Positions 1 through 64,000 of a stretch of DNA of 64,000 nt are shown here, one piece after another; the stretch's first letter is position 1; every line of letters begins with the position of its first letter. The DNA is taken from the NCBI RefSeq assembly GCF_014876185.1, contig NZ_JADALJ010000001.1, forward strand, positions 3,763,501 to 3,827,500. The letters are read 5' to 3'. Position numbers and translations under genes: made by a program. This stretch comes from Rufibacter sp. LB8. Lineage in GTDB: Bacteria; Bacteroidota; Bacteroidia; Cytophagales; Hymenobacteraceae. Below the pieces are notes generated by a model. The model made no database searches. It saw only the letters and a list, made by a program, of their open reading frames with translations, and had not been told where the DNA came from.

Positions 1-1
1 C

Positions 2-481
2 ATTTTGAACCGCTATGAGAAACCCACCATGGTGCCCGCCGCCATGCTGTTGGTCTCCAATAAATTCAACAAGACAGATTTCCTGAACAAAGAAATGCTG
101 GACGAAATGATTGACTACGGCAAGTCATACTACTTCGTGGAAAAAGTGATGCCCTGCACGCCAGATTCTTTGATTATTGGGTTCACCGGCCAGCAACTAG
201 CAGACGTGCAGTACAACGAAGGCAAAATCTGGGGCCACTTCATTGAGAAAGGCCTGCTCTACGAAACCGGCCAGTTCACCATCAGGAAATACATTGGCGA
301 GCGCCCCACTGTGCCCGAGATCAGTGAACGTTGTCCCGGCCGCATTGGCACCTGGGTGGGCTGGCAGATTGTGCGCACCTACATGGAAAACAACCCAGAC
401 GTCACGCTGCAGCAACTCATGGAAGAGAAAAACGCCCGCAAGATTCTGGAGCATTCCAAATACAAACCGAAGAAAAAGTAG
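2..481 (+). CDS. gldB: GldB-type gliding lipoprotein, C-terminal part
   Basis: The frame is open to the left edge, so the N-terminus, including the expected lipoprotein signal, lies outside. About 159 residues remain. The tail contains CPGRIGTWVGWQIV followed by RTYM and a basic end SKYKPKKK, which I recognise as the C-terminus of the Bacteroidota GldB family. GldB is an envelope lipoprotein needed for gliding motility in Flavobacterium, although homologues also occur in non-gliding species. The GldB call rests on this C-terminal signature only. No operon partner is visible, because the next gene begins 400 bases later after a repeat-rich gap. Confidence 0.72.
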   Translation: MLNRYEKPTMVPAAMLLVSNKFNKTDFLNKEMLDEMIDYGKSYYFVEKVMPCTPDSLIIGFTGQQLADVQYNEGKIWGHFIEKGLLYETGQFTIRKYIGERPTVPEISERCPGRIGTWVGWQIVRTYMENNPDVTLQQLMEEKNARKILEHSKYKPKKK

Positions 482-483
482 TG

Positions 484-548
484 GGTATCAGGTAGCAGGT
501 AGCAAGTATCAGGTAGCAAGTATCAAGTAGCAGGTATCAGGTAGCAAG
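484..548. repeat. Short degenerate tandem repeat after gldB
   Basis: Words built from GTATCAGGTAGCA and CAAGTATCAGGTAGCA recur about four times directly after the stop codon. It is a low-complexity tandem tract with no spacer structure of a CRISPR. Confidence 0.75.
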
Positions 549-614
549 AATTCCTATTTAGGTGCTACTGCTACCTTTAATTCATGCCCAGGCTTTCTCT
601 ATAGAAGTCAATAG

Positions 615-634
615 CCCCTGGCTTTGGCCAGGGG
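615..634. repeat. Hairpin CCCCTGGC...GCCAGGGG
   Basis: Eight-base perfect arms around a short TTTG-type centre. There is no T tract, so it is not a typical terminator. Confidence 0.6.
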
Positions 635-654
635 TAACCCATAGTAGTGTGAAC

Positions 655-686
655 GGCTTTAGCCAAATTTATTTTTGGCTAAAGCC
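655..686. repeat. Hairpin GGCTTTAGCCAA...TTGGCTAAAGCC
   Basis: Twelve-base perfect arms around an AT loop. Its relation to the neighbouring genes is unclear. Confidence 0.65.
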
Positions 687-832
687 CCGAAATGTTGCTA
701 GCTGAGCCCTGGCTGAAGCCAAGACCTATTCATTAGGAATGTTTGCATACAGCGGTGCACAGAGCTACTACATCTCTAGTAAAACAAAGGCCAGGAAGCT
801 GAAAATCTGAGCACAACTTTATTTTTAAGGCG

Positions 833-870
833 CGTTTTAGGGCTCATTTCTGAAATTGAGCCCTAAAACG
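833..870. repeat. Family A palindrome 1
   Basis: Arms CGTTTTAGGGCTCA / TGAGCCCTAAAACG. This is the AGGGC variant with the matching CCCTA on the other arm. It lies 23 bases before the glycosyltransferase start. Confidence 0.85.
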
Positions 871-893
871 GAAATCCCCGTTCAAAAGCATCT

Positions 894-2093
894 ATGCACA
901 TCGCGCTGTTTCACCAGTACCACCATAACCCTGACTGTGCGGCCACGTGCCGGCATTACACGTTTATGGCAGAACTGGTAAAGCGCCACCAGATCACACT
1001 CATCACCTCCAACGCCTGGGAAAGCAAACGCCTCACGCAGTTGTATGATTGGGTGCCGCCCGGCGTGGAACTGGTTTCGGTGCCCGTGCCGTACCACAAC
1101 AAAATGGGGATTGGGCAGCGCGTGAAAGCCTTCGGGGAGTTTGCCGTGAAAGCCTTACTGGCCGGCCGTAAAATTGCTAAGCCCGATGTGATCTGGGGCG
1201 TCTCTACACCGTTGACCACGGCCTGGGCCGCCGCCCGTGTAGCCAAGTACCACCAGGTGCCCTGGGTGTTTGAGGTGCAGGATTTGTGGCCATCGTTCCC
1301 CATCCAAATGGGCGCGGTCCCTTTCAAGCCGGCGCAGAAACTTCTCTATCATCTGGAGAAGAGCCTGTACCAAAGCGCGGCGCATATCATTCCGTTATCA
1401 ATGGGCATGGAGCAGTACATTTCTAGTCTGGGAATTCCGGCTCAGAAAATGACCACCTTGGTCAACGGCACCGAGGTTCCTGAAAGGCCACTGTCTTTTA
1501 CTGAACGGGAAGCCTTACGGGAAAAGCTGGGCTTGGCCGGAAAACAAGTGGTGCTGTATGCCGGAACCTATGGCCGGGCGAATGATATTCCCATGCTGGT
1601 ACAGGCCGCAGAATTACTACAGAATCATCCGCAGATTCACTTCGTGTTTGCCGGGCAGGGGTTTGACGAGCCTTTGTTGCAAAGCGCGGCGCAGAAACAG
1701 CAGAACATTCTTATGCTTCCGCCGCAGCCGCGCCACCAGATGCTTGAGTTGTTTTCCATGGCCGCGGTCTCCCTGGTTTCCTTTATAGATTTGCCAGTGT
1801 TAGCCGCTAACTCGCCTGGTAAATTGTTTGACAGCCTGGCCGCCGGAACACCCGTAGTGGTCACCAACCCCGGCTGGACCAAAGACTTGGTGGAAACCCA
1901 CCATTGCGGCTGGTACTCACCCGCTGGAAATGCTGAGGCTTTGGCCAATTCCTTATTAATGCGATTACAAAACCAGGCTGAACTAGAAACTATGCGTGAA
2001 AATGCGCACTCTGTGGCTCAGGAGCAATTTGACCGTTTGCAGATGGTGCCCAAGTTGGAGAGGATCTTTACCGAGGCGGTGAGTAGGAAATAA
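894..2093 (+). CDS. Glycosyltransferase family 4 (WbuB-like)
   Basis: A 399-residue GT4 (GT-B fold) glycosyltransferase, probably cytoplasmic and acting in surface polysaccharide synthesis. The N-terminus MHIALFHQYHHNPD matches the acceptor-side Rossmann domain of the WbuB/PimB-like group. The nucleotide-sugar domain starts near residue 215 (VVLYAGTYGRAND) and holds the GT4 EX7E-type segment near 310 (NSPGKLFDSLAAGTPVV), with Asp where the first Glu usually lies. Length is normal for the family. It stands alone, with no polysaccharide cluster alongside, so the sugar donor and acceptor cannot be predicted. Confidence 0.88.
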   Translation: MHIALFHQYHHNPDCAATCRHYTFMAELVKRHQITLITSNAWESKRLTQLYDWVPPGVELVSVPVPYHNKMGIGQRVKAFGEFAVKALLAGRKIAKPDVIWGVSTPLTTAWAAARVAKYHQVPWVFEVQDLWPSFPIQMGAVPFKPAQKLLYHLEKSLYQSAAHIIPLSMGMEQYISSLGIPAQKMTTLVNGTEVPERPLSFTEREALREKLGLAGKQVVLYAGTYGRANDIPMLVQAAELLQNHPQIHFVFAGQGFDEPLLQSAAQKQQNILMLPPQPRHQMLELFSMAAVSLVSFIDLPVLAANSPGKLFDSLAAGTPVVVTNPGWTKDLVETHHCGWYSPAGNAEALANSLLMRLQNQAELETMRENAHSVAQEQFDRLQMVPKLERIFTEAVSRK

Positions 2094-2441
2094 GGTATTC
2101 CTGAAAATAATGTGGCCTTGCAGATAAAGTACGGAAAGGTCGCGACCTGGCCACCACGCATTCCTGATCTTGGCATTCCAGATTCACGCATTGCCATTGA
2201 GGGCGTTCACTTGGTTACTCCAGGGCAAACAGATTGCTTGGGCCACCGTTCAGGACAGGTCGCGACCTGTCCGTACATGTAGCCGTTAGCTGGATCGCGT
2301 CAAAATATGTTGCCCAATAATCTGCAGCGTAACTGTGCTGGCTGTCTTACTCTTTCATCAAACCCTCCAGAATTAGAGAATTGTTTCCTTTTGAGGCAAG
2401 TCAAATAGCCTCTGAGTGGTCATCCAATAAGTTTATATTTC
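2094..2441. other. Gene-free gap with GGTCGCGACC palindromes
   Basis: No credible gene. It holds two copies of a GGTCGCGACC-centred palindrome (2134-2153 and 2253-2272). The convergent gamma-glutamyltransferase gene lies beyond a family A palindrome. Confidence 0.65.
2253..2272. repeat. Perfect 20-base palindrome
   Basis: GGACAGGTCGCGACCTGTCC is self-complementary over all 20 bases. A shorter copy centred on AAGGTCGCGACCTGG lies at 2136-2150. Confidence 0.75.
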
Positions 2442-2481
2442 CTGTTTTCGGGCTCATTTCTGGAAATGAGCCCGAAAACAG
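2442..2481. repeat. Family A palindrome 2
   Basis: Near-perfect arms CTGTTTTCGGGCTCATTTC / GAAATGAGCCCGAAAACAG. It ends 4 bases after the stop of the minus-strand gamma-glutamyltransferase gene. Confidence 0.92.
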
Positions 2482-2485
2482 ATTT

Positions 2486-4369
2486 TTACCAGCCAATACC
2501 GTAGTCCTCGCCGTGGTTGCTGGAGCCGCCCCAGAGGCTGCCGTGTTTCCAGTCAAAGTAAATGGCGTTGATGGGGCCACTGGTGCGGTCCTCAAAGCTG
2601 AGGGTGTAGCCCATTTTCACCAGGTCATCCCGCACAGTTTGAGCAGTGTTCTTGTTCAGGAGAATGTGGCCGGGTTTGGGTTGTCGGTCTTCGGTCTTGG
2701 TGCCGCCCAGCGAAAGCCAGAGTTGGTTGGTGTTGATGTTGGCGGCCTCAGACGCCTGCTGCACGGTCATGCCAAAGTCTACCACATTCACCAGGAACTG
2801 AATCAGGTTCTGCTCCTGCGTGTCGCCGCCCTGCACCGCGAAGGACAGGAACGGTTTCCCGTCTTTCAGGGCCATGGAAGGGGTGAGCGTGACTCTGGGG
2901 CGTTTGCCGGGTGCCACCACGTTGAAGGGGTTCAATTGCTCGTCTAGCACAAAGCTCTGCATGCGCTGGCTCATGCCAATGCCCGTATTACCGGCAATGA
3001 CGGCGGGCAGCCAACCGCCACTGGGCGTGATAGACACCACCCAGCCATCTTTGTCGGCGGCCTCCACGGTGGTGGTGCCCAGCCAGAGGCGTTCCTGGTA
3101 GTCTACCATGGAAGATCCGTTTCTTATGTCATGTGACGGTGCGAAGTTCCTTCTGGTGGTGTCCATCTCGTAGCCGCGGGTTTTGAGCAGCTGCAGGTAG
3201 GGGTTTTTCTTGCCTTCAAACGGATACGGGTCACCGGGGCCAATCTTGGGGTTGTTCTTGTCGGCCATAATCAGGCTGGCACGTTGCTTGGCGTACTCCT
3301 TGCTCAGCAGCCCTTTCATGGGTTCCTCAGGTCCGAAATACGAATCGCCGTAATAGAAATCCCTATCGGCGAAAGCCAAACTCATGCTTTGGTAGAGCGT
3401 GTGGATGTACTTTGTGCTGTTGTAACCCATGCCTTTCAGGTCGAAGTTCTCCAGAATGTTGAGCGCCTGCAGCATCATGGGGCCTTGGGTCCATTGCTGG
3501 AGTTTGTACACGTCCACGCCGCGGTAATTGGTTTTGAGCGGTTCTTCTTCCAGCGGTTTCCATTTGGCCAGGTCTTCCATGGTGATTAACCCGCCTTGCT
3601 CTTTGCTGCCGCGCACAAACTCCTGGGCGATGTCGCCTTTGTAGAAACGGTCATAGGCTGCCATGATGGCTTCTTTGCGGGATTTGCCTTTCTTGAGCGC
3701 GGCCTTTTCAGCTTCTACCAGTTTAGTCAAGGTCTGTAGCAAGTCTTTCTGCACGAAGATTTCGCCGGCTTCCGGGGCCTCGCGTTTCTCGCCGGGGTGC
3801 GTGAGGAAGACTTTCTTGCTGTAGGGCCACTCTTTCAGACGATCTTTGTGGCGTTCAATGCTGTTGGCGGTCTGGGCTTCCATGGGGTACCCCGCCGCCA
3901 GTTGCAAGGCCGGGGCCAACACCTCCTCCAAACTCATGGTGCCGTAGTTGGCCAGCATGTGCATAATGCCGCCCGCCGTGCCCGGCGTGGTAGCGGCCAA
4001 CGGACCATATTCCGGCGGAAAACTGTAGCCTTTGCTTTTGAAGAACTCGGGCGTAGCGCCGGTGGGCGCCACGCCCATGGCGTTGATGGCGATGACTTTC
4101 TTGGTCTTCGGGTTGTAAATCAAAGCCTGCGTCTCGCCGCCCCAACTGAGCACGTCCCACATGGTGCAGGTGGCCGCCAGCATAGCGCAGGCCGCGTCTA
4201 TGGCATTGCCGCCCTTCTGGAACGTGATGGCCCCCGCCGTGGCCGCCAACGGTTTTCCGGTAATCGCCATCCAGTTCTTGCCATGCAACGGCGGTTTTTG
4301 GGTCTGCTGGGCTAGGACGGGAAAGAGGGCGGAAAATGAGAAAAAAAGTATGGGTAGAAGTCTTTTCAT
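2486..4369 (-). CDS. ggt: Gamma-glutamyltransferase, exported
   Basis: A 627-residue N-terminal-nucleophile gamma-glutamyltransferase that hydrolyses or transpeptidates glutathione in the periplasm. I start at the ATG at 4369 because MKRLLPILFFSFSALFPVLA is a clear signal peptide; an ATG 27 codons upstream would bury it. The proenzyme cleavage region is visible as WLGTTTVEAADKDG, where a Thr of the TTT should be the nucleophile, followed by the substrate-binding PSGGWLPAVIAGNTGIG. Family length is 550-620. The large subunit precedes and the small subunit follows the Thr, encoded on one chain as usual. It is monocistronic, between family A palindromes. Confidence 0.92.
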   Translation of the reverse strand: MKRLLPILFFSFSALFPVLAQQTQKPPLHGKNWMAITGKPLAATAGAITFQKGGNAIDAACAMLAATCTMWDVLSWGGETQALIYNPKTKKVIAINAMGVAPTGATPEFFKSKGYSFPPEYGPLAATTPGTAGGIMHMLANYGTMSLEEVLAPALQLAAGYPMEAQTANSIERHKDRLKEWPYSKKVFLTHPGEKREAPEAGEIFVQKDLLQTLTKLVEAEKAALKKGKSRKEAIMAAYDRFYKGDIAQEFVRGSKEQGGLITMEDLAKWKPLEEEPLKTNYRGVDVYKLQQWTQGPMMLQALNILENFDLKGMGYNSTKYIHTLYQSMSLAFADRDFYYGDSYFGPEEPMKGLLSKEYAKQRASLIMADKNNPKIGPGDPYPFEGKKNPYLQLLKTRGYEMDTTRRNFAPSHDIRNGSSMVDYQERLWLGTTTVEAADKDGWVVSITPSGGWLPAVIAGNTGIGMSQRMQSFVLDEQLNPFNVVAPGKRPRVTLTPSMALKDGKPFLSFAVQGGDTQEQNLIQFLVNVVDFGMTVQQASEAANINTNQLWLSLGGTKTEDRQPKPGHILLNKNTAQTVRDDLVKMGYTLSFEDRTSGPINAIYFDWKHGSLWGGSSNHGEDYGIGW

Positions 4370-4451
4370 GGATTTTGAAGAATAAGAGGTCTGTAAGCAC
4401 AAAGAAATACCTAAAGCCAGAACCAGCAGGAATTGTTGCCAAAACCCCAAA

Positions 4452-4491
4452 CAAAACCGCCGAACAGTCTCTCTAAGATACTATTCGGCGG
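4452..4491 (-). terminator. Terminator of the SUMF1-like gene
   Basis: Arms CCGCCGAA (4458-4465) and TTCGGCGG (4484-4491). On the minus strand the stem is followed by TTTTGTTT. It lies about 75 bases after the stop at 4567, beyond palindrome 3. Confidence 0.65.
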
Positions 4492-4518
4492 TGCCAAAAC
4501 AAACTGTTCCAGGTTTCC

Positions 4519-4556
4519 TGTTTTAGGCCTCATTTCCAGTAACGAGCCCTAAAACG
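4519..4556. repeat. Family A palindrome 3
   Basis: Core TGTTTTAGGCCTCATTTCC / AACGAGCCCTAAAACG, slightly degenerate. It lies 10 bases after the stop of the minus-strand gene at 4567. Confidence 0.85.
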
Positions 4557-4566
4557 GAAAGCCATC

Positions 4567-5538
4567 TTACTTCTTTTTCACATGCACCACGGCCACGCAC
4601 CTGAAACCAAGCCAATCGGTGGGCGCGTCATAGGTGAAGTCCCGGCTAATAGAGATTTCTGCGAGGCTGTGTTTGAACGTGCCGCCTTTGGCCAAGCCTT
4701 TAGTAGCCGTCATCTCGGCCACGTTGCCAATCATGTTGTACAGTCCAAGAGCATTCGCCGGATTGTACCGAACGTCCTCCGGCCCCAGGCTTTTCTCTGA
4801 CAAGCAGCTGAACCCGGGCGCATCTGTGGTAAAGTAGAAATCCTCCAGCACATTGAATTCCATGGCGTGGGCCACAGCACCTTTTGGGGGCGAAATGCCC
4901 AAAGAATCTATACAGTTCACAAGGGAGCTAACCACCGCGGGCGTTTGTGCAGGGCCTTTGCTGGGTCTTGCCATGCCATAAGGATAGACTTTGGGGTTTA
5001 AGCCAGCCGTGGCGGCAAATTCCCATTCTTCTTTGGTAGGCAAACGGTATTCTACGGTAATGTCATAGCCTTTGAGCTCCTTGCTTTTTTTGATGACGCC
5101 TTTCCGGTAGCCTTTATTGACAAGCGCACTGCGCCACTGGCAATAGGCCACCGCCTGTTCATAGGTCACACCTACCACCGGGTAAAACCTGAAAGCTGGA
5201 TTCCGAAGATAATACGGGTTGGCTAAGTTAAGCTGCGGGAAGGAATTCTGCCACACCGTGGAATCTGGCAATTGTGATTGGTAATAAGCCGCGCTGGAAT
5301 CTTTCTTGACATAGTACAGATATTCCAGGTAGCTGACATTGTCCATTTCCCTGACATCTATGTAAATGCTATCACGCAAGTGCGCCACGCCCGGCGGCGT
5401 GAACTTTTGGTAGATAGTACCACTATTCGCCTCTTTTTTGGTCTGGCCCTGTGCCAGGAAAGGCAATACCAACAGACAACAGATAAACAGGCGAAGGCGT
5501 GACGTACCAAGAAGGCCTGCGGGGGAGACAGAAAACAT
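4567..5538 (-). CDS. Exported SUMF1/formylglycine-generating-like protein
   Basis: 323 residues with a hydrophobic signal (LFICCLLVLPFLAQGQ, about residues 17-32). The body matches the FGE-sulfatase (SUMF1/PvdO/GldK-like) fold: VTYEQAVAYCQWRSALV near residue 130, EYRLPTKEEWEFAATAG near 165-180, NVAEMTATKGLAKGGTFKHS near 280-300 and the terminal GFRCV. Many exported members in Bacteroidota are not sulfatase maturases. I see no paired Cys site that would mark a true formylglycine-generating enzyme. Substrate unknown. The first ATG precedes the signal by about 16 residues, so a later start is possible. Confidence 0.78.
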   Translation of the reverse strand: MFSVSPAGLLGTSRLRLFICCLLVLPFLAQGQTKKEANSGTIYQKFTPPGVAHLRDSIYIDVREMDNVSYLEYLYYVKKDSSAAYYQSQLPDSTVWQNSFPQLNLANPYYLRNPAFRFYPVVGVTYEQAVAYCQWRSALVNKGYRKGVIKKSKELKGYDITVEYRLPTKEEWEFAATAGLNPKVYPYGMARPSKGPAQTPAVVSSLVNCIDSLGISPPKGAVAHAMEFNVLEDFYFTTDAPGFSCLSEKSLGPEDVRYNPANALGLYNMIGNVAEMTATKGLAKGGTFKHSLAEISISRDFTYDAPTDWLGFRCVAVVHVKKK

Positions 5539-5616
5539 AACTGAGTGGAACGTTAGGAGTAAAATTGAATTTGGAATATAAGGTATTAAAAATAAGTCAA
5601 GCTACGTGCTCCAGGG

Positions 5617-5662
5617 TTCCTGTTTTCTGGCTCATTTCCAGAAACGGGGCCGAAAACGGGAA
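5617..5662. repeat. Family A palindrome 4
   Basis: Outer arms TTCC...GGAA around TGTTTTCTGGCTCATTTCC / GAAACGGGGCCGAAAACG. It ends exactly one base before the nth stop codon. Confidence 0.82.
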
Positions 5663-6337
5663 TTACAGTTTGTTCTGCGGGTCGTCTGGTTTGTTGGGCC
5701 AGTTCTTCTCAAAGTAGGCGCAGAAATGGGTGAGGGGACAACGTTCGCACTGCGGCGTGCGGGCCAGGCAGATGTAGCGGCCGTGCAAGATCAACCAGTG
5801 GTGGGCTTTGGGCACCAAATCTGTGGGAATGTGCTGGAGCAGTTCGCGTTCTACTTCCAGCGGGGTTCTGGCTTTGGCGCTCACCAACCCCAATCGTTTT
5901 GACACCCGGAATACGTGCGTGTCCACGGCCATGGCGGGCATGTTGAAAATAACCGAGGCAATTACGTTTGCGGTCTTCCGGCCTACGCCGGGTAACAGCT
6001 GCAGTTCCTCAATGGTGCTGGGCACCTCGCCCCCAAACCGTTCTACCAGCATTCTGGCCAAACCAGCCAGATGTTTGGCTTTGTTGTTGGGGTACGAAAT
6101 GCTTTTGATGTAAGGGAAAATGTGTTCGGCGGTAGCCGTGGCTAGTATTTCTGGAGAAGGGAAGGCATCAAACAGCGGCACCGTGACCAGGTTCACTCGT
6201 TTGTCGGTGCACTGGGCGCTGAGCACCACGGCAATAAGCAGTTCATACGGGTTGCGGTACGCCAACTCAGTCTCCGGTTCTGGGAAGTTCTGGGTGAAGT
6301 AGGAGATTAAGTGCCGGTACCGTTCCTGTTTGCGCAT
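5663..6337 (-). CDS. nth: Endonuclease III (DNA glycosylase/AP lyase)
   Basis: A 224-residue base-excision repair enzyme for oxidised pyrimidines. The helix-hairpin-helix LPGVGRKTANVIASV carries the catalytic Lys of GVGRKTA, and DTHVFRVSKRLGL carries the catalytic Asp. The [4Fe-4S] loop at the C-terminus is intact: Cys-X6-Cys-X2-Cys-X5-Cys (CLARTPQCERCPLTHFC). Length and motif order are canonical. It is apparently monocistronic, with the ECF sigma gene set downstream on the same strand separated by a strong terminator. Confidence 0.96.
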   Translation of the reverse strand: MRKQERYRHLISYFTQNFPEPETELAYRNPYELLIAVVLSAQCTDKRVNLVTVPLFDAFPSPEILATATAEHIFPYIKSISYPNNKAKHLAGLARMLVERFGGEVPSTIEELQLLPGVGRKTANVIASVIFNMPAMAVDTHVFRVSKRLGLVSAKARTPLEVERELLQHIPTDLVPKAHHWLILHGRYICLARTPQCERCPLTHFCAYFEKNWPNKPDDPQNKL

Positions 6338-6420
6338 TGTCTATAAAATTGCTTGGGTAAATTTAGCTAATTTGTCTGTACAAGAGACAGCCAAAAACCA
6401 TCACCAGAACAGACGAAGCA

Positions 6421-6457
6421 TAAAAAAAAAGCCCCAGATGCAAATCTGGGGCTTTTG
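6421..6457. terminator. Bidirectional intrinsic terminator
   Basis: Perfect stem GCCCCAGAT / ATCTGGGGC (6431-6452), flanked by an A9 run on the left and TTTT on the right. It ends the sigma-factor operon on the minus strand, 22 bases after the stop. Confidence 0.9.
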
Positions 6458-6478
6458 TGATGTTGAATGCCAGTTCTT

Positions 6479-6709
6479 TTACAACGGCGAACTCACACTC
6501 TTGGAGTAACGGATGATAGCATCTGTGGCCCGACGGTGGGGTTGCACGTAGGCTTCGGCCAGGTGGCACTGGGTGAGAAGCAGGTCTGCACAGGACTCCG
6601 CCAAGTCATGGTCCGCCAGCATGGCGTGTTCCAGGTGTTGGCGCTGCTGCGTGGGCAGTTCATTGTAGAGGTACTGTACTAGATCATTCTGAGTAAAGGT
6701 TTTGATCAT
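6479..6709 (-). CDS. Small cytoplasmic partner of the ECF sigma factor
   Basis: About 76 residues from the ATG at 6709 (MIKTFTQNDLVQYLYNEL); an ATG at 6724 is also possible. The start overlaps the sigma-factor end by 26 bases, implying translational coupling. The N-terminal 30 residues resemble the sigma-binding part of Bacteroidota anti-sigma factors (helical, YNELPTQQRQHLEHAMLAD). There is no transmembrane segment and no periplasmic domain, unlike FecR-type partners. Two Cys occur in the middle (ESCADLLLTQCHL). An anti-sigma role is an inference from position and the N-terminal pattern. Confidence 0.65.
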   Translation of the reverse strand: MIKTFTQNDLVQYLYNELPTQQRQHLEHAMLADHDLAESCADLLLTQCHLAEAYVQPHRRATDAIIRYSKSVSSPL

Positions 6710-7283
6710 AGGCTTTGGTATCAAGGGACATTTTTTTCCGCAAGTTGATTAATGCGTATCTCATTCTGCCCAATGCCGTGTTAATACTAACTCCGGTAGC
6801 CTCTGCAATTTCCTGAAAACTCATGTCAGCGTAGTGGCGCATGATGAGCACCTCTTTCTGGGCCGGCGGCAACAGCTGAATCAGCTCCCGCAGGCGCGCA
6901 TGGGTTTCTTCCTTGATCCGCACAGATTCCACTGATTCCTCAGAGAAGCTTAGTGTGTTAAACACGTTGCTGCCGTCTTCCAAGGTGATCATAGGGCTGC
7001 GCTTCTCCCGCCGGAAGTAGTCAATAGCCAGGTTATGGGCGATACGGCAGATCCAGGATGAAAATTTTCCTTCTTCGTTGTAACGGCCGCTTTTCATAGT
7101 GTGAATAGCCTTGATGAAGGTTTCCTGCAAGAGGTCCTCCGCGGTATAGGTATCCTTTACTATTAACAGAATGGTGGTGTACACCTTGCTTTTATGGCGG
7201 TGCACCAATTCCTCAAACGCACTCTCGTTACCTGCAATGTACGACGATATTAACGCCGAATCGCTGAGCTGTACTGTGTTCAT
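6684..7283 (-). CDS. ECF-type RNA polymerase sigma factor
   Basis: 199 residues with the two-domain ECF layout. Region 2 covers about residues 12-90 (YIAGNESAFEELVHRHKSKV, AEDLLQETFIKAIH, FSSWICRIAHNLAIDYFR). Region 4 covers about 125-185, with the helix-turn-helix YADMSFQEIAEATGVSINTA. It directs RNA polymerase to alternative promoters. The next gene overlaps it and may regulate it. A well-formed housekeeping-type promoter lies about 80 bases upstream. Confidence 0.93.
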   Translation of the reverse strand: MNTVQLSDSALISSYIAGNESAFEELVHRHKSKVYTTILLIVKDTYTAEDLLQETFIKAIHTMKSGRYNEEGKFSSWICRIAHNLAIDYFRREKRSPMITLEDGSNVFNTLSFSEESVESVRIKEETHARLRELIQLLPPAQKEVLIMRHYADMSFQEIAEATGVSINTALGRMRYALINLRKKMSLDTKAYDQNLYSE

Positions 7284-7362
7284 CTAAATCTACATGAAAG
7301 GTAACGTAGAGGTTTAAGCCATATTGTGAGGTTAGTATGAAATGATGTAATTCTATCTGTAC

Positions 7363-7393
7363 CAAATATAGAAAGCGGAAAACACTTTTGCAA
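7363..7393 (-). promoter_or_regulatory. Bacteroidota-type promoter of the ECF sigma gene
   Basis: On the minus strand a TTG (7391-7393) is followed by 20 bases and TATATTTG (7363-7370), matching TTG-N19/21-TAnnTTTG. It predicts a leader of about 70-75 bases. Confidence 0.7.
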
Positions 7394-7424
7394 CGGTTGC
7401 TGTAACTACAGAAAAATATTTTTC

Positions 7425-7460
7425 GTTTTGGGGCTCATTTCCAGAAATGAGCCCCAAAAC
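7425..7460. repeat. Family A palindrome 5
   Basis: Perfect arms GTTTTGGGGCTCATTTC / GAAATGAGCCCCAAAAC. The GGGGC variant is matched by GCCCC on the other arm. Confidence 0.93.
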
Positions 7461-7573
7461 AGCCTGTTCGGTAGTTGGGTGACTAGCAGAATTTCAATCT
7501 GTTAGGCGCCATGGGCCGCTGTTTATCTGGGGCATACGTCTACCAATGTCTTTTGCCGCAATAAGTACGCCAA

Positions 7574-8209
7574 CTATTTACCGGAGCCCAACTTTTGCAG
7601 TTGAAATTCTACGGCGGCCAGCTGTTTGTTGAGCCCGTCATAATAGGCTTGTATGGTTTTGCGGTCTGCGGCTGTGAGGGCGGTCTCCAGCAGTTTGGCG
7701 CGCTGCTCCAGCAGGCTGACCAATTGCTCCAGCAGTTGAATCTTTTTCTCCTGCGCCAGGCTGTACACGTGCTTCTCCTGGTGGTTAGAGACGGTAGTTA
7801 CCTGTCCGTCAATGACCACAATGCGGGTCTCGGTGTCGCCTACCACCTGGCGTTCATGGTTCACAATGGCACCGTAGGTGAAAATATCATCGGCCACCAG
7901 CACCACGCGCCCCTGCGGGCTCACCGCGTTTTTGGGTTTGAGCGCCACCGTCTTGCCGTCTGGCGTGCGCACGCGGCCGTCTGGCAACACCACCGTGCCG
8001 TTGGCATACTGAAAGGGCTCCTGCACCTCATACAACTGACCGCCTTTGTTCTGCACCAGCTTGCCCTGCTGCCAAAAAATAGTGTTGTCTTTAATGGTAG
8101 CCTTGGTGATCAGGGAATCAGAAGAGGAACTGGTTTGGGCGAAGCAAGCCTCCGGCGAGGACAGACCAACCAAGCTCAGAAAAAATGCAGACAGAAGAAA
8201 TGCTTTCAT
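7574..8209 (-). CDS. Exported DUF6799-like protein
   Basis: 211 residues. Residues 1-25 form a signal peptide ending near ACFAQ. The middle holds DUF6799-like strand repeats (NGTVVLPDGRVRTPDGKTV, then ALKPKNAVSPQGRV), which occur in small Bacteroidota envelope proteins of unknown role. The last 65 residues form a predicted helix or coiled coil rich in Leu, Gln and Lys (KIQLLEQLVSLLEQRAKLLE). It stands alone between gaps. No enzymatic motif is visible. The DUF assignment is from memory of the DG-T-V pattern. Confidence 0.7.
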   Translation of the reverse strand: MKAFLLSAFFLSLVGLSSPEACFAQTSSSSDSLITKATIKDNTIFWQQGKLVQNKGGQLYEVQEPFQYANGTVVLPDGRVRTPDGKTVALKPKNAVSPQGRVVLVADDIFTYGAIVNHERQVVGDTETRIVVIDGQVTTVSNHQEKHVYSLAQEKKIQLLEQLVSLLEQRAKLLETALTAADRKTIQAYYDGLNKQLAAVEFQLQKLGSGK

Positions 8210-8399
8210 GGGTTGTAATATCTATAGTGATTCTGACGGGCTCCGCGGGCAAGCGGTAAAAGGCAAACTAAAATAAATTCACTCAGATTATACAGAATAT
8301 TTCAATTATGCAAATAGGTTCTTTGAAAAGTTTTATAAAGTGCTATATCCTTGTCAAAACAAAGGCGTATATAACTTTACTATGGAATATAACATTTAC

Positions 8400-8786
8400 A
8401 TGACACCGGAATTTAAAAAAGAGGTCAAGCAGGATCTCAAAGTCAAGGAGAAGGCGAACGCCGAGATCAAGGATACGCTGGCCATTGAGCGGACCGAGTT
8501 CTCCAATGAGCGAACGTTTCTGGCTTATCTCAGAACGGCGCTCTCGCTCATTATTGCGGGTTTTTCGCTGCACCAGTTCTTTAATACCAATGCGTCTATG
8601 TGGCTGGCGGCCATTATTATTCCCGTTGGGGTAGTGATAGGCGTGGTTGGGTTGTACAAGTTTATGGCCAAGCGCGCCCTCATTAAACGAAAGCGCGAAG
8701 CCTATGTGCCGGCCAAGCAAATGCTGGCCCTGCTCAAAGCCGAAAAGGCGAAAGAAACAGATCCGCGCTACAGCGGCGTGGCCTAA
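8400..8786 (+). CDS. DUF202 (YidH-like) small membrane protein
   Basis: 128 residues from the ATG at 8400; ATG 8382 and GTG 8340 are alternatives in frame. The DUF202 signature LAIERTEFSNERTFLAYLRT precedes a first membrane segment (ALSLIIAGFSLHQFF), with a second at AAIIIPVGVVIGVVGLYKF. The ends are charged and cytoplasmic. Function unknown; the family includes E. coli YidH and an eukaryotic VTC-complex domain. The N-terminus MTPEFKKEVKQDLKVKEKAN is an acidic-basic helix not found in minimal family members. Monocistronic. Confidence 0.85.
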   Translation: MTPEFKKEVKQDLKVKEKANAEIKDTLAIERTEFSNERTFLAYLRTALSLIIAGFSLHQFFNTNASMWLAAIIIPVGVVIGVVGLYKFMAKRALIKRKREAYVPAKQMLALLKAEKAKETDPRYSGVA

Positions 8787-8965
8787 AACTAATATGGGTT
8801 ATATTCTATAATTGTATTTAAGAGATAAAAGGAGTGCGGCGGCGAACCTGAGCCTGTGTAGTTGGAATGCAAAACCGCCCGCTTCTTTTTCTTTTCCTCT
8901 TTCTGAATGGTGCCCTGCTCATGCCGGTACGCCCGGGCCCATCTCACGTATATATACAGCCAAAA

Positions 8966-9005
8966 AGCAGCAAGCGGACGCCCCACCAGGTGTCCGCTTG
9001 CTGCT
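8966..9005. terminator. Bidirectional terminator
   Basis: Arms AGCAGCAAGCGGAC / GTCCGCTTGCTGCT with an A run before and TTTTAT after. It lies 180 bases after the DUF202 gene and faces the haemoglobin gene from the other side, so it can serve both. Confidence 0.8.
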
Positions 9006-9026
9006 TTTATAGGCTAAAGGAAATTT

Positions 9027-9066
9027 CCGTTTTAGGGCTCATTTCTGGAAATGGAGCCAAAAACGG
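9027..9066. repeat. Family A palindrome 6
   Basis: CCGTTTTAGGGCTCATTTC / GAAATGGAGCCAAAAACGG. It ends one base before the stop of the truncated haemoglobin gene. Confidence 0.85.
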
Positions 9067-9067
9067 C

Positions 9068-9472
9068 TTATGACTTGGGTTGGGGCACGGCCCAGAGCCC
9101 CATCTTCATCTGGAAGATATTGGCAATGCTGGCGGCTTTCTGTTTGGCCTGGTCTGCCATGGTACCCGTGAACAGTTCATCTACCGTCTGTACAAACAAG
9201 GCCAGCCAACGCGTAAAGTGTGACCGATCAATGGGCAGCGCCAGGTGTTTAGGAAACGGTTGCCCTTTGTAGGCCATGGTGCCAAACAACACAGTTCCCC
9301 AGAAATTGTACATGTTGGGCAGATGGTGTTCCCAGTCAACCTGGGCCACTTGGTTAAAGATGGGTCCCAGCAATTCGTCTTGGTTTACGTGGGCGTAGAA
9401 CGTGTCTACTAACTGGATAACGTCTTCCTGGGTGGTTATGTCTTGTTGGGGCGTGGCGGTCATGGTGGTCAA
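9068..9472 (-). CDS. Group III truncated haemoglobin
   Basis: 134 residues with a 2-on-2 globin fold; group III members are implicated in oxygen or NO chemistry in the cytoplasm. The motif LVDTFYAHVNQDELLGPIF opens the fold, LPNMYNFWGTVLFG follows, and the proximal haem His lies in SHFTRWLALF near residue 85. Length is typical. It is monocistronic. The ATG three codons later (9463) is an alternative start. The call is secure at family level; the physiological substrate is not readable. Confidence 0.9.
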   Translation of the reverse strand: MTTMTATPQQDITTQEDVIQLVDTFYAHVNQDELLGPIFNQVAQVDWEHHLPNMYNFWGTVLFGTMAYKGQPFPKHLALPIDRSHFTRWLALFVQTVDELFTGTMADQAKQKAASIANIFQMKMGLWAVPQPKS

Positions 9473-9539
9473 GAGTTACTTCTTCAAATACAACACCGCA
9501 AGGTTAGCAGATAGTGCCCTGTATAACAATGACGTTGGT

Positions 9540-9579
9540 CACTTTGGGCCGCATTTACAGAATGGAGCCCAAAAACGGA
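9540..9579. repeat. Family A palindrome 7 (degenerate)
   Basis: CACTTTGGGCCGCATTT / AATGGAGCCCAAAAACGG. The arms are partly decayed. It lies just beyond the terminator at 9589. Confidence 0.6.
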
Positions 9580-9588
9580 AACTAAAAG

Positions 9589-9627
9589 CAGAGAGGCCTG
9601 CCAAATTTCTTTAGCAGGCCTCTCTGT
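9589..9627. terminator. Terminator of the gene at 9644
   Basis: Arms CAGAGAGGCCTGC / GCAGGCCTCTCTG around an AT loop, 16 bases after the minus-strand stop. T-rich flanks are weak. Confidence 0.7.
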
Positions 9628-9643
9628 GGTATCTTGGGTAGGG

Positions 9644-10075
9644 CTATCGTTCCACTTCCACTAACTGACATTTCTTAAGCCAATGCAGGGCGTCTGTCTC
9701 AGAGGTGAAGCCTTCAAAATCGGCATCGCGGCCAAACCAGGACTGCGCTTTGAGTTGCTGGCCGAGGGCAATGGTCTGCTGGTCTTCGGCGTGGGCCGGG
9801 GCCAGGAGATAGGCTACATGCGTAAGGCTGGCTTTGGCGTGCAGGTTGGGGTAGAATTCTTTGGTCACCCAGTCCATGTCTTCGTCTGACAAAGGGCCGC
9901 GGCTCCTGATGTCAAACAGCCAGTAACGGGCGTTTGTCTCCTGAGCCAACTCAAGAACCTGTTTATATACTTCCCTCACGGTGAACGCATACACAGGCTG
10001 GGGCCAACGCAGAAACAGCACGTCCAGGTCTGGGCGGTACGTTAAAGCAATGGCGTCTAAAAATAATGGAGACAT
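9644..10075 (-). CDS. Conserved hypothetical (STAS-like layout)
   Basis: 143 residues, no signal peptide and no membrane segment. The alternation of strands and helices (LDVLFLRWPQPVYAFTVREV, then ARYWLFDIRSRGPLSDEDMD, then THVAYLLAPAH) and the ending FTSETDALHWLKK resemble small Bacteroidota proteins of STAS/SpoIIAA-like topology. I cannot name a family firmly. Expressed alone with its own terminator. No catalytic residues are evident. Confidence 0.6.
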   Translation of the reverse strand: MSPLFLDAIALTYRPDLDVLFLRWPQPVYAFTVREVYKQVLELAQETNARYWLFDIRSRGPLSDEDMDWVTKEFYPNLHAKASLTHVAYLLAPAHAEDQQTIALGQQLKAQSWFGRDADFEGFTSETDALHWLKKCQLVEVER

Positions 10076-10388
10076 ACAGCTTGGTGTTTAATTGGGTAAA
10101 CTTACTAAGAATGTCCACAACCATCAAATTCCCTACTGGAACAAGAAGACTAAGATTTGGATATATAGCCAACACCTATGTTTCCAAAAATGTTCTATTG
10201 GTAGGAGTTTATTTTTAAATAGTTAGATAAAAGCAAGTCTGGCAAGCAGTTGCCGTTTTGGCAGGCAGTGGTTTTCAGGCCGATTTTCGAAGAAAGATGC
10301 CTGTGTTACGGTACTGTTATTTTTTGCGTCGGAAGAAAGAATCTGAAAGTAAGCCCTTGGCTGGCAGCGGAGGTAAGCGTGCGCTGAG
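10076..10388. other. AT-rich divergent intergenic region
   Basis: No gene found. It separates the divergent 9644 gene and MFS gene and must hold both promoters; only the MFS -7 box is clear. Confidence 0.5.
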
Positions 10389-10396
10389 TACCTTTG
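10389..10396 (+). promoter_or_regulatory. Promoter -7 box TACCTTTG
   Basis: Matches TAnnTTTG and overlaps the TTG start of the longest MFS frame. If used, translation would begin downstream, for example at GTG 10415. No good -33 TTG at the right distance. Confidence 0.45.
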
Positions 10397-11674
10397 TCCC
10401 AAATAGATAAACCTGTGACTACACCTGCCCCAGCCCCCGAAGAACGCCATGACCCCTACGCGGTTCTGCGTCTCCCAGAATTCAGACGCTTCATATCGGC
10501 GCGTTTCTGTATTACGCTGGCCATGCAGATACAAGCCGTGGTGGTGGGCTGGCAAATCTATGACCTCACCAAAGACCCTTTGTCCCTTGGGTTAATTGGT
10601 CTCGCCGAAGCCATTCCGTCCATCACCGTTGCCTTGTACGCCGGGCACGTCGCTGATATTGTGCCGCGCAAGCGCATTATCATGACGGTGCTGAGCGTGT
10701 TGCTGTTCTGTTCCTTGGCGCTCTTGGTTTACACCATGGAAGTAGGCCATTTCCTGCGCACCTGGGGCACCACGCCTATTTACGCCATTATTTTTCTGAG
10801 CGGCATCGCTCGCGGGTTCATGGGTCCGGCGGTGTTCTCGTTCATGCCGCAACTGGTCAAAGACCGAAAGTTGTATTCCAACGCCATTTCCTGGAGCAGT
10901 ACCACCTGGCAGGCGGCCTCGGTGGCCGGTCCCGCCATTGGCGGATTACTCTACGCATTTGGCGGCGTGACCATGGCCTTTGGCGTAGATGCCGCGCTGG
11001 TGCTGCTGGCCTTGATTTTCTACAGCCTCATTGCCGGCAGGCCGTTGCCGCAGACCGAAGGACCCAAACTCAATATCAAGGAAAGCCTGCAGACGGGCCT
11101 TAAATTTGTATTCGGGAACCAGATTATCTTGAGCGCCCTGGCCTTGGATATGTTTGCTGTGCTCTTCGGTGGCGCTGTGATTCTATTGCCCATCTTCGCC
11201 TCAGACATTCTCAAAATCGGTCCCGAGGGTTTGGGTGCTTTGCGCTCTGCCCCGGCTATTGGCTCGGTGGGCATGGCCCTGTTTCTGGCCTACCGGCCGA
11301 TCACTAAAAACGCCGGTAAGAAAATGCTATGGTGCGTGGCTGGCTTCGGGGCGTGTATGATTGGCTTCGGGTTGTCCAATTGGTTCTGGCTCTCGTTTTT
11401 CCTACTGCTTTTGAGCGGCCTGCTGGACAGCGTTTCCATGATTATCCGGTCCACCTTGATTCACACCTTTACGCCCGAGCACATGAAAGGCCGCGTCTCC
11501 AGTGTGAACAACATCTTTGTTGGCTCCAGCAACGAAATCGGTTCCTTTGAGTCTGGCCTGGCCGCTAAACTATTGGGCGTAGTACCGTCGGTGGTGTTTG
11601 GCGGAACCATGACGTTGTTGGTTGTGGCCTTCACTTCCTGGAAAGCCGATAAGCTGCGGAAGTTGAGTTTGTAA
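10394..11674 (+). CDS. MFS exporter (EntS/MFS_3-like)
   Basis: 426 residues by the TTG start, or about 419 from the GTG at 10415, which fits better with the overlapping promoter box. There are about twelve hydrophobic segments from FCITLAMQIQAVVVGWQIYD on. The MFS loop 2-3 motif appears as GHVADIVPRKRIIM (residues about 80-95). The family is the EntS/enterobactin-exporter-like MFS group, inner-membrane drug or siderophore exporters. Substrate unknown. The N-terminus is Pro-rich and cytoplasmic. Monocistronic. Confidence 0.85.
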   Translation: MSQIDKPVTTPAPAPEERHDPYAVLRLPEFRRFISARFCITLAMQIQAVVVGWQIYDLTKDPLSLGLIGLAEAIPSITVALYAGHVADIVPRKRIIMTVLSVLLFCSLALLVYTMEVGHFLRTWGTTPIYAIIFLSGIARGFMGPAVFSFMPQLVKDRKLYSNAISWSSTTWQAASVAGPAIGGLLYAFGGVTMAFGVDAALVLLALIFYSLIAGRPLPQTEGPKLNIKESLQTGLKFVFGNQIILSALALDMFAVLFGGAVILLPIFASDILKIGPEGLGALRSAPAIGSVGMALFLAYRPITKNAGKKMLWCVAGFGACMIGFGLSNWFWLSFFLLLLSGLLDSVSMIIRSTLIHTFTPEHMKGRVSSVNNIFVGSSNEIGSFESGLAAKLLGVVPSVVFGGTMTLLVVAFTSWKADKLRKLSL

Positions 11675-11680
11675 CCCCAC

Positions 11681-11712
11681 CCTAAATCCCTCCCCAATGG
11701 AGAGGGACTTTT
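11681..11712. repeat. CCCTCCCC/GGAGAGGG-type hairpin
   Basis: CCCTCCCC...GGAGAGGG directly after the MFS gene, related to the G-run repeats at 24728 and 55281. Confidence 0.5.
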
Positions 11713-11720
11713 CTGATATT

Positions 11721-11760
11721 GCGTTTTCGGGCTCATTTCCAGAAATGAAGCCGAAAACGC
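11721..11760. repeat. Family A palindrome 8
   Basis: GCGTTTTCGGGCTCATTTC / GAAATGAAGCCGAAAACGC, 46 bases after the MFS stop. Confidence 0.92.
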
Positions 11761-11917
11761 ATTTACATCTATTCACATCCAATCTAGTATACCCCTAATT
11801 CAAGGCAGGTTCCCCCTTTGAAGAGGGCGAAGGGGGATGTTTACACTTGCTGATTTACGTATTCAGAATCCGTAGGGACAGGGCTTGACCTTTCCTAAAG
11901 CGGTTGCCTTTACGAAT

Positions 11918-12156
11918 GCCAATCTGGAGATTGGCTGTCCGGAAGTGCGTAGAGCGCTGCGCTAACTCTACGCACAACGAAGGTCTCGAGAACCGCACCG
12001 GCGGAAGTAGATATAGGCTGTTTTCAGGCTCATTTCCAGAAATGAAGCCAAAAACAGCATTTTATCCAGTAGACAAGTTTTTGCCTCGTTTAGGTTGTGC
12101 GTAGAGTTAGCGCCAGCGCTCTACGCACTTCCGGGAAAGCCAATCTCCAGATTGGC
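11918..12156. repeat. Long inverted repeat enclosing a family A palindrome
   Basis: Left arm 11918-11978 and right arm 12094-12156 are near-identical reverse complements (about 61 bases). Each begins with GCCAATCTGGAGATTGGC, itself a palindrome, and continues with GGAAGTGCGTAGAGCGCT. The 115-base centre contains palindrome 9. Confidence 0.85.
12017..12058. repeat. Family A palindrome 9
   Basis: GCTGTTTTCAGGCTCATTTC / GAAATGAAGCCAAAAACAGC, at the centre of the long inverted repeat. Confidence 0.9.
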
Positions 12157-12163
12157 GAAACCA

Positions 12164-12196
12164 GCCAACATTCGACAACCAGCAATCAACAATTAA
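12164..12196. repeat. CAATCAACAATT low-complexity tract
   Basis: Repeated CAACC/AGCAATCAACAATT words directly after the adaptor gene stop. Similar tracts lie at 48227-48257 and 54122-54150, each next to a 3' gene end or hairpin. Confidence 0.5.
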
Positions 12197-12197
12197 T

Positions 12198-13349
12198 TTA
12201 CTCTTCCTCCGCCGTATTCTCCTGCATGGCCAGCAAGTTGTACGCGCCCTTCACAGCAATCCGGTTAGAAGACTGTACTTCAGAAGGCAGCTGCACTTCT
12301 ACAAATCCATCGCCCTTGAGCCCAGTAGTCACTTCCACGCGGGTAAACTGATTCTGGCCGTTGCCTACAAATACATAAGATTTCCCTTCAAACTGCACCA
12401 CAGCGGATTCTGGTAAGGCGATGACGGCTTTTTCCTCAATGTTCACGGTGGCGGTGACGTACATGCCGGGCAGTAATTTGTGCTCGTCATGGTTTTCCAG
12501 GTGCGCGTGCACGGGAATGGTTTTGTCGCCTTCCACGCTGTGGCCTATCAGAATGATTTTGGCGGTGTGGGGTTTGGCGTCATTAGGAAGAGTATAGGTG
12601 AGGGTATGGCCCACGCGCAGGTAAGGCACGTCTTGTTGAAACGCGTTCAGCTGCAGGTGTAAATCACTGGTATTCACCAATTCAAACAGCACATCAGAAG
12701 GCGTCACCATCTTGCCCACGTTGGCAAAAGTGTTTTTCACGAAGCCGTTAATGGGCGAAGAAATGCTGATAGTTCGGGTGATTTTGCCGTTCTGCAGCCG
12801 GGCGGGGTTTATGTTAATCATCAGCAGTTTCTCACGGAGCGCGGCCAGGCTGTTTTGCAGTACTTCGCGCTCGGCGCGCACCTGTTGCAAGGTTTTAAGG
12901 GCGCTAACTTTCTCGTCAGTAAGTTCCTGCTGACGCTTGTATTCCAGGTTGGCCAGGTTCAGGCGCGCGCGGGTGTCCAGGTAATCCTGCTGCAACTGCA
13001 CGTAATCCTGGTGTTGTAACGTGGCCAGCACTTGACCTTTGCGCACGTGCTGGCCCGGCAGCAGGTTCATGGTTTTCACGAAGCCGCCGTAGGGCACCGA
13101 AATGCTGACCACGCTAGTGGGCGGGGCGTCTACCTGGCCGGAAAGTTGCAAGGTGCTGCCCAGCCGCTGCTCAGAAGCCGCGCCTAATTCTACGCCCGCG
13201 TTCTGCATCTGCTGCTCGGTGAGGGTGAGTAACTCAGTGGTAGTGATTTCTGTGGATGCAGCATCAGCGGTTTTCGGGTTGTCTTTCTCAGAACAGGCAG
13301 AAAACAGGAAAAGGCTGGCCAGGCTATAGGTGATAAAAGATGCTTTCAT
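12198..13349 (-). CDS. Metal-efflux RND periplasmic adaptor lipoprotein
   Basis: 383 residues. The lipobox LFLFSAC near residue 19 predicts an outer-leaflet-facing lipoprotein. The membrane-fusion architecture is complete: barrel and lipoyl half near 65-110 (VSIPYGGFVKTMNLLPGQHV), a helical hairpin at 110-190, the second lipoyl half INGFVKNTFANVGKMVTPSD, then beta-barrel and membrane-proximal domains. It links the inner-membrane pump to the outer-membrane channel. It starts 3 bases after the pump gene stop, so the two are co-transcribed and made together. CzcB/CusB family; metal specificity follows the pump. Confidence 0.92.
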   Translation of the reverse strand: MKASFITYSLASLFLFSACSEKDNPKTADAASTEITTTELLTLTEQQMQNAGVELGAASEQRLGSTLQLSGQVDAPPTSVVSISVPYGGFVKTMNLLPGQHVRKGQVLATLQHQDYVQLQQDYLDTRARLNLANLEYKRQQELTDEKVSALKTLQQVRAEREVLQNSLAALREKLLMININPARLQNGKITRTISISSPINGFVKNTFANVGKMVTPSDVLFELVNTSDLHLQLNAFQQDVPYLRVGHTLTYTLPNDAKPHTAKIILIGHSVEGDKTIPVHAHLENHDEHKLLPGMYVTATVNIEEKAVIALPESAVVQFEGKSYVFVGNGQNQFTRVEVTTGLKGDGFVEVQLPSEVQSSNRIAVKGAYNLLAMQENTAEEE

Positions 13350-13351
13350 GG

Positions 13352-16300
13352 TTAGTTTCCTCCTAGGTATTGGAGTTGGTACACGTTTAACTGGTAGTCT
13401 AGCAGCAGTTGCTGGTAGTTTTGCTGGATGCGCAAGAGCTGGTCGGCGGCTTGCAGGTAACTCAGGTAGCTGACCTCGCCGGCGCGGTAGGCTTTGTCAG
13501 CCTGGGTGAGGGCCAGGCGGGCGTTGGTCAGCACCTGGCTTTGGTAAAACTGCAGGCTCTGGCGCAGTCGCTGGTTTTCCTGTTGAGCAGCGGCCCAAAG
13601 GCTTTTCAGCTGGTGCTGTTGGTTCAGGAAGTTAGCTTCGGCGGCTTGTTTCTCCAGTCCGGCGGCTTTGATTCTGCCTTTCTGCGCCCCCCGGAACAAA
13701 GGGATAGCCACGCCCGCCTCCACGCCCTGGAACCGCGTGCTCCGGTCTGGCGCGTTCTCTATTTTGCCGTTGATGTCATACGTACCCACTAAACTCTGAT
13801 TGAAGTAGCCCAGCGTGATGTCCGGAGCCAGTTTGGTTTTCTCCACCTGCTGCTCGCGGTCGGCTACGGCAATTTGCTGTTGGTAGACCTGGAGCAGCGG
13901 GTGATTTTCCGGAGCCGAAGGCTGGGCAAGCAAGCTGTCCACGCGCAACGGCGCAGGCACAATGACCAAGGGCTGCGGTGCCTGAATCAGGGCGTTCAAA
14001 TTGGTTTGGGCGATGTTCAACGCCGACAGGTTTTGCCGCAGCCGTTCCGAGAGTTCCAGCCGTTGGGTGGTGGCGGTGGTTTTCTCCAGCAAGCCGGTCT
14101 CGCCGGTCCTGAACCGAACATCGGCGGCACGCTCCAGCACTTTGAAAATACTGTCCTGCTCCTGCAACAACCGCTCACTGGCGTGTAGAAACGCCAGCCG
14201 CGCGTAGGCCTGCTTCACCTGCCATAGTAACTTATGCTGCGCCAAAGAAAACTCCTGCTGACTCAGGTTTTTCTGCTCTAGCAACAGTTTCCGCTGCGTG
14301 CTCCAGGTGGTGGGGAACGGAATGGTCTGGCTCACCCCAAAGCGGTCATCTGTCACTGGGCTGTTGAGTTGGCCTTGGCTGTAAGTGAAATCCGTTTTGG
14401 GTAAATCAACAGCAGTTTTTTGGAGCGCCTTCCGAACGTCCACCTGCAAGCCGGCGCTTTTCAGTTGCTGGTTGTGTTGCTTGGCCAGTTCCAAAACCTG
14501 TTCCAGCGTAAGCGGCTGCGCCGATGTTTGCGCCTGACCAGCCAAAGGCAGCAGCAAAAAGAACGGCAGCAGCCAACCTAATGCGGCTTTTTTGAAGGTA
14601 CCCACGCCTCTTTCCGAGTAGTAATAGATAATGGGCAGCACCACCAGCGTGAGCAGCGTGGCCGAAATCAGGCCGCCAATCACCACCGTGGCCAGAGGTT
14701 TCTGCACCTCGGCCCCAGCCGAATTAGACAAGGCCATGGGCAGGAACCCGAGCGAAGCCACCGTGGCCGTCATGATGATGGGGCGGAGTCGCGCCGCCGT
14801 GCCTTCCCGAATGATTTGTTCCAGATTGGTCATGCCGCCGGTTTTTAGTTGGTTGAAATAGCCTATCATCACAATGCCGTTGAGCACCGCCACCCCAAAC
14901 AGTGCAATGAAACCCACGCCCGCCGAAATACTGAACGGCATGTCGCGCAAGAGCAAGGCAAAAACGCCGCCAATGGCCGAGAGCGGGATGGCCGTGAAAA
15001 TGAGGATGGATTGTTTGATGGATTTGAAGGCGAAGAACAGCAACACGAAAATCAGCGCCAGGGCCAGCGGCACCGCCACGCCCAGCCGTTCCTTGGCCTC
15101 CAGCAGGTTCTGGAACTCGCCGCCGTAAGTGATGGTGTAGCCGGGCGGCAGCTTTATCTGGCCTTTAATCTTCTGCTGGATTTCGTCTACAATGCTCTGC
15201 ACATCGCGGTTGCGCACGTTAAAGCCAATGGTGATGCGGCGGCGGGTGCCATCGCGCTGAATCTGGTTGGGGCCGTCTTTCATCTCCACCTTGGCCACGT
15301 GCTGCAACGGAATCTGCAGGCCGGCGGCGTTGCTCACGTACAGCTTCTGCACATCTGAAATGTCTTGCCGGTTCTGTTGGTTCAGCCGCACCACCAGGTC
15401 AAAGCGCCGTTCGCCTTCGTACACCTGCCCCGCCGATAAGCCCGCGAATGCCGCCGTGACGGTGCGGTTTACGTCTTGCACGGTTAGGCCGTAGCGGGCC
15501 ATCTGGGCCCGGTCATAGGCCACCACCACCTGCGGCAGGCCGCTCATTTCTTCAATGTACAAGTCCTGCGCGCCGGAGATGGGCTCTATCAGCTTGCCTA
15601 CTTTGTTGGCGTATTTGGCCAGCTGGTCCACGTCTTCGCCGTAGATTTTGAGCACCACGTCTTGCCGCGCCCCGGTCATTAATTCATTAAACCGCATTTG
15701 AATGGGTTGCTGCACGCCAAACGTGGCCATGGGCAGGTTCTGGTGCAACACTTCTGACATTTGGTTGGCCAGGTCAATGCGGTTGTCGGCGCTGGTCCAG
15801 TCTGCCTGTTCTTTGAGCACCACAATCATATCGCCCAGTTCCACGGGATTGGGCTCGGTGGGTACTTCGGCGGAGCCGATTTTAGTGACCACTTTCTCCA
15901 CCTCCGGGAATTTCTCTTTGAGCAGCTTGGAGGCTTTCTGCACCACGGCAATGGTCTCGCTCAGGGAACTGCCGGTAAGCACGCGGGTTTCAATGGCAAA
16001 ATCGCCTTCGGTGAGGGACGGAATAAACTCGCCGCCCATGCGGGTGAACAAAATCAGACTGATGGCAAACAAGCCCACCGCCAATGCCAACACCAATACC
16101 TTGGCCTTTAGCGCAAAATTCAGAAGCGGCTGGTACGCCCGGTTAATAGCGTTCATGATTTTGTCTGAGATGTTCTCTTTGTGCACCGTGTTGCGGCTCA
16201 ATACCAGCGAGGCCATCATGGGCACGTAGGTCAAGGACAACAAAAAAGCGCCCAGAATGGCGAAGGAAACGGTTTGGGCCATGGGCTTGAACATCTTGCC

Positions 16301-17719
16301 TTCAATGCCCACCAGCGCCAGAATGGGCAGGTACACAATCAGGATAATGATTTGCCCGAACGCAGCGAAGCCCATCATCTTGCCCGCCGAGTTCTGAACT
16401 TCGTCGTCCATCTGCTGGCGGCTGAGCCTTTTGATGCCCGCCTCGGCGTAGTTGCTGATTTGGATGCGGTGAATGACAGCCTCCACAATAATCACGGCCC
16501 CGTCCACAATCAACCCGAAGTCCAGCGCCCCCAGGCTCATCAGGTTCCCAGACACACCGAACACGTTCATCAGAGAAATAGCGAACAGCATGGCCAGCGG
16601 AATCACCGACGCCACCAAAAGTCCCGCCCGCCAATTGCCCAGCAGCAGCACCAGCACGAAGACCACAATCAACGCGCCTTCAGCGAGGTTTTTCTCCACG
16701 GTACTAATGGCGCGGTCCACCAATTTGGAGCGGTCCAGGAACGGTTCCAGCACCACGCCCTGGGGCAGGGTTTTCCTGATTTCGGCAATCTTGTTTTTCA
16801 CGCGGGTGATGACCTCCGAGGAATTTTCGCCTTTGAGCATCATGACAATGCCGCCGGCCACCTCGCCGTGTTCGTTCACCATGGCGCCGTAGCGGATGGC
16901 CGAGCCCTCGCGCACCTCGGCCACGTCTCTTACCAACACCGGCGTGCCATTCTGGGTAGTTTTAATGACAATTTGCCCGATGTCTTCCTGGGTTTTTACC
17001 AGGCCTTCGGTCCGGATGAAGTAGGCGTTGGGCGCTTTCTCAATGTAGGCGCCGCCCGCGTTGCCGTTGTTCTGCTCCAGCGCGGTAAACACGTCAGAAA
17101 TGGTGAGGTCGAAGCTGCGGAGCCGCTCGGGTTGCAGCGCGACCTCATACTGCTTCAGCTTGCCCCCGAAACTACTGACTTCGGCCACGCCGGGCGTGCC
17201 CAGCAGTTGCCGCCGCACAATCCAGTCCTGAATGGTGCGCAGCTCGGTGGCGTCATATTTGGCCTCGAAGCCGGGGGCGGGATGGAGTTCGTACTGGTAA
17301 ATCTCGCCCAGACCAGAGGAAACCGGGGCCAGCGTGGGCGTGCCCATGCCGTCGGGAATCTGTTCTTCGGCCTCTTTCAGTTTCTCAGTAATTTGCTGGC
17401 GGGCCCAGTAAATGTCGCGGTCCTCGTCAAACACCACCGTCACCAAAGACAGCCCGAAGCGCGAGAACGACCTTATTTCCGTAATGCCTGGCACGCTGGC
17501 CACGGCCAATTCCACGGGGAACGAGATGAACCGCTCCACGTCCTGCGCGCCCAGCGCCGGCGACACCGTGATGACCTGCACTTGGTTGTTGGTAATATCG
17601 GGCACGGCGTCAATGGGCAGGCGCTGCACATTGTACACGCCCCACGCCACCAGCGCCACCGTCAGCAGCCCCACCACCAGCTTGTTTTGGATGGAAAAGG
17701 CAATTATTTTCTGTAACAT
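13352..17719 (-). CDS. CzcA-type metal efflux pump fused to TolC-like channel
   Basis: 1455 residues. I start at ATG 17719 (MLQKIIAFSIQNKLVV), the conserved CzcA N-terminus. Residues 1-1040 form a complete heavy-metal RND pump. The TM4 signature SLGALDFGLIVDGAVIIVEA (about 395-415) keeps the Asp, Asp and Glu of the divalent CzcA/CnrA class (HME1), not the CusA monovalent pattern. Near residue 1045 a second signal-like segment (WLLPFFLLLPLAGQAQ) leads into a CzcC/TolC outer-membrane efflux domain (1060-1455) with paired OEP repeats. Such fusions are known in Bacteroidota. The natural order is pump-channel then adaptor; it exports Co, Zn, Cd or Ni by inference. Confidence 0.93.
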   Translation of the reverse strand: MLQKIIAFSIQNKLVVGLLTVALVAWGVYNVQRLPIDAVPDITNNQVQVITVSPALGAQDVERFISFPVELAVASVPGITEIRSFSRFGLSLVTVVFDEDRDIYWARQQITEKLKEAEEQIPDGMGTPTLAPVSSGLGEIYQYELHPAPGFEAKYDATELRTIQDWIVRRQLLGTPGVAEVSSFGGKLKQYEVALQPERLRSFDLTISDVFTALEQNNGNAGGAYIEKAPNAYFIRTEGLVKTQEDIGQIVIKTTQNGTPVLVRDVAEVREGSAIRYGAMVNEHGEVAGGIVMMLKGENSSEVITRVKNKIAEIRKTLPQGVVLEPFLDRSKLVDRAISTVEKNLAEGALIVVFVLVLLLGNWRAGLLVASVIPLAMLFAISLMNVFGVSGNLMSLGALDFGLIVDGAVIIVEAVIHRIQISNYAEAGIKRLSRQQMDDEVQNSAGKMMGFAAFGQIIILIVYLPILALVGIEGKMFKPMAQTVSFAILGAFLLSLTYVPMMASLVLSRNTVHKENISDKIMNAINRAYQPLLNFALKAKVLVLALAVGLFAISLILFTRMGGEFIPSLTEGDFAIETRVLTGSSLSETIAVVQKASKLLKEKFPEVEKVVTKIGSAEVPTEPNPVELGDMIVVLKEQADWTSADNRIDLANQMSEVLHQNLPMATFGVQQPIQMRFNELMTGARQDVVLKIYGEDVDQLAKYANKVGKLIEPISGAQDLYIEEMSGLPQVVVAYDRAQMARYGLTVQDVNRTVTAAFAGLSAGQVYEGERRFDLVVRLNQQNRQDISDVQKLYVSNAAGLQIPLQHVAKVEMKDGPNQIQRDGTRRRITIGFNVRNRDVQSIVDEIQQKIKGQIKLPPGYTITYGGEFQNLLEAKERLGVAVPLALALIFVLLFFAFKSIKQSILIFTAIPLSAIGGVFALLLRDMPFSISAGVGFIALFGVAVLNGIVMIGYFNQLKTGGMTNLEQIIREGTAARLRPIIMTATVASLGFLPMALSNSAGAEVQKPLATVVIGGLISATLLTLVVLPIIYYYSERGVGTFKKAALGWLLPFFLLLPLAGQAQTSAQPLTLEQVLELAKQHNQQLKSAGLQVDVRKALQKTAVDLPKTDFTYSQGQLNSPVTDDRFGVSQTIPFPTTWSTQRKLLLEQKNLSQQEFSLAQHKLLWQVKQAYARLAFLHASERLLQEQDSIFKVLERAADVRFRTGETGLLEKTTATTQRLELSERLRQNLSALNIAQTNLNALIQAPQPLVIVPAPLRVDSLLAQPSAPENHPLLQVYQQQIAVADREQQVEKTKLAPDITLGYFNQSLVGTYDINGKIENAPDRSTRFQGVEAGVAIPLFRGAQKGRIKAAGLEKQAAEANFLNQQHQLKSLWAAAQQENQRLRQSLQFYQSQVLTNARLALTQADKAYRAGEVSYLSYLQAADQLLRIQQNYQQLLLDYQLNVYQLQYLGGN

Positions 17720-17834
17720 GTTTTTGAAAAGGAATGAAGCCAACCGTGGCGCGCGGGGCGCGATGGCGGCGAATTAGCTAGAAACTTCAGCAGGATTTCA
17801 GCTTAAGGTTTCCGGGAATAGGGAATTGTTGGCG

Positions 17835-17877
17835 CAGACGCTCGCAGGTCCTCCAGACGCTACGAGGTCTTTTGAGC
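17835..17877. repeat. CTACGAGGTCTTTTG repeat, copy 1
   Basis: GCTACGAGGTCTTTTGAGC preceded by a diverged arm. Related to 19001-19044 and 55347-55393. Confidence 0.65.
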
Positions 17878-17880
17878 GGA

Positions 17881-17918
17881 CGTTTTCGGGCTCATTTCTG
17901 GAAATGAAGCCGAAAACG
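17881..17918. repeat. Family A palindrome 10
   Basis: CGTTTTCGGGCTCATTTC / GAAATGAAGCCGAAAACG, between the pump gene and its upstream small gene. Confidence 0.92.
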
Positions 17919-18024
17919 GAAGTTCCAGTAATAAAAACAGAACTGAAAGAACTTGCCCTTTCTTTGTCATCTCGGTTGCAAACTGCAAAAGCACTTTTTA
18001 AACGCTATTCTAATTCGCCCAAAA

Positions 18025-18042
18025 GGTCCTTTCAGGATGACA
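18025..18042. repeat. GGTCCTTTCAGGATGACA element
   Basis: Shares TTCCTTTCAGGATGACAA-type sequence with 48134-48152. A short dispersed repeat of unknown role. Confidence 0.5.
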
Positions 18043-18166
18043 AAAGAGAAGAAGTGGCTCGGTTTGCAAAGTAAAATCGACTTAAAGCGAAAATCCTGCT
18101 TTCATAAATTCAGCCTTTTGAAATCAGCCAGAAGTCAAGCTCAACTCACCAACAAAAAAGAAGTGC

Positions 18167-18550
18167 TTACGCGAATTGGGGAGGTTGCCAGATACTGCCG
18201 GTAAAGGCGTCGGGCACGCGGGGTTGCGTTAAAGGAATGAATTGCTGCGGCTCTGGGGCGGTGTTTACCCTAAACGGCGATTGGAACATGGGCATGGCCA
18301 CAAAATAGTCGTACGCCGAGTTGCCCATCTGCTTGAGCGGAAGCTGGTCGTGGTTTTCTGAGCGGGTGTTTTCCTCGCCCTGGTAATGCATGTGCAGGAA
18401 TTCGGTGAAACTCAGTTGACCGTTCAGGGCCACGTGGGTTTGGTAGTGCTGCAGCATGTAAGACACCTTGGAAAGCTCGTGCAGGTCTGAGTTGGGCAAA
18501 AGAGAGCCCAGAAACAGATACACGGCAAGAAAGAGAATTCTGGCTTTCAA
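18167..18550 (-). CDS. His-containing exported protein of the metal-efflux locus
   Basis: 127 residues from a TTG start (18550). The first 18 residues are a signal-like helix (ARILFLAVYLFLGSLLP). Then DLHELSKVSYMLQHYQTHV, SFTEFLHMHYQGE and SENHDQLPLK supply about seven His plus acidic residues. Small His-bearing periplasmic proteins of this pattern recur just upstream of CzcA/CusA operons in Bacteroidota; metal binding is inferred, not seen. It lies on the same strand as the pump, 447 bases upstream, behind repeats, so may be separately transcribed. Confidence 0.7.
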   Translation of the reverse strand: MKARILFLAVYLFLGSLLPNSDLHELSKVSYMLQHYQTHVALNGQLSFTEFLHMHYQGEENTRSENHDQLPLKQMGNSAYDYFVAMPMFQSPFRVNTAPEPQQFIPLTQPRVPDAFTGSIWQPPQFA

Positions 18551-18569
18551 GGTTGGGGAAGTCTTTTGA

Positions 18570-18577
18570 CAAAGGTA
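18570..18577 (-). promoter_or_regulatory. Promoter -7 box TACCTTTG
   Basis: Reads TACCTTTG on the minus strand, 19 bases before the TTG start at 18550. Predicts a very short leader and supports the TTG start. Confidence 0.5.
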
Positions 18578-18639
18578 GGGAATATTTTCAGGAGTAGCCT
18601 TAAGCTGTCAGCCCAGAGAAAAGGCAGAGGTAAGATTTC

Positions 18640-18677
18640 CGTTTTCGGCCTCGTTTCTGAAAATGAAGCTGAAAACG
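18640..18677. repeat. Family A palindrome 11
   Basis: CGTTTTCGGCCTCGTTTC / AAAATGAAGCTGAAAACG. It is the left edge of a repeat nest extending to 19123. Confidence 0.85.
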
Positions 18678-18699
18678 GGAATTTTGTCTTTAGAATTTG

Positions 18700-18740
18700 C
18701 ACGCATTCCGCTTCCCTTTGAAGGGGGTAGGGAGATGATG
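18700..18740. repeat. CGCATTCCG/GGGGGTAGGG repeat, left copy
   Basis: CACGCATTCCG, a CCCTTTGAAGGGGGTAG hairpin and GATGATG. The inverse copy is at 18947-18986; a second pair lies at 59180-59339. Confidence 0.7.
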
Positions 18741-18761
18741 GCGCGTGTTGCTTCCGTTCTT

Positions 18762-18880
18762 GCCATAAGTTTAGCGCTAGCATAATGGTTGCTGCCTACA
18801 CGGTAAGTTTATAAATTTACGTAAGTCAATAGACTTACAAGTGCAAAACCACAAGTTACGCTAGCGCTAAACTTGCGGTA
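18762..18880. repeat. AAGTTTAGCG long inverted repeat, copy 1
   Basis: About 119 bases with outer arms AAGTTTAGCGCTAGC / GCTAGCGCTAAACTT and nested inner stem TAAGTTTA...TAGACTTA. Homologous to 33607-33730. No transposase gene inside. Confidence 0.8.
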
Positions 18881-18946
18881 TATAGGGGCAGAAAGGAATG
18901 CGATGGATTCTTTTATGGATTCTTTTAAAGAAATTCAGCACGAGTT

Positions 18947-18986
18947 ATCATCCCCCTACCCCCTTCAAAGGGGGACGAAATGCGTG
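18947..18986. repeat. CGCATTCCG/GGGGGTAGGG repeat, right copy
   Basis: ATCATCCCCCTACCCCCTTC...GACGAAATGCGTG, the reverse complement of 18700-18740, placing the AAGTTTAGCG element between the pair. Confidence 0.7.
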
Positions 18987-19000
18987 GAATAGCAGCAGCA

Positions 19001-19044
19001 CAAAAGACCTCGTAGTGTGCGAAGCTCCTACGAGTGTCTCTGCC
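19001..19044. repeat. CTACGAGGTCTTTTG repeat, copy 2
   Basis: CAAAAGACCTCGTAG...CTACGAGTGTCTCTGCC; inverse orientation relative to copies 1 and 3. Contains the hairpin CTCGTAG/CTACGAG. Confidence 0.75.
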
Positions 19045-19050
19045 AACTGC

Positions 19051-19088
19051 TGTTTTCGGCCTCGTTTTCAGAAACGAGGCCAAAAACA
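19051..19088. repeat. Family A palindrome 12
   Basis: TGTTTTCGGCCTCGTTTTC / GAAACGAGGCCAAAAACA, adjacent to the bTHX terminator. Confidence 0.9.
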
Positions 19089-19090
19089 GA

Positions 19091-19123
19091 AACGCCCGCC
19101 GGAAATGAAATCCAGCGGGCGTT
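19091..19123 (-). terminator. Terminator of the bTHX gene
   Basis: Arms AACGCCCGC / GCGGGCGTT; on the minus strand followed by TCTGTTTTTGG, the last bases belonging to palindrome 12. It lies 24 bases after the bTHX stop. Confidence 0.75.
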
Positions 19124-19146
19124 CCCGGTTCTAAAAAATTGGCAGA

Positions 19147-19296
19147 CTACGCAGTTGCCGTAGCAGCCTTATCTGAAGTGGCTTTTCCTAGTTTCGCAGC
19201 TTTGGTGGCTTCGTTCTTGGCTTTCTTAGGACGGGCGTTGCCAAATGAACCCATGCTGATTTTACCTTTTTTACTTTTCGGATCTCCTTTTCCCAT
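19147..19296 (-). CDS. 30S ribosomal protein bTHX
   Basis: 49 residues, very basic. MGKGDPKSKKGKISMGSFGN is the bTHX signature, a small 30S-associated protein that sits at the head of the subunit in Thermus and is conserved in Bacteroidota. The C-terminal half (KKAKNEATKAAKLGKATSDK) is a lysine/alanine-rich extension longer than the 26-residue Thermus protein but usual for this phylum. It has its own terminator 24 bases downstream. Monocistronic. Confidence 0.88.
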   Translation of the reverse strand: MGKGDPKSKKGKISMGSFGNARPKKAKNEATKAAKLGKATSDKAATATA

Positions 19297-19408
19297 GACG
19301 GTACTTATTTTAATGAATGTGGTTGAACAATAGGTGACAAGTTGTCTTTTATGAGAAACTTGGCGTGAAAGTTACGAACTCTACGCAGTAAGCGCAAATT
19401 TAACCTTT

Positions 19409-19444
19409 GTTTTCGGCTCTATTTTGAGAAACGAGGCCAAAAAC
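19409..19444. repeat. Family A palindrome 13 (degenerate)
   Basis: GTTTTCGGCTCTATTTTG / AGAAACGAGGCCAAAAAC, in the divergent gap between bTHX and uvrA. Confidence 0.7.
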
Positions 19445-19493
19445 GCATTGGCAAACAGGCTTCTAAATGCCGTTGCGTTTGGTTACCTTTGCG

Positions 19494-19501
19494 GATTGGC
19501 C
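19494..19501 (+). promoter_or_regulatory. Promoter -7 box of uvrA
   Basis: TACCTTTG inside the longest uvrA frame. It supports the downstream ATG at 19575 as the real start. The -33 element is not clear. Confidence 0.5.
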
Positions 19502-19574
19502 TCCCGGTGTTTTTCTAATCGCGCAACAGAATTATTCCTGCGCGGTTTATGTTCTGGAGAGGCTATTATTCCAT

Positions 19575-22391
19575 ATGACAGAAGACAACTTCCAAGATTC
19601 AGAGATAGACGCATTAGATGCCCGTGAGAACATCATCATCAAGCGGGCCCGCGTCCATAATTTAAAGAACCTGAGCGTGGCCCTTCCGCGCAACCAGTTC
19701 ATTGTGGTCACCGGCCTTTCGGGCTCCGGCAAATCGTCCCTGGCCTTTGACACGCTCTACGCCGAAGGCCAGCGCATGTACGTGGAAAGCCTGAGTTCCT
19801 ACGCCCGCCAGTTTTTGGGGCGTATGGACAAGCCCGATGTGGATTACATACGCGGCATCAGTCCGGCCATTGCCATTGAGCAGAAGGTGAGCATCCGGAA
19901 CAACCGCTCCACGGTAGGCACCAGCACCGAGATTTACGATTATCTCAAGCTGCTGTACGCCCGCATAGGAAAGACCATTTCGCCGGTGTCTGGGAACGAA
20001 GTCAAGAAAGACACTGTGAGCAGTGTGGTGGATTTTCTGATGACCCAGCCCGACGGCACGCGCCTCATGATTCTGGCCCCGCTCAAGCAAAGCAAAGAAC
20101 GAAAACTCAGCAAAGAACTGGACTTGCTTTTGCAGAAAGGCTATTCTAGAGTATTGCTCAACGGTGAACCGTTTTTCATTGAAGAACTAATAGCCGAAGG
20201 AAAGCCAGAACCCAAAGGCGAAGTATTCATTCTGATTGACCGCACCGTAGTACGCCATGACGAGGAAGCCGAGAACGTGCAGATGCGCCTGGCCGACTCC
20301 GTGCAGACCGCGTTCTATGAAGGCCACGACGAATGCCACATTCAGATGGGCGAAGAAAAGCGCGTGTTCTCCAATCGCTTTGAGCTGGACGGAATGGTGT
20401 TTGAGGAGCCCAGCGTCAACTTCTTCAGCTTCAACAACCCCTACGGCGCCTGCCAAACCTGCGAAGGCTGGGGCAGCGTGTTGGGCATTGACCCAGACCT
20501 GGTCATTCCAGACAAAAGCCTCACCGTGTTTGAGGGAGCCGTGGCCCCGTGGCGCACCGAGAAGCAGAACGAATGGCTGCAGCCCTTGATTAAAAACGGG
20601 ATTCGGTTTGATTTTCCTATTCACCGGCCCTACAATGAATTAACCGAAGAACAGCAGGAACTCCTCTGGAAAGGCAACAAGTACTTCTCGGGCCTCACAG
20701 ATTTCTTCAAGCACATTTCGGGACAGACGCACAAGATTCAGTACCGCGTGCTGCTTTCCCGCTATCGCGGCCGCACCACCTGCCCAGATTGCAAAGGCAG
20801 TAGATTGCGCAAAGACGCCAGCTACGTGAAAGTGGCGGGCAAAAGCATCACAGATTTAGTCTTGATGCCCGTGACCAAAACGCTGGAGTTTTTCCAAGGC
20901 CTGGAACTGAGCGCCAACGACCAGGCCATTTCAGACCGATTAGTCACCGAAGTCACCAACCGCCTCAGTTATTTGGTGCGCGTGGGCCTGGGCTATTTGA
21001 CCTTGAACCGACTTTCCAATACTTTGTCTGGTGGCGAGAGTCAACGGATTAACTTAGCTACTTCCCTCGGGAGCGCCTTGGTGGGCTCTATGTATATCTT
21101 AGATGAACCCAGCATCGGGCTGCACCCCAAAGACGCTGACCAGTTGATTGGCGTACTCAGAACCTTGCAGCAGATGGGCAACACCGTGATTGTGGTGGAG
21201 CACGAGGAAGGCATGATGGAAGTGGCAGACCAAGTGCTGGACATCGGCCCAGAGGCTGGTTCCGGTGGCGGAAATCTTATGTTCCAGGGTACGTTCCAGG
21301 ACTTGCTCAAAAGCGACACCTACACTGGTCGTTACCTGAGTGGCCGCATGGAAGTGCCCGTTCCAACACAGCGCCGGCCGTGGCGCAACTGCGTGGAGAT
21401 TCATGGTGCCCGTGAGAACAACCTCAAGAACGTGACCGTGAAAATGCCGCTGAACGTGATGACCGTGGTCACCGGCGTGAGCGGCTCGGGTAAGTCCACC
21501 TTAATCAAGAAAATCTTAGCGCCGGCGCTGATAAAATCCCTAGGCGGCCACGCCGATGCCACGGGGAAATTCGACAAACTCAGTGGCGACATCAACAAGG
21601 TGGCGCACGTCGAGTTCGTGGACCAAAACCCAATTGGCAAGTCGTCGCGCTCCAACCCGGTGACCTACGTGAAAGCGTATGACGCCATCCGGACCATGTA
21701 CGCCGACCAGGCCTTGGCGAAGGCGCGCGGGTTCAAGCCGTCGCACTTTTCCTTTAACATTGAGGGCGGTCGCTGTGAAGTCTGTCAGGGCGAAGGCCAG
21801 GTGAAGATTGAGATGCAGTTCATGGCTGATATTTACCTCACCTGCGAGGCCTGCGAAGGCCAGAAGTTCAAACAAGACATTCTGGACATTCAGTACAAAG
21901 AGCGAAACATCTCCCAAGTGCTGGACATGACCATTGATGACAGCCTAACTTTCTTCAAAGACCAGCCCAAGATACTGGAGAAACTCAAACCGCTGCAAGA
22001 CGTGGGCCTGGGCTACATCAGATTGGGGCAGAGCAGCAACACCTTGTCGGGCGGCGAAGCGCAACGCGTGAAGCTGGCCTCGTTCCTGACCAAAGGCTCC
22101 ACGCCGCACAACGGCAACATCCTGTTCATCTTTGACGAACCCAGCACCGGCCTCCACTTCCATGACATCAGCAAACTCCTGACCGCGCTGAACGCCCTGG
22201 TAGAAAACGGCAACACCGTCCTGGTGATTGAGCACAACATGGACATCATCAAATGCGCCGACTGGATTATTGACCTCGGCCCCGAAGGCGGTACCAATGG
22301 CGGTCACCTGCTCTTTGAAGGCACCCCAGAAGATTTGGCCAAGCAGTCAGAAGAGAACCACACCGCCAAGTATCTGAAACCGAAGTTGTAA
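19575..22391 (+). CDS. uvrA: UvrABC excision nuclease subunit A
   Basis: 938 residues, the family norm, from ATG 19575; the frame stays open 36 codons further but a promoter box lies in it. It scans DNA for bulky lesions and loads UvrB. First ATPase: Walker A GLSGSGKSS near residue 47 and signature LSGGESQR near 485. Second: GVSGSGKST near 635 and LSGGEAQR near 825. Zinc modules are visible as CQTCEGWG...CPDCKGSR in the first half and CEVCQGEG...CEACEGQKF in the second. All key residues are intact. Monocistronic. Confidence 0.97.
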   Translation: MTEDNFQDSEIDALDARENIIIKRARVHNLKNLSVALPRNQFIVVTGLSGSGKSSLAFDTLYAEGQRMYVESLSSYARQFLGRMDKPDVDYIRGISPAIAIEQKVSIRNNRSTVGTSTEIYDYLKLLYARIGKTISPVSGNEVKKDTVSSVVDFLMTQPDGTRLMILAPLKQSKERKLSKELDLLLQKGYSRVLLNGEPFFIEELIAEGKPEPKGEVFILIDRTVVRHDEEAENVQMRLADSVQTAFYEGHDECHIQMGEEKRVFSNRFELDGMVFEEPSVNFFSFNNPYGACQTCEGWGSVLGIDPDLVIPDKSLTVFEGAVAPWRTEKQNEWLQPLIKNGIRFDFPIHRPYNELTEEQQELLWKGNKYFSGLTDFFKHISGQTHKIQYRVLLSRYRGRTTCPDCKGSRLRKDASYVKVAGKSITDLVLMPVTKTLEFFQGLELSANDQAISDRLVTEVTNRLSYLVRVGLGYLTLNRLSNTLSGGESQRINLATSLGSALVGSMYILDEPSIGLHPKDADQLIGVLRTLQQMGNTVIVVEHEEGMMEVADQVLDIGPEAGSGGGNLMFQGTFQDLLKSDTYTGRYLSGRMEVPVPTQRRPWRNCVEIHGARENNLKNVTVKMPLNVMTVVTGVSGSGKSTLIKKILAPALIKSLGGHADATGKFDKLSGDINKVAHVEFVDQNPIGKSSRSNPVTYVKAYDAIRTMYADQALAKARGFKPSHFSFNIEGGRCEVCQGEGQVKIEMQFMADIYLTCEACEGQKFKQDILDIQYKERNISQVLDMTIDDSLTFFKDQPKILEKLKPLQDVGLGYIRLGQSSNTLSGGEAQRVKLASFLTKGSTPHNGNILFIFDEPSTGLHFHDISKLLTALNALVENGNTVLVIEHNMDIIKCADWIIDLGPEGGTNGGHLLFEGTPEDLAKQSEENHTAKYLKPKL

Positions 22392-22398
22392 GGAAAGC

Positions 22399-22436
22399 CG
22401 TTTTCGGCCTCGTTTCCAGAAATGAAGCCGAAAACG
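22399..22436. repeat. Family A palindrome 14
   Basis: CGTTTTCGGCCTCGTTTC / GAAATGAAGCCGAAAACG, starting 7 bases after the uvrA stop and before the true terminator. Confidence 0.93.
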
Positions 22437-22448
22437 GAAATTCTTGGT

Positions 22449-22482
22449 AGACCTGTGAGGTTTTCATAACCTCACAGGTCTT
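22449..22482 (+). terminator. uvrA terminator
   Basis: Arms AGACCTGTGAGG / CCTCACAGGTCT followed by TTTTTG. The stem sequence itself is a common Bacteroidota hairpin. Confidence 0.88.
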
Positions 22483-22514
22483 TTTGTTTCCTCAATTTTC
22501 AGTACTTTGCTTGT

Positions 22515-23198
22515 ATGATGAAGGCGAAATATATACTGTTGCTGTTAGTGTTGATTCCGCTGTTGGCGGCAGGTTATTTCTTGAAGAGGCGGTACGATAA
22601 ACCAATTCTGTTAGCGAATGCGGAAGCACAGGTGCAGAATTTGGCGAAGAAGAATTCCTTTCAGAATGGCGACTTAATTTTCCACACGTCTCGTTCAGCG
22701 CAGAGTCAGGCCATTCAAGTGGCCACCAAGTCTAAATACAGCCACTGCGGCATCATCTACCAAGAAAACGGCGCCTATTATGTTTTTGAGGCGGTGCAGC
22801 CAGTTTCCAGCACACCCTTAGCTAAATGGATAGCCCGCGGCGAAAACGGTCATTTTGTGGTGAAACGCCTGAAAAACGCTGAGCAGGTGTTAACGCCCTC
22901 AGTACTAGCCAAAATGAAAAAGGAAGGTAATGCGTTGGCCGGCAAAGACTATGACCTCACCTTTGAATGGTCAGATGATAAAATTTACTGTTCAGAACTT
23001 ATTTGGAAAGTGTACCAACGCGCCACCGGTTTGCAAATTGGGAAACTGGGACAGCTGAAAGACTTTGACTTAAGCGCCAAACCCGTGCAGGCCAAAATGA
23101 AAGAGCGTTATGGAAACAATATTCCATATGATGAGAAAGTAATTTCGCCAGCCAGCATGTTTCAATCAGAATTGCTGGAGACAGTTGTAGAAAAGTAA
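22515..23198 (+). CDS. YiiX/YebB-like NlpC/P60-fold cysteine hydrolase
   Basis: 227 residues. An N-terminal anchor (ILLLLVLIPLLAAGYFL, about 6-22) places it in the inner membrane or periplasm. The circularly permuted papain-like pattern of the YiiX (peptidase C92) family is visible: GDLIFHTS near 53, KYSHCGIIY with the His near 76, YVFEAVQPV near 90, and KIYCSELIWKVYQ with the catalytic Cys near 162. Substrate not known; family members act on lipids or amide bonds. An alternative start is the next ATG. It lies 2 bases before the next gene, so an operon. Confidence 0.82.
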   Translation: MMKAKYILLLLVLIPLLAAGYFLKRRYDKPILLANAEAQVQNLAKKNSFQNGDLIFHTSRSAQSQAIQVATKSKYSHCGIIYQENGAYYVFEAVQPVSSTPLAKWIARGENGHFVVKRLKNAEQVLTPSVLAKMKKEGNALAGKDYDLTFEWSDDKIYCSELIWKVYQRATGLQIGKLGQLKDFDLSAKPVQAKMKERYGNNIPYDEKVISPASMFQSELLETVVEK

Positions 23199-23200
23199 AT

Positions 23201-23698
23201 ATGAAGAAGCTGTATCTGCTCTGCCTGTTCATGAATTTTATTACCGTTTTAGGGTATGCTCAACAAGGTTCAAGTTCTGGGCTAATCACTACCGTTGAGG
23301 CAAACAACAAATGGCTAGATAGTCTGGAGACACTTCCATTGAGAGGAAAAATTGAGGCGCTAACATTTAGGATGGTACAGGACACAGCGGTAATGGTGCT
23401 TCGGTCAATGCCGGACAGAATTTCAGCCAAACAGATTAGAGTAGCTAAACCAAACAAAATCATAACAGATTGTAAACCAATTATTATTGTGAATGGCAAA
23501 TTGTTGGGATATGAAGAAACTTCATCCTCTTATGTAATGAAAATTGCTAGCATATTAATTGACGCTAGAGTAAAAAAACTGGAAGTTATACGCGGCGCAG
23601 TGCCTTCAGCCATTTACGGTTATAGAGCTGAGTGCGGCGTATTGGCAATTGAGCTAAGCAAAAAGTCTTTCAAAAAACTGGAAGCGCTAGCTAAGTAA
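23201..23698 (+). CDS. Secreted TonB-plug-like protein without a barrel
   Basis: 165 residues with a signal peptide (LYLLCLFMNFITVLGYAQ). The C-terminal 70 residues resemble the plug domain of TonB-dependent receptors: KPIIIVNGKLLGYEE then VKKLEVIRGAVPSAIYGYRA and AECGVLAIELSKK, the usual EVIRG-A-YG-R-G-GV series. No barrel follows, so it cannot form a receptor alone. AT-richer than neighbours. It shares a transcript with the YiiX-like hydrolase (2-base gap). Similar short plug proteins exist in Bacteroidota; role unknown. Confidence 0.65.
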   Translation: MKKLYLLCLFMNFITVLGYAQQGSSSGLITTVEANNKWLDSLETLPLRGKIEALTFRMVQDTAVMVLRSMPDRISAKQIRVAKPNKIITDCKPIIIVNGKLLGYEETSSSYVMKIASILIDARVKKLEVIRGAVPSAIYGYRAECGVLAIELSKKSFKKLEALAK

Positions 23699-23764
23699 GA
23701 TTCCTTCCCTTTCCTTCAACCCAAATCCTGTCAATTCACTAACTTAGCGGCTGGCGCAGACTTT

Positions 23765-23802
23765 CGTTTTCGGCTTCATTTTCAGAAATGAGCCCGAAAA
23801 CG
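23765..23802. repeat. Family A palindrome 15
   Basis: CGTTTTCGGCTTCATTTTC / GAAATGAGCCCGAAAACG, 34 bases before the tpiA start. Confidence 0.92.
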
Positions 23803-23835
23803 CAGGGTACGCCCTATCACCCAAAACCAACCCCT

Positions 23836-24600
23836 ATGAGAAAGAACATTGTTGCCGGCAACTGGAAAATGAACAAAACCGACCAAGACGCGCAGGCGCT
23901 GGTGAGCGAGATTGACAACATGGTCAGAGACGAAGTCACCACAGACAACGTGGACGTGATTGTGACGCCGCCGTTTCCGTTTCTGAGCGCAGTGGGCAAG
24001 TTGATTCAGGGCAACCCGCGTTTGCATTTGGCGGCGCAGGACGTGAGCGCGCATGAAAGCGGCGCATACACCGGCGAAGTGTCGGCGGCAATGCTCAAAT
24101 CTGTAGGTGTGGAATATGTGTTGGTGGGCCACTCAGAGCGCCGCCAGTACCATAATGAAAGTGCAGATTTGCTTTTGAAGAAAATGAAAGCGGCGCTGGG
24201 CCAAGGCATCAAACCCATCTTCTGCTGCGGCGAACCGCTGGAAGTGCGGGAAGCCGAAGACCATTTCAAATACGTGAACGAACAGTTGAGAGACACGGTG
24301 GCGCATCTGAGCAACGAGGAGTTCGACAAGATTGTGATTGCCTATGAGCCTATCTGGGCGATTGGCACCGGCAGAACGGCCAGCAGCCAGCAAGCCCAGG
24401 AAATGCACGCCAGCATACGCGAAGAACTTTCCAGACTGTTTGACGCCGAGGCAGCCTTCAACAAAACCATTCTGTACGGCGGCAGCGCCAACCCCGGTAA
24501 CGCCCAAGAACTGTTCGCGCAGCCAGACGTAGACGGCGGTTTGATTGGCGGGGCATCGTTGAAATCCAGAGACTTCACAGACATCATCAAGGGCTTTTAA
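23836..24600 (+). CDS. tpiA: Triosephosphate isomerase
   Basis: 254 residues, interconverting dihydroxyacetone phosphate and glyceraldehyde 3-phosphate in the cytoplasm. I chose ATG 23836 because MRKNIVAGNWKMNK is the conserved N-terminus; an upstream in-frame ATG lies inside a repeat. Catalytic Lys in GNWKMN (residue 13), His in VGHSERR (about 97), Glu in AYEPIWAIGTG (about 170), and the phosphate loop GGSANPGNA (about 215) are all present. Monocistronic between palindromes. Confidence 0.97.
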   Translation: MRKNIVAGNWKMNKTDQDAQALVSEIDNMVRDEVTTDNVDVIVTPPFPFLSAVGKLIQGNPRLHLAAQDVSAHESGAYTGEVSAAMLKSVGVEYVLVGHSERRQYHNESADLLLKKMKAALGQGIKPIFCCGEPLEVREAEDHFKYVNEQLRDTVAHLSNEEFDKIVIAYEPIWAIGTGRTASSQQAQEMHASIREELSRLFDAEAAFNKTILYGGSANPGNAQELFAQPDVDGGLIGGASLKSRDFTDIIKGF

Positions 24601-24650
24601 GAAAAGTCCTGAGTTCTGAGTCGGGAGTTCTGAGTTAAAGCAATTTGTCA

Positions 24651-24696
24651 AAAGCGTTTTCGGGCTCATCTCTAGAAATGAGCCCGAAAACGCTTT
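24651..24696. repeat. Family A palindrome 16
   Basis: Extended arms AAAGCGTTTTCGGGCTCAT / ATGAGCCCGAAAACGCTTT, 50 bases after tpiA. Confidence 0.93.
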
Positions 24697-24727
24697 GTTG
24701 TAATGTTACCCTGAAGCTTATTAAAAA

Positions 24728-24765
24728 GCTCCCCTCTCCGTGGGAGAGGGGCTGGGGGTGAGGTG
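24728..24765. repeat. CCCCTCTCC/GGGAGAGGGG hairpin
   Basis: CTCCCCTCTCCGTGGGAGAGGGG then CTGGGGGTGAGG. The same unit occurs at 55281-55317. Confidence 0.7.
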
Positions 24766-24768
24766 CCC

Positions 24769-24805
24769 GTTTTTGCCTTCGTTTTCAAAATTGAGCCCGA
24801 AAACG
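24769..24805. repeat. Family A palindrome 17 (degenerate)
   Basis: CGTTTTTGCCTTCGTTTTC / AAAATTGAGCCCGAAAACG, before prmA. Confidence 0.75.
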
Positions 24806-24879
24806 CACGTTCTATCCATTCCCATCGTTTCCTTTAAATAGGCGGCCCTGAAAAGCTGCCACCAACCCAAGACATCACC

Positions 24880-25713
24880 ATGGATTATATTGAAGTCACC
24901 ATTACCGCCTCACCAGAAAACACTGAAATGCTGATCGCTGAATTAGGCGAACTGGGCTATGACACCTTCCAGGAAACCGAAGAAGGTTTTCAGGCCTATG
25001 TCACCGAAGATGTGTACTCAGAAGAGGCGTTGCAGGAAGTGCTGGCCCGCTACAGTTTTGCGGGTGCGTTTCCGTACGCGGTGAAAACCATCCCCAAGCA
25101 GAACTGGAACGAGGAATGGGAAAAGAACTTCGAGCCGCTGCTGATTTCCAACAAAGTCTCTGTGCGCGCCGATTTCCATCCCAAACCAGACGGCGTGGAA
25201 TATGATGTGGTAATTACGCCTAAAATGTCGTTTGGCACAGGGCACCATGAGACTACCACGCTTATGATTGAGAACCAATTAACCCTGAATCACGTAGGCA
25301 AGCGCGTATTAGACATGGGGTGCGGCACCGGAATTCTGGCCATTCTAGCAGAACAGCTGGGCGCCACCAATGTTTTGGCCGTGGACATTGAGGACTGGAC
25401 CGTGGAAAACGCCCAGGAAAACGCGGCCCGCAACGGCTGTCAAGCGCTGCAAGTGAAACTAGGCGATGCCGAAGTATTAACCGGCGAGGCGCCCTTTGAT
25501 ATAGTGTTGGCCAACATCAACCGCAACGTGCTCCTGGAAGATATTTCGGTGTACAGCCAGTTGCTCCCGGCCCAATGCCCCTTGGTATTGAGCGGCTTTT
25601 ACACCGAAGACCTCCCCGTGCTGCAGGAAAAAGCAGCCGCGCATGGCCTCACCTTAGAGTCCCAGCGAAGCAAAAACAATTGGGTTTCAGCCATTTTCAG
25701 GAAAAACGGCTAA
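24880..25713 (+). CDS. prmA: Ribosomal protein L11 methyltransferase
   Basis: 277 residues. The substrate-recognition N-domain (1-60) precedes the SAM-binding Rossmann domain: VLDMGCGTGILAILAEQLGA (about 140-160), acidic end VDIE near 170, and NINRNVLLEDI near 210, the PrmA form of the catalytic loop. PKMSFGTGHHETT just before the fold is diagnostic. Trimethylates L11 in the cytoplasm. The large exported gene follows 21 bases later, so they probably share a transcript. Confidence 0.95.
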   Translation: MDYIEVTITASPENTEMLIAELGELGYDTFQETEEGFQAYVTEDVYSEEALQEVLARYSFAGAFPYAVKTIPKQNWNEEWEKNFEPLLISNKVSVRADFHPKPDGVEYDVVITPKMSFGTGHHETTTLMIENQLTLNHVGKRVLDMGCGTGILAILAEQLGATNVLAVDIEDWTVENAQENAARNGCQALQVKLGDAEVLTGEAPFDIVLANINRNVLLEDISVYSQLLPAQCPLVLSGFYTEDLPVLQEKAAAHGLTLESQRSKNNWVSAIFRKNG

Positions 25714-25734
25714 TTTTCAGTATCTTATCTTCTT

Positions 25735-28700
25735 ATGAAGCATCTTTCTTTATTTCTGGTTTTGGCGCTGGGTTGGGTAACGGGGTTTGCGCAGACCTAT
25801 AAAGTGACCGCAGATAACCCGGAGCAGTTTCTGGTAGATGTGCGGGCCATGATGACCGCCACCAAGAACGAGGCCGCCCTGCAAGCCGCCACCGGCCTGG
25901 AGACCGCCTGGAACTCCGGCAAATTCAGCGCCGCCCAGAAAACCAAGGTGATGGACCTCACGCAGCAGATGCTCAAGAAAAAGCTGAAGTCAAGGCCGCA
26001 TTTTGAGAACTTCTTCGGGGCGTTGGCCAGCAGTGTGAACGTGCACCAATACACCGGCGCCAACCTTGACAAGTTCCTGCACGTGACTGAACAGACCCTG
26101 CAAAAGCAAGATTACAAAGTCTTCGAGAAATTCCTGAGCAACTCCTACTTATTCCTAAGCTCCAAAACCTTGTACAAAGGCCCTAGCAACGGCATGCGCG
26201 TCTTGAGCGGAAGTTTCTCTTTTGATTACAAAGAAGGAAACGCAGACGCCGGTGGCGCACCCGCCTGGGGAGATGAACCCGCGCCTGCTCCGGCAGAGCC
26301 CGTGGTTAAAGTAGAACCCGCTGCTAAGGCTGCGCCTAAAAAAGCTGCCCCTGCCAAGAAAGTAGCCAAACAGGAAGACGCCTGGGATGCTTGGGAAGCC
26401 ACTAAACCCAAACCCGTGGCAGATGACCCTTGGGCCGCCTGGGATCAACCCAAAAAGAAGCCCGTAAAAAAGAAAACAGCGCCAAAAACCGCCGCCAAAA
26501 CTGCGGCAAAAACGCCGGCTAAGAAAGAGGAACCTGCCCCGGTAGTAAAAGAAGAACCCCTGACCCAGAAACGGTTTGAGTACTTCGCGCAGCCGCTACC
26601 CGTGTTGGCCGGACCTGTTATTGTCTTAGACAAAGCAGATTTGCTCTTCACCACGCCGTTTGACTCCGTGACCATTAAAGGAACCACCGGTGCCGTGTCT
26701 CTTAACGGAAACCAATACGTGGGCCAGGGCGGAAAATACTCCTGGAACACCCTGGGCGGTGTTGCCACCGCTGAATTCAAAGGCCTGGCCATTGACGTGT
26801 CAAAATCCGGGTTTAAAGCCGAAGACGTGTTGCTTAACCTGCCCACCGTGGCCGAAAATGACATCAGAGGAAATCTGGAGCATAAAATCATCAAGCCCAA
26901 AGCCAACGGTGAGAGCGGCTACCCACGGTTCATCTCCCATACCAATGATGCCAAAATCAAGCGCTTTGGGGCAGACATTCAGTACATAGGCGGTATGTCT
27001 CTGCACGGCAATACCTTGATGAGCGCTGCCTTAGACGGTAGTACCTCCAGCATTTGGGTGTCAGAAAGCGGGGTGCGCAAATTCAGGGCGTCGTCTAGAA
27101 ACTATACCATCACAGACAGTTTGATCACAGCGCCGTTGGCCAGTATTGCGGTCTTCCAAGGCACAGACTCCATCACGCACCCGGGCACCAAATTCAAGTA
27201 CAACAAAGACGCCAAGCGGTTGGTTTTGCTGAATCCAGACGGCTTGTACAAAATGACGCCCTACTCCCACTCGTACCACCAGATGGAACTGACCACAGAC
27301 ATGGCGGTGTGGGATTTAACCCAGCAAAAGATTGATTTCGCTATACTCACGGCCAAAAACCAGGTACCGGCGCAGGTCAACTCCAAAGAATACTACACAG
27401 AGACCCGTTTTCAGCAGATTAAGACCATTTCCAACTTCCACCCACTGTACGCGGCGGTAGGTTATGGTTTGCAGCAGGGCACGCGTGCGTTTCATATTGC
27501 GGAGATGTCTGAAAGCACCAAGATAAAACCAGAGACGCTCCACAATGCCTTGACCACGCTGGCCCAGGGCAGTTATGTAGACTATGACCCCAATACCGGA
27601 AATGTCTACCTGCTTGACAAAGCCTACCATTTTGTAGACGCATCAAGAAACAAGAAAGACTTTGATTACATCCATTTAAATGCGCTGTCGCCGGCCGGTA
27701 AGAATGCCACGCTTGACTTAACTACTGGTGACTTGGTGCTGCGCGGCGTGAAGAAGTTCACCTTCAGCGGTGACTCGGCCGTGGTGGCAGAGCCAGACAG
27801 CCAGATAGTGCGCATCCAGAAAAACCGCAACATTTTGTTCAACGGCCGTGTGAAATCGAACAACTTCACCTTTAAAGGGAAAGAGTTTCTGTTTGACTAC
27901 AACGGGTTTTTCATAGACCTGGCCAAGATTGACTCCACGGTACTCACCACCCAGACCAAAGACAAAGCCGGTAAGCAGAAAGAAACGCCCTTTACCTTGG
28001 TAAGCCGGGGCGGCCAGGGTACGGCCAAACTCTACCTCAACAAAGCCGACAATAAATCTGGCCGCAAGCCGGCGCCTGGTTACCCGTCATTAGATGCGGT
28101 GTCTGGGGCCACGGTGTATTTCAACAAACCAGAGATTTTGGGCGGCGTGTATGATACCAGCGTGTACTTCAGCATTCCGCCGTTTAAGATTGACAGCCTC
28201 ACCAGCAGCAAGGGCTCCGCGGTAGGGTTTAACGGCACGTTCCATTCGGGGGGCATCTTTCCGCCCATTGAAACCAAACTGTCTATTCAGCCAGACGGTG
28301 CCTTGGGGTTTGAGTACCTGGTGCCTAAATCTGGGTTTGATGTGTACGGCGGCAAAGGCAGATTCACAGACACGCTCACCATGAACACCAAAGGCTTGCA
28401 AGGCAAAGGCGTGCTCACCTACCAGACGGCCACCATGCATTCCCCGGCCTTTGTGTTCTTCGTAGATTCGGCCATTACCAATACGGGTACCAAAGGTAGT
28501 TTCAAAGGCGGTTCTGTGGCCCAGGGCTCTTACCCCAGCGGGGCTTTCAAAGGCTTCAGTATGAACTGGTGGCCGTACAAAGACACGCTGCAAGTGCATT
28601 CCAAAGGCAAAGAAGTGATGAGCCTGTTCAATGACCGGTTCACTTACAAAGGCATGCTGGGCTTTACCCCAAGTGCGCTGTTTGGCGATGGCGTGGCCGA

Positions 28701-31053
28701 AAACGCTGATGTGGCCATAAAATCGCCGTTGTTCATGTTCAAGAAAGGCTTGATTCATGGCAACCAGGCATCTATGGAAATCAACTCCTCAGACAAGACC
28801 AAACCAGCCCTCACCACCTATGATGTCTTTCTGGACTTTCATTTAGACGAAGGCTACGCCGAATATGCGCCAGAGCGGAAAGGCTTCGCCAGCACCGTGT
28901 TCCCGTTTGCGCAGTACAAGTCCAGCCTGGGCGGCGGCAAGTGGGATTTCAAGACTAAGAAACTCACCTTGTCCAGCGGCTCAGATGACCTGAACAACTC
29001 GTATTTCTACTCCATGAAACCAGGGGTTGACTCTATCGCGTTCCAGGCCAAGGGCGCGGTGTATGATCTGAGCAACTACACCTTGCTGGCTTCGGGCGTG
29101 CCCTACATTCCGGTGGGCGACAGTTACCTGATCCCAGACAGCAACCAGGTACACATTCTGCAAGACGCTAAACTTAAATCTTTCCAGAACGCCGGGCTGG
29201 CCATGGACTCCGTGCAGAAGTTTCACCAGATGGTGCGCGGCGAACTGCATTTAGACAACGCCTTCGGGATTACCGGTAACGCCATTTACCGCTTCACCAA
29301 CTCGGCCCAGGACACGTTTGCCATCAAGTTCAACAAGTTTGACTGGAACCAGCCGGAGGTAAGCAAGAAAGACGAGAAGAAAGGCGTGAACGGCAACCCG
29401 CATTTCCTGGCCATGGCCAACGTGAAAGAGACAGACACCTTGTTTATTCTGCCCAATGTGCGGTACCACGGTGACATACAACTGGCCTCTAACCAGAAGT
29501 TGCTGAACTTTGACGGCCACGCCAAATTGCTGTTCAGAGGGGCCGAGAACTCAGACTGGTTCCTGTACAAACGCGAAGGCCTGGACCCGCAAGACGTTCG
29601 CCTGGAAATAAAGAAACCCGCCCTGGCAGACGGAACGCCGCTGAAAACCGGTATCCACATCAACGCCACCGACGGCAAAATCTATAACACCTTTGTGTCT
29701 AAAAAACAGTATGACGATGACCTGGATGTGTTTGAGGTGGAAGGCCTGCTGTCTTTTGACAAAGAGAAAAAGCAGTTCAAACTAGGCGATGAGGCCCGCG
29801 CCTACGGTAACTCTTACACCGGTAACGTGCTGCAGTACAATGACGCCACCAAGCAGGTAACCTATGAAGGCCAGTTCAAACTAATCAACAATGTGAAAGG
29901 CTTCAACCTGCAAGTGTCGGGGAGCGGTTCTGGGCGTGCAGACAGCAGTTTGTATGAACTGGACACCTTTATGGCCTTTGATTTTGACGCTCCGGCCCAG
30001 GCCATAGAAAGCATGGGCACTATCATTGCCAAGAACAGCCAAGGCGCCCCTGAAGGCGTGGATCTCAACAGCCCTACCTTGCCGTTCAAGCTGGCCGCGT
30101 TTATTGGCGACAAAGGCGTGGAAGATTTCAAGGCCAAAACCGCTGCCAATTATGTGCCGTTCTCCAAGATTTCGTCTAAACTGATCCATACCTTGGTGCT
30201 GAACCAGGTGCAGCTGAAGTGGTCGCCTAAAACCAATGCCTGGTACAGCGTGGGCCCGTTGAGCCTCGCCGGCATTGACAAAACCGACATCAACGCCAAG
30301 ATCAACGGTTACATTGAGATCAAGCGCGGCGCCAGCGGCGATAACGTGACCGTGTATTTGGAGCCTAGCCCGTACGCCTGGTATTACCTGAGTTTCTATG
30401 AAGGCGCGCTGGGCATGGTGTCAGCAGACGGGAATTTCAACTCCATCATCGCCAACAAGTCAAAAGGCGGGCCGGGCACGGGGTCGTATGCTTTCCACGC
30501 GCTGGAACAGATAGAGAAAATGGAATTTGTGAACTACTTCCGGAAGAATTACCTGGGCCAAGGACCAGTCAAAGCCGTAGCCGCGCAGCCCACCTATAAC
30601 ACGTTTGACACCGCTCCGGCAGAGGAAGAAGGCAAGAAAGGCAAGAAAGCGAAGAAAAATAAAAAGGAAGAATCTACTGACGCCTTGCCCGCAGGTTTTG
30701 ACACGCCGCCCGTAACCGAGGAGGAACCAGCCAAAAGGAAGAAGAAAAACAAGAAAGAAGAAGAGTCCACAGATGCGTTGCCACCAGGCTTTGAGAAACC
30801 TGCCGCTGCCACGCCACCAGCTGGCGGCACAACACCTGCACCGGCCACTCCCGTGAAAGAAGACCCGGCAGAAAAGGCGAAGAAGGACAAGAAAGAGAAG
30901 AAAAAGAAAGAAGACGTGGAGCCCGCCCCAGACATTCCGGTGGCGGAGGAAACCGAGGAAGACCCCAAAGCCAAAAAGGAAAAGAAGAAAAAAGCCAAGA
31001 AAGGCGAAGGCGAAGTCCCACCACCAGACATTCCGCCTACCGGCAACGAATAG
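25735..31053 (+). CDS. Giant exported protein of unknown function
   Basis: 1772 residues. Residues 1-19 are a signal peptide (LSLFLVLALGWVTGFAQ). A helical domain of 150 residues is followed by an Ala/Pro/Lys-rich linker (about 175-285) containing two DAWDAWE/DPWAAWD units. The body (about 290-1600) is a long series of beta-rich segments without a known domain that I recognise. The tail (about 1620-1772) is highly basic, with two units of KKNKKEESTDALPAGF type and two units of KKEKKKK...PDIP type. No Cys-rich, lipobox or sorting signal. An envelope or periplasmic scaffold is a guess from topology only. Confidence 0.72.
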   Translation: MKHLSLFLVLALGWVTGFAQTYKVTADNPEQFLVDVRAMMTATKNEAALQAATGLETAWNSGKFSAAQKTKVMDLTQQMLKKKLKSRPHFENFFGALASSVNVHQYTGANLDKFLHVTEQTLQKQDYKVFEKFLSNSYLFLSSKTLYKGPSNGMRVLSGSFSFDYKEGNADAGGAPAWGDEPAPAPAEPVVKVEPAAKAAPKKAAPAKKVAKQEDAWDAWEATKPKPVADDPWAAWDQPKKKPVKKKTAPKTAAKTAAKTPAKKEEPAPVVKEEPLTQKRFEYFAQPLPVLAGPVIVLDKADLLFTTPFDSVTIKGTTGAVSLNGNQYVGQGGKYSWNTLGGVATAEFKGLAIDVSKSGFKAEDVLLNLPTVAENDIRGNLEHKIIKPKANGESGYPRFISHTNDAKIKRFGADIQYIGGMSLHGNTLMSAALDGSTSSIWVSESGVRKFRASSRNYTITDSLITAPLASIAVFQGTDSITHPGTKFKYNKDAKRLVLLNPDGLYKMTPYSHSYHQMELTTDMAVWDLTQQKIDFAILTAKNQVPAQVNSKEYYTETRFQQIKTISNFHPLYAAVGYGLQQGTRAFHIAEMSESTKIKPETLHNALTTLAQGSYVDYDPNTGNVYLLDKAYHFVDASRNKKDFDYIHLNALSPAGKNATLDLTTGDLVLRGVKKFTFSGDSAVVAEPDSQIVRIQKNRNILFNGRVKSNNFTFKGKEFLFDYNGFFIDLAKIDSTVLTTQTKDKAGKQKETPFTLVSRGGQGTAKLYLNKADNKSGRKPAPGYPSLDAVSGATVYFNKPEILGGVYDTSVYFSIPPFKIDSLTSSKGSAVGFNGTFHSGGIFPPIETKLSIQPDGALGFEYLVPKSGFDVYGGKGRFTDTLTMNTKGLQGKGVLTYQTATMHSPAFVFFVDSAITNTGTKGSFKGGSVAQGSYPSGAFKGFSMNWWPYKDTLQVHSKGKEVMSLFNDRFTYKGMLGFTPSALFGDGVAENADVAIKSPLFMFKKGLIHGNQASMEINSSDKTKPALTTYDVFLDFHLDEGYAEYAPERKGFASTVFPFAQYKSSLGGGKWDFKTKKLTLSSGSDDLNNSYFYSMKPGVDSIAFQAKGAVYDLSNYTLLASGVPYIPVGDSYLIPDSNQVHILQDAKLKSFQNAGLAMDSVQKFHQMVRGELHLDNAFGITGNAIYRFTNSAQDTFAIKFNKFDWNQPEVSKKDEKKGVNGNPHFLAMANVKETDTLFILPNVRYHGDIQLASNQKLLNFDGHAKLLFRGAENSDWFLYKREGLDPQDVRLEIKKPALADGTPLKTGIHINATDGKIYNTFVSKKQYDDDLDVFEVEGLLSFDKEKKQFKLGDEARAYGNSYTGNVLQYNDATKQVTYEGQFKLINNVKGFNLQVSGSGSGRADSSLYELDTFMAFDFDAPAQAIESMGTIIAKNSQGAPEGVDLNSPTLPFKLAAFIGDKGVEDFKAKTAANYVPFSKISSKLIHTLVLNQVQLKWSPKTNAWYSVGPLSLAGIDKTDINAKINGYIEIKRGASGDNVTVYLEPSPYAWYYLSFYEGALGMVSADGNFNSIIANKSKGGPGTGSYAFHALEQIEKMEFVNYFRKNYLGQGPVKAVAAQPTYNTFDTAPAEEEGKKGKKAKKNKKEESTDALPAGFDTPPVTEEEPAKRKKKNKKEEESTDALPPGFEKPAAATPPAGGTTPAPATPVKEDPAEKAKKDKKEKKKKEDVEPAPDIPVAEETEEDPKAKKEKKKKAKKGEGEVPPPDIPPTGNE

Positions 31054-31075
31054 GTTTTCCAGACTCCACTAAAGT

Positions 31076-31125
31076 AATTCCCGTTTGGGGGCTCATTTCC
31101 AGAAATGAGCCCCCAAACGGGAATT
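31076..31125. repeat. Family A palindrome 18, longest copy
   Basis: 50 bases: 24-base perfect arms from AATTCCCGTTTGGGGGCTCA to its exact complement, around a 2-base centre. It begins 22 bases after the stop of the giant gene. Confidence 0.95.
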
Positions 31126-31416
31126 TTCTTTACCTCATAACAGAATCGTAGCGTGGTGGCCCTGGCCCGACGGGTCTCCATGAAGCCTAAACAGTTAAAA
31201 TTTCAGCAAATTTTAAGGCTGGTCAATGGCTGCAAATAAAAGTTTCCGCCTACTTGAACCAGTTTTGCCGCGCAGCACTATCTTTTTCCGCGGAACGGCA
31301 CTACGTTTTCTGATAAGATAGAAATTTGCGTTTTCGGCTCAGTTTCCAGAAATGAGCCCCAAAACGGGATTCTCTTTTAACTGAAGTTTAGGCTGGGGCA
31401 CCTGAGGGCTTTTTTC
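31126..31416. other. Gene-free gap before plsY
   Basis: No gene. It holds palindrome 19 (31329-31366). The rest shows no structure I recognise. Confidence 0.5.
31329..31366. repeat. Family A palindrome 19
   Basis: CGTTTTCGGCTCAGTTTC / GAAATGAGCCCCAAAACG. Arms mismatched at CGG/CCC. Confidence 0.87.
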
Positions 31417-31424
31417 TATATTTG
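31417..31424 (+). promoter_or_regulatory. Promoter -7 box of plsY
   Basis: TATATTTG, 51 bases before the plsY ATG. No clear -33 TTG. Confidence 0.5.
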
Positions 31425-31475
31425 AAGATATTTCCCGGCTGGCAGGGCGTTCCTGCGGGCTCTCAACTGAATTCT

Positions 31476-32120
31476 ATGGACTTGATATATATCGGCGGAG
31501 CCGTATTGCTGGCGTACTTGCTGGGCGCTATTCCCACCGCCGTCTGGATTGGCAAAACCTATTACGGCATTGATGTGCGGCAGCACGGCAGCGGAAACGC
31601 CGGCGCCACCAATACCTTTAGAGTGCTGGGCAAAAAACCGGGTTCTATTGTAATGGCGGTAGATATTCTCAAAGGTTTTGTAGCCACGTCTTTGGCGTAT
31701 GGCTTGCTCTATTTCTATGCCATTGGCCATGACCAGGTGGTGCTGTACAAAATCATTCTGGGCACGGTGGCGGTGCTGGGGCATATTTACCCGGTGTACG
31801 TGGGCTTTAAAGGTGGCAAAGGCGTGGCCACGGTCATGGGCATGGTGCTGGCGGTGCATTTAGAAGTGGCGTTGATCTGTCTGGCCATTTTCATTGTCAT
31901 GCTTTTGATTTCCAAGTACGTATCGTTGAGTTCCATGACGGCGGCTATTTGTTTCCCGCTGATTTTGTTGTTACCCAAGTACAGACCAGAAGAAACGTTG
32001 CTGCTGGTGTTTGGCGTTTTGATTGCTTTAATGGTGGTCTACACGCACCGCAAGAACATCACACGCCTGCTGCAGGGCGTGGAAAGCAAGGTGAATTTCG
32101 GGTTTGGGAAGAAAAAATAA
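31476..32120 (+). CDS. plsY: Acyl-phosphate glycerol-3-phosphate acyltransferase
   Basis: 214 residues from ATG 31476 (MDLIYIGGAVLLAYLLGAIP), which lies directly before the first membrane helix; the longer frame starts upstream. An integral membrane enzyme for the first acylation in phospholipid synthesis. Signature loops: RQHGSGNAGATNTFRVLG (about 36-53), KGGKGVATVMG (about 110-120) and THRKNITRLL (about 190-200). Five hydrophobic helices. Its terminator follows directly. Confidence 0.95.
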   Translation: MDLIYIGGAVLLAYLLGAIPTAVWIGKTYYGIDVRQHGSGNAGATNTFRVLGKKPGSIVMAVDILKGFVATSLAYGLLYFYAIGHDQVVLYKIILGTVAVLGHIYPVYVGFKGGKGVATVMGMVLAVHLEVALICLAIFIVMLLISKYVSLSSMTAAICFPLILLLPKYRPEETLLLVFGVLIALMVVYTHRKNITRLLQGVESKVNFGFGKKK

Positions 32121-32129
32121 GTAATACAC

Positions 32130-32168
32130 AGCAAAGCCATTCCTATAAACGGGTGGCTTTTTGCTTTT
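32130..32168 (+). terminator. plsY terminator
   Basis: GCAAAGCCA...TGGCTTTTTGC stem followed by a T run, within 50 bases of the plsY stop. Confidence 0.75.
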
Positions 32169-32180
32169 AAACCAAGAACT

Positions 32181-33551
32181 ATGAAAACGTATATTGACCA
32201 GAACAAAGACCGTTTCATCTCAGAATTGCTGGACTTGCTGCGCATTCCGTCTGTGAGTGCTGATGCGGCTTTTAAAGGAGACGTCCTGCGCGCCGCGGAA
32301 TTTCTAAAAGAGAAATTAGCCGAAGCCGGAGCCGACAACGCCCAACTCTTTGAGACCGCCGGCAACCCCATTGTGTACGCCGACAAAATCATCGACCCGA
32401 ATTTACCTACCGTTTTGGTTTACGGCCACTATGACGTGCAGCCCGCTGACCCGTATGAACTCTGGGATTCGCCGCCGTTTGAGCCGGTCATCAAAGACGA
32501 GAAAATCTACGCCCGCGGCGCCTGTGATGACAAAGGCCAGACCTACATGCACCTCAAGGCCTTTGAAACCATGATGCAGCACAACGGCTTGCCCTGCAAC
32601 GTGAAATTCATGATTGAGGGCGAAGAAGAAGTTGGTTCCATGAACCTGGCTACGTTTGTGAAAGCCAACAAAGAAATGCTGGCCTGTGATGTAATTGTGA
32701 TTTCAGATACGGGCATGTTGGCAAATGACGTGCCCTCGGTGACCAGCGGTTTGCGCGGTTTGAGTTACCATGAAGTGGAAGTGACCGGCCCTAACCGTGA
32801 CCTGCATTCTGGTTTGTACGGCGGCGCGGTGGCGAATCCTATCAATATCTTGTGTAAAATGATTGCGTCTCTGCATGACGAAAACAACCACATCACCATT
32901 CCGGGGTTCTATGACAAAGTAGACGAATTGAGTCAGGAAGAGCGCGCCGAGATGGCCAAAGCGCCTTTCAGCCTGGACGCCTACAAAAAGGCCCTGGACT
33001 TGCCAGACGTACACGGCGAAGCAGGTTACAGCACCATGGAGCGCAATTCCATCAGGCCCACGCTGGACGTGAACGGCATTTGGGGCGGTTATACCGGCGA
33101 AGGCGCTAAAACCGTAATTGCCTCCAAAGCCTTCGCGAAGATCTCTATGCGCTTGGTGCCGCACCAAAGCCATGAGGAAATCACGGCCATTTTCCAGAAG
33201 CATTTTGAGTCTATTGCCCCGGCCAGCGTGAAAGTAGTGGTGAAGCCGCACCACGGCGGCGCACCGGTTGTCACGCCCATCACCTCGGCGGGTTACAAAG
33301 CGGCGGCGCAGGCCATGGAAGACACCTTTGGCAAGAAACCGGTGCCCGTACGCAGCGGCGGCAGTATTCCAATCGTGGCCATGTTCAAGTCTGAGTTGGG
33401 CGTTGATACCGTGTTGATGGGCTTCGGGCTGGATTCAGATGCCATTCATTCGCCTAACGAACACTTCGGTATTTTCAACTTTATGAAAGGCATTGAGACC
33501 ATTCCGTTGTTCTATAAATACTTCGCGGAGTTTCATCAGGTGCAAAAATAA
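32181..33551 (+). CDS. M20-family dipeptidase
   Basis: 456 residues, no signal, so cytoplasmic. The zinc-binding motifs are intact: VYGHYDVQPAD (about 85), GACDDKGQ (about 115), MIEGEEEVGS (about 150), SDTGM (about 175) and the C-terminal FGLDSDAIHSPNEHFG (about 430) with metal-binding His. The insert between about 190 and 310 is the dimerisation lid. It resembles the PepV/ArgE-CNDP group; dipeptide hydrolysis is a family-level inference. A repeat-rich gap follows. Confidence 0.92.
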   Translation: MKTYIDQNKDRFISELLDLLRIPSVSADAAFKGDVLRAAEFLKEKLAEAGADNAQLFETAGNPIVYADKIIDPNLPTVLVYGHYDVQPADPYELWDSPPFEPVIKDEKIYARGACDDKGQTYMHLKAFETMMQHNGLPCNVKFMIEGEEEVGSMNLATFVKANKEMLACDVIVISDTGMLANDVPSVTSGLRGLSYHEVEVTGPNRDLHSGLYGGAVANPINILCKMIASLHDENNHITIPGFYDKVDELSQEERAEMAKAPFSLDAYKKALDLPDVHGEAGYSTMERNSIRPTLDVNGIWGGYTGEGAKTVIASKAFAKISMRLVPHQSHEEITAIFQKHFESIAPASVKVVVKPHHGGAPVVTPITSAGYKAAAQAMEDTFGKKPVPVRSGGSIPIVAMFKSELGVDTVLMGFGLDSDAIHSPNEHFGIFNFMKGIETIPLFYKYFAEFHQVQK

Positions 33552-33556
33552 AAAGC

Positions 33557-33594
33557 CGTTTTCGGCCTCGTTTTCAGAAATGAGCCCGAAAACG
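33557..33594. repeat. Family A palindrome 20
   Basis: CGTTTTCGGCCTCGTTTTC / GAAATGAGCCCGAAAACG, 5 bases after the dipeptidase stop. Confidence 0.93.
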
Positions 33595-33606
33595 CGCGTT
33601 GATTTA

Positions 33607-33730
33607 CTACCGCAAGTTTAGCGTCAGCGTAACTTGTGGTTGCTCATGTTGTCAGTTTACAAACTTACGTCAGTTCATAAACTGACTCTGTGTTGAACCA
33701 CAAGTTACGCTATCGCTAAACTTGCGGTAG
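33607..33730. repeat. AAGTTTAGCG long inverted repeat, copy 2
   Basis: 124 bases bounded by perfect CTACCGCAAGTTTAGCG / CGCTAAACTTGCGGTAG arms, continuing AACTTGTGGTT / AACCACAAGTT with a nested GTCAGTTTA/TAAACTGAC stem. Homologous to 18762-18880. Confidence 0.85.
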
Positions 33731-33751
33731 TATATGTAGTTTTTCAATTGG

Positions 33752-33789
33752 CGTTTTTGGCTTCGTTTCCAGAAATGAGGCCGAAAACA
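33752..33789. repeat. Family A palindrome 21
   Basis: CGTTTTTGGCTTCGTTTC / GAAATGAGGCCGAAAACAG. Its right AAAACAG also forms part of the next terminator stem. Confidence 0.92.
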
Positions 33790-33827
33790 GGAAAGCCCGA
33801 GGCAACTGCTTCGGGCTTTCCTGTTTT
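33782..33827 (-). terminator. Terminator sharing bases with palindrome 21
   Basis: AAAACAGGAAAGCCCGA / TCGGGCTTTCCTGTTTT, 17-base arms and A/T flanks on both sides. It ends the first barrel gene (stop 33844). Its left arm begins inside palindrome 21. Confidence 0.88.
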
Positions 33828-33843
33828 ATAGAATATAGGTTTC

Positions 33844-34512
33844 TTATCTGCTGATGGGGAAACCCAGTGACAGTTGAAACAAAGAATGACGGGCGTCTTT
33901 GAAATCACCGCGGGCAGGCGAATCCTCGGCCAGGTCTGTGAACGCGCCGTTGTAGCGCAAGCCTAAGCTAATCCCGCCTTTGGTGGCGTAACCAATGCCG
34001 GCGGCGTAGCCTACCTCAAAATCAGAATAGCCTTCTTTGCTTTTCTCACTGATGTTGCGGTCCACCAGTTCGCCGTTGCGGTACGTTTTGGTTTTGTCAT
34101 TCACGCCCACCAGGTAGGACACCTGCGGACCGGCTTCAAAGAACAAGCCGCCTGCCTGAATTTTGGCCAGCACCGGCACATCTATGTAGTTGAAGTTGGC
34201 GGTGCCTTCGTAGCGGTATTCATCGCCGGCGGTGCCAATGGGGGTTTGAATGGTGTTGGTTACTTTGTCATCGTACTTGTAGCCTTTGTTGGAGTAGAGC
34301 ACCTCGGGCTGAATGGAGAAAAAGCCGGGAACAATGGGCGCGTTGAAATAGATACCGGCGTTAAAACCAATTTTGTTGTTGAACCGTGACTCTTCCTTTA
34401 AATCGCCGGAAAGGTTGGAGTAGTTAAGACCACCTTTAAGACCGAAGGTAGATTGCGCCTGCGCGGTATATGAGGCCACTACGGCTGCTGCTAAAATGAA
34501 TAACTTTTTCAT
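33844..34512 (-). CDS. Porin-family outer-membrane barrel 1
   Basis: 222 residues, signal peptide ending AVVASYTAQAQ. An OMP_b-brl_2-type eight-strand barrel: the opening FGLKGGLNYSNLSGD, FSIQPEVLYSNKGYKYD, IDVPVLAKIQAGGLFFEAGP and terminal RHSLFQLSLGFPISR with aromatic strand end. First of four tandem paralogues on this strand, closest to barrel 2. The role of such PorT-like proteins is mostly unknown. Its terminator is shared with a palindrome. Confidence 0.88.
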   Translation of the reverse strand: MKKLFILAAAVVASYTAQAQSTFGLKGGLNYSNLSGDLKEESRFNNKIGFNAGIYFNAPIVPGFFSIQPEVLYSNKGYKYDDKVTNTIQTPIGTAGDEYRYEGTANFNYIDVPVLAKIQAGGLFFEAGPQVSYLVGVNDKTKTYRNGELVDRNISEKSKEGYSDFEVGYAAGIGYATKGGISLGLRYNGAFTDLAEDSPARGDFKDARHSLFQLSLGFPISR

Positions 34513-34642
34513 GGTTGAAAAGATTTAAATGAATTTAAACGTGACAGCCGTATTTCAAACACTGTGCCTGTTTTTAGAAAAACCGGAGGTTTGATTGGTG
34601 GTAAATGAGCGTGAATATGCTAAGCTGTTGAAAATGAAGCAT

Positions 34643-34679
34643 AAAAAAAGGAGGCACCTTGGTGGCGTCTCCTTTTTTT
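34643..34679 (-). terminator. Terminator of barrel gene 2
   Basis: AAAAAAAGGAG...CTCCTTTTTTT, a canonical bidirectional terminator with GGC/GCC extension, 18 bases after the stop at 34698. Confidence 0.93.
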
Positions 34680-34697
34680 AAAAGCTAACTCAAGAGT

Positions 34698-35348
34698 TTA
34701 TCTGCTTGGGAACAGGAAACCCACAGACAGAATGAACGCCGAATGACGGGCATTGGCCAGTTCATCTCCATCATTCTTGGCCAGTTTGTTGATGCTGCCG
34801 TTGTAGCGCAAGCCCAGGCTCAGGCCGTTGGGCAATTGATAGCCTAGGCCGGCGGCGTAGCCAATCTCAAACTCGGCTAAATCATCTTTGCTGATGCGTT
34901 CTGTCTCTTCATAGCTTTCATTTCCTCTCTTAAATTCACTATTATCAGTAACACTCAAAAGATATGAGGCTTGTGGACCACCTTCAAAGAAAAGTCCGCC
35001 TGCATTGATTCTAAGTAGCACTGGTAAGTCTAAGTAGTGAAAATTTCTGTCACCCTTTACTTTGAAGTCAACTCCTCCAACTGAGAATTTTTCATCACTG
35101 TACTGGTAGCCTTTCTGGGTGTAGAGCAACTCGGGCTGTAAGGAAAGGAATCCGTCGCCGGACAAGTCAAAGTTGGTGGTAATCCCGCCCATGAATCCGA
35201 ACTTGTTTTTGTAAATATCCTCGTTCTGCAGATCCCCCGAAACGTTGGAGTAGGTAACGCCTGCCTTTAAACCCAAACGTGGTCCGGTCTGGGCCTGCGC
35301 CGCCCCGAAAGTAAAAATAGCTACTGCCAATAATGCAATCTTTTTCAT
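34698..35348 (-). CDS. Porin-family outer-membrane barrel 2
   Basis: 216 residues from the ATG at 35348 (MKKIALLAVAIFTFGAAQAQ); the frame is open 26 codons further upstream. Same barrel pattern as barrel 1: LGLKAGVTYSNVSGDLQ, LSLQPELLYTQKGYQYSD, YLDLPVLLRINAGGLFFEGG, YAAGLGYQLPNGLSLGLRYN. The middle third (about 34915-35095) is visibly AT-richer than the rest and than barrel 1, suggesting gene conversion or recombination inside the array. Confidence 0.88.
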   Translation of the reverse strand: MKKIALLAVAIFTFGAAQAQTGPRLGLKAGVTYSNVSGDLQNEDIYKNKFGFMGGITTNFDLSGDGFLSLQPELLYTQKGYQYSDEKFSVGGVDFKVKGDRNFHYLDLPVLLRINAGGLFFEGGPQASYLLSVTDNSEFKRGNESYEETERISKDDLAEFEIGYAAGLGYQLPNGLSLGLRYNGSINKLAKNDGDELANARHSAFILSVGFLFPSR

Positions 35349-35593
35349 GTTTTCTGATGTTAAGTGTTTATGCCTTGCAGCCAAGGCTACAGAGGGTAAA
35401 TTGCTTCCCTTATACGGAGACGCCACAAAAGGTTGGCAGGTGTGAACTGTTTAAAGCTTTATTCGGCTGAAAGGGAAGTGAGGCGCGTTCTCAGAAAAAG
35501 ATAATTTGCTGTAGGCAAGCGCTTGGCCTGTAAGGCGTTCTGCTACTTTAAATGAAAGCGCCTGAACTGATAACCCAGAACTTCTTGGGCACA

Positions 35594-35625
35594 AAAAAAA
35601 GGCCTGTGGAAGCAGGCCTTTTTTC
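35594..35625 (-). terminator. Terminator of barrel gene 3
   Basis: AAAAAAGGCCTG...CAGGCCTTTTTT around TGGAAG, 19 bases after the stop at 35645. Confidence 0.93.
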
Positions 35626-35644
35626 ATTTTAAAACTCAGAAGTC

Positions 35645-36220
35645 TTATCTGCCTCCCAAGGTGTAGCTGAGGGATAACTGGAACACGGAGTTTCTTGCTT
35701 TTCCGTCACTGTCATCAAAAATAGAAGTGATACCGCCTTGGTATCTAAGACCAATGCCTAAGCCAGTTGGCAGTTGGTAGCCCAAACCAGCGGCGTACCC
35801 TAATTCAAACTTGGCCATGCCATCATCATCACCGTCTAAAGACTTGCCGCCAATTTCCATAGAGGAGCTTAGCAAATAACCCAGCGTGGGGCCACCTTCA
35901 AAGAACAGACCGTCTGCGTTTATGCGTGCCAAGATAGGCAAGTCAAGGTAATTTAAAGACACTTCTGCATCGCCTAGAGGTGTGGCAGCCTCATAGCCTT
36001 TCATGGAGAACAACAATTCTGGCCTAATGGAGACAAAGTCAGAGATTCCATAGTCCAGGAAACCACCCGCGTGGAACCCAAATTTATACTTGGCGTCTGT
36101 TACATCGCCGGTAACGGAGGCGTAGTTACCGCCAGCTTTCAACCCTAATTTAAGGCCGTCCTGTGCTTGTGCCGCCAGTGTCATGAACAAGGCGGCCATA
36201 AAGAATACTAGTTTTTTCAT
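35645..36220 (-). CDS. Porin-family outer-membrane barrel 3
   Basis: 191 residues with signal (KLVFFMAALFMTLAAQAQ). LGLKAGGNYASVTGDVTD, FVSIRPELLFSMKGYEAA, YLDLPILARINADGLFFEGG and YAAGLGYQLPTGLGIGLRYQ align with barrels 1 and 2. Shortest of the four, with shorter extracellular loops. The terminal NSVFQLSLSYTLGGR is the barrel-closing strand. Confidence 0.88.
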   Translation of the reverse strand: MKKLVFFMAALFMTLAAQAQDGLKLGLKAGGNYASVTGDVTDAKYKFGFHAGGFLDYGISDFVSIRPELLFSMKGYEAATPLGDAEVSLNYLDLPILARINADGLFFEGGPTLGYLLSSSMEIGGKSLDGDDDGMAKFELGYAAGLGYQLPTGLGIGLRYQGGITSIFDDSDGKARNSVFQLSLSYTLGGR

Positions 36221-36315
36221 AGTGGTAATAAGTAAGTGGTTAATAAGAATTTGGTAATGTTATTTACTGCTAATGTATTCTTGGTTTAGGCTCAGGGCAA
36301 GCATGGCTGTCTTTT

Positions 36316-36353
36316 CGTTTTCGGGCTCGTTTTCAGAAATGAGCCCGAAAACA
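36316..36353. repeat. Family A palindrome 22
   Basis: CGTTTTCGGGCTCGTTTTC / GAAATGAGCCCGAAAACAG, between barrel genes 4 and 3. Confidence 0.93.
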
Positions 36354-36463
36354 GCAAACGCTTGCCCAAATTTTTCTTTCTGGAACTTATGGCCTTACGG
36401 TCTGCCTTGGTTGCCGGGCCAAATGTAAGCGCTAAATTTTATTTCTTTCTCCCTTCTCTGAGA

Positions 36464-37177
36464 TTACTTATTGCCAATGGTGTAAGACAGAGAGAATTGG
36501 AAAGTGCTGTTCTTTGCCTTGTAGTTGTTGTGTTTGTCAAGGTTGGAGAGGCCGCCGTTGTAGCGCAGTGAAAAACCTATGCCATTCTCCAGTTCATAAC
36601 TTACGCCCGCGGCATAGCCAAGATCCAATTTTCGGTAATCATTGTCGCCGGCGTTTTCTTCCTCTTCCGGTTCTTCTCCCTCAAATTCAGATTTGTATTT
36701 CAGGAACAATGAAGCCGTGGGGCCCGCCTGCAGGGCAATTCTGTTGATCCTATACTGCAGCAGCACCGGAACGTCAAGGTAATACAGCGTTTCACTGCCT
36801 TCGTATTTTCTGGTACCCAGTTGGTAGTTTTCGGGGTCATTCATGTATTCTTCCCAATCAATGTTCTCAAAGTCTGGCCCATTGAAGCTGAACTTGGCGC
36901 CTTTTATGGAATACATGACTTCTGGCCGAAGGGAAAACTGGTCAGTGAGCGCGACGTTTAAAAAGGCGCCCACGTGCAGGTCTGGTTTGTAGGTTACTTT
37001 AAAATCTGACATGCCCATGGCTTCCATTTCCTCTTGTTCTGCCATAGAGGGTTTTGCGTCTTTGCCAGTGAAGGTGCTATAGTTCATGCCTATTTTGAAC
37101 CCGTAAGTAAGGGAGCTTTGCGCAAAAGAAACGTAAGTCATAAATAAGGCAATGGCCAGCAAGGCTAACTTTTTCAT
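36464..37177 (-). CDS. Porin-family outer-membrane barrel 4
   Basis: 237 residues with signal (KLALLAIALFMTYVSFAQ). The most divergent paralogue, with long acidic insertions (EEQEEMEAMGMSDF, EFEGEEPEEEENAGDNDY) that would form charged external loops. It keeps YGFKIGMNYSTFTGKD, FSLRPEVMYSIKGAKFS, YLDVPVLLQYRINRIALQAG and the terminal NSTFQFSLSYTIGNK. Probably the first gene of the array by order of transcription; each gene seems to have its own terminator or palindrome. Confidence 0.87.
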   Translation of the reverse strand: MKKLALLAIALFMTYVSFAQSSLTYGFKIGMNYSTFTGKDAKPSMAEQEEMEAMGMSDFKVTYKPDLHVGAFLNVALTDQFSLRPEVMYSIKGAKFSFNGPDFENIDWEEYMNDPENYQLGTRKYEGSETLYYLDVPVLLQYRINRIALQAGPTASLFLKYKSEFEGEEPEEEENAGDNDYRKLDLGYAAGVSYELENGIGFSLRYNGGLSNLDKHNNYKAKNSTFQFSLSYTIGNK

Positions 37178-37313
37178 GAAGGTAAAAGGGTAAATTTATG
37201 TGTGGTTTGTGATTAGGCTTGGAGCGCCCTGCAGTGGCGTTCCAAGCCTACATATCACAGACAGGGTTGCCAGTATTAACCCCTACTAGAATTACTGGTT
37301 TATTTTAAAAAGT

Positions 37314-37353
37314 AAAAGGGGCACCGCCTGTTTGACCAGACAATGCCCCTTTT
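37314..37353 (-). terminator. Terminator of comM/yifB
   Basis: AAAAGGGGCA...TGCCCCTTTT, 19 bases after the stop at 37373. Confidence 0.85.
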
Positions 37354-37372
37354 CTATTCCTACTAAAATGTG

Positions 37373-38911
37373 TTACCCTGCCCAGCCTTCTCTGTCTAAG
37401 CTGCGGTACTGGATGGCCTCGGCCAGGTGCTCAATCTTTATTTCCTCTGAGTCTGCCAGGTCGGCAATGGTGCGGCTCACTTTGAGAATGCGGTCATAGG
37501 CGCGTGCCGAAAGGCCCAGTTTTTCCATGGCGGCTTTCAGGAGCAAACGGCCGGCTTCATTGATGCGGCAGAGGTCTTTCACCATCTGCGGCGGCATCAT
37601 GGCATTGGAGTAAATGTCTGGAAACTCAACAAAGCGGTCTGCCTGAATCTGGCGGGCTTTTTCCACGCGTTCTCTGATGTTGGCGCTGGTTTCGGCTTTG
37701 CGGGTTTCGGTCATCTGGTCAAAGGAGACGGGGGTGACTTCTACGTGCAGGTCAATGCGGTCCAGGAGCGGACCGCTCACTTTGTTCAGGTAGCGTTGCA
37801 CCACGCCGGGGCCGCATACGCAGTCTTTGTTGGGGTCGTTGTAAAATCCGCAGGGGCACGGGTTCATGCTGGCCACCAACATAAAGCTAGCCGGGAAGTC
37901 GACAGTGAGACGCGCGCGTGAAATAGTCACTCTGCGTTCTTCCAGTGGTTGGCGCATGACTTCCAGCACGGTGCGTTTGAACTCGGGTAATTCGTCTAGG
38001 AACAACACGCCGTTGTGCGACAGGGAAATCTCGCCGGGCTGTGGGTTTCCGCCGCCGCCTACCAAGGCCACGTCTGAAATAGTATGGTGCGGTGCCCGGA
38101 AAGGCCTTTGTGCCAACAGCGTGCCCTGCGCGCCCAACTTCCCGGCTACCGAATGGATTTTTGTGGTTTCCAGCGCTTCATGTAAAGACAGCGGCGGCAG
38201 AATAGACGGAAGCCGTTTGGCCAACATGGTCTTGCCCGCGCCCGGCGGACCAATCATGATTACGTTATGGCCACCGGCGGCGGCAATCTCCAGGGCGCGT
38301 TTAATGTTTTCCTGGCCCTGCACATCAGCGAAGTCTGCGGTGTATTGCGTGACACTGGTCTGGAAAATATCACGCGTGTCAATCTTGAGCGGGGTAATGG
38401 TCAAATCGCCTTTCAGGAAGTCAATGGCTTCTTTGAGCGTGGAAACGCCAATCACATCTAAGTTATTGACAATGGCTGCTTCCTGGGCGTTTTGTTTGGG
38501 CAGGATAAAGCCTTTGAAACCTTCTTTGCGCGCCTGTATGGCAATGGGCAGCACACCTTTGATAGGCCGTAGTTCACCGTCCAGCGCCAGTTCGCCCATG
38601 ACAATGTATTGGTCTAAATGGTCTGCGGGCAGTTGTTCTGAGGCGGAAAGAATGCCCAGCGCAATAGGCAAATCATAGGCAGAGCCTTCTTTGCGGACGT
38701 CGGCGGGCGCCATGTTGATGACAATTTTCTGCCTTGGCACTTTGTAACCGTGGTGCTTTAACGCCGATTCTATGCGTTGCTCGCTTTCTTTGATGGCGTT
38801 GTCTGGCAAACCTACCAGAAAATACTTGGTGCCGGGCGTTACGTTTACTTCAATGGTGATGGTGAAGGCATTGACGCCCTGCACAGCGCTTCCGTAGGTC
38901 TTTACAAGCAT
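37373..38911 (-). CDS. YifB/ComM Mg-chelatase-like AAA+ helicase
   Basis: 512 residues. The N-terminal ChlI-type domain (1-190) is followed by an AAA+ core: Walker A GPPGAGKTMLAKRLPSILPP (about 218-237), Walker B GVLFLDELPEF (about 305) and arginine-finger region. A zinc-type CPCGFYNDPNKDCVCGPG (about 350) is typical. ComM is a branch-migration helicase in natural transformation; the family is widespread beyond competent bacteria, so competence is not proven. No recA-like neighbour. Length is normal. Confidence 0.93.
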   Translation of the reverse strand: MLVKTYGSAVQGVNAFTITIEVNVTPGTKYFLVGLPDNAIKESEQRIESALKHHGYKVPRQKIVINMAPADVRKEGSAYDLPIALGILSASEQLPADHLDQYIVMGELALDGELRPIKGVLPIAIQARKEGFKGFILPKQNAQEAAIVNNLDVIGVSTLKEAIDFLKGDLTITPLKIDTRDIFQTSVTQYTADFADVQGQENIKRALEIAAAGGHNVIMIGPPGAGKTMLAKRLPSILPPLSLHEALETTKIHSVAGKLGAQGTLLAQRPFRAPHHTISDVALVGGGGNPQPGEISLSHNGVLFLDELPEFKRTVLEVMRQPLEERRVTISRARLTVDFPASFMLVASMNPCPCGFYNDPNKDCVCGPGVVQRYLNKVSGPLLDRIDLHVEVTPVSFDQMTETRKAETSANIRERVEKARQIQADRFVEFPDIYSNAMMPPQMVKDLCRINEAGRLLLKAAMEKLGLSARAYDRILKVSRTIADLADSEEIKIEHLAEAIQYRSLDREGWAG

Positions 38912-39008
38912 GAAATTTGAGATACGTTGTGGCTATTTTTCTTGTGGGAGGCAACAGCAATCTGGGTCAATAAATTCCGGGACCGGGCAGAAAGCAGAAG
39001 AGCGAAGG

Positions 39009-39046
39009 CGTTTTTGGCTCCGTTTCCAGAAATGAGCCCGAAAACG
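39009..39046. repeat. Family A palindrome 23
   Basis: CGTTTTTGGCTCCGTTTC / GAAATGAGCCCGAAAACG, 25 bases after the stop of the gene at 39072. Confidence 0.92.
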
Positions 39047-39071
39047 GCTTCCTCGCATTGAACCCCCAATG

Positions 39072-39698
39072 CTAGGTTTGAGGGTGGACCTGCTTCAGTT
39101 TCTTTAAGGCATCCCACTCCGCCGGCGCCGTCAGGCAAAGAATATCCACCACTTCCAGATACGTGATTTTTTCTTTCAGATAATAGGAGATAATGGCGTC
39201 TTTGGCCTCGGCCAGCTCACAGGCTTTGGTTTTCTGGAAACGCGTGGAGAGCACCGAGCCGTCATTGAAATGCAGGTGCAGCGTGTTGTTTACTCCCATT
39301 GACTGGTCGTTTTCAAAAAAGCCGGTCACATCTAAAAAATCGGTGTGCTTGGTGGCGCCCATGAAATCTATGCCGCTGAACGCTACTTTCTCTATTGTTT
39401 CAATTGGGTATACATGACCTGCCACCTGAATACCGTCTGGCAGGAACAAGATATAGCCATCTACCTCGCCATGCAGAATTTCATACTCGCCCAAGCCCTT
39501 GAATTTCAACAGCAAGCCCAACGCGTAGAGTCCCACACAGCCCGCTAGCAAGGCCTCTATCACCATTTCTGAGGGAGACTCAACTAAGGTACTCAGAAGC
39601 ACCAGTAGGACCAATTGAACCGCAATGCCCAGATAGATAAGGGCTGTTTTGGTCCAGTGAAAGGAGGTAGGCGGATGATAAATACCAAAATGTTTCAC
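39072..39698 (-). CDS. Hypothetical membrane protein
   Basis: 208 residues. Two membrane helices at about 20-40 (TALIYLGIAVQLVLLVLLST) and 47-63 (ALLAGCVGLYALGLLL), then a cytoplasmic soluble part with strand-rich content and the end VVDILCLTAPAEWDALKK. No family recognised. The stretch YPIETIEKVAFSGIDF resembles PH-like or bPH domain strand patterns, but weakly. 32 bases from gmhA's stop on the same strand; could share its transcript. Confidence 0.6.
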   Translation of the reverse strand: MKHFGIYHPPTSFHWTKTALIYLGIAVQLVLLVLLSTLVESPSEMVIEALLAGCVGLYALGLLLKFKGLGEYEILHGEVDGYILFLPDGIQVAGHVYPIETIEKVAFSGIDFMGATKHTDFLDVTGFFENDQSMGVNNTLHLHFNDGSVLSTRFQKTKACELAEAKDAIISYYLKEKITYLEVVDILCLTAPAEWDALKKLKQVHPQT

Positions 39699-39730
39699 GA
39701 GTGCTGGCGTAACGGTGTGGTACTTTTTTC

Positions 39731-40315
39731 TTAATGGGACATCTGCTTCTCCAGCAGCAAAATCAAAATATGAATCACCTTAATGTGGATTTCCTGAATT
39801 CTATCGGCGTAGCCGAAATGGGGGACGCGAATCTCCACATCGCTGAGCGCAGCCAGCTGTCCGCCGTCTTTGCCGGTCAAACTCACTACTTTGGCCCCAA
39901 TTTTCTTGGCGGCCTCGGCGGCTTTCAAGGCATTGCCCGAGTTGCCAGACGTACTGATGGCCAGCAACACATCCTCGGGCTTGGCCAGGGCCTCTACGTA
40001 ACGCGAGAACACATCTTGGTACCCGTAGTCATTGGACACGCAGCTCAAATGGCTGGGGTCTGAGATGGAGATGGCCGCCATGGGTGCCCGGTTTTCGCGG
40101 TAGCGGCCGGTGAGTTCCTCGGCGAAGTGCATGGCATCACACATGGAACCGCCGTTGCCGCAGGACAAGATTTTACCACCGTTTTTAAGGCTTTGGCCCA
40201 TGAGCAGGGCGGCTTGTTCAATGGCAGAGAGCGTGGCAGGCTGCGCCAGAAAATCTGTGAGCACCTGTTGGGCCTGCTGCAATTCTGTAGTGATGAGGGC
40301 GGAATATGAGGTCAT
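39731..40315 (-). CDS. gmhA: Sedoheptulose-7-phosphate isomerase
   Basis: 194 residues; converts sedoheptulose 7-phosphate to heptose phosphate for lipopolysaccharide or capsule heptose. The SIS fold shows [20 protein letters not shown] (about 52-71, including the catalytic Glu) and [18 protein letters not shown] (about 118-136); the second catalytic His is in [13 protein letters not shown] near 180. All active-site positions are present. The gene start directly follows the stop of the 40316 gene, so they are coupled. Other heptose genes are not in this window. Confidence 0.93.
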
Positions 40316-40753
40316 TTACGGTAAAGGGCGTTGGTCTGGCCTTGGCGGCAGATTGGTGTTTTGGTCTGGGCGAAAATTAGGCGGTGTAGGGTACGTGCTA
40401 GGCGGCTGTTCAAGCGGGCTGGCCGTTGGTTTGGCCGGACCCGGCGTGGCCAGCAAAGACGCGTTAGATGATTTCATGCGTTCATCATACAGCTGCGCCT
40501 TGAGTTTGGTGATTTCACGGTGTTCCTGCTCCAGTCCTTTTTTCAAAGAGGCAATATACGCGTTTTCCACCAAGAGTTCAGTCAGCAGGAGCAAGGCGCC
40601 CACCCACAACAAACCACGCAGGAAACTCCCCGCGTCTGGCAAGTCAAACAAGGTCACAAACTTGTCCACGCTCAGAATGCGCAGTAAAAACAGCAGGGCA
40701 ATGACCAGGTACACCATCACCGTCACATTGATTATTTTCTTTACGTTTTCCAT
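40316..40753 (-). CDS. Hypothetical membrane-anchored coiled-coil protein
   Basis: 145 residues. Two hydrophobic helices (VTVMVYLVIALLFLLRIL, about 10-28, and LRGLLWVGALLLLTELL, about 45-61), a short coiled coil (LKKGLEQEHREITKLKAQLY) and a Pro-rich disordered tail. No enzyme motif. It ends next to the gmhA start with no gap, suggesting translational coupling. No family recognised. Confidence 0.6.
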   Translation of the reverse strand: MENVKKIINVTVMVYLVIALLFLLRILSVDKFVTLFDLPDAGSFLRGLLWVGALLLLTELLVENAYIASLKKGLEQEHREITKLKAQLYDERMKSSNASLLATPGPAKPTASPLEQPPSTYPTPPNFRPDQNTNLPPRPDQRPLP

Positions 40754-40845
40754 AGAGGTAAGCTAGAATCAAACATTAGATATGCTGAATATTCTAGGGT
40801 GTACGCAAACGCCGCAATTTCGCTGTGTCCAGTGGTAATGACTTC

Positions 40846-40883
40846 CGTTTTCGGCTTCATTTCCAGAAATGAGCCCGAAAACG
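40846..40883. repeat. Family A palindrome 24
   Basis: CGTTTTCGGCTTCATTTC / GAAATGAGCCCGAAAACG, beyond the ABC gene's terminator. Confidence 0.93.
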
Positions 40884-40901
40884 GAAAGTTGTCTCCATGA
40901 A

Positions 40902-40941
40902 AAATCCCCTGCCGGCGCATGATGCAGCCAACAGGGGATTT
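40902..40941 (-). terminator. Terminator of the ABC exporter gene
   Basis: AAATCCCCTG...CAGGGGATTT with a T run on the minus strand (ATTTTTC), 24 bases after the stop at 40965. Confidence 0.85.
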
Positions 40942-40964
40942 CAAAACGATCAGCAATGAACAAT

Positions 40965-42794
40965 TTACATGTTTTGCATTTGGGTGAGTTTGTAGTACAG
41001 GCCGCCTTGCTGCACCAGTTGCGCGTGGTTGCCGCGTTCTACAATGCTGCCGCCCTGTATCACAATGATCTCATCTGCGTGCTGAATGGTGCTCAGGCGG
41101 TGCGCAATGACCAGGGACGTGCGGTTTTTCATGAGGTTAGTCAAGGCTTCCTGCACCAGTTTCTCAGATTCCGTGTCCAGCGCCGAGGTGGCTTCATCCA
41201 TGATCAAGATGGGCGGGTTCTTGAGAATGGCGCGGGCAATGCTCAGGCGCTGGCGCTGGCCACCAGATAGTTTCCCGCCGCGGTCGCCAATCACGGTCTG
41301 GTAGCCGTTGGGCGAATTCACGATGAACTCGTGCGCGTTAGCAATTTTGGCGGCGGCTATGACTTCTTCTTCGGTGGCGTCTGTCTTGTTGAAAGCAATG
41401 TTGTTGAAGATGGTGTCATTGAACAAGATGGATTCCTGGGTCACAATGCCCATCTGGGCCCGTACAGAATGCAAAGAACAATCCCGCAGGTCTGTGCCGT
41501 CAATCAAAATAGCGCCTTCGGTGGGGTCATAAAAACGGGGCAACAGATCGGCCAGCGTAGACTTTCCGCCACCAGATGGTCCTACCAGTGCCACTGTTTT
41601 CCCTTTGGGAATGCGCAGGTTTATGTGCTGCAGGATTGGGTCATCGGCGTACTTAAAACCAACGTTTTTGAACTCAATCTCCTGGGTGAACGTGGGCAGC
41701 ACTTTGGCGTCTGGCTTGTCTCTGATGAGTGGTTGGGTGTCCATCAAGGTCAGCACGCGGTCACCGGCCACCAAACCCCGCTGAATATTGCTGAACGCGT
41801 TGGAGATGGCTTTCACGGGCACCAACACCTGCGAGAACAGCGCCAAGTAAGCCACTAATTTGGGTCCTGTCAGCTCAGACTCGCCTGCGAGCACCAGGGA
41901 GCCGCCAAAATAGAGGATGCCCGCCACCACGCCCACGCCCATAAACTCTGAGAACGGCGAGGCCAGGCTGCGTTTGTTGTTCATAGACGTGATGATGTGG
42001 GCATAACGGTCATTGCTCTGCTTGAACTTTTGAATCACGTAGGGCTGGGCATTGAACCCCTTGATCACCCGCAGACCGCTCAAGGTTTCATCAATAATGC
42101 CCAGAATGGTGCCCAGAGATTCCTGGCCTTCCGTAGATTGCCTTTTGAGTTTTTTGGCGATGCTGGAAATCACCAGGCCAGAGGCCGGCAACACCAGCAA
42201 ACTGAAGAAAGTCAATTGGGGTGACAGGTAAAACAATACCCCAAAATACCCGAACAGATAGAAAGGCTCCCTGAACAATACGTTGAGCGTGCTCACCACG
42301 GAGTTCTCCACCTCTTGCACGTCATTGGTGAGCGTAGACATGATGTTGCCTTTGCGTTGGTTTGAGAAAAAGCCCAACTGCAGCTGCGTGATGCGTTCAT
42401 ATACCTGTTGCCGAAGGTTTTTGACTACTTTGGCCCGCACTTCGCCTTCAATTCTAAGCCCTATGTACTTGAATATATTGGAGAGCAGCACAGACCCGAT
42501 CAACAGAAAACAGATGAATTTAAGCGCCCCCATGGTGCCCTGAGCGCGCACTACCTGCCCAAAATAATAGTTGAAGAACTGCTTCGGCCAGTCAAAGGAA
42601 AGCTCAAAGGCCGGCGGGGCGGTAAGGATTGCCTGTGGCTCTTGTACCTGGTCAAAGAGCACCGACATCAAAGGTGCCAGCAAGGTGAAGTTCATGACCC
42701 CAAAAATGGTGGCCAGCAGCGTGACAAGGGCATACCACGGCACATACTGGCTGAACGGCCTGGCAAAGCTAAGAATGCGGAAATACGTTTTCAT
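40965..42794 (-). CDS. ABC exporter, MsbA-like half transporter
   Basis: 609 residues. Six membrane helices (about 20-320) then an ATPase: Walker A VGPSGGGKST (about 395), Q-loop, signature LSGGQRQRL (about 500), Walker B ILIMDEATSALD (about 520) and His loop IAHRLST (about 550). A homodimeric exporter, likely lipid A/lipid or drug flippase of the MsbA class. Its start codon lies 6 bases after a TACCTTTG promoter box, predicting a leaderless or near-leaderless mRNA. Confidence 0.93.
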   Translation of the reverse strand: MKTYFRILSFARPFSQYVPWYALVTLLATIFGVMNFTLLAPLMSVLFDQVQEPQAILTAPPAFELSFDWPKQFFNYYFGQVVRAQGTMGALKFICFLLIGSVLLSNIFKYIGLRIEGEVRAKVVKNLRQQVYERITQLQLGFFSNQRKGNIMSTLTNDVQEVENSVVSTLNVLFREPFYLFGYFGVLFYLSPQLTFFSLLVLPASGLVISSIAKKLKRQSTEGQESLGTILGIIDETLSGLRVIKGFNAQPYVIQKFKQSNDRYAHIITSMNNKRSLASPFSEFMGVGVVAGILYFGGSLVLAGESELTGPKLVAYLALFSQVLVPVKAISNAFSNIQRGLVAGDRVLTLMDTQPLIRDKPDAKVLPTFTQEIEFKNVGFKYADDPILQHINLRIPKGKTVALVGPSGGGKSTLADLLPRFYDPTEGAILIDGTDLRDCSLHSVRAQMGIVTQESILFNDTIFNNIAFNKTDATEEEVIAAAKIANAHEFIVNSPNGYQTVIGDRGGKLSGGQRQRLSIARAILKNPPILIMDEATSALDTESEKLVQEALTNLMKNRTSLVIAHRLSTIQHADEIIVIQGGSIVERGNHAQLVQQGGLYYKLTQMQNM

Positions 42795-42799
42795 TGCCG

Positions 42800-42807
42800 C
42801 AAAGGTA
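42800..42807 (-). promoter_or_regulatory. Promoter -7 box, near-leaderless
   Basis: TACCTTTG on the minus strand, 5 bases before the ATG of the ABC gene. TSS usually falls about 5-7 bases beyond this box, i.e. at the start codon. Confidence 0.6.
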
Positions 42808-42846
42808 CGGCTTTGGTTTGGAAAACAGCGCGTTTGGGAGCAGCGC

Positions 42847-42884
42847 CGTTTTGAGGCTCATTTCTGGAAATGAGGGCAAAAACG
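42847..42884. repeat. Family A palindrome 25
   Basis: CGTTTTGAGGCTCATTTC / GAAATGAGGGCAAAAACG, degenerate in the distal arm. Confidence 0.8.
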
Positions 42885-42955
42885 GGCGGAGGTTGATTCA
42901 CCAACTGTGAATAATAGTAGTAAACAGATTTGATGGATATAGGTGATTGCATTGG

Positions 42956-43126
42956 TTAAACCGCTGGCAAATCCCGCGCTTTTACGGTCACTACCTGCCC
43001 GTCTTTGGAGAAAACCAACTCCCCGTCTTCTTTCTGTTTTTTTCTAATAAGGCGTTCCACGGCCAAGTCAAGTCCTTTTAGGATTTTCTCCCGCAAAACT
43101 GCTGTATCAACTTTTTCTCTAGCCAT
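42956..43126 (-). CDS. Small hypothetical partner of the zeta-like kinase
   Basis: 56 residues: MAREKVDTAVLREKILKGLD then a basic helix (VERLIRKKQKED), GELVFSKDGQVVTVKARDLP and AV at the end. Its start overlaps the zeta-like gene end by 8 bases, so both are made from one mRNA. Too short and too plain to assign; small partners next to such kinases in Bacteroidota often act as antitoxins or co-factors, but that is inference. Confidence 0.6.
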   Translation of the reverse strand: MAREKVDTAVLREKILKGLDLAVERLIRKKQKEDGELVFSKDGQVVTVKARDLPAV

Positions 43127-43700
43127 GGCTTAGTGTTTTAAGCTTCTCCCAGACTTCTTTGTCTTGAATGTTTACCTCTTGTTCTTCCTGCCTTTCCGCT
43201 ACTATGCTATACGGGGTCTGAGAATTATCAATCACCATCCAGAAATCACAGATTGGGAGGAATAGTTTGAAAAGGTTGTCAATTCCCCTGGTATACCTAC
43301 GCTTGATAACGTCTTCCGGAATATGGTGCCCACCTTCAGCTACTCTTTTCTTAACTCTGGCAATGGCAAGCTCTGGTGAGTTTAACCAAAAGTAAACCAA
43401 ATTGATATGATAGCCAACCTGTTTCGCTTTTTTGATAGTCTGCGCGTAGCTTCTGGTAGCCAAGGTTGTTTCTAAAGCAAAGTCAGTTTTCTTGTTCAGA
43501 AGTTCTTCAATCCTATGGAGCATGATCCTGCCCGCCTCAATGGCTACTTTCTCTGGCTGAAAAGGCGAAAGTCCGCGGGCAATCTCATCAGCGTTGACAA
43601 ACTCCTGGCAGTCTAACATTTCAGGCAGAACGGTGAAAGAAGCAGTTGTCTTGCCTGCCCCGTTACACCCAGAAATGATATATAAGTTAGGCATACACAC
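43119..43700 (-). CDS. Zeta-toxin-like P-loop kinase
   Basis: 193 residues. Walker A ISGCNGAGKTTASFTV (about 8-23), the substrate-side Glu/Asp of FVNADEIARGLSPFQPE (about 34-50) and DFALETTLATRSYAQT (about 70-85) match zeta/chloramphenicol-phosphotransferase-like kinases, as found in toxin-antitoxin systems and in housekeeping variants. The motif RRYTRGIDNLFKLF (about 140) is the family C-terminal helix. ATG 43694 is an alternative start. AT-richer than the flanks. Toxicity unproven. Confidence 0.82.
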   Translation of the reverse strand: MCMPNLYIISGCNGAGKTTASFTVLPEMLDCQEFVNADEIARGLSPFQPEKVAIEAGRIMLHRIEELLNKKTDFALETTLATRSYAQTIKKAKQVGYHINLVYFWLNSPELAIARVKKRVAEGGHHIPEDVIKRRYTRGIDNLFKLFLPICDFWMVIDNSQTPYSIVAERQEEQEVNIQDKEVWEKLKTLSHG

Positions 43701-43706
43701 GCAATT

Positions 43707-45374
43707 TTAAAAATCATGTGACCGCTGCGGCATGTTCCAACGCAACGTAAAAGCAGTAAACGCGCTGTTCTGGTCAAAGGCGTTGTCATTGGCGTCTACG
43801 CGGCGCAGAATCTGGGTCACGTCTAGGTGCATGTTGTAGAGCAGTTGGTAAGACAGGCTGGCCTCACCGTACAGTTGGTTGGTGGTAACGCCATCGCCTA
43901 TAGAATAACCATAGTCCCCGGCGCGGGTGTCATAAGGTTTCAAGACGTTTCCCCCGAAGTTGCTGGCCGGGTTGCGCGGCTCCGGGTCCTGGCCGTAGCG
44001 CGTGAGAATGGCTTTACCGGTGAAGGTGAGCTTGGGCAAGGGCTGGTAGCGGACAATGGCAATGGCCTCGGCTAGGTTGGCGCCCAGCGGGTGGGCCAGC
44101 GGCTGTTGGTAGTGCTGGTAGTTGTTGGCGGGGCTTTCATGCTGGTAGGTAAAGGGTCTCACCACATTAATCTCGCCGTGCAGGTCTAAGTTAGATACCC
44201 CAAACGCGTCTATGTATTTGGCCCCAGCCTGGATAGCGTATTTATTGCCCCACCAACCGTTACCGGCTTTGATTTCACTGAGCAAGAATTCATCTAGTAC
44301 AAACTGACCATACAATTGCACGCGGTTGTAGATGTTCCATTTGAAGTCGGCACCTAATAAAGCGTTGTCCTGCGAGCCCAGGCCTTGTTCCACAGCGCGG
44401 TAGAAAATGATGGGGTTCAGGTACTGCAGCTCAAACCGACCGTAGCCCCGCCCAAAGATGGTAGACTCAAAAATACCCACGTTTAGGTTAGGCAGCAGGT
44501 TCACGCTGAGGTGGTGCAGGGCCATGTATTTCTTAGGATACAGTTGGTCGCGGCGCTCATGGTCGGCGGTGAGTTCTGCGTAGAGGTTGGTGTATTGCAG
44601 TTTCCAGACCTGGGTCTGCAGTTTCAAAAAGAAATACGGCGCGCTGTAATCAGAGAGAATCAAACTCCGGAAACCGTTGCCAATGAAATGGCGGTCATGG
44701 CCCAGCATTACGCTGATGTGCTTGGTGGCGGCGTAGTTGATGTAACCGCGGGCGGTGAAAAAATCATAGCCATCGCCTTTGAAATCTTTCCAGTAGCCTT
44801 CATGCGGCACCACGGTGTCGCGCACAATGCGGTTGTTGACCCAACCCGGGAACTTCATCTGGTTCTCAGCCAGAAACGTGTAGAAGCCCAGTTTTTCGTC
44901 TAAGCTACCTTCTACCTGCACGCCGCGCGAGTTGATGTAGCGCAGGCCGTCGGTCTCGTTGTCTTTGCCTGCTTGCAGGCCCACCACCGGATTCACCCTG
45001 AGCGTGAACTCGGGGCTTTCATAGCTGTAGAAATCTGACTTCCGCTCCTGAAAATATTTCAGGAAAGTGCGACGGCTGGTGTTGTTGCGGTCATAGCGCG
45101 TGTAGTTCCAGTTGTCATTGAGCAGAAACTCCTTGTTGTATTGGTCCACGCCAGACTGTGAGCTTAAATCCTGTTCGGCGGTTTCGGCCAAAGTCGCCAC
45201 GCGCGCCCGTCCGTAAGGTTTAAACGAGGTGTGCAGGTTCTCTGTGTTGTATTTAATGTGGTAGCGGTCAATGACGCGGTACACATCTGCGCTCAGCGGC
45301 ACGGTGGCGTCTTGCCCCAGTACCGAAAAACTGAAAGCCAACGACAGAAAAAGCAGGGTATAGATAGGTTTCAT
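43707..45374 (-). CDS. Wzi/RemB-like outer-membrane protein
   Basis: 555 residues from the ATG at 45374 (MKPIYTLLFLSLAFSFSVLG), a signal peptide; the frame runs 33 codons further upstream without one. The beta-rich body with AATKHISVMLGHDRHFIGNG, SLILSDYSAPYFFLK and YTNLYAELTADHERRD recalls the Wzi capsule-assembly/RemB family of outer-membrane barrels in Bacteroidota, linked to capsule or to gliding. Not firm at family level. It ends 6 bases before the zeta-like gene, on the same strand. Confidence 0.6.
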   Translation of the reverse strand: MKPIYTLLFLSLAFSFSVLGQDATVPLSADVYRVIDRYHIKYNTENLHTSFKPYGRARVATLAETAEQDLSSQSGVDQYNKEFLLNDNWNYTRYDRNNTSRRTFLKYFQERKSDFYSYESPEFTLRVNPVVGLQAGKDNETDGLRYINSRGVQVEGSLDEKLGFYTFLAENQMKFPGWVNNRIVRDTVVPHEGYWKDFKGDGYDFFTARGYINYAATKHISVMLGHDRHFIGNGFRSLILSDYSAPYFFLKLQTQVWKLQYTNLYAELTADHERRDQLYPKKYMALHHLSVNLLPNLNVGIFESTIFGRGYGRFELQYLNPIIFYRAVEQGLGSQDNALLGADFKWNIYNRVQLYGQFVLDEFLLSEIKAGNGWWGNKYAIQAGAKYIDAFGVSNLDLHGEINVVRPFTYQHESPANNYQHYQQPLAHPLGANLAEAIAIVRYQPLPKLTFTGKAILTRYGQDPEPRNPASNFGGNVLKPYDTRAGDYGYSIGDGVTTNQLYGEASLSYQLLYNMHLDVTQILRRVDANDNAFDQNSAFTAFTLRWNMPQRSHDF

Positions 45375-45486
45375 GGGCGGTTTTATGCGGGTAAAGATAG
45401 AAAGGAATTTTGAGCGTGTACTTAGAGCGGGCCCCGTGGGTTGCCTTGCTTCAGAATTGGGCCTGTCTCGCATGAAATTGCAGGGC

Positions 45487-45524
45487 TGTTTTCGGCTTCA
45501 TTTCCAGTTTAGAGCCCGAAAACG
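45487..45524. repeat. Family A palindrome 26
   Basis: TGTTTTCGGCTTCATTTCC / TTTAGAGCCCGAAAACG, in a divergent gap. Confidence 0.85.
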
Positions 45525-45543
45525 GATGTATTTGCCTGCTGCC

Positions 45544-45551
45544 TACGTTTG
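45544..45551 (+). promoter_or_regulatory. Promoter -7 box upstream of the GNAT-upp pair
   Basis: TACGTTTG matches TAnnTTTG, 42 bases before the ATG at 45594. Confidence 0.4.
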
Positions 45552-45593
45552 CATACCCAAACACTTTTCTGAAAACCGTAACTTGCGGGTCAA

Positions 45594-46559
45594 ATGCTGC
45601 AATTGCTCACCAGAAACCAGATTGATAGTACCCAATGGGAAGCCTGCCTGGCCAGGGCCGAAAACTCTTTGGTATATGCGCACGCCTGGTATTTAGATGT
45701 AGTCTGCCAGAAAAAGTGGCACGCCATCATTGAAGTGCAGAACGGCCAATACGCGTCGCTTTTCCCTGTGCCGGTGACGTCTTTTTTAGGCCGAAAAATT
45801 GTGCCCTTGCCGTTGTTTGCGCAGCAGTTGGGTTTGTTTCTGACCAGGGAAAGCCAACAGAGAAACCCAGCCGCGTATCTGAATCTTCTGGCTCAGACGT
45901 ATGACGAGGCGGTTTACCAGATGCCGGCCCAAAACTTCGAGCCAACTAATGTAGACTCACGCTGGCAATGGCGACACCGCCCGAACTACGAATTGACTTT
46001 AAGTGAACCGTATGACGTGTTGCGTCAGCGGTATTCCTCCAATGACTTAAAGCGGAACCTCAAAAAAGCCGCCGCCGCGCAGCTGGAGAAAAAACCGGCC
46101 ACGTCTATGAAATGCCTGATTCAACTGTTCAGGTTGAACAAAGGGCTGGAGTTGACCGATTTGAAAGAGCGCCACTACCGCCGTTTGGAGAAACTTTTCC
46201 AGCGGGCGCAACAGGCGGGGGTGGGCCAGGTCTGGGAAGCGTGGCACGAAGACCAGGTAGTGGCCGCCGCCTTTTTCCTGCGCACGCCGCAGCGCACCAC
46301 TTACCTGTTTGGAGCCAGCAACAAACGCGGCCGAAAAGTAGCCGCCATGGCCTTTCTGCTGGATTTAGCCATACGCGAAGAAGCAAGCACGGGCAAAACG
46401 TTCGACTTTGAGGGCAGCGAAATCCCGAGCGTGGCGAAATTCTATTCTTATTTTGGCGCGACGCCCGTGCCGTATGTATCTTTAAGCCTGCAACCTATAC
46501 CTTCGGCCACCCAATGGATTCTAAACGCCTTCACATCCTTACGCAAACGCCTTCGTTAG
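45594..46559 (+). CDS. GNAT/FemAB-like acyltransferase
   Basis: 321 residues, cytoplasmic. The duplicated GNAT pattern seen in FemAB/Acetyltransf_6 proteins: WHAIIEVQNGQYASLFPVP in the N-half and, in the C-half, GQVWEAWHEDQVVAAAFFLR, TYLFGASNKRGRKVAAMAFL and FDFEGSEIPSVAKFYSYFGA. Substrate unknown. Its last 46 bases overlap the start of upp in another frame. Confidence 0.75.
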   Translation: MLQLLTRNQIDSTQWEACLARAENSLVYAHAWYLDVVCQKKWHAIIEVQNGQYASLFPVPVTSFLGRKIVPLPLFAQQLGLFLTRESQQRNPAAYLNLLAQTYDEAVYQMPAQNFEPTNVDSRWQWRHRPNYELTLSEPYDVLRQRYSSNDLKRNLKKAAAAQLEKKPATSMKCLIQLFRLNKGLELTDLKERHYRRLEKLFQRAQQAGVGQVWEAWHEDQVVAAAFFLRTPQRTTYLFGASNKRGRKVAAMAFLLDLAIREEASTGKTFDFEGSEIPSVAKFYSYFGATPVPYVSLSLQPIPSATQWILNAFTSLRKRLR

Positions 46560-47167
46560 CCAATCATTTCATTTCTGAGCTGCGCGATGTGACCGTGCAG
46601 AAAGACAGCCTCCGGTTCAGAAGGAATTTAGAGCGCCTGGGCGAAATGATGGCCTGTAAAATCTCTGAGACCCTGCCGTACGCCCAGAAAACCATCCAAA
46701 CCCCGCTGGCCGAAACCCAACAAACGCTGCTGGTGGAGTTTCCGGTACTGGCCACGGTCTTGCGTGCCGGTCTGCCGTTTCACCAGGGCTTCCTGAATTA
46801 CTTTGACTATTCTTACAGCGCGTTCATTGGTGCCTACCGGGTAGAAGGCGAACGCCAACTCAAAGTGCATTTAGATTACATGGCTTCGCCGGAACTGGAA
46901 GGGAAAGTGCTGGTGCTGGTTGACCCCATGCTGGCCACCGGCAAGTCTCTGGTGCAAACCTACCGTGACCTGCTCAAGTTTGGAACGCCCGCCCGCTTAA
47001 TTGTGGCCGCCGTTATTGCCAGCCCAGAAGGCGTGGCCCATCTGCAGGCAGAAATACCAGAAGTGGAACTCTGGGTAGGCGCTCTGGATGAACGTCTAAA
47101 CGAGCACGCCTACATTGTGCCCGGCTTAGGAGATGCTGGTGATTTGGCTTATGGTGCTAAGAAATAA
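46514..47167 (+). CDS. upp: Uracil phosphoribosyltransferase
   Basis: 217 residues; salvages uracil to UMP with PRPP. The PRPP loop LVLVDPMLATGKSLVQTYRD (about 136-155) and the uracil-binding PGLGDAGDLAYG (about 200-212) are intact. RRNLERLGEMMACKISE is the family N-domain. The ATG at 46514 overlaps the GNAT gene by 46 bases; the conserved N-terminus (LHILTQTPSLANHF) leaves little room for a later start. Confidence 0.94.
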   Translation: MDSKRLHILTQTPSLANHFISELRDVTVQKDSLRFRRNLERLGEMMACKISETLPYAQKTIQTPLAETQQTLLVEFPVLATVLRAGLPFHQGFLNYFDYSYSAFIGAYRVEGERQLKVHLDYMASPELEGKVLVLVDPMLATGKSLVQTYRDLLKFGTPARLIVAAVIASPEGVAHLQAEIPEVELWVGALDERLNEHAYIVPGLGDAGDLAYGAKK

Positions 47168-47332
47168 GTAGAGTAAAAAAGTAGCTTCTTATGAACTGTA
47201 AAAGGTTGTTTGCTAGCGGTTTGTAATTTTGGCCATTGCCTAAAGTTTTACTAGCCAGACGCTATTTCAGGTTTGCTTACGTACTGGTGTAGGGCAAGCA
47301 TTCTTTTCAGGTATTTTAAAGTCAGGGGACCT

Positions 47333-47791
47333 ATGATATCTGCTGTTCTCAAATACGTTTCTGTGTATCTGCTGAGTTCCGTGAAGTTCATTGGGGGGCC
47401 AATGGCAGGCGTGACCATGGGTGTCTCTTTCTGGGCAACTATTGGTTTAACCGTGGCCGGCATGATGAGCAGCGTCTTCCTTTTCTCTCTGATTGGCACC
47501 GCCGTGCATAACTGGTACGTAGCCAGGCAACGCGCCAAGAACAAACCCATGTTCAGCAAGAAAAACCGTGTTATTGTCAAGGTCTGGAAGCGCTTTGGCA
47601 TGTCTGGAATTGCGTTCCTCACCCCACTTTTTTTAACCCCTATTGGGGGCACCATTATGGCCACGGTTTTAGGTGTGTCAAAGAGTAGAATTATGTTTCA
47701 CATGCTCTGGAGCGCTGTATTCTGGGGTTCCGCGTTTACATTTATACTTTTCGAATTGAGCCATTTGCCGTTTCTGCAGTTTCTCAGGTAA
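47333..47791 (+). CDS. Small multi-pass membrane protein
   Basis: 152 residues from ATG 47333. About four hydrophobic helices, with FGMSGIAFLTPLFLTPIGGT and IMATVLGVSKSRIMFHMLW resembling the small multidrug-export-protein or SNARE-associated (DedA-like) loops. Not assigned. Its own terminator follows and shares bases with palindrome 27. Confidence 0.65.
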   Translation: MISAVLKYVSVYLLSSVKFIGGPMAGVTMGVSFWATIGLTVAGMMSSVFLFSLIGTAVHNWYVARQRAKNKPMFSKKNRVIVKVWKRFGMSGIAFLTPLFLTPIGGTIMATVLGVSKSRIMFHMLWSAVFWGSAFTFILFELSHLPFLQFLR

Positions 47792-47810
47792 TTGCTGATT
47801 GTTTTAAGAA

Positions 47811-47854
47811 AAACAGAAATGCCACAGCGAAGAACGTTGTGGCATTTCTGTTTT
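47811..47854 (+). terminator. Terminator sharing bases with palindrome 27
   Basis: AAAACAGAAATGCCACA...TGTGGCATTTCTGTTTT. The downstream TTTT is the left arm of palindrome 27. Confidence 0.88.
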
Positions 47855-47887
47855 TGGCCTCGTTTTCAGAATTGAGCCCGATAACGG
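47849..47887. repeat. Family A palindrome 27
   Basis: TGTTTTTGGCCTCGTTTTC / GAATTGAGCCCGATAACGG, slightly decayed, overlapping the terminator tail. Confidence 0.82.
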
Positions 47888-47916
47888 GTTCTCCTTAGTA
47901 ATGGTGTTTATAAAGC

Positions 47917-48102
47917 GCGGATTCTCCCCTTGAGGGGAGCGCAGAGGGGTGTTTACACATTTGCTGGTAAAATTTTATCTATATGTCGCGTATTAAAGTC
48001 CAAGTCTTGTTTTTAGAAAGCTCGGGAAAATCCATGTTAATCAGCAATGCGTGCTCTCTTGTGTAAACACCCCTTTACGCTCCCCTCAAGGGGAGAATCC
48101 GC
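47917..48102. repeat. Inverted repeat with GGATTCTCCCC arms
   Basis: Arms 47917-47959 (GCGGATTCTCCCCTTGAGGG then GTTTACACA) and 48060-48102 are reverse complements around about 100 bases. Confidence 0.8.
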
Positions 48103-48133
48103 ATGTAATTAAGGCTTTTCTTACTGGCCCACA

Positions 48134-48152
48134 AGTTCCTTTCAGGATGACA
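48134..48152. repeat. TTCCTTTCAGGATGACA element, copy 2
   Basis: Matches 18025-18042 (TCCTTTCAGGATGACA). Confidence 0.5.
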
Positions 48153-48176
48153 ATTTAAGAAGGCTTCCTATTAACA

Positions 48177-48210
48177 GAAGTGCCACAGCGTTAAACACTG
48201 TGGCACTTCT
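48177..48210 (-). terminator. Terminator of the DEAD-box helicase gene
   Basis: AGAAGTGCCACAG...CTGTGGCACTTCT, 50 bases after the stop at 48261. The loop is AT-rich; the T tract is weak. Confidence 0.7.
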
Positions 48211-48260
48211 TATTTATCAAAACCAAACAATCAACAATTAGCAATCAACAATTAAATCAA

Positions 48261-49724
48261 TTACCGGCTTTTGCGTTTGCTGCCGCCGCCGGCTTTGGTT
48301 TTCTTCCAGCCGGCTTTTTTTAGGTCACGGGTTTTTTCGCCTTTGCCTTTGTTGTCATAGTTGGGGCGGGCTTTTTTCTCGTGGAACGCACCCTGGAAAT
48401 CTGGGTCTTCTTTGCGGCGGCGGGCGTCCAGTTCCCGGTCCATGAGTTGCTGTTCCTCAAACGGGGTGTCGTGCACGCGCACCTCTGGCGGTAACGGCAA
48501 CAGCGGAATCTTCATTTTGATGAGCTTCTCAATGCGGTCAATGTGGTGCATCTCAGCTTCATTGGCGAAGGTGATGGACGCGCCTTTCTGCTCTGCCCGG
48601 CCCGTGCGGCCAATGCGGTGCACGTAATCTTCATAAATGATGGGCACGTCAAAATTAATCACGTGGCTTACATCCTGAATGTCAATCCCGCGCGAGGCCA
48701 CATCTGTCGCCACCAGGTAGCGTACTTCACCGTCTCTGAACGCTTCTACGGCGTTGATGCGGGTGTTCTGGCCCTTGTTGCCGTGCACCACGCGCACGCC
48801 GCCGCTGCCTTTGCGGTCCAGGAAATGGCTCACGTTGTCGGCGTTGGTCTTGCTTCGGGTGAAAATCATAACCCGGTTGAACGTCTCTTTGTCTTTGAAA
48901 AGGTAGTCCAGCAGTTCAATCTTGGTGCGCAGGTTAGGAACCTGGTAGAGCAATTGGGTCACCGTTTCTACCGGCGTGGCCTGGGGTGTTACTTCCACCA
49001 CCATCGGGAATTCCAGGAACTCCTCAGACAAGATATGTACGCGTTCATGCATGGTGGCCGAAAACAACAGGTTCTGCCGCTTGCGCGGAATAATCTCCAG
49101 CACCTGCCTGATCTGGGGCATGAAGCCCATGTCCATCATTTTATCGGCTTCGTCTAAGACCAGCGTTTTGAGTTCTTTCAGGTGCAGTTCGCCTTTGCGG
49201 TAAAGGTCCATGAGGCGGCCGGGCGTGGCCACCAGAATGTCAATGCCGGCCTGAATGCGCTCCACCTGGGTTTTAGGGCCCACGCCACCGTAAATACCCA
49301 CGGTACGCACGTCTAAATAAGCACTAAATTTGTGGATGTTCTCCTCAATCTGCATCACCAGCTCGCGTGTGGGCGCCAGGATAAGCGCACGCGGATGTTT
49401 TCCCTGCGCGAATTTCACTTTCATAAGCAGCGGCAGCACGTAGGCGGCGGTTTTGCCCGTGCCCGTCTGCGCGATGCCCATCACGTCATGCCCCGCCAGC
49501 GCCAACGGGATGGTCTGCGTCTGCACCGGCGTTGGTTTCTGGTAGCCCAGTTCCTGAATGGCGTTCAATAATTGCTTGTTCAGCTTGAATTCCTCAAAGC
49601 TGGGAACGGGTTCTGCTATGGTTTCTTCGGTATCAACGTCAGGGGCAGGCGTTTCCTGCGGCGCTTCTGACGGTATTTGCGGCTCTTGCTCCGGGGCAAG
49701 GTTTTTGTTTTCTTCTGCTATCAT
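48261..49724 (-). CDS. DEAD-box RNA helicase
   Basis: 487 residues from the ATG at 49724; a longer frame begins at 49748 but overlaps a promoter box. All motifs: Q motif near 70, GIAQTGTGKTAAYVLP (I), PTRELVMQI (Ia), TPGRLMD (Ib), VLDEADKMMDMGF (II, DEAD), FSATM (III), IFTRSK (IV), VATDVASRGID (V) and HRIGRTGR (VI). The C-terminus is Lys/Arg-rich (KKTKAGGGSKRKSR). RhlE-like; acts in RNA remodelling or ribosome assembly. The first 60 residues are an acidic disordered leader. Confidence 0.95.
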   Translation of the reverse strand: MIAEENKNLAPEQEPQIPSEAPQETPAPDVDTEETIAEPVPSFEEFKLNKQLLNAIQELGYQKPTPVQTQTIPLALAGHDVMGIAQTGTGKTAAYVLPLLMKVKFAQGKHPRALILAPTRELVMQIEENIHKFSAYLDVRTVGIYGGVGPKTQVERIQAGIDILVATPGRLMDLYRKGELHLKELKTLVLDEADKMMDMGFMPQIRQVLEIIPRKRQNLLFSATMHERVHILSEEFLEFPMVVEVTPQATPVETVTQLLYQVPNLRTKIELLDYLFKDKETFNRVMIFTRSKTNADNVSHFLDRKGSGGVRVVHGNKGQNTRINAVEAFRDGEVRYLVATDVASRGIDIQDVSHVINFDVPIIYEDYVHRIGRTGRAEQKGASITFANEAEMHHIDRIEKLIKMKIPLLPLPPEVRVHDTPFEEQQLMDRELDARRRKEDPDFQGAFHEKKARPNYDNKGKGEKTRDLKKAGWKKTKAGGGSKRKSR

Positions 49725-49729
49725 CACGG

Positions 49730-49737
49730 CAAAGGTA
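49730..49737 (-). promoter_or_regulatory. Promoter -7 box of the helicase gene
   Basis: TACCTTTG on the minus strand, 5 bases before ATG 49724, arguing that translation begins there and that the mRNA is leaderless or nearly so. Confidence 0.55.
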
Positions 49738-49766
49738 CGCAATTGCATTTTGGTGTTCTAACTATA

Positions 49767-49804
49767 CGTTTTCGGGCTCGTTTTGGGAAACGGAGGCAAA
49801 AACG
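49767..49804. repeat. Family A palindrome 28 (degenerate)
   Basis: CGTTTTCGGGCTCGTTTTG / GAAACGGAGGCAAAAACG, in a divergent gap. Confidence 0.7.
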
Positions 49805-49869
49805 GAAAGCTGGAAACTTACCTTTTTCTGGAATTAAGCCGTATCTTTCATTGTATAAACTACCGCTTC

Positions 49870-50463
49870 ATGGAAAAAGTAGTAAAAATAGGGAAGCTTA
49901 AGGAGCAGGAATCTGATTTTCAATATTGGAAGAAGAAAACACCCCAGGAGCGACTTGCGGCCTTAGAAGTGCTAAGGCAACAGTACATGCAATTCAGGAA
50001 AGATGTTCACCCCAGACTTCAGCGAGTTTATAGCGTTATTAGTTGTAGGTCATTGGATTACAAACGAAAGAAAATAGAAAAAGCAGTGCGAAGTGAAAGT
50101 GAACAAGAATTAAAAAAAGTTCTTGATTTTAGACACAAAGAGGATTTTGGCCCAGATGAATATGATTTGATTAAAGAAGCTCTATTCGGTACTTGGCATA
50201 GTCAACATGAAGACTTGGTAAACATGATTTACCTAGAAAACTTAATGGATGATCGTTTTGTAGAACCCATAGTAGCTATAGCTTTAAATAAAGAAGTTTA
50301 TAGAAGGTATGATGATGAATTAGAATCTACTTTAAGAAAATGTGTTCACGCTTTGAAAGCAATTAACTCCGAAAAATCTAATCAAGCTTTAGAAAAACTA
50401 GAAAAGCTTGGCAACGATAATATAAGGACTGTGATGGAGATGTATAGAAAGAACGGTATATAG
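49870..50463 (+). CDS. Chimeric hypothetical protein
   Basis: 197 residues from ATG 49870. Residues 1-61 (LKEQESDFQYWKKKTPQERL and KDVHPRLQRVY) match a small Bacteroidota protein of about 80 residues that usually sits beside a nucleotidyltransferase. At about residue 62 this stops and an unrelated, AT-rich, charged helical part follows (SEQELKKVLDFRHKEDFGPD) resembling HEAT-like immunity proteins. The two halves are a likely fusion after deletion or transfer. No nucleotidyltransferase neighbour remains. Confidence 0.65.
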   Translation: MEKVVKIGKLKEQESDFQYWKKKTPQERLAALEVLRQQYMQFRKDVHPRLQRVYSVISCRSLDYKRKKIEKAVRSESEQELKKVLDFRHKEDFGPDEYDLIKEALFGTWHSQHEDLVNMIYLENLMDDRFVEPIVAIALNKEVYRRYDDELESTLRKCVHALKAINSEKSNQALEKLEKLGNDNIRTVMEMYRKNGI

Positions 50464-50500
50464 TATCACCAGTACGATAAACATAAAGTTAGGTAAACCC

Positions 50501-50538
50501 CAGTTTGGCGTCCATTTCAGAAATAGAGCCTAAAAACG
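50501..50538. repeat. Family A palindrome 29 (degenerate)
   Basis: CAGTTTGGCGTCCATTTC / GAAATAGAGCCTAAAAACG; weak but at the expected site, 36 bases before the dihydroorotase ATG. Confidence 0.6.
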
Positions 50539-50573
50539 CAAGACAAATCAGAGTTCAGGGTTATCTTAGCTCC

Positions 50574-51914
50574 ATGAACAGCATCCTGATTAAGAACGCC
50601 CAACTGGTCAACGAAGGCCAAATTCAAACCGCTGATGTGCTGGTGAAAGACGGCTTCATCCACACCATTTCGGCTTCCATTAACGCTCCGGCAGACACCG
50701 TCATTGACGCGAAAGGCCAGTACCTGTTGCCCGGTATTATTGATGACCAGGTGCATTTCAGAGACCCGGGCCTGACCTATAAAGCAGATCTATACTCTGA
50801 GCCACGGGCGGCGGTGGCGGGCGGCGTGACCACGTTCATGGAAATGCCCAATACCGTTCCCAACGCCACCACCCAAGAACTGCTACAGGAGAAATATGAC
50901 ATAGCCGCGCAGAAGTCCTTGGCCAACTACTCGTTCTTTATGGGCGGCACCAATGATAACCTCGCTGAAATCCTGAAAACCGACCCGCGCACCGTCTGCG
51001 GCATCAAACTGTTCATGGGGTCCAGTACGGGCAACATGTTGGTAGACAACGTGCAGACGCTGGAGGAAATCTTCAAGCAAAGCCAACTCCTGATTGCCAC
51101 GCACTGCGAGGACGAAGCCACCATCAGGGCCAACATGCAACGCGCCATTGAACAATACGGCGAAGAAAATATTCCCATGGGTGCGCACCCAGAAATCAGG
51201 AGCGTGGAAGCCTGCTACAAATCCAGCAGCATGGCCGTGGAACTGGCTAAAAAACACAATACACGCCTGCACATCCTGCACATCAGCACCGAAGAGGAGT
51301 TGGAGCTGTTTGCCAATGACCTTCCGCTAGAGCAGAAGCGCATCACCGCCGAAGTCTGCGTGCACCACCTCTGGTTTGACGCCGCACAGTACGAGACACT
51401 GGGCGCACAGATTAAATGCAACCCCGCCATTAAGGAAGCCCGCCACAAGCAGGCGCTGTTCCAAGGATTGCTGGATAATAAGCTTGACATCATCGCTACA
51501 GACCACGCCCCCCATACCTGGGAAGAGAAACAGGCCGGAACGTATAAAGGAGCGCCCTCGGGCTTGCCGCTGGTGCAGCATTCTTTGCAGGTCATGCTGG
51601 CGTTTTATCAGCGAGGGGAAATCAGTTTGGAGCGAATAGTGGAGAAAATGAGCCATGCCCCAGCCATCTGCTTCCAGGTAGAGAAACGCGGTTTCCTGCG
51701 TGAGGGCTACTGGGCAGATTTGGTATTGGTTGACTTGGAGCAAAGCAAGACGGTAGCCAAAGACAATATCTACTATAAGTGTGGCTGGTCACCGCTGGAA
51801 GGCGAAACGCTTCCGGGTGTGGTTACCCATACCATTGTCTCTGGGCATTTGGCGTACCAGAATGGTGTATTTGATGAGAGCAAGAAGGGTGAGCGAGTCT
51901 TGTTTAGCAGGTAA
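50574..51914 (+). CDS. pyrC: Dihydroorotase
   Basis: 446 residues from ATG 50574; the longer frame begins in a palindrome. Cyclises carbamoyl aspartate in pyrimidine synthesis. Amidohydrolase metal ligands: His-Arg of DDQVHFRDPG (about 57-66), carboxylated Lys in IKLFMGSSTGNM (about 145), His in THCEDE (about 180), LHILHIST (about 235) and Asp in ATDHAPHTWEEK (about 308). All present. Class I-type (long) form. No other pyr gene adjacent. Confidence 0.93.
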   Translation: MNSILIKNAQLVNEGQIQTADVLVKDGFIHTISASINAPADTVIDAKGQYLLPGIIDDQVHFRDPGLTYKADLYSEPRAAVAGGVTTFMEMPNTVPNATTQELLQEKYDIAAQKSLANYSFFMGGTNDNLAEILKTDPRTVCGIKLFMGSSTGNMLVDNVQTLEEIFKQSQLLIATHCEDEATIRANMQRAIEQYGEENIPMGAHPEIRSVEACYKSSSMAVELAKKHNTRLHILHISTEEELELFANDLPLEQKRITAEVCVHHLWFDAAQYETLGAQIKCNPAIKEARHKQALFQGLLDNKLDIIATDHAPHTWEEKQAGTYKGAPSGLPLVQHSLQVMLAFYQRGEISLERIVEKMSHAPAICFQVEKRGFLREGYWADLVLVDLEQSKTVAKDNIYYKCGWSPLEGETLPGVVTHTIVSGHLAYQNGVFDESKKGERVLFSR

Positions 51915-51936
51915 TAAAGTGAGGACTGAATTATTA

Positions 51937-52131
51937 ATGCTTTCAACCTTTGTAAAGGTTTTAGTATTTCTTATTGGGTTTGGATTTGTTTTTTGGAATC
52001 TAGGCAAAGGCCTTATAAAAGGAACGCCCGGTTGGCAGACAAAGACTCTAAAATACTTCTTTTTGACCGCTGGCGCAGTTATTGGGATAATATTACTAGA
52101 TTATGTAATTGTCTATTTCGTGAAACCCTAG
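51937..52131 (+). CDS. Two-helix membrane protein
   Basis: 64 residues. Helices LSTFVKVLVFLIGFGFVFW (about 2-20) and YFFLTAGAVIGIILLDYVIV (about 41-60), with a charged loop between. It follows the dihydroorotase gene by 22 bases on the same strand. Family not recognised; AT-rich relative to its neighbour. Start chosen at the first ATG that precedes the membrane segment. Confidence 0.55.
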   Translation: MLSTFVKVLVFLIGFGFVFWNLGKGLIKGTPGWQTKTLKYFFLTAGAVIGIILLDYVIVYFVKP

Positions 52132-52220
52132 TACTCTTAAGTGCTTCAGTTCAGAGAAGTGAGGAACAGTGATTTGAGAATTTCGTATCTTTAGTTAAGA
52201 CTTACCAATTATAGGATGCC

Positions 52221-52457
52221 ATGTCTACAGTAGAGCTTAAAGATAGATTGATAGATAAAATCTTGCATACAGAAAACCCTGAACTTCTGGGGGAGGTGTT
52301 CAGGCTTTTGGAGATGGGCAACGAAGAAATGGAGCCATTGCGGCTTTCAGAATTCCAGCAGAAAGCCATTGTAAAAGGGCAGGATGATATAAAAGCTGGC
52401 CATTTCCTTGCCAATGAGCAGGCCGACAACGAGATTGAAAAGTGGCTAAACGAATAA
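52221..52457 (+). CDS. Antitoxin of a ParE/RelE-type module
   Basis: 78 residues, acidic overall (MSTVELKDRLIDKILHTENP, LRLSEFQQKAIVKGQDDIK). Order and 16-base overlap with the toxin gene are typical of type II modules. The N-terminal 55 residues form a helical dimerisation-like part, with LLGEVFRLLEMG helix. No obvious ribbon-helix-helix motif, so its DNA-binding class is unclear. An AT-rich module inserted next to tRNA-His. Confidence 0.75.
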   Translation: MSTVELKDRLIDKILHTENPELLGEVFRLLEMGNEEMEPLRLSEFQQKAIVKGQDDIKAGHFLANEQADNEIEKWLNE

Positions 52458-52744
52458 TATGGTCACTGAAAGCGCAAAATGACCGAAGACAAATCTTGTA
52501 CTATTGGGCTCAGCGCAATCAATCCAAAACTTATAGCAAAAAGCTTTTTCGGCTTTTTCAAAATGCTGCTACCCTAATTTCGCAATATCCTGGTATTGGC
52601 ACACCCACTAATTTAGGGAAGGTGAGGAGTAAGGTGGTGCTGGAATACCTTGTTTTTTATGAGGAAGTAAAAGATGCCATCCATATACTAGCTATCTGGG
52701 ATACCAGGCAAGACCCAAATAAAATGGCGGAACAAATAACCTAA
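52442..52744 (+). CDS. ParE/RelE-family toxin
   Basis: 100 residues from a GTG start. IIWSLKAQNDRRQILYYWA (about 5-23) and the C-terminal VVLEYLVFYEEVKDAIHILAIWDTRQDP fit the RelE/ParE fold, with the terminal WDTRQDP arm. Basic protein. RelE members cleave mRNA on the ribosome while ParE members poison gyrase; sequence alone cannot tell which. Start overlaps the antitoxin by 16 bases. Confidence 0.8.
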   Translation: MAKRIIWSLKAQNDRRQILYYWAQRNQSKTYSKKLFRLFQNAATLISQYPGIGTPTNLGKVRSKVVLEYLVFYEEVKDAIHILAIWDTRQDPNKMAEQIT

Positions 52745-52842
52745 GGCGCCTAACATGTTTTGTAAACAGATGTTTGGCAACTGCTTGTAGGTTCACGGTG
52801 TATATCAGCCAGAGAAGTTTTTTAAAAATTCTCCCTCAAAAC

Positions 52843-52873
52843 TTGCGTTGAATGCCCAAAGGCCCTACTTTTG
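52843..52873 (+). promoter_or_regulatory. Promoter of tRNA-His
   Basis: TTG at 52843-52845, a 20-base spacer and TACTTTTG at 52866-52873, matching the Bacteroidota consensus, 15 bases before the tRNA. Confidence 0.75.
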
Positions 52874-52888
52874 TATTCAAATTACACG

Positions 52889-52962
52889 GTGGTCGTAGTT
52901 CAGCTGGTTAGAGCACCAGATTGTGATTCTGGAAGTCGTGGGTTCGAACCCCATCGATCACC
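52889..52962 (+). tRNA. tRNA-His (GTG)
   Basis: Cloverleaf with acceptor GTGGTCG / CGATCAC, D arm, anticodon stem CCAGA/TCTGG with loop TTGTGAT (anticodon GTG at 52923-52925) and T arm GTGGG-TTCGAAC-CCCAT. The base before it (52888) is G and the discriminator is C, both tRNA-His identity features. CCA is not fully encoded. Confidence 0.95.
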
Positions 52963-52965
52963 CAA

Positions 52966-52992
52966 AATGCCCCTGAGAAATCAGGGGCATTT
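52966..52992 (+). terminator. tRNA-His terminator
   Basis: AATGCCCCTGA-GAAA-TCAGGGGCATT followed by TTTTT, starting 3 bases after the tRNA; palindrome 30 abuts it. Confidence 0.95.
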
Positions 52993-52994
52993 TT

Positions 52995-53033
52995 TGTTTT
53001 AGGCTCTGTTTCCAAAATAGAAGGCTAAAACAG
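52995..53033. repeat. Family A palindrome 30 (degenerate)
   Basis: TGTTTTAGGCTCTGTTTCC / AAAATAGAAGGCTAAAACA, arms partly decayed, adjoining the tRNA terminator T tract. Confidence 0.7.
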
Positions 53034-53040
53034 AAACTGT

Positions 53041-53048
53041 TACTTTTG
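53041..53048 (+). promoter_or_regulatory. Promoter -7 box of the PfkB kinase gene
   Basis: TACTTTTG, 58 bases before the ATG at 53107. No TTG at the ideal distance. Confidence 0.5.
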
Positions 53049-53106
53049 TAGAACCAAGGCCAGCCAATGGCAAAGCCTTCCTCTAGAGAACTTTAAAAGA
53101 AAAAAT

Positions 53107-54030
53107 ATGAGTCTATTAGTCATTGGGTCTGTGGCGTTTGATGCGCTGGAAACGCCGTTCGGGAAACGTGAGAAAATCATTGGCGGTGCCGGCACCTTCA
53201 TTTCTATCTCGGCCAGCAACTTCGTGAAACCAGTGAACCTGGTGAGCGTGGTGGGCGGCGATTTCCTGACCTCTGACATTAAAATGATGGAAGGCAAGGG
53301 AATCAACACAGACGGCCTGCAGGTCAAAGAAAACGAAAAGTCGTTCTTCTGGTCGGGCCGGTATTTCAATGACATGAACAGCCGTGAGACGCTGGTGACA
53401 GAGCTGAATGTGCTCGGCGACTTCGACCCAATCATACCGGAAAGCTACCAAGACTGCCAGTATTTAATGTTGGGCAATTTAGCCCCGCAAGTGCAGCGGC
53501 AGGTGATTGAGCGTTTGAATAACCGCCCGAAGCTGGTGGTGATGGACACCATGAACTTCTGGATGGACATTGCCTATGATGACCTGATCCAGACCATCGG
53601 CATGGTAGACGTGCTGAGCATCAATGACGAAGAGGCCCGCCAGCTGAGCAAAGAATACAGCCTGGTCAAAGCCGCCAAGAAAATCATGGCCATGGGGCCG
53701 AAGTACCTGATCATCAAGAAAGGCGAGCACGGGGCGCTGTTGTTCCACAAAGAAGAAGTGTTCTTCGCGCCAGCCTTGCCGCTGGAGGAAGTGTTTGACC
53801 CCACCGGTGCCGGCGATACGTTTGCCGGAGGCTTTATTGGGTATTTGGCCAGCACAGATGACATCAGCTTTGAGAACATGAAACGCGCGGTGATCCACGG
53901 CTCGGCCATGGCGTCTTTCTGCGTAGAGCAGTTCGGTACGGAGCGTTTGATAGATCTGCAGCCAGAAGAAGTAGCCCAGCGCGTGTTGGAATTTGTGAAA
54001 CTGGTGAACTTCCAGCCTAACAAAGCCTAA
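53107..54030 (+). CDS. PfkB-family sugar/nucleoside kinase
   Basis: 307 residues. Ribokinase fold: glycine pair GGAGTFISISASNFV (about 26-40), anion-hole and catalytic base DPTGAGDTFAGGFIGYLA (about 236-253). Substrate unknown; ribokinase, adenosine kinase or fructokinase are possible. No signal. Monocistronic, ending with palindrome 31 one base after its stop and a true terminator after that. Confidence 0.92.
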   Translation: MSLLVIGSVAFDALETPFGKREKIIGGAGTFISISASNFVKPVNLVSVVGGDFLTSDIKMMEGKGINTDGLQVKENEKSFFWSGRYFNDMNSRETLVTELNVLGDFDPIIPESYQDCQYLMLGNLAPQVQRQVIERLNNRPKLVVMDTMNFWMDIAYDDLIQTIGMVDVLSINDEEARQLSKEYSLVKAAKKIMAMGPKYLIIKKGEHGALLFHKEEVFFAPALPLEEVFDPTGAGDTFAGGFIGYLASTDDISFENMKRAVIHGSAMASFCVEQFGTERLIDLQPEEVAQRVLEFVKLVNFQPNKA

Positions 54031-54070
54031 GCGTTTTCGGGCTCAGTTTCAGAAATGAGGCCAAAAACAG
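54031..54070. repeat. Family A palindrome 31
   Basis: GCGTTTTCGGGCTCAGTTTC / GAAATGAGGCCAAAAACAG, starting on the base after the stop codon. Its AAAACAG is part of the next terminator. Confidence 0.93.
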
Positions 54071-54109
54071 GAATGCCGCAGCGTGCCCACGTTGCGGCAT
54101 TCCTGTTTT
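54064..54109 (+). terminator. Terminator sharing bases with palindrome 31
   Basis: AAAACAGGAATGCCGCA...TGCGGCATTCCTGTTTT. Its first seven bases are the end of palindrome 31. Confidence 0.9.
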
Positions 54110-54121
54110 AAAAGCAAACCC

Positions 54122-54150
54122 ATCACAACCAGCAACCAGCCATCAACAAT
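54122..54150. repeat. CAATCAACAATT tract, copy
   Basis: ACAACCAGCAACCAGCCATC...AACAATT, similar to 12164-12196 and 48227-48257. Confidence 0.4.
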
Positions 54151-54154
54151 TTTT

Positions 54155-54192
54155 CGTTTTCGGCCTCTGTTTCAGAAATGGGGCCTAAAACG
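54155..54192. repeat. Family A palindrome 32
   Basis: CGTTTTCGGCCTCTGTTTC / GAAATGGGGCCTAAAACG, 53 bases before the ATG of the next gene. Confidence 0.87.
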
Positions 54193-54244
54193 GCAAGAAG
54201 TGTTACCTTAACCTCAGAATTCAAACCTCAGCCCCAGCCGCCCC

Positions 54245-54562
54245 ATGAAACAGAAGAAAACCGATATTGCTCTGGCCATTTTTGTGGGGGCCGTGGTGTT
54301 CCTGGCCCTGGAGGCGGTAGTGTTCTACGGGTTGGTGAACTGGCTGGTGCCCACAGACCCGGCCGTGGAGGAGGAGGGCGGCATGATTGTGCGCAACTGG
54401 GGCAAGGTCATGTACTTCATTCTTATTTACATAGCCGTAGTGGTAAGCGCCATGCTGCTGGCCAGTTCGCAGGTGCCGCGCCATTACCGCCGCCACGTGC
54501 TGTTCTGGTTTTACCTGAGTTTGCCCACACTGCTGGTCATGCTGCTGGTGGCGTTCAGTTAA
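54245..54562 (+). CDS. Small membrane protein with three helices
   Basis: 105 residues. Helices at about 8-30 (ALAIFVGAVVFLALEAVVFY), 55-75 (MYFILIYIAVVVSAMLLA) and 85-103 (LFWFYLSLPTLLVMLLVAF), with an acidic loop (PTDPAVEEEGG). No family recognised. It stands alone, 45 bases downstream of a palindrome and 66 bases upstream of the disordered-protein gene. Confidence 0.65.
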   Translation: MKQKKTDIALAIFVGAVVFLALEAVVFYGLVNWLVPTDPAVEEEGGMIVRNWGKVMYFILIYIAVVVSAMLLASSQVPRHYRRHVLFWFYLSLPTLLVMLLVAFS

Positions 54563-54572
54563 ACAGGTGGTA

Positions 54573-54580
54573 TACTTTTG
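54573..54580 (+). promoter_or_regulatory. Promoter -7 box of the disordered-protein gene
   Basis: TACTTTTG, 48 bases before the ATG at 54629. -33 element not clear. Confidence 0.5.
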
Positions 54581-54617
54581 CTAAAAGCCTTCGTATAGGA
54601 GGTATCACTTAACCAAA

Positions 54618-54624
54618 AAGGAGG
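54618..54624 (+). promoter_or_regulatory. Perfect Shine-Dalgarno site
   Basis: AAGGAGG followed by CTAT and ATG (54629). An AGGAGGT occurs again about 20 bases upstream. Strong sites are unusual in Bacteroidota. Confidence 0.65.
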
Positions 54625-54628
54625 CTAT

Positions 54629-54925
54629 ATGAGCAGCGATAAAAAAGACAATACCCACACCAAAGGCGAACATGATGCCGTAGGCAAAGGCCTGGAAGAC
54701 CAAACCCAGCAGCACGACAGCAAGAAGTTTGACCCCACCGGCCAAACCCAGAACGACCCCGTAGACAAAGGCCTGCAGGAAGACGACAGCAAGGTGCAGA
54801 ACCCCAACCGCAACCTAGCCAAAGGTGGCAACAATGACCGCGATGCCGCCCAACAAGGCTACGGCGACGGCGGCAACCGCCCCCGCAGCAACCCAAGTGA
54901 CAACCAGGTAGACCGCGGCAACTAA
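54629..54925 (+). CDS. Highly hydrophilic disordered protein
   Basis: 98 residues rich in Asp, Asn, Gln, Gly and Lys with no hydrophobic core. Repeated motif DxVxKGL: AVGKGLEDQTQ and PVDKGLQEDD, then QGYGDGGNRPRSNPSDNQV. Predicted unstructured; no signal. Its start is marked by a strong Shine-Dalgarno, suggesting high expression. A stress or desiccation protein is a plausible but unproven idea from composition. A strong terminator follows. Confidence 0.65.
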   Translation: MSSDKKDNTHTKGEHDAVGKGLEDQTQQHDSKKFDPTGQTQNDPVDKGLQEDDSKVQNPNRNLAKGGNNDRDAAQQGYGDGGNRPRSNPSDNQVDRGN

Positions 54926-55060
54926 GACTTGCCCGCGAGGTTCTAAACTGAATTTAAAGTGAATTTTTACTATGTATGAGAGATAGGTCTCTGGTAAGAC
55001 TTCCTACTACTAGTCCTCAAAGACTTTTGGAAAGGAGCAAGACAAAAACCTATTTCAGCC

Positions 55061-55108
55061 AACCGGCGACTGTTCTTAGAAAAAAGAGCGGTCGCCGGTT
55101 TTTTTTGT
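55061..55108 (+). terminator. Terminator of the disordered-protein gene
   Basis: AACCGGCGAC...GTCGCCGGTT followed by TTTTTTTT; loop contains an A run. Confidence 0.9.
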
Positions 55109-55231
55109 GGACATGGGTGTGGGCGTGCCCCTGCGGGTCGGGCTATGCGCTGCAAGTCCTCGCTGGCGCTGCGGGCTTTCCGCTGCTATCCCTCACGCGT
55201 AGAGGAAATAGCAGCGGTCAAGATGTAGTGT

Positions 55232-55271
55232 GCGTTTTCGGGCTCATTTCCAGAAACGAAGCCAAAAACGC
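55232..55271. repeat. Family A palindrome 33
   Basis: GCGTTTTCGGGCTCATTTCC / GAAACGAAGCCAAAAACGC. Confidence 0.9.
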
Positions 55272-55280
55272 AAGCCAGAA

Positions 55281-55317
55281 ATCCCCTCTCCCCCTGGGAG
55301 AGGGCTAGGGTGAGGGA
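55281..55317. repeat. CCCCTCTCC/GGGAGAGGG hairpin, copy 2
   Basis: ATCCCCTCTCCCCCTGGGAG then AGGGCTAGGGTGAGGG. Related to 24728-24765. Confidence 0.7.
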
Positions 55318-55346
55318 CATTTACTTGATGGTTAGGAATGGGCATT

Positions 55347-55393
55347 GGCAGAGCCACTCGTAGGAGCTTCGCACGCTACGAGGTCTTTTGAGC
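55347..55393. repeat. CTACGAGGTCTTTTG repeat, copy 3
   Basis: GGCAGAGCCACTCGTAGGAG then CTTCGCACGCTACGAGG; the reverse of 19001-19044. Confidence 0.75.
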
Positions 55394-55415
55394 AGGCGTC
55401 CGTCGGGACCTCCAC

Positions 55416-55446
55416 CGTAGAGACAAGGCAGTGCCTTGTCTCTACG
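55416..55446. repeat. 31-base perfect hairpin
   Basis: CGTAGAGACAAGGCA G TGCCTTGTCTCTACG: 15-base perfect arms around one base. A widespread Bacteroidota element by memory. Confidence 0.85.
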
Positions 55447-55503
55447 AAGGCCTGGGCCATGGTAATGGCTTGTCACTGGTGTAGCGCTCGCCCAATTGAA
55501 AGT

Positions 55504-56409
55504 TTACTGCGCACCAATCATCGCCTGATAAATCTTCTCAGATACGCGGGCCATGGCGGCTACGCCTGCTTTTTCATCGGTGAGGCCTTTGGAGAGGAGG
55601 ACCAGCACGTATTTCCTTCCGTCTGGCAAGAAGACAATGCCAGAGTCATGCTGTACACCGGTAATCCAGCCGGTTTTGTGGGCCACTTTCACATCAGTAG
55701 GCAGCTTGGCAGGTATAATTTCTTTGTATTTCTGATCCAGCAGAATAGCAATCATTTCTTGACTGGCCGCCGGACTTACAATCTTGCCTTGGCCCATTTG
55801 CGTGAAAAGCACCAGTAAATCATAGGCCGTGGTGGTGTTATTCAGGCCTTGGCGGTAGGCTTTGGTGTCTTCCACGCCACGGCGAACTTGGATGTCTTGG
55901 GCACCCAGTTGGCGCATGGTTTGGGTTACGTTCTGGGCATCCAGTAACTCAATGACAATGTTGGTGGCCAGATTACTGCTGTGGATGATCATTTTGTAGA
56001 GCAGCTCTGACAGCGGACGTTTCTGGCCCAGCATTTTGTGTAATTCCTGTTCGCTGTCGGCATCTGGGGCAATGGAGAAGAGGCCGTCGTCCACTATACT
56101 TTTGAATTCGTTTTTGACCAAGACTGAATCTGCGAGGTTGAATTTGCCTTGGCTGGCCTGCAAATAGGCTTCAATCAGCACCGGCGTTTTCATAGTGCTG
56201 GCCGCATGAAAGCTCTCGCGCTCGTTAATCAGCAGCTCCTGGCCGGTCTGCAAATCTTTGAACGCCACTCCAAAAGTGCCTTTCTGGGAGCCAAGTTCAG
56301 TAAGGATTTCTTCGCGAAGCTGAGACATGTTCATCTTGGGTTTGGTGACAGCGCAGCCAGAGAGCAACAAGGCCAGCAGCGGGAAAAAGAAACGAAGGCG
56401 CATAGACAT
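55504..56409 (-). CDS. Class A beta-lactamase-related serine hydrolase, lipoprotein
   Basis: 301 residues. Lipobox LALLLSGC (about 12-19) anchors it to a membrane. Active-site motifs: STMK (Ser-X-X-Lys, about 71), SSN in the SDN position (about 143) and HKTGW (about 245). The Glu166 region reads RQGLNNTTTAYDL, so the ExxLN glutamate that deacylates penicillin is replaced. It is therefore more likely a peptidase, esterase or penicillin-binding sensor than a true beta-lactamase; activity cannot be read. No regulator near. Confidence 0.82.
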   Translation of the reverse strand: MSMRLRFFFPLLALLLSGCAVTKPKMNMSQLREEILTELGSQKGTFGVAFKDLQTGQELLINERESFHAASTMKTPVLIEAYLQASQGKFNLADSVLVKNEFKSIVDDGLFSIAPDADSEQELHKMLGQKRPLSELLYKMIIHSSNLATNIVIELLDAQNVTQTMRQLGAQDIQVRRGVEDTKAYRQGLNNTTTAYDLLVLFTQMGQGKIVSPAASQEMIAILLDQKYKEIIPAKLPTDVKVAHKTGWITGVQHDSGIVFLPDGRKYVLVLLSKGLTDEKAGVAAMARVSEKIYQAMIGAQ

Positions 56410-56494
56410 AAGGTTGGGCGGAGATTTACCAATCTGCTTGAATAGTAGAACATTCGCGTAAATTTTTCAAATTTTTGGCGAAGGCACGTGGTTG

Positions 56495-56532
56495 CGTTTT
56501 CGGGCTCATTTCCAGAAATGAGCCCGAAAACG
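56495..56532. repeat. Family A palindrome 34
   Basis: CGTTTTCGGGCTCATTTC / GAAATGAGCCCGAAAACG, perfect consensus copy, one base before the M61 peptidase stop. Confidence 0.95.
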
Positions 56533-56533
56533 G

Positions 56534-58249
56534 CTAGAAATCCTGTTTCAGCCAGGCTTTGAAATTAACTTGGGCGTCGGGGTTGGCTCCTGGGTTTTTG
56601 CTCACTTTGTACTGCGGAAGATGGATCTGCCCGTCGGGCTGCAAGATTACGGTCAGTAATTTCTTCTGCCGGAAAAGCGTGAATTCTACTTCGGTTTGAT
56701 TTTTCAGCAAGGAAAGGAGGTTGTTGTTCTCCAGTTTCCGGCCGTTGAGCGCCACCAGTTCATCTTCCACTGACAGCACCGCGGCGGCCGGCGAGTTTGG
56801 CGACACGTAACTCACCCCGTGGCTGCCCGGGGCCAACCGGAAGCCGTACATACTTTCATAGATCAGCACAGCCGGCGTTTTCTCCAGTGTGCAGCCCACG
56901 TAGTCCAGCGCGGGCACCAGCCATTTTTCAAAAGAAACCGTCCCGAAAATCATTTCCTGGAAATAATCCTCCAGCGAAATTCCGGCCACATCTTCACAAA
57001 GCCGTTGGTAATCTGCCTCCCTGTAGCCCACACTTTTCTGCCCGAAATCCTGCCACATCCGGCGCATGACATGGTCTAAGGATTTCTGGTTTTGGGTGGC
57101 TTTTCTGATCTCTAGGTCCAGCACCAGTGCGGCAATGCAGCCTTTGTGATAAATGCTCACTTTGCGGTCGGGCACGCCGGATTTGTAGCCGTCCAGCCAC
57201 GTATCAAACGATGAATCTGCCACGGAAAGATTGCTTTCGCCCTGGTCCACGGCGTGGCGCTTGATGGTGGTGCTCAGTTCCTGGAAGTATTGCTCTGCCG
57301 TGAACACGCCGCTACGGGCTAGGAGATAATCGCCGTAATACGTGGTCACGCCCTCGGCCACGTAGCCGGTTCTGAAGTAATTCTCCTTCGTGAAATCATA
57401 GGGCAACATCTCTGCGGGCCTGATTTGTTTGATGTTCCACGTGTGGAAGAGTTCGTGGCAACTCACGCCCAGCAGTTCTTTGTACAACCCCGGCGACATC
57501 AACAACTCAGAAGGCCCCAACGTGATGACTGTGGAGTTCAGGTGTTCCACGCCGTGGTAATGCTGGTACGGCAAAATGATGTTCAGGAAATGATAATCTG
57601 CTACCGGAAAAGTCTCAAACAGCGCCAGTTGCTCTTGGGTAAAGGCCTTGAAATCTGGCAGAATCTGGCCCCAATCGGGAGCGCACTCGCTCTGAAACCA
57701 CACGTGGAACGGAATTCCCTGCTCTTCATACATCTGGTGCTGCAGCGTGGCGCTGGCGATGAACGGCGAATCTACCAGATGGTCAAAGTTCTCAGCCTGC
57801 AAGGTTTTTGGCTCTGGTTGCGGAAGGCCGCAGGCAATCTGCCAGTCTTCCGGGATTTCTATTTCTAAAGTGCAAGGTTCGTGTTCAAAACCGTCGGCGG
57901 TGAGCAGGCAGTTGATAGGGTTCACGTAGAGGAAGTCGTCGGCCAGCCAGGAGCCGCCGGCATCCATTTGGCGGGCGTAGAAGTTGTAGCGCACTTCCAG
58001 CTTTTCGTTGCCCTGGGTTTGCACGCGCCAGCGGTCTTTGGTTTCTTTCTGGAAGGGCAGGGGAGAACCGTCTTCGTCTAATACGGCAAACCCCTGCAGT
58101 TTTTGCGCGAAGTTCTGCAGTTCATAGCGGCCCGGTCGCCAGGCGGGCAGTTGCAGGTAAAGGTCAGGCGCGGTCACGTTTTCAAACGAAGTGGCAACCT
58201 GCAAATAGCCTGAAAGCGGGTTCTGGAAAGAAAGGCGGTACTGTGTCAT
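56534..58249 (-). CDS. M61 glycyl aminopeptidase-like protein
   Basis: 571 residues from ATG 58249 (MTQYRLSFQNPLSGYLQVAT); the frame extends 23 codons further. N-terminal M61 beta-domain, then a zinc peptidase core with SCHELFHTWNIKQIRP (HExxH, about 270) and the third-ligand Glu in EGVTTYYGDYLL (about 300). A PDZ domain closes the C-terminus (YVSPNSPAAAVLSVEDELVA). No signal, so apparently cytoplasmic. Substrate unknown. Confidence 0.93.
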   Translation of the reverse strand: MTQYRLSFQNPLSGYLQVATSFENVTAPDLYLQLPAWRPGRYELQNFAQKLQGFAVLDEDGSPLPFQKETKDRWRVQTQGNEKLEVRYNFYARQMDAGGSWLADDFLYVNPINCLLTADGFEHEPCTLEIEIPEDWQIACGLPQPEPKTLQAENFDHLVDSPFIASATLQHQMYEEQGIPFHVWFQSECAPDWGQILPDFKAFTQEQLALFETFPVADYHFLNIILPYQHYHGVEHLNSTVITLGPSELLMSPGLYKELLGVSCHELFHTWNIKQIRPAEMLPYDFTKENYFRTGYVAEGVTTYYGDYLLARSGVFTAEQYFQELSTTIKRHAVDQGESNLSVADSSFDTWLDGYKSGVPDRKVSIYHKGCIAALVLDLEIRKATQNQKSLDHVMRRMWQDFGQKSVGYREADYQRLCEDVAGISLEDYFQEMIFGTVSFEKWLVPALDYVGCTLEKTPAVLIYESMYGFRLAPGSHGVSYVSPNSPAAAVLSVEDELVALNGRKLENNNLLSLLKNQTEVEFTLFRQKKLLTVILQPDGQIHLPQYKVSKNPGANPDAQVNFKAWLKQDF

Positions 58250-58447
58250 AAAAGCATCTAACGGAATTCTGCAAACGGAAAGCGGCCGGAAGTTGCAAGA
58301 TTTTCCCGCAGCAGGCAACCTCTAATCCGTAAGTTGTTCTGTTTGAGTGTCTTTACCTAATTGTTTTGAACTAAGCCACTCACAGCCCGTTAGACCAAAG
58401 AGATAGGCTCTAAATGTTTTTTGGTCTGTTTTTTTGAAGAGAAAGCC

Positions 58448-59092
58448 ATGAACGAGACTGAACTACAAGACGCCGCCGCCCTTGCCAAGCAGAAAAAGAA
58501 AGCCAAGAAAAAAGAGAAGGAGAAAGCCAAGGCCAAAGGCAAGCAAGACGAGATTTTGGGCAAGGAGCGCATCAGTGGCCTGACCAACATGTACCGCACC
58601 GCCGCCCGTAACCACGTGTCTTACATTGCCATCGGTGACCGCCGCGCCAACATCTTGATTGGTATCTGCACCTTGTCCATCTCCGTGATGTTCGCCATTT
58701 TTCTGCGCAAATTTGAGAACATCAACAGCTTCCTGATTCCGGCGGTACTCCTGATTCTCACCTGTACCAGCACCCTGGTGCTCGCCATTTTCTCTACGCG
58801 CCCAGACCGCACCCGCGGCTACTACACCCTGGACGAGGTTACCGACAAGGAAGTAAACCTGCTTCATTTTGAGAATTTCCACCGCATGTCCATCAAAGAA
58901 TACGAACATGCCATGGACCGGCTGCTGGAGAGTGGCACCCGTTCGCGGCACGCGCTCATGCGTGATTTACACGGCCTGGGCGTGTCGGTGGCCCGCAAAT
59001 ACCATTACTTACGCATGAGCTACAATGTCATGATGATTGGGTTTCTGTTGACCGTTGTTGCCTTTTTCATTGTGATTTGGTGGCACCGTTAA
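58448..59092 (+). CDS. Pycsar-effector-like (PycTM, DUF5706) protein
   Basis: 214 residues from ATG 58448. A Lys-rich N-terminal coil (KQKKKAKKKEKEKAKAKGKQ, about 14-33), then YRTAARNHVSYIAIGDRRAN and ILIGICTLSISVMFAIFL (about 70-90), the PycTM/DUF5706 opening, a second helix at about 98-118 (SFLIPAVLLILTCTSTLVLA) and a third at about 190-210. In Pycsar systems such effectors respond to cCMP or cUMP made by a PycC cyclase. No cyclase lies nearby, and housekeeping relatives are common in this phylum. Function open. Confidence 0.75.
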   Translation: MNETELQDAAALAKQKKKAKKKEKEKAKAKGKQDEILGKERISGLTNMYRTAARNHVSYIAIGDRRANILIGICTLSISVMFAIFLRKFENINSFLIPAVLLILTCTSTLVLAIFSTRPDRTRGYYTLDEVTDKEVNLLHFENFHRMSIKEYEHAMDRLLESGTRSRHALMRDLHGLGVSVARKYHYLRMSYNVMMIGFLLTVVAFFIVIWWHR

Positions 59093-59119
59093 GCATCTTT
59101 CTATCTGGGTATGGATTTC

Positions 59120-59157
59120 CGTTTTAGGGCTCATTTCTGGAAATGGAGCCAAAAACG
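59120..59157. repeat. Family A palindrome 35
   Basis: CGTTTTAGGGCTCATTTC / GAAATGGAGCCAAAAACG, 27 bases after the PycTM-like stop. Confidence 0.9.
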
Positions 59158-59179
59158 GGAAAGTGTCGCTTTAAAGAAC

Positions 59180-59339
59180 CACGCATTCCGTCCCCCTGTG
59201 AAGGGGTAGGGGGATGATTCCTCGTGCAGAAAAATACATCCCGAGAATCAAATTTTCACTTGTTGCATTTCTTTTGCCGATACTTCTTCATCGGCCTTGA
59301 TCATCCCCCTACCCCCTTCAACGCGGGACGAAATGCGTG
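59180..59339. repeat. CGCATTCCG inverted pair
   Basis: ACGCATTCCGTCCCCCTGTG (left, 59180-59220) and ATCATCCCCCTACCCCCTTC with AATGCGTG (right, 59298-59339) are reverse complements, the same family as 18700/18947. Confidence 0.75.
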
Positions 59340-59385
59340 AATCTGCTTGTATTATCTAGACTTATAAGGGCTGCTATGTAAGTAC

Positions 59386-59423
59386 CGTTTTCGGCTTCAT
59401 TTCCAAAAACGAGGCCAAAAACG
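59386..59423. repeat. Family A palindrome 36
   Basis: CGTTTTCGGCTTCATTTCC / AAAACGAGGCCAAAAACG. Confidence 0.88.
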
Positions 59424-59507
59424 GAAGAGTAGTGGCCTGTGCCTCAAAGCTGTACTTGCAGGCGGAAGGGGTAACATGCAAATAGTCAATTAAAATATGG
59501 AACTTGA

Positions 59508-59539
59508 TTTGATTTATCAGATTTGATTTCCTAATTTTG
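59508..59539 (+). promoter_or_regulatory. Promoter of rpmH-rnpA
   Basis: TTTG at 59508-59511, 20-base spacer, TAATTTTG at 59532-59539. An excellent Bacteroidota match, 28 bases before rpmH. Confidence 0.8.
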
Positions 59540-59567
59540 CATCCCTTAATATAATGTTTAGTGTAAG

Positions 59568-59726
59568 ATGAAAAGAACATTCCAACCTTCGCAACGCAAA
59601 AGAAGAAATAAGCATGGTTTCCGCTCACGCATGGAAACTGCCAATGGTAGAAGAGTATTGGCTAGCAGAAGAGCTAAAGGCCGTCATAAACTGACCGTTT
59701 CTGACGAAAGAAGACACAAAGCCTAA
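59568..59726 (+). CDS. rpmH: 50S ribosomal protein L34
   Basis: 52 residues: [20 protein letters not shown], then [20 protein letters not shown] and KLTVSDE at the end, the L34 signature. Basic, binds 23S rRNA in the large subunit. Short for Gram-negative L34 by a few residues only. The start follows a strong promoter. rnpA follows 35 bases later, the usual order. Confidence 0.97.
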
Positions 59727-59761
59727 TTTTTCTGAGTAGCTCGCTGCAAGGCCTCGTCCCT

Positions 59762-60172
59762 ATGGACACCTTCACTGAACATTCTGCAGAAGAGCCACAG
59801 AATTCTTATAGATTCAAGAAGGAAGAACGTTTACGGAGCAAGAAGCTGATTGAACAGCTGTTCCGTGAAGGTTCTTCTTTCAATTCCTATCCGTTGCGGT
59901 TTGTGGCGCTCCAATTGCCACAGCCCACCACGCCGCCCGTGCAGGTGCTGGTTTCCGTGTCTAAGCGGTACTACAAAAAAGCCGTGGACCGCAACCGCCT
60001 CAAGCGCCAGATGCGCGAGGCCTTCCGGCTGGCCAAACCCACTATTGCTCAATTAAATACTGGCCAAAACGGCTGGGTGATTGGCATTCTCTACGTGGGC
60101 AAAGAAAAAAATCCTTTCAATATCATCAGTAAAAAACTAAATTCAGGACTGGAGCGTTTGTTTACTAAATAG
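59762..60172 (+). CDS. rnpA: Ribonuclease P protein component
   Basis: 136 residues. Binds P RNA and helps cleave the 5' leader of pre-tRNAs. Contains the RNR motif as KAVDRNRLKRQMREAFR (about 80-97), preceded by VQVLVSVSKRYYKK. Basic as expected. Operon with rpmH; no yidD or yidC follows, an S41 peptidase does, an arrangement seen in Cytophagales. Confidence 0.95.
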   Translation: MDTFTEHSAEEPQNSYRFKKEERLRSKKLIEQLFREGSSFNSYPLRFVALQLPQPTTPPVQVLVSVSKRYYKKAVDRNRLKRQMREAFRLAKPTIAQLNTGQNGWVIGILYVGKEKNPFNIISKKLNSGLERLFTK

Positions 60173-60213
60173 TTACGCCTTCACTTCCCGTTTTTTCTTT
60201 TTTACCTGTTGCT

Positions 60214-61866
60214 ATGCTGAAGAAATCTATTGCTGGCCTTGTCTTGGTAGGTACTACCTGGGGCCTTTTCTCCTTCTCTTCTGGCTCTGAGCGCTACTTT
60301 GATATCGCCAAAAACCTGGACATTTTCGCCACGCTCTTCAAAGAGGTGAATACCTATTACGTAGACGATGTGGCGCCCACCAAACTGGTGCGCACCGGCA
60401 TTGACGCCATGCTCAAGAGCCTGGACCCCTACACTAACTACATTCCCGAAGACGATATTGAGGATTTTAGGACCATGACCACCGGCAACTACGGCGGCAT
60501 TGGCGCCCTGGTGGGCAAGCGCGACGGAAGACATATTGTGTCTCTGCCACATGAAGGCTCCCCTGCCCAGAAAGCGGGTCTGTTGATTGGCGACGAGATT
60601 GTGAAGATTGACGGCGTGGAGCTAGCCAGGAAAACTGACAACGAAGTCAGCAAGCTGCTCAAAGGCCAGGCCGGCACGCTGGTGAAGCTGGAGATAAAAC
60701 GCTTTGGGGCAGATAAACCGCTGGTGCTGGACGTGACGCGCGGCAACATTCACATCAACAACGTGCCGTATTATGGTATGGTCACGCCGGAAATCGGTTA
60801 CTTGCAGCTGTCGGGTTTTACCGTAGATGCGGGCGCTGAGGTGCGTAAGGCCGTGGTGAAACTGAAAGAGCTGGGCGCGAAGAAAGTGATTCTGGACCTG
60901 CGCGACAACCCGGGTGGTTTGCTGAACGAAGCCGTGAACATCTCCAACCTGTTCTTGCCCCGCGGCAAAGACATTGTGAGCACCAAAAGCAAAGTCGCTG
61001 ACTGGAACAAGATGTACAAAGCCTTAGACGAACCACTAGACATGCAAATGCCCATGGCCGTTCTGACCAGCACCAACAGCGCCTCGGCGTCTGAGATTGT
61101 GGCGGGTGCGCTGCAAGACTATGACCGCGCCGTGCTGATTGGAGAAAGAACATTCGGGAAAGGTTTGGTGCAGATGACACGTCCTTTGTCCTATAATTCG
61201 CAGTTGAAAGTGACCACCGCCAAATACTACATTCCCAGCGGGCGCTGCATTCAAGCCATTGACTACGCCCACCGCAACGCCGATGGGTCTCTGAATAAAA
61301 TTCCGGATTCTTTGCGCGTGGCGTTTAAAACGGCCAATGGCAGAGTGGTGTATGACGGCGGTGGCATTAGCCCAGACCTGGAAGTGAAAGAGAAACCGGT
61401 GCCAGACATTATTCGGAAACTGATGACCAAAAACTACATCTTTGACTACGCCACTCGTTTCAGGGCCAGCAATGCCAGCATTGGCGACGCCAAATCGTTT
61501 AAAGTGTCAGAGGCCGAGTATCAGAAATTTGTTTCGTTCCTGAACGGGAAAGATATTTCGTATTCCACAGATGTAGAGAAAGCCCTGGACAACATGATTA
61601 AGAAGGCCAAGGAAGACAAGCACTATGAAGAAGTGAAAACTGACATTGAGCAAATCAGAAAGAAAGTGGCTGCTAACAAGGGCAATGACTTGATGCGCTT
61701 CAAAGCTGAAATCACGGAGTTGCTGGAGCAGGAGATTGTTTCTAGGTATTACTTGCAGAAAGGGTTGGTAGAGGCCACGTTCAATGATGACCAAAATATT
61801 CTGGCCGCCGTGGAAGTGTTGAATAACCCCACCAAATACCAGGGCCTGCTTTCGGCTAAGAAATAA
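60214..61866 (+). CDS. S41 C-terminal processing peptidase
   Basis: 550 residues. N-terminal membrane or signal segment (IAGLVLVGTTWGLFSF). PDZ domain (GGIGALVGKRDG, about 90-180), then the S41 core: LDLRDNPGGLLNEAVNISNLF (about 230-250) and the catalytic Ser in STNSASASEIVAGAL (about 287) with Lys in GERTFGKGLVQ (about 312). C-terminal helical part to 550. Prc/CtpA class; periplasmic. No specific substrate. Confidence 0.95.
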   Translation: MLKKSIAGLVLVGTTWGLFSFSSGSERYFDIAKNLDIFATLFKEVNTYYVDDVAPTKLVRTGIDAMLKSLDPYTNYIPEDDIEDFRTMTTGNYGGIGALVGKRDGRHIVSLPHEGSPAQKAGLLIGDEIVKIDGVELARKTDNEVSKLLKGQAGTLVKLEIKRFGADKPLVLDVTRGNIHINNVPYYGMVTPEIGYLQLSGFTVDAGAEVRKAVVKLKELGAKKVILDLRDNPGGLLNEAVNISNLFLPRGKDIVSTKSKVADWNKMYKALDEPLDMQMPMAVLTSTNSASASEIVAGALQDYDRAVLIGERTFGKGLVQMTRPLSYNSQLKVTTAKYYIPSGRCIQAIDYAHRNADGSLNKIPDSLRVAFKTANGRVVYDGGGISPDLEVKEKPVPDIIRKLMTKNYIFDYATRFRASNASIGDAKSFKVSEAEYQKFVSFLNGKDISYSTDVEKALDNMIKKAKEDKHYEEVKTDIEQIRKKVAANKGNDLMRFKAEITELLEQEIVSRYYLQKGLVEATFNDDQNILAAVEVLNNPTKYQGLLSAKK

Positions 61867-61914
61867 CACACTCTACATATTTAATATAGTTGTGCGGATT
61901 TAATAATTATATAA

Positions 61915-62271
61915 GTGTTCAATATCAAAGATAAGCTAACAGTTGAGGATGTTTATCTTTGGATGGACGGAGGAACGGTAACTCTGGTTATGCAAGACCA
62001 AAGTTCTCAGACGTGCGAAATTGAGTTTGTTCAGAAGGTTTCTTTAAAAAGATATGACCACCTTCCCAGACCGGGTAGCCTTCTGATAAACAGGAAAGAA
62101 GTTGAGGTAAGGTCAGAACTTGAAAAGGAAATACTGATTGCCGTTCAAGGAGCTGAATGGGGTAAAGGAATTAAAGAAGAGGATAAAAATAGCTTTAAAA
62201 GGATTATAGAAGATTGTATTGATTTTGTCAAATCGGAGCGCTATAGAGATTTAGCCCAAACCCATATTTAA
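61915..62271 (+). CDS. AT-rich hypothetical protein
   Basis: 118 residues from a GTG. Strand-rich N-terminus (VYLWMDGGTVTLVMQDQSSQ), charged middle, helical end (EEDKNSFKRIIEDCIDFVKS). No family recognised. The AT content is well above its neighbours, suggesting an acquired gene. It follows the S41 gene by 48 bases; no clear promoter. Confidence 0.55.
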   Translation: MFNIKDKLTVEDVYLWMDGGTVTLVMQDQSSQTCEIEFVQKVSLKRYDHLPRPGSLLINRKEVEVRSELEKEILIAVQGAEWGKGIKEEDKNSFKRIIEDCIDFVKSERYRDLAQTHI

Positions 62272-62355
62272 AATAACTCCGCACACCAACATGTAAATGC
62301 CAACTTCATCAGACGACCTTGTCACAGGTTACATAAGTACAATAAGAGTGCAGAT

Positions 62356-62400
62356 TCCTGTTTTTGGTCTCGTTTCCAGAAATGAGCCCGAAAACAGGAA
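62356..62400. repeat. Family A palindrome 37
   Basis: TTCCTGTTTTTGGTCTCGTTTC / GAAATGAGCCCGAAAACAGGAA with extended outer arms. Confidence 0.92.
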
Positions 62401-62460
62401 TTTCTGTGACGGTCACTCTTAAGTTAGAAGATTTGTAGTCTATTATATATAGTATAGCAA

Positions 62461-62491
62461 GGGCAACCAGCGCATGGTTGCCCTTTTGTTT
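62461..62491 (+). terminator. Terminator before tsaB
   Basis: GGGCAACC...GGTTGCCC followed by TTTTGTTTT, 190 bases after the 62271 stop. Confidence 0.85.
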
Positions 62492-62509
62492 TAGAAACGC
62501 GTAGCTTTG
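62478..62509 (+). promoter_or_regulatory. Promoter of tsaB
   Basis: TTG at 62478-62480, 21-base spacer, TAGCTTTG at 62502-62509. The TTG lies in the terminator arm. Confidence 0.5.
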
Positions 62510-62543
62510 TACTTCATCATCGGGCGTGCCCGGTAAATAAGCC

Positions 62544-63233
62544 ATGGCCTATATTTTATCATTAGAGACGTCTACCAAGGTTTGCTCCGTGGCTTTGCAC
62601 CATGAACAGCAGCTGCTGTCATATGCCGAACTGCAGATGGAGAAATCACATTCGTCACATATTACGGTCATGGTGCAGCAGGTGCTGGAATACGCGGGCG
62701 TTTCTTTGTCTGGTGTGGCGGCAGTGGCAGTTTCGGGTGGGCCAGGTTCTTATACCGGCTTGCGAATTGGTTCCGGCACGGCCAAAGGCTTATGCTATTC
62801 CCTGGATATTCCTCTGATTTCGGTGGACACGCTTTCGGCCATGGCCCAACAGGTGATTTCCATGACGCCTTCGCCGGAGCGGTTTCTGTTCTGTCCCATG
62901 TTAGATGCGCGTCGGGCAGAGGTCTACGCCAGTTTACTGACCCATGATTTACAGGTGCGCCAGGAAGTGGCTCCGGTTATTTTAGATGAAGCTAGTTTTG
63001 CCTCCATTTTGGAAACAGAGCAGATAATCGTGTTCGGGAACGGAAGCGACAAAGCCCAGCAACTGATGGGCCCACACCCGAACGCTTTTTACGTCTCGCA
63101 TGTTCATCCTTCGGCTAAGGCCATTGGGGCGTTGGCCTGGGAGAAATTCCAAACGCAGCAATTGGAAGATGTGGCCTACTTTGAGCCCTTTTATTTAAAG
63201 GAAGTATATATCACCAAACCAACCGGTAACTAA
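62544..63233 (+). CDS. tsaB: TsaB, t6A tRNA modification scaffold
   Basis: 229 residues. TsaB pairs with TsaD to install threonylcarbamoyl on A37 of tRNAs. MAYILSLETSTKVCSVALHH opens the ASKHA fold; SGGPGSYTGLRIGSGTAKGL (about 66-85) is the diagnostic loop. DUF2480 follows 7 bases later, so an operon. The ATPase site is the degenerate TsaB type. tsaD is elsewhere. Confidence 0.93.
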   Translation: MAYILSLETSTKVCSVALHHEQQLLSYAELQMEKSHSSHITVMVQQVLEYAGVSLSGVAAVAVSGGPGSYTGLRIGSGTAKGLCYSLDIPLISVDTLSAMAQQVISMTPSPERFLFCPMLDARRAEVYASLLTHDLQVRQEVAPVILDEASFASILETEQIIVFGNGSDKAQQLMGPHPNAFYVSHVHPSAKAIGALAWEKFQTQQLEDVAYFEPFYLKEVYITKPTGN

Positions 63234-63240
63234 CGGAGAT

Positions 63241-63765
63241 ATGGAAGAATTTGTAAACAGAGTCGCCAACAGCGGTTTGGTCACTCTCAATTTAGAAGAA
63301 TACCTGCACCCCGGCGAGCGCGTGGTCTATGATATAAAAGACAACCTGTTCATGGAATTGATGCTCCGCGAAAAAGACTTCAGGGCTTTTGTGAAAGAGC
63401 ATGACTGGTCACAGTACCAAGGCAAGAACGTCGCCATCATCTGCTCCACAGATGCCATTGTGCCCACCTGGGCCTATATGTTATTAGCCAGCAAGCTCCA
63501 GCCCTACGTGAACAGATATGTGTTTGGTGATTTAGAAGCTTTGGAGCAGGCCTTGTTGCAAGACGCTATTGCCTCAATAGACCCAGAACAGTACCGCGAA
63601 GCCAAATTAGTGATTAAAGGCTGTGGCCAGATTCCGGTTCCAACCTATGCGTACGTGGAAATCATGCATAAACTCTTACCGGTAGCCAGCAGCATTATGT
63701 ATGGAGAACCCTGTTCTACGGTGCCTATCTATAAGAAGCCAAAGGAAAAGACGGTTGCCGAATAG
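63241..63765 (+). CDS. DUF2480 family protein
   Basis: 174 residues. The family is Bacteroidota-specific and unknown. Motifs: VTLNLEEYLHPGERVVYDIK, FVKEHDWSQYQGKNVAI, ICSTDAIVPTWAYMLLA and IKGCGQIPVPTYAYVEIM. Two conserved-looking Cys and a His (CSTDAIVPTW, GCGQ). It shares the tsaB transcript (7-base gap), which may link it to tRNA modification or translation, but no function is proven. Confidence 0.88.
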   Translation: MEEFVNRVANSGLVTLNLEEYLHPGERVVYDIKDNLFMELMLREKDFRAFVKEHDWSQYQGKNVAIICSTDAIVPTWAYMLLASKLQPYVNRYVFGDLEALEQALLQDAIASIDPEQYREAKLVIKGCGQIPVPTYAYVEIMHKLLPVASSIMYGEPCSTVPIYKKPKEKTVAE

Positions 63766-63891
63766 TTTTTTTAATGCCCTGGAACTTCAGTTCAAGGATT
63801 TTAGTTAGGGAAAAGTGCTTAATAGGGGCATGTAAATAGGCAAGTAAGGAAAGACTCAAAAAATCTTAGCAGACATAACGAGTTAAAAGCT

Positions 63892-64000
63892 TTAATGTAA
63901 GATGTTGAGGGCGATAGAGATCCTGATGATGGCTAAGTTGTAACGTGCATAACGGCGCAGCCTGAAACGCATCTCGCTATAAAAAGTTTCGCCTCCCCGC
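63892..64000 (-). mobile_element. IS transposase, C-terminal fragment
   Basis: On the minus strand, from the right edge, GETFYSEMRFRLRRYARYNL then AIIRISIALNILH and a stop at 63892. The ARYNLAII-R-IALNIL ending is typical of DDE transposases of ISAs1/IS4-like families. About 35 residues are visible; the rest is outside. The nearby gap 63766-63891 has no gene. Confidence 0.75.

Follow-up and report, generated by a model that had tools for sequence, protein, structure and literature searches.

High-copy palindromes at Rufibacter gene ends look more like an unrecognised marker than a jumping element

The best-known high-copy palindromes of bacteria are explained via transposases or uptake bias. 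A 64-kb window of a Rufibacter genome (G000), by which we mean the whole stretch of DNA analysed, carries 37 copies of one palindrome, which raises the question of what kind of element this is. Our analysis suggests that the palindromes look more like an unrecognised gene-end marker than a jumping element. The leading explanation, plausible if still short of probable, is that they form an old, genus-wide family of DNA sites at which a putative protein that recognises their sequence, probably as a homodimer, marks transcription-unit ends. The chief competitors of this protein-site reading are a role as a hairpin and an origin like that of REP elements.

A high-copy palindrome family

The full palindrome spans ~50 bp, AATTTCCGTTTTCGGSYTCRTTTYCAGAAAYGARSCCGAAAACGGAAATT, with conservation mostly in the central 38 bp. 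Matches to the half-site TTTTCGGGCTCATTTC with up to three mismatches numbered 56 in the window against 1.0 expected, and all 37 copies listed in the earlier note were located, shifted by at most 6 bases; a weight matrix trained on them finds 37 copies in the window at 24 bits or more. The same matrix returned no copy at 8 bits or more in 464 kb of reversed sequence. The first copy, a 38-bp core, lies at 833–870; both halves of the second (2443–2480) are exact half-site matches, and the third occupies 4519–4556. Further cores, none with an assigned strand, lie at 9028–9065, 11722–11759, 12019–12056, 17881–17918, 18640–18677, 19051–19088, 19408–19445, 23765–23802, 36316–36353, 39009–39046, 42847–42884, 45487–45524, 47849–47886, 49767–49804, 54155–54192, 55233–55270, 59120–59157, 59386–59423, and 62359–62396. 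The copy at 31082–31119 contains TTTGGGGG/CCCCCAAA and has paired arms. Three copies are degenerate (9540–9577, 50501–50538, and 52995–53032), the last two being excluded from the copy alignment.

On the G000 chromosome, 567 copies were counted in the 1.224 Mb scanned, and the 688 copies in 1.504 Mb sampled extrapolate to ~2,100 on the 4.59-Mb chromosome (one per 2.2 kb), which bears out an initial guess of thousands per genome. The 40 kb of a second replicon (C2) scanned alongside the 1.224 Mb contained no copy, and C2 carries 4 copies at 20 bits, where chromosome density predicts ~71. Viral contigs gave no exact match to a degenerate 38-mer. The family also appears to be unnamed, as first supposed: the sole Rfam hit above gathering score in the window is a tRNA, and the open-access titles and abstract openings searched contain no description. 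A covariance model was applied to loci and relatives only, and its counts in relatives, where no more than 150 candidates per genome were scored, are unused here.

Placement relative to genes

With genes taken from simple coding-score calls, no copy in the window overlaps a gene; on the chromosome, 19 of 552 placed copies touch one, four of these being high-scoring. The intergenic location of the family is confirmed. Some window copies overlap mechanical open reading frames, for example the copy at 24655–24692 with the frame at 24133–24669.

Occupancy of gaps of at least 60 bp varies with gene orientation. A copy is present in 112 of 121 convergent gaps (93%), 279 of 472 tandem gaps (59%), and 45 of 131 divergent gaps (34%), the last class being possibly inflated by short genes that were missed; convergent gaps are occupied more often than divergent ones (Fisher p = 3e-23). 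Copies also lie close to stop codons, as first noticed in the window, with 314 of 631 stop-side distances at or below 60 bp versus 64 of 435 start-side distances, and the commonest stop-side distance is 4 bp (22/631). Specifically, the copy at 5621–5658 sits 4 bp past the stop of a minus-strand gene ending at 5663, that at 22399–22436 lies 7 bp past the stop of a UvrA-like gene and ahead of a terminator-like hairpin (22449–22481), and the copy at 33557–33594 follows a stop by 5 bp. Two others lie only 1 bp past a stop (54032–54069, and 56495–56532 behind a minus-strand gene). Around tRNA units there was no clear signal, with a copy within 102 bp downstream in 5 of 14 and within 103 bp upstream in 2 of 14; the degenerate copy at 52995–53032 lies 32 bp past tRNA-His. 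Placement is nonrandom, intragenic copies are few, and neither Rfam nor the open-access titles and abstract openings searched yielded a matching repeat, so that the palindrome is supported as an intergenic, often gene-end, high-copy family.

Species dialects and shared positions

In a half-site search covering the order (291 genomes), Rufibacter alone showed an excess. The family occurs at a similar density in two sister species, G007 and G013, with the core CTGTTTTC where G000 has CTCATTTC. The census of this dialect was redone with copies selected by their outer boxes alone because the first had used a G000-trained matrix. The inner dinucleotide is CA or CG in 1,063 of 1,212 G000 halves and GT in 16, whereas in G007 and G013 together it is GT in 100 of 214 halves and CA in none. 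In the tree, G000 is nested inside species with the other dialect. An early impression that the family was restricted to G000 proved to be a search artefact, the query having been in the G000 dialect.

Local alignments may break at insertions and so mask empty sites (20 of 35 G007 copies lie outside them); for this reason, orthologous gaps were compared. Among 61 comparisons with G000 (34 with G007 and 27 with G013, some gaps being in both sets), 27 gaps are occupied in both genomes, 26 in neither, 5 in G000 only, and 3 in the sister only. The tandem gaps among these divide into 17 both, 16 neither, and 4 and 2 one-sided (p = 2e-5). G007 and G013, a single close pair at 82% identity, agree in all 24 of their orthologous gaps (16 occupied in both, 8 in neither), with no insertion polymorphism leaving a precise empty site; the copies in these gaps total 17 and 18, and the additional copy falls inside a larger length difference. 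Aligned copies are ~85% identical and their flanks ~71% (15 copies).

The same pattern is seen in the window. The copy at 7424–7461 is matched in both G007 and G013 by a copy at the corresponding position of the orthologous gap, and that at 40846–40883 likewise has a counterpart in each; the copy at 24768–24805 has one in G013. The orthologous gap of the copy at 31329–31366 contains one copy in G007 and one in G013, and the copy at 33752–33789 is common to most aligned relatives. The palindrome at 24655–24692 aligns with palindromes of the other core in nine other Rufibacter genomes. Because occupied gaps are largely common between species, most copies are old and have kept their places, with a dialect that shifted jointly on the G000 branch.

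Half spacing and base pairing

Exactly 2 bp separate the halves in 625 of 629 pairs in G000, 68 of 73 in G007, and 70 of 71 in G013, and half-sites seldom stand alone: 24 are isolated, with 6 in reversed sequence, whereas 1,049 lie inside copies. In a protein site, each 18–19 bp half would bind one subunit. The alternative that survives best, possible but doubtful in our judgement, is an RNA-level hairpin in the 3' ends of transcripts from both directions, which would protect mRNA from exonucleases or aid termination; a hairpin loop needs no such rigid spacing.

Base pairing bears on both readings. A score cut-off can itself create a negative correlation between halves, and for this reason copies were selected by outer boxes only. 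The deficit persisted: inner pairs 10, 11, and 13 form less often than in shuffled halves (z = −4.2, −3.0, and −2.7), contrary to a hairpin, and pair 9 forms no more often than in shuffled halves. The pair 10 deficit recurs in copies oriented by their centre. Overall, positions 9, 10, 11, 13, 14, and 17 are uncorrelated or negatively correlated between halves; positions −5 to 0 and 6, together with inner positions 7, 12, 15, and 16, covary and pair above shuffled halves, with z reaching 9. There is no avoidance of perfect inner stems (76 of 605 versus 65 in shuffles, maximum 82). Outer flanks are complementary over at least 5 bp in 56 of 566 G000 copies, versus 18 expected from shuffled flanks, and in 10 of 76 copies in G007 and 8 of 75 in G013, each with less than 1 expected. 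Pairing of the outer arms and of these inner positions, flank complementarity, and unavoided inner stems are more in keeping with a hairpin than with a dimer site. The palindrome in one gap is kept despite sequence change in most of 10 species, which also favours a hairpin. A weak RNA-like sign, the excess of G-U over A-C mismatches in sense orientation (300 versus 240, p = 0.011), fades without position 17 (235 versus 202, p = 0.13).

Relation to ordinary terminators

Like bidirectional intrinsic terminators, the palindromes follow stop codons and occupy convergent gaps, but they differ from them in sharing a sequence across thousands of sites, in their inward T runs, and in coexisting with ordinary terminators. 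The layout of an intrinsic terminator, a GC-rich hairpin with a U-tract outside the stem, is absent: TTTT and AAAA lie within the stem, and the downstream flank is only mildly T-rich. Because the T runs point inward (TTTT...AAAA), the palindrome does not by itself constitute an intrinsic terminator, which weighs against the hairpin. The notion that copies substitute for terminators was rejected, as terminators occur at 57% of 222 convergent ends with a copy and at 60% of 20 without.

The spacing behind stop codons is more favourable to the hairpin. Of the 276 gene ends where no separate terminator was seen, 94 have their first copy starting 0–14 bp past the stop, versus 42 of 182 where one was seen, and the 4-bp peak of stop-side distances suits the same role. 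Where a gene end has both, however, the terminator precedes the copy in 109 cases and follows it in 73, an order that a hairpin does not explain well. In 34 of the 109 terminator-first cases, the stem ends within ~4 bp of the copy box, and the TTTT of the copy can double as the U-tract of the abutting terminator. A terminator-like hairpin of a minus-strand gene (33788–33823, minus strand) would thus take its U-tract from the TTTT of the copy at 33752–33789.

Mobile repeats and transposases

We consider it improbable that the family is a mobile repeat of the REP type, propagated by a transposase, with amplification waves creating lineage variants. The family is repetitive, extragenic, and palindromic, and resembles REP/BIME elements with RAYTs, as excerpts of that literature describe them, in its short extragenic palindromes, very high copy number, position near 3' ends, and strain variants. 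Similar copies occur by the thousand, with a 3'-end bias and often directly at the stop. According to excerpts of the respective papers, REP families vary among related strains, RAYT-less strains may retain REPs temporarily (PMC3686654), and REP termini often supply the TAG stop of flanking ORFs (PMC3733652). Some turnover also agrees with mobility, namely the eight one-sided gaps in comparisons with G000 and the copy at 33557–33594, for which no counterpart was found in G007 or G013.

Y1_Tnp genes are present in 15 of 16 Rufibacter genomes. The exception, G007, has no Y1_Tnp match at E 1e-3, yet 1,640 half-site matches; recent loss is possible. With no detectable RAYT in G007, a RAYT transposase is not the general cause, and the link to a RAYT (TnpA_REP) gene suggested in the earlier note did not hold up. 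In G000, copies lie 117 and 189 bp from one Y1_Tnp gene, on either side (locus L001), copy density across six Y1_Tnp loci is close to background, and inverted repeats unlike the palindrome occur at loci L003, L004, and L006. The consensus also lacks the GTAG/CGTC foot tag of REPs, its flanks being AATTTCCG/CGGAAATT on both sides; an excerpt of PMC6006769 describes Bacteroidetes subclass 2.6 without this tag, which is therefore not absolute. Further differences from REP/BIME elements are the rigid 2-bp half spacing and positions mostly common to species. The absence of discordant gaps between G007 and G013 and the scarcity of copies on C2 likewise speak against mobility.

DNA topology and uptake

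A topology site, by analogy with E. coli BIMEs a cruciform or a loading place for gyrase or topoisomerase that would absorb supercoils between convergent genes, seems quite improbable. Gyrase is conserved and would not on its own explain a species dialect; tandem gaps are also often occupied. The peak of occupancy between convergent genes and the maintained pairing of the outer arms are consistent with such a site, and an excerpt of PMC6006769 mentions REPs as reported gyrase, IHF, and Pol I sites.

The Rufibacter palindrome is longer than the DUS of Neisseriaceae. That the family is a DNA uptake sequence arranged as inverted pairs and propagated through biased transformation is very improbable: DUS, according to an excerpt of PMC3630211, share with the family many dispersed copies, species dialects, and inverted pairs associated with terminators, but known ones need not pair and are common inside genes too, whereas the Rufibacter sites are nearly always paired, rarely single, and seldom touch a gene.

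A putative gene-end boundary

The protein-site reading is favoured by gap placement, the position of most copies after a shared terminator, rigid 2-bp spacing, the inner pairing deficit, rare lone halves, positional memory, and dialect. Against it weigh the hairpin-like pairing signs, the failure of copies to replace terminators, and the lack of a clear tRNA signal. The symmetry of the palindrome would permit action on transcription from either side, which makes a two-way boundary the likeliest job. Such a boundary could be a protein roadblock or a back-up terminator behind stop codons and ordinary terminators, and would be most needed between convergent genes. Copies would be inherited in place and track the shifting preference of the putative reader, giving rise to the species dialects. 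A bolder version, rather unlikely in our estimation, holds that about two thousand putative protein-read boundary sites, present at most transcription-unit ends, partition the chromosome, block or insulate transcription from both sides, and co-drifted with their reader without transposition, as a bacterial counterpart by analogy of eukaryotic insulator or roadblock-terminator sites.

Dispersed conserved sites each read by one protein are known in bacteria, as in parS/Noc, matS, and KOPS. The Rufibacter palindrome differs in its length and in lying at gene ends, and its reader is putative. With ~2,100 largely stationary copies, a jointly changed core, and at least one genome with a large set of copies but without a detectable transposase of the usual kind, the family makes genome-wide co-drift of sites and reader testable. 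It could bring to light how boundaries at gene ends work in Bacteroidota, and comparison of the dialects offers a route toward the reader protein.

Some minor features of the family were also observed. Linkage between distant positions, at first considered a sign of subfamilies from amplification, seems from the examples read to be due to a one-base shift in one half. GTTTT boxes at spacings of 14, 33, and 34 are mostly inside or beside known copies, as are half of the 26 cases at a spacing of 25. Finally, the centre orientation, CA or TG, correlates weakly with GC-skew sign (158:124 versus 127:152, p = 0.014), an association that stems mostly from one bin.

Anatomy and copy number of the palindrome

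The palindrome has a 38-bp core, CGTTTTCGGSYTCRTTTYCAGAAAYGARSCCGAAAACG, with a weak extension to AATT on either end. Its geometry is rigid: of 629 half-pairs, 625 have a spacer of exactly 2 bp, and the outer boxes alone occur 606 times as GTTTT-N26-AAAAC, versus 26 times with N25 and eight times with N27. Of 634 copies, 539 have CA or TG as their centre dinucleotide, and few (39) have a self-complementary centre. Isolated halves are scarce, numbering 24, ~6 of which are expected from reversed sequence. On the chromosome of Rufibacter sp. LB8 (G000), the orientation of the centre, CA or TG, is weakly tied to the sign of the GC skew (p 0.014).

The source genome consists of two contigs totaling 4.75 Mb, with the contig that contains the 64-kb window measuring 4.59 Mb; the nearest named relatives of one window protein are from R. 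sediminis, R. hautae, and Rufibacter sp. XAAS-G3-1. All 37 window copies listed in the earlier note were recovered, and its extrapolation to thousands per genome held, as 688 copies scoring at least 20 bits in 1.504 Mb of separate samples yield an estimate of ~2,100 for the chromosome. Across the whole genome, the half-site gave 853 + 832 matches with up to one mismatch and zero when read backwards. Copies are evenly spread along the chromosome, with densities in ten bins lying between 7.7 and 10.5 per 20 kb. The second replicon, C2 (155 kb; regions L155, L243-L248, and L156), is almost palindrome-free, with four copies at 20 bits versus ~71 expected. Two of these clearly favor the matrix of another Rufibacter genome, G013 (47.9 versus 25.5; 47.7 versus 41.1), and the remaining two score about equally with both matrices; C2 may come from another Rufibacter.

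Placement relative to genes and terminators

Among intergenic gaps of at least 60 bp, occupancy is highest between convergent genes (112 of 121), intermediate between tandem genes (279 of 472), and lowest between divergent genes (45 of 131). The proximity to stop codons noted in the window also holds for G000 copies outside it, and copies are depleted in the 60 bp upstream of starts. The commonest distance past a stop in G000 is exactly 4 bp (TAA+TTTC+CG), and the palindrome looks as if its AATT edge often supplied the stop codon.

Ordinary terminators are similarly frequent at convergent ends with and without a copy (57% of 222 and 60% of 20, respectively), and commoner at tandem ends with a copy (37% of 281 versus 21% of 191, p 4e-4). 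Of the gene ends that have a copy no more than 300 bp away (458 in all), 109 have the terminator ahead of the copy and 73 the reverse order; at another 58 a hairpin and the copy overlap, and 218 show no terminator. The stem stops within ~4 bp of the copy at 34 of the 109 terminator-first ends, so that the copy's TTTT would act as the terminator's U-tract, with hairpins qualifying as terminators partly through the presence of this TTTT. One such terminator lies at window positions 33788-33823, where the copy adjoins it in most aligned species.

Conservation and change of spelling in relatives

A half-site search of 291 genomes of the order gave more than six matches only in the four Rufibacter drawn, with a backward control also reaching up to six and a differently spelled family expected to escape. 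A second dialect exists within the genus. Its copies, with the consensus CGTTTTTGGCCTGTTTTCnnGAAAACAGGCCAAAAACG, number 76 per 200 kb in the sister species G007 and 75 in G013, and half-sites in this spelling match 2,074 times in G013, 1,640 in G007, 1,197 in G001, 665 in G006, and 536 in G010 (all Rufibacter), down to 107 in G000 itself and 40 in G009. To avoid selection bias, copies for a dialect census were taken by outer boxes only. The inner dinucleotide is CA in 840, CG in 223, and GT in 16 of 1,212 G000 halves, versus GT in 100, AT in 39, CT in 24, and GA in 20 of 214 G007 and G013 halves, among which CA is absent. A small protein tree places G000 next to G001 (support 0.975), nested among other-dialect species; by parsimony, the dialect changed in G000.

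The sites themselves are mostly common to the species. In 61 comparisons of orthologous gaps between G000 and G007/G013, both genomes carry a copy in 27, neither in 26, and one only in 5 and 3. The copies sit at the aligned place in 23 of the 27 doubly occupied gaps, in an alignment that favors pairing of masked copies. The distance to the flanking gene agrees within 10 bp in 13 of 27 (5.9 at random; maximum 12 in 500 draws) and within 5 bp in 8 of 27 (3.3 at random; maximum 9). The gap at window positions 24601-24879 holds an element in ten species, mostly palindromic, whose left core reads TGTTTT in nine and CTCATCTC in G000. More distant or low-copy species share less, with G009 giving four gaps occupied in both and six in G000 only. 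Between G007 and G013, 24 orthologous gaps (17 and 18 copies) comprise 16 occupied in both, eight in neither, and none one-sided. In one gap (G007 L177-L180; G013 L181-L183), G013 has two copies and the DNA between them and G007 a single copy, as if by deletion through recombination between copies, or insertion in G013.

Pairing between the halves and rival explanations

Gene-end sites mostly common to species, a rigid geometry, and a lineage-wide change of spelling characterize the family. In the favored reading, a putative dimeric protein would read the palindrome, which may serve as a boundary or roadblock; that bound proteins can roadblock RNA polymerase is an established concept (PMC10310618).

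The principal rival is an RNA hairpin at 3' ends. In 605 G000 copies picked by outer boxes only and compared with shuffled halves, the outer arms pair above shuffles, as such a hairpin would have it (position 6, z 8.5; position 0, z 6.9; -5 to -1, z 2.8 to 6.0), as do positions 7 (z 3.2), 12 (8.6), 15 (2.5), and 16 (3.1). Pairing falls below shuffles at positions 10 (z -4.2), 11 (-3.0), and 13 (-2.7) and is close to chance at 8, 9, 14, and 17; perfect inner stems number 76 versus 65 in shuffles. Among 205 distinct G007/G013 copies, outer pairs 1, 2, 5, and 6 exceed expectation and inner pairs 7 to 17 are about as expected. At several inner positions, pairing thus seems to count for less than each half's own sequence, and this, with the rigid spacing, is the main, if indirect, argument for a reader acting on DNA. 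In G007 and G013, roughly a tenth of the copies are bordered by site-specific flanks complementary over at least 5 bp, e.g., AAGGAGCC..GGCTCCTT, so that some copies cap a longer stem.

A REP-like origin, including the link to a RAYT transposase suggested in the earlier note, has against it that no RAYT gene was detected in G007, where none is needed today, although the transposase may have been lost from G007 or active in an ancestor. A topology site or uptake sequences would be further readings.

Other repeats and genes

No description of the palindrome family was found in searches of an open-access library, most subscription papers falling outside this scope. A Bacteroidetes TnpA_REP subclass, 2.6, has atypical flanking structures (PMC6006769); the palindrome could not be tied to it. 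Other inverted repeats adjoin G000 genes with the RAYT domain Y1_Tnp, CGGGGATTT..AAATCCCCG and GGACAGGTCGCGACCTGTCC (L003 407-546, equal to L004 1240-1379, and L006 1308-2465); they are unlike the gene-end palindrome and possibly these genes' own REPs. A second repeated palindrome, ACCTGTGAGGTTTTCAAAACCTCACAGGT-like and terminator-like, occurs in several Rufibacter (window 22449-22481; L039 9562 and 11471; L171 8433). The minus strand of the window at 13352-17743 encodes a 1463-aa ORF combining ACR_tran (AcrB-type transporter) and OEP (outer-membrane efflux) domains.
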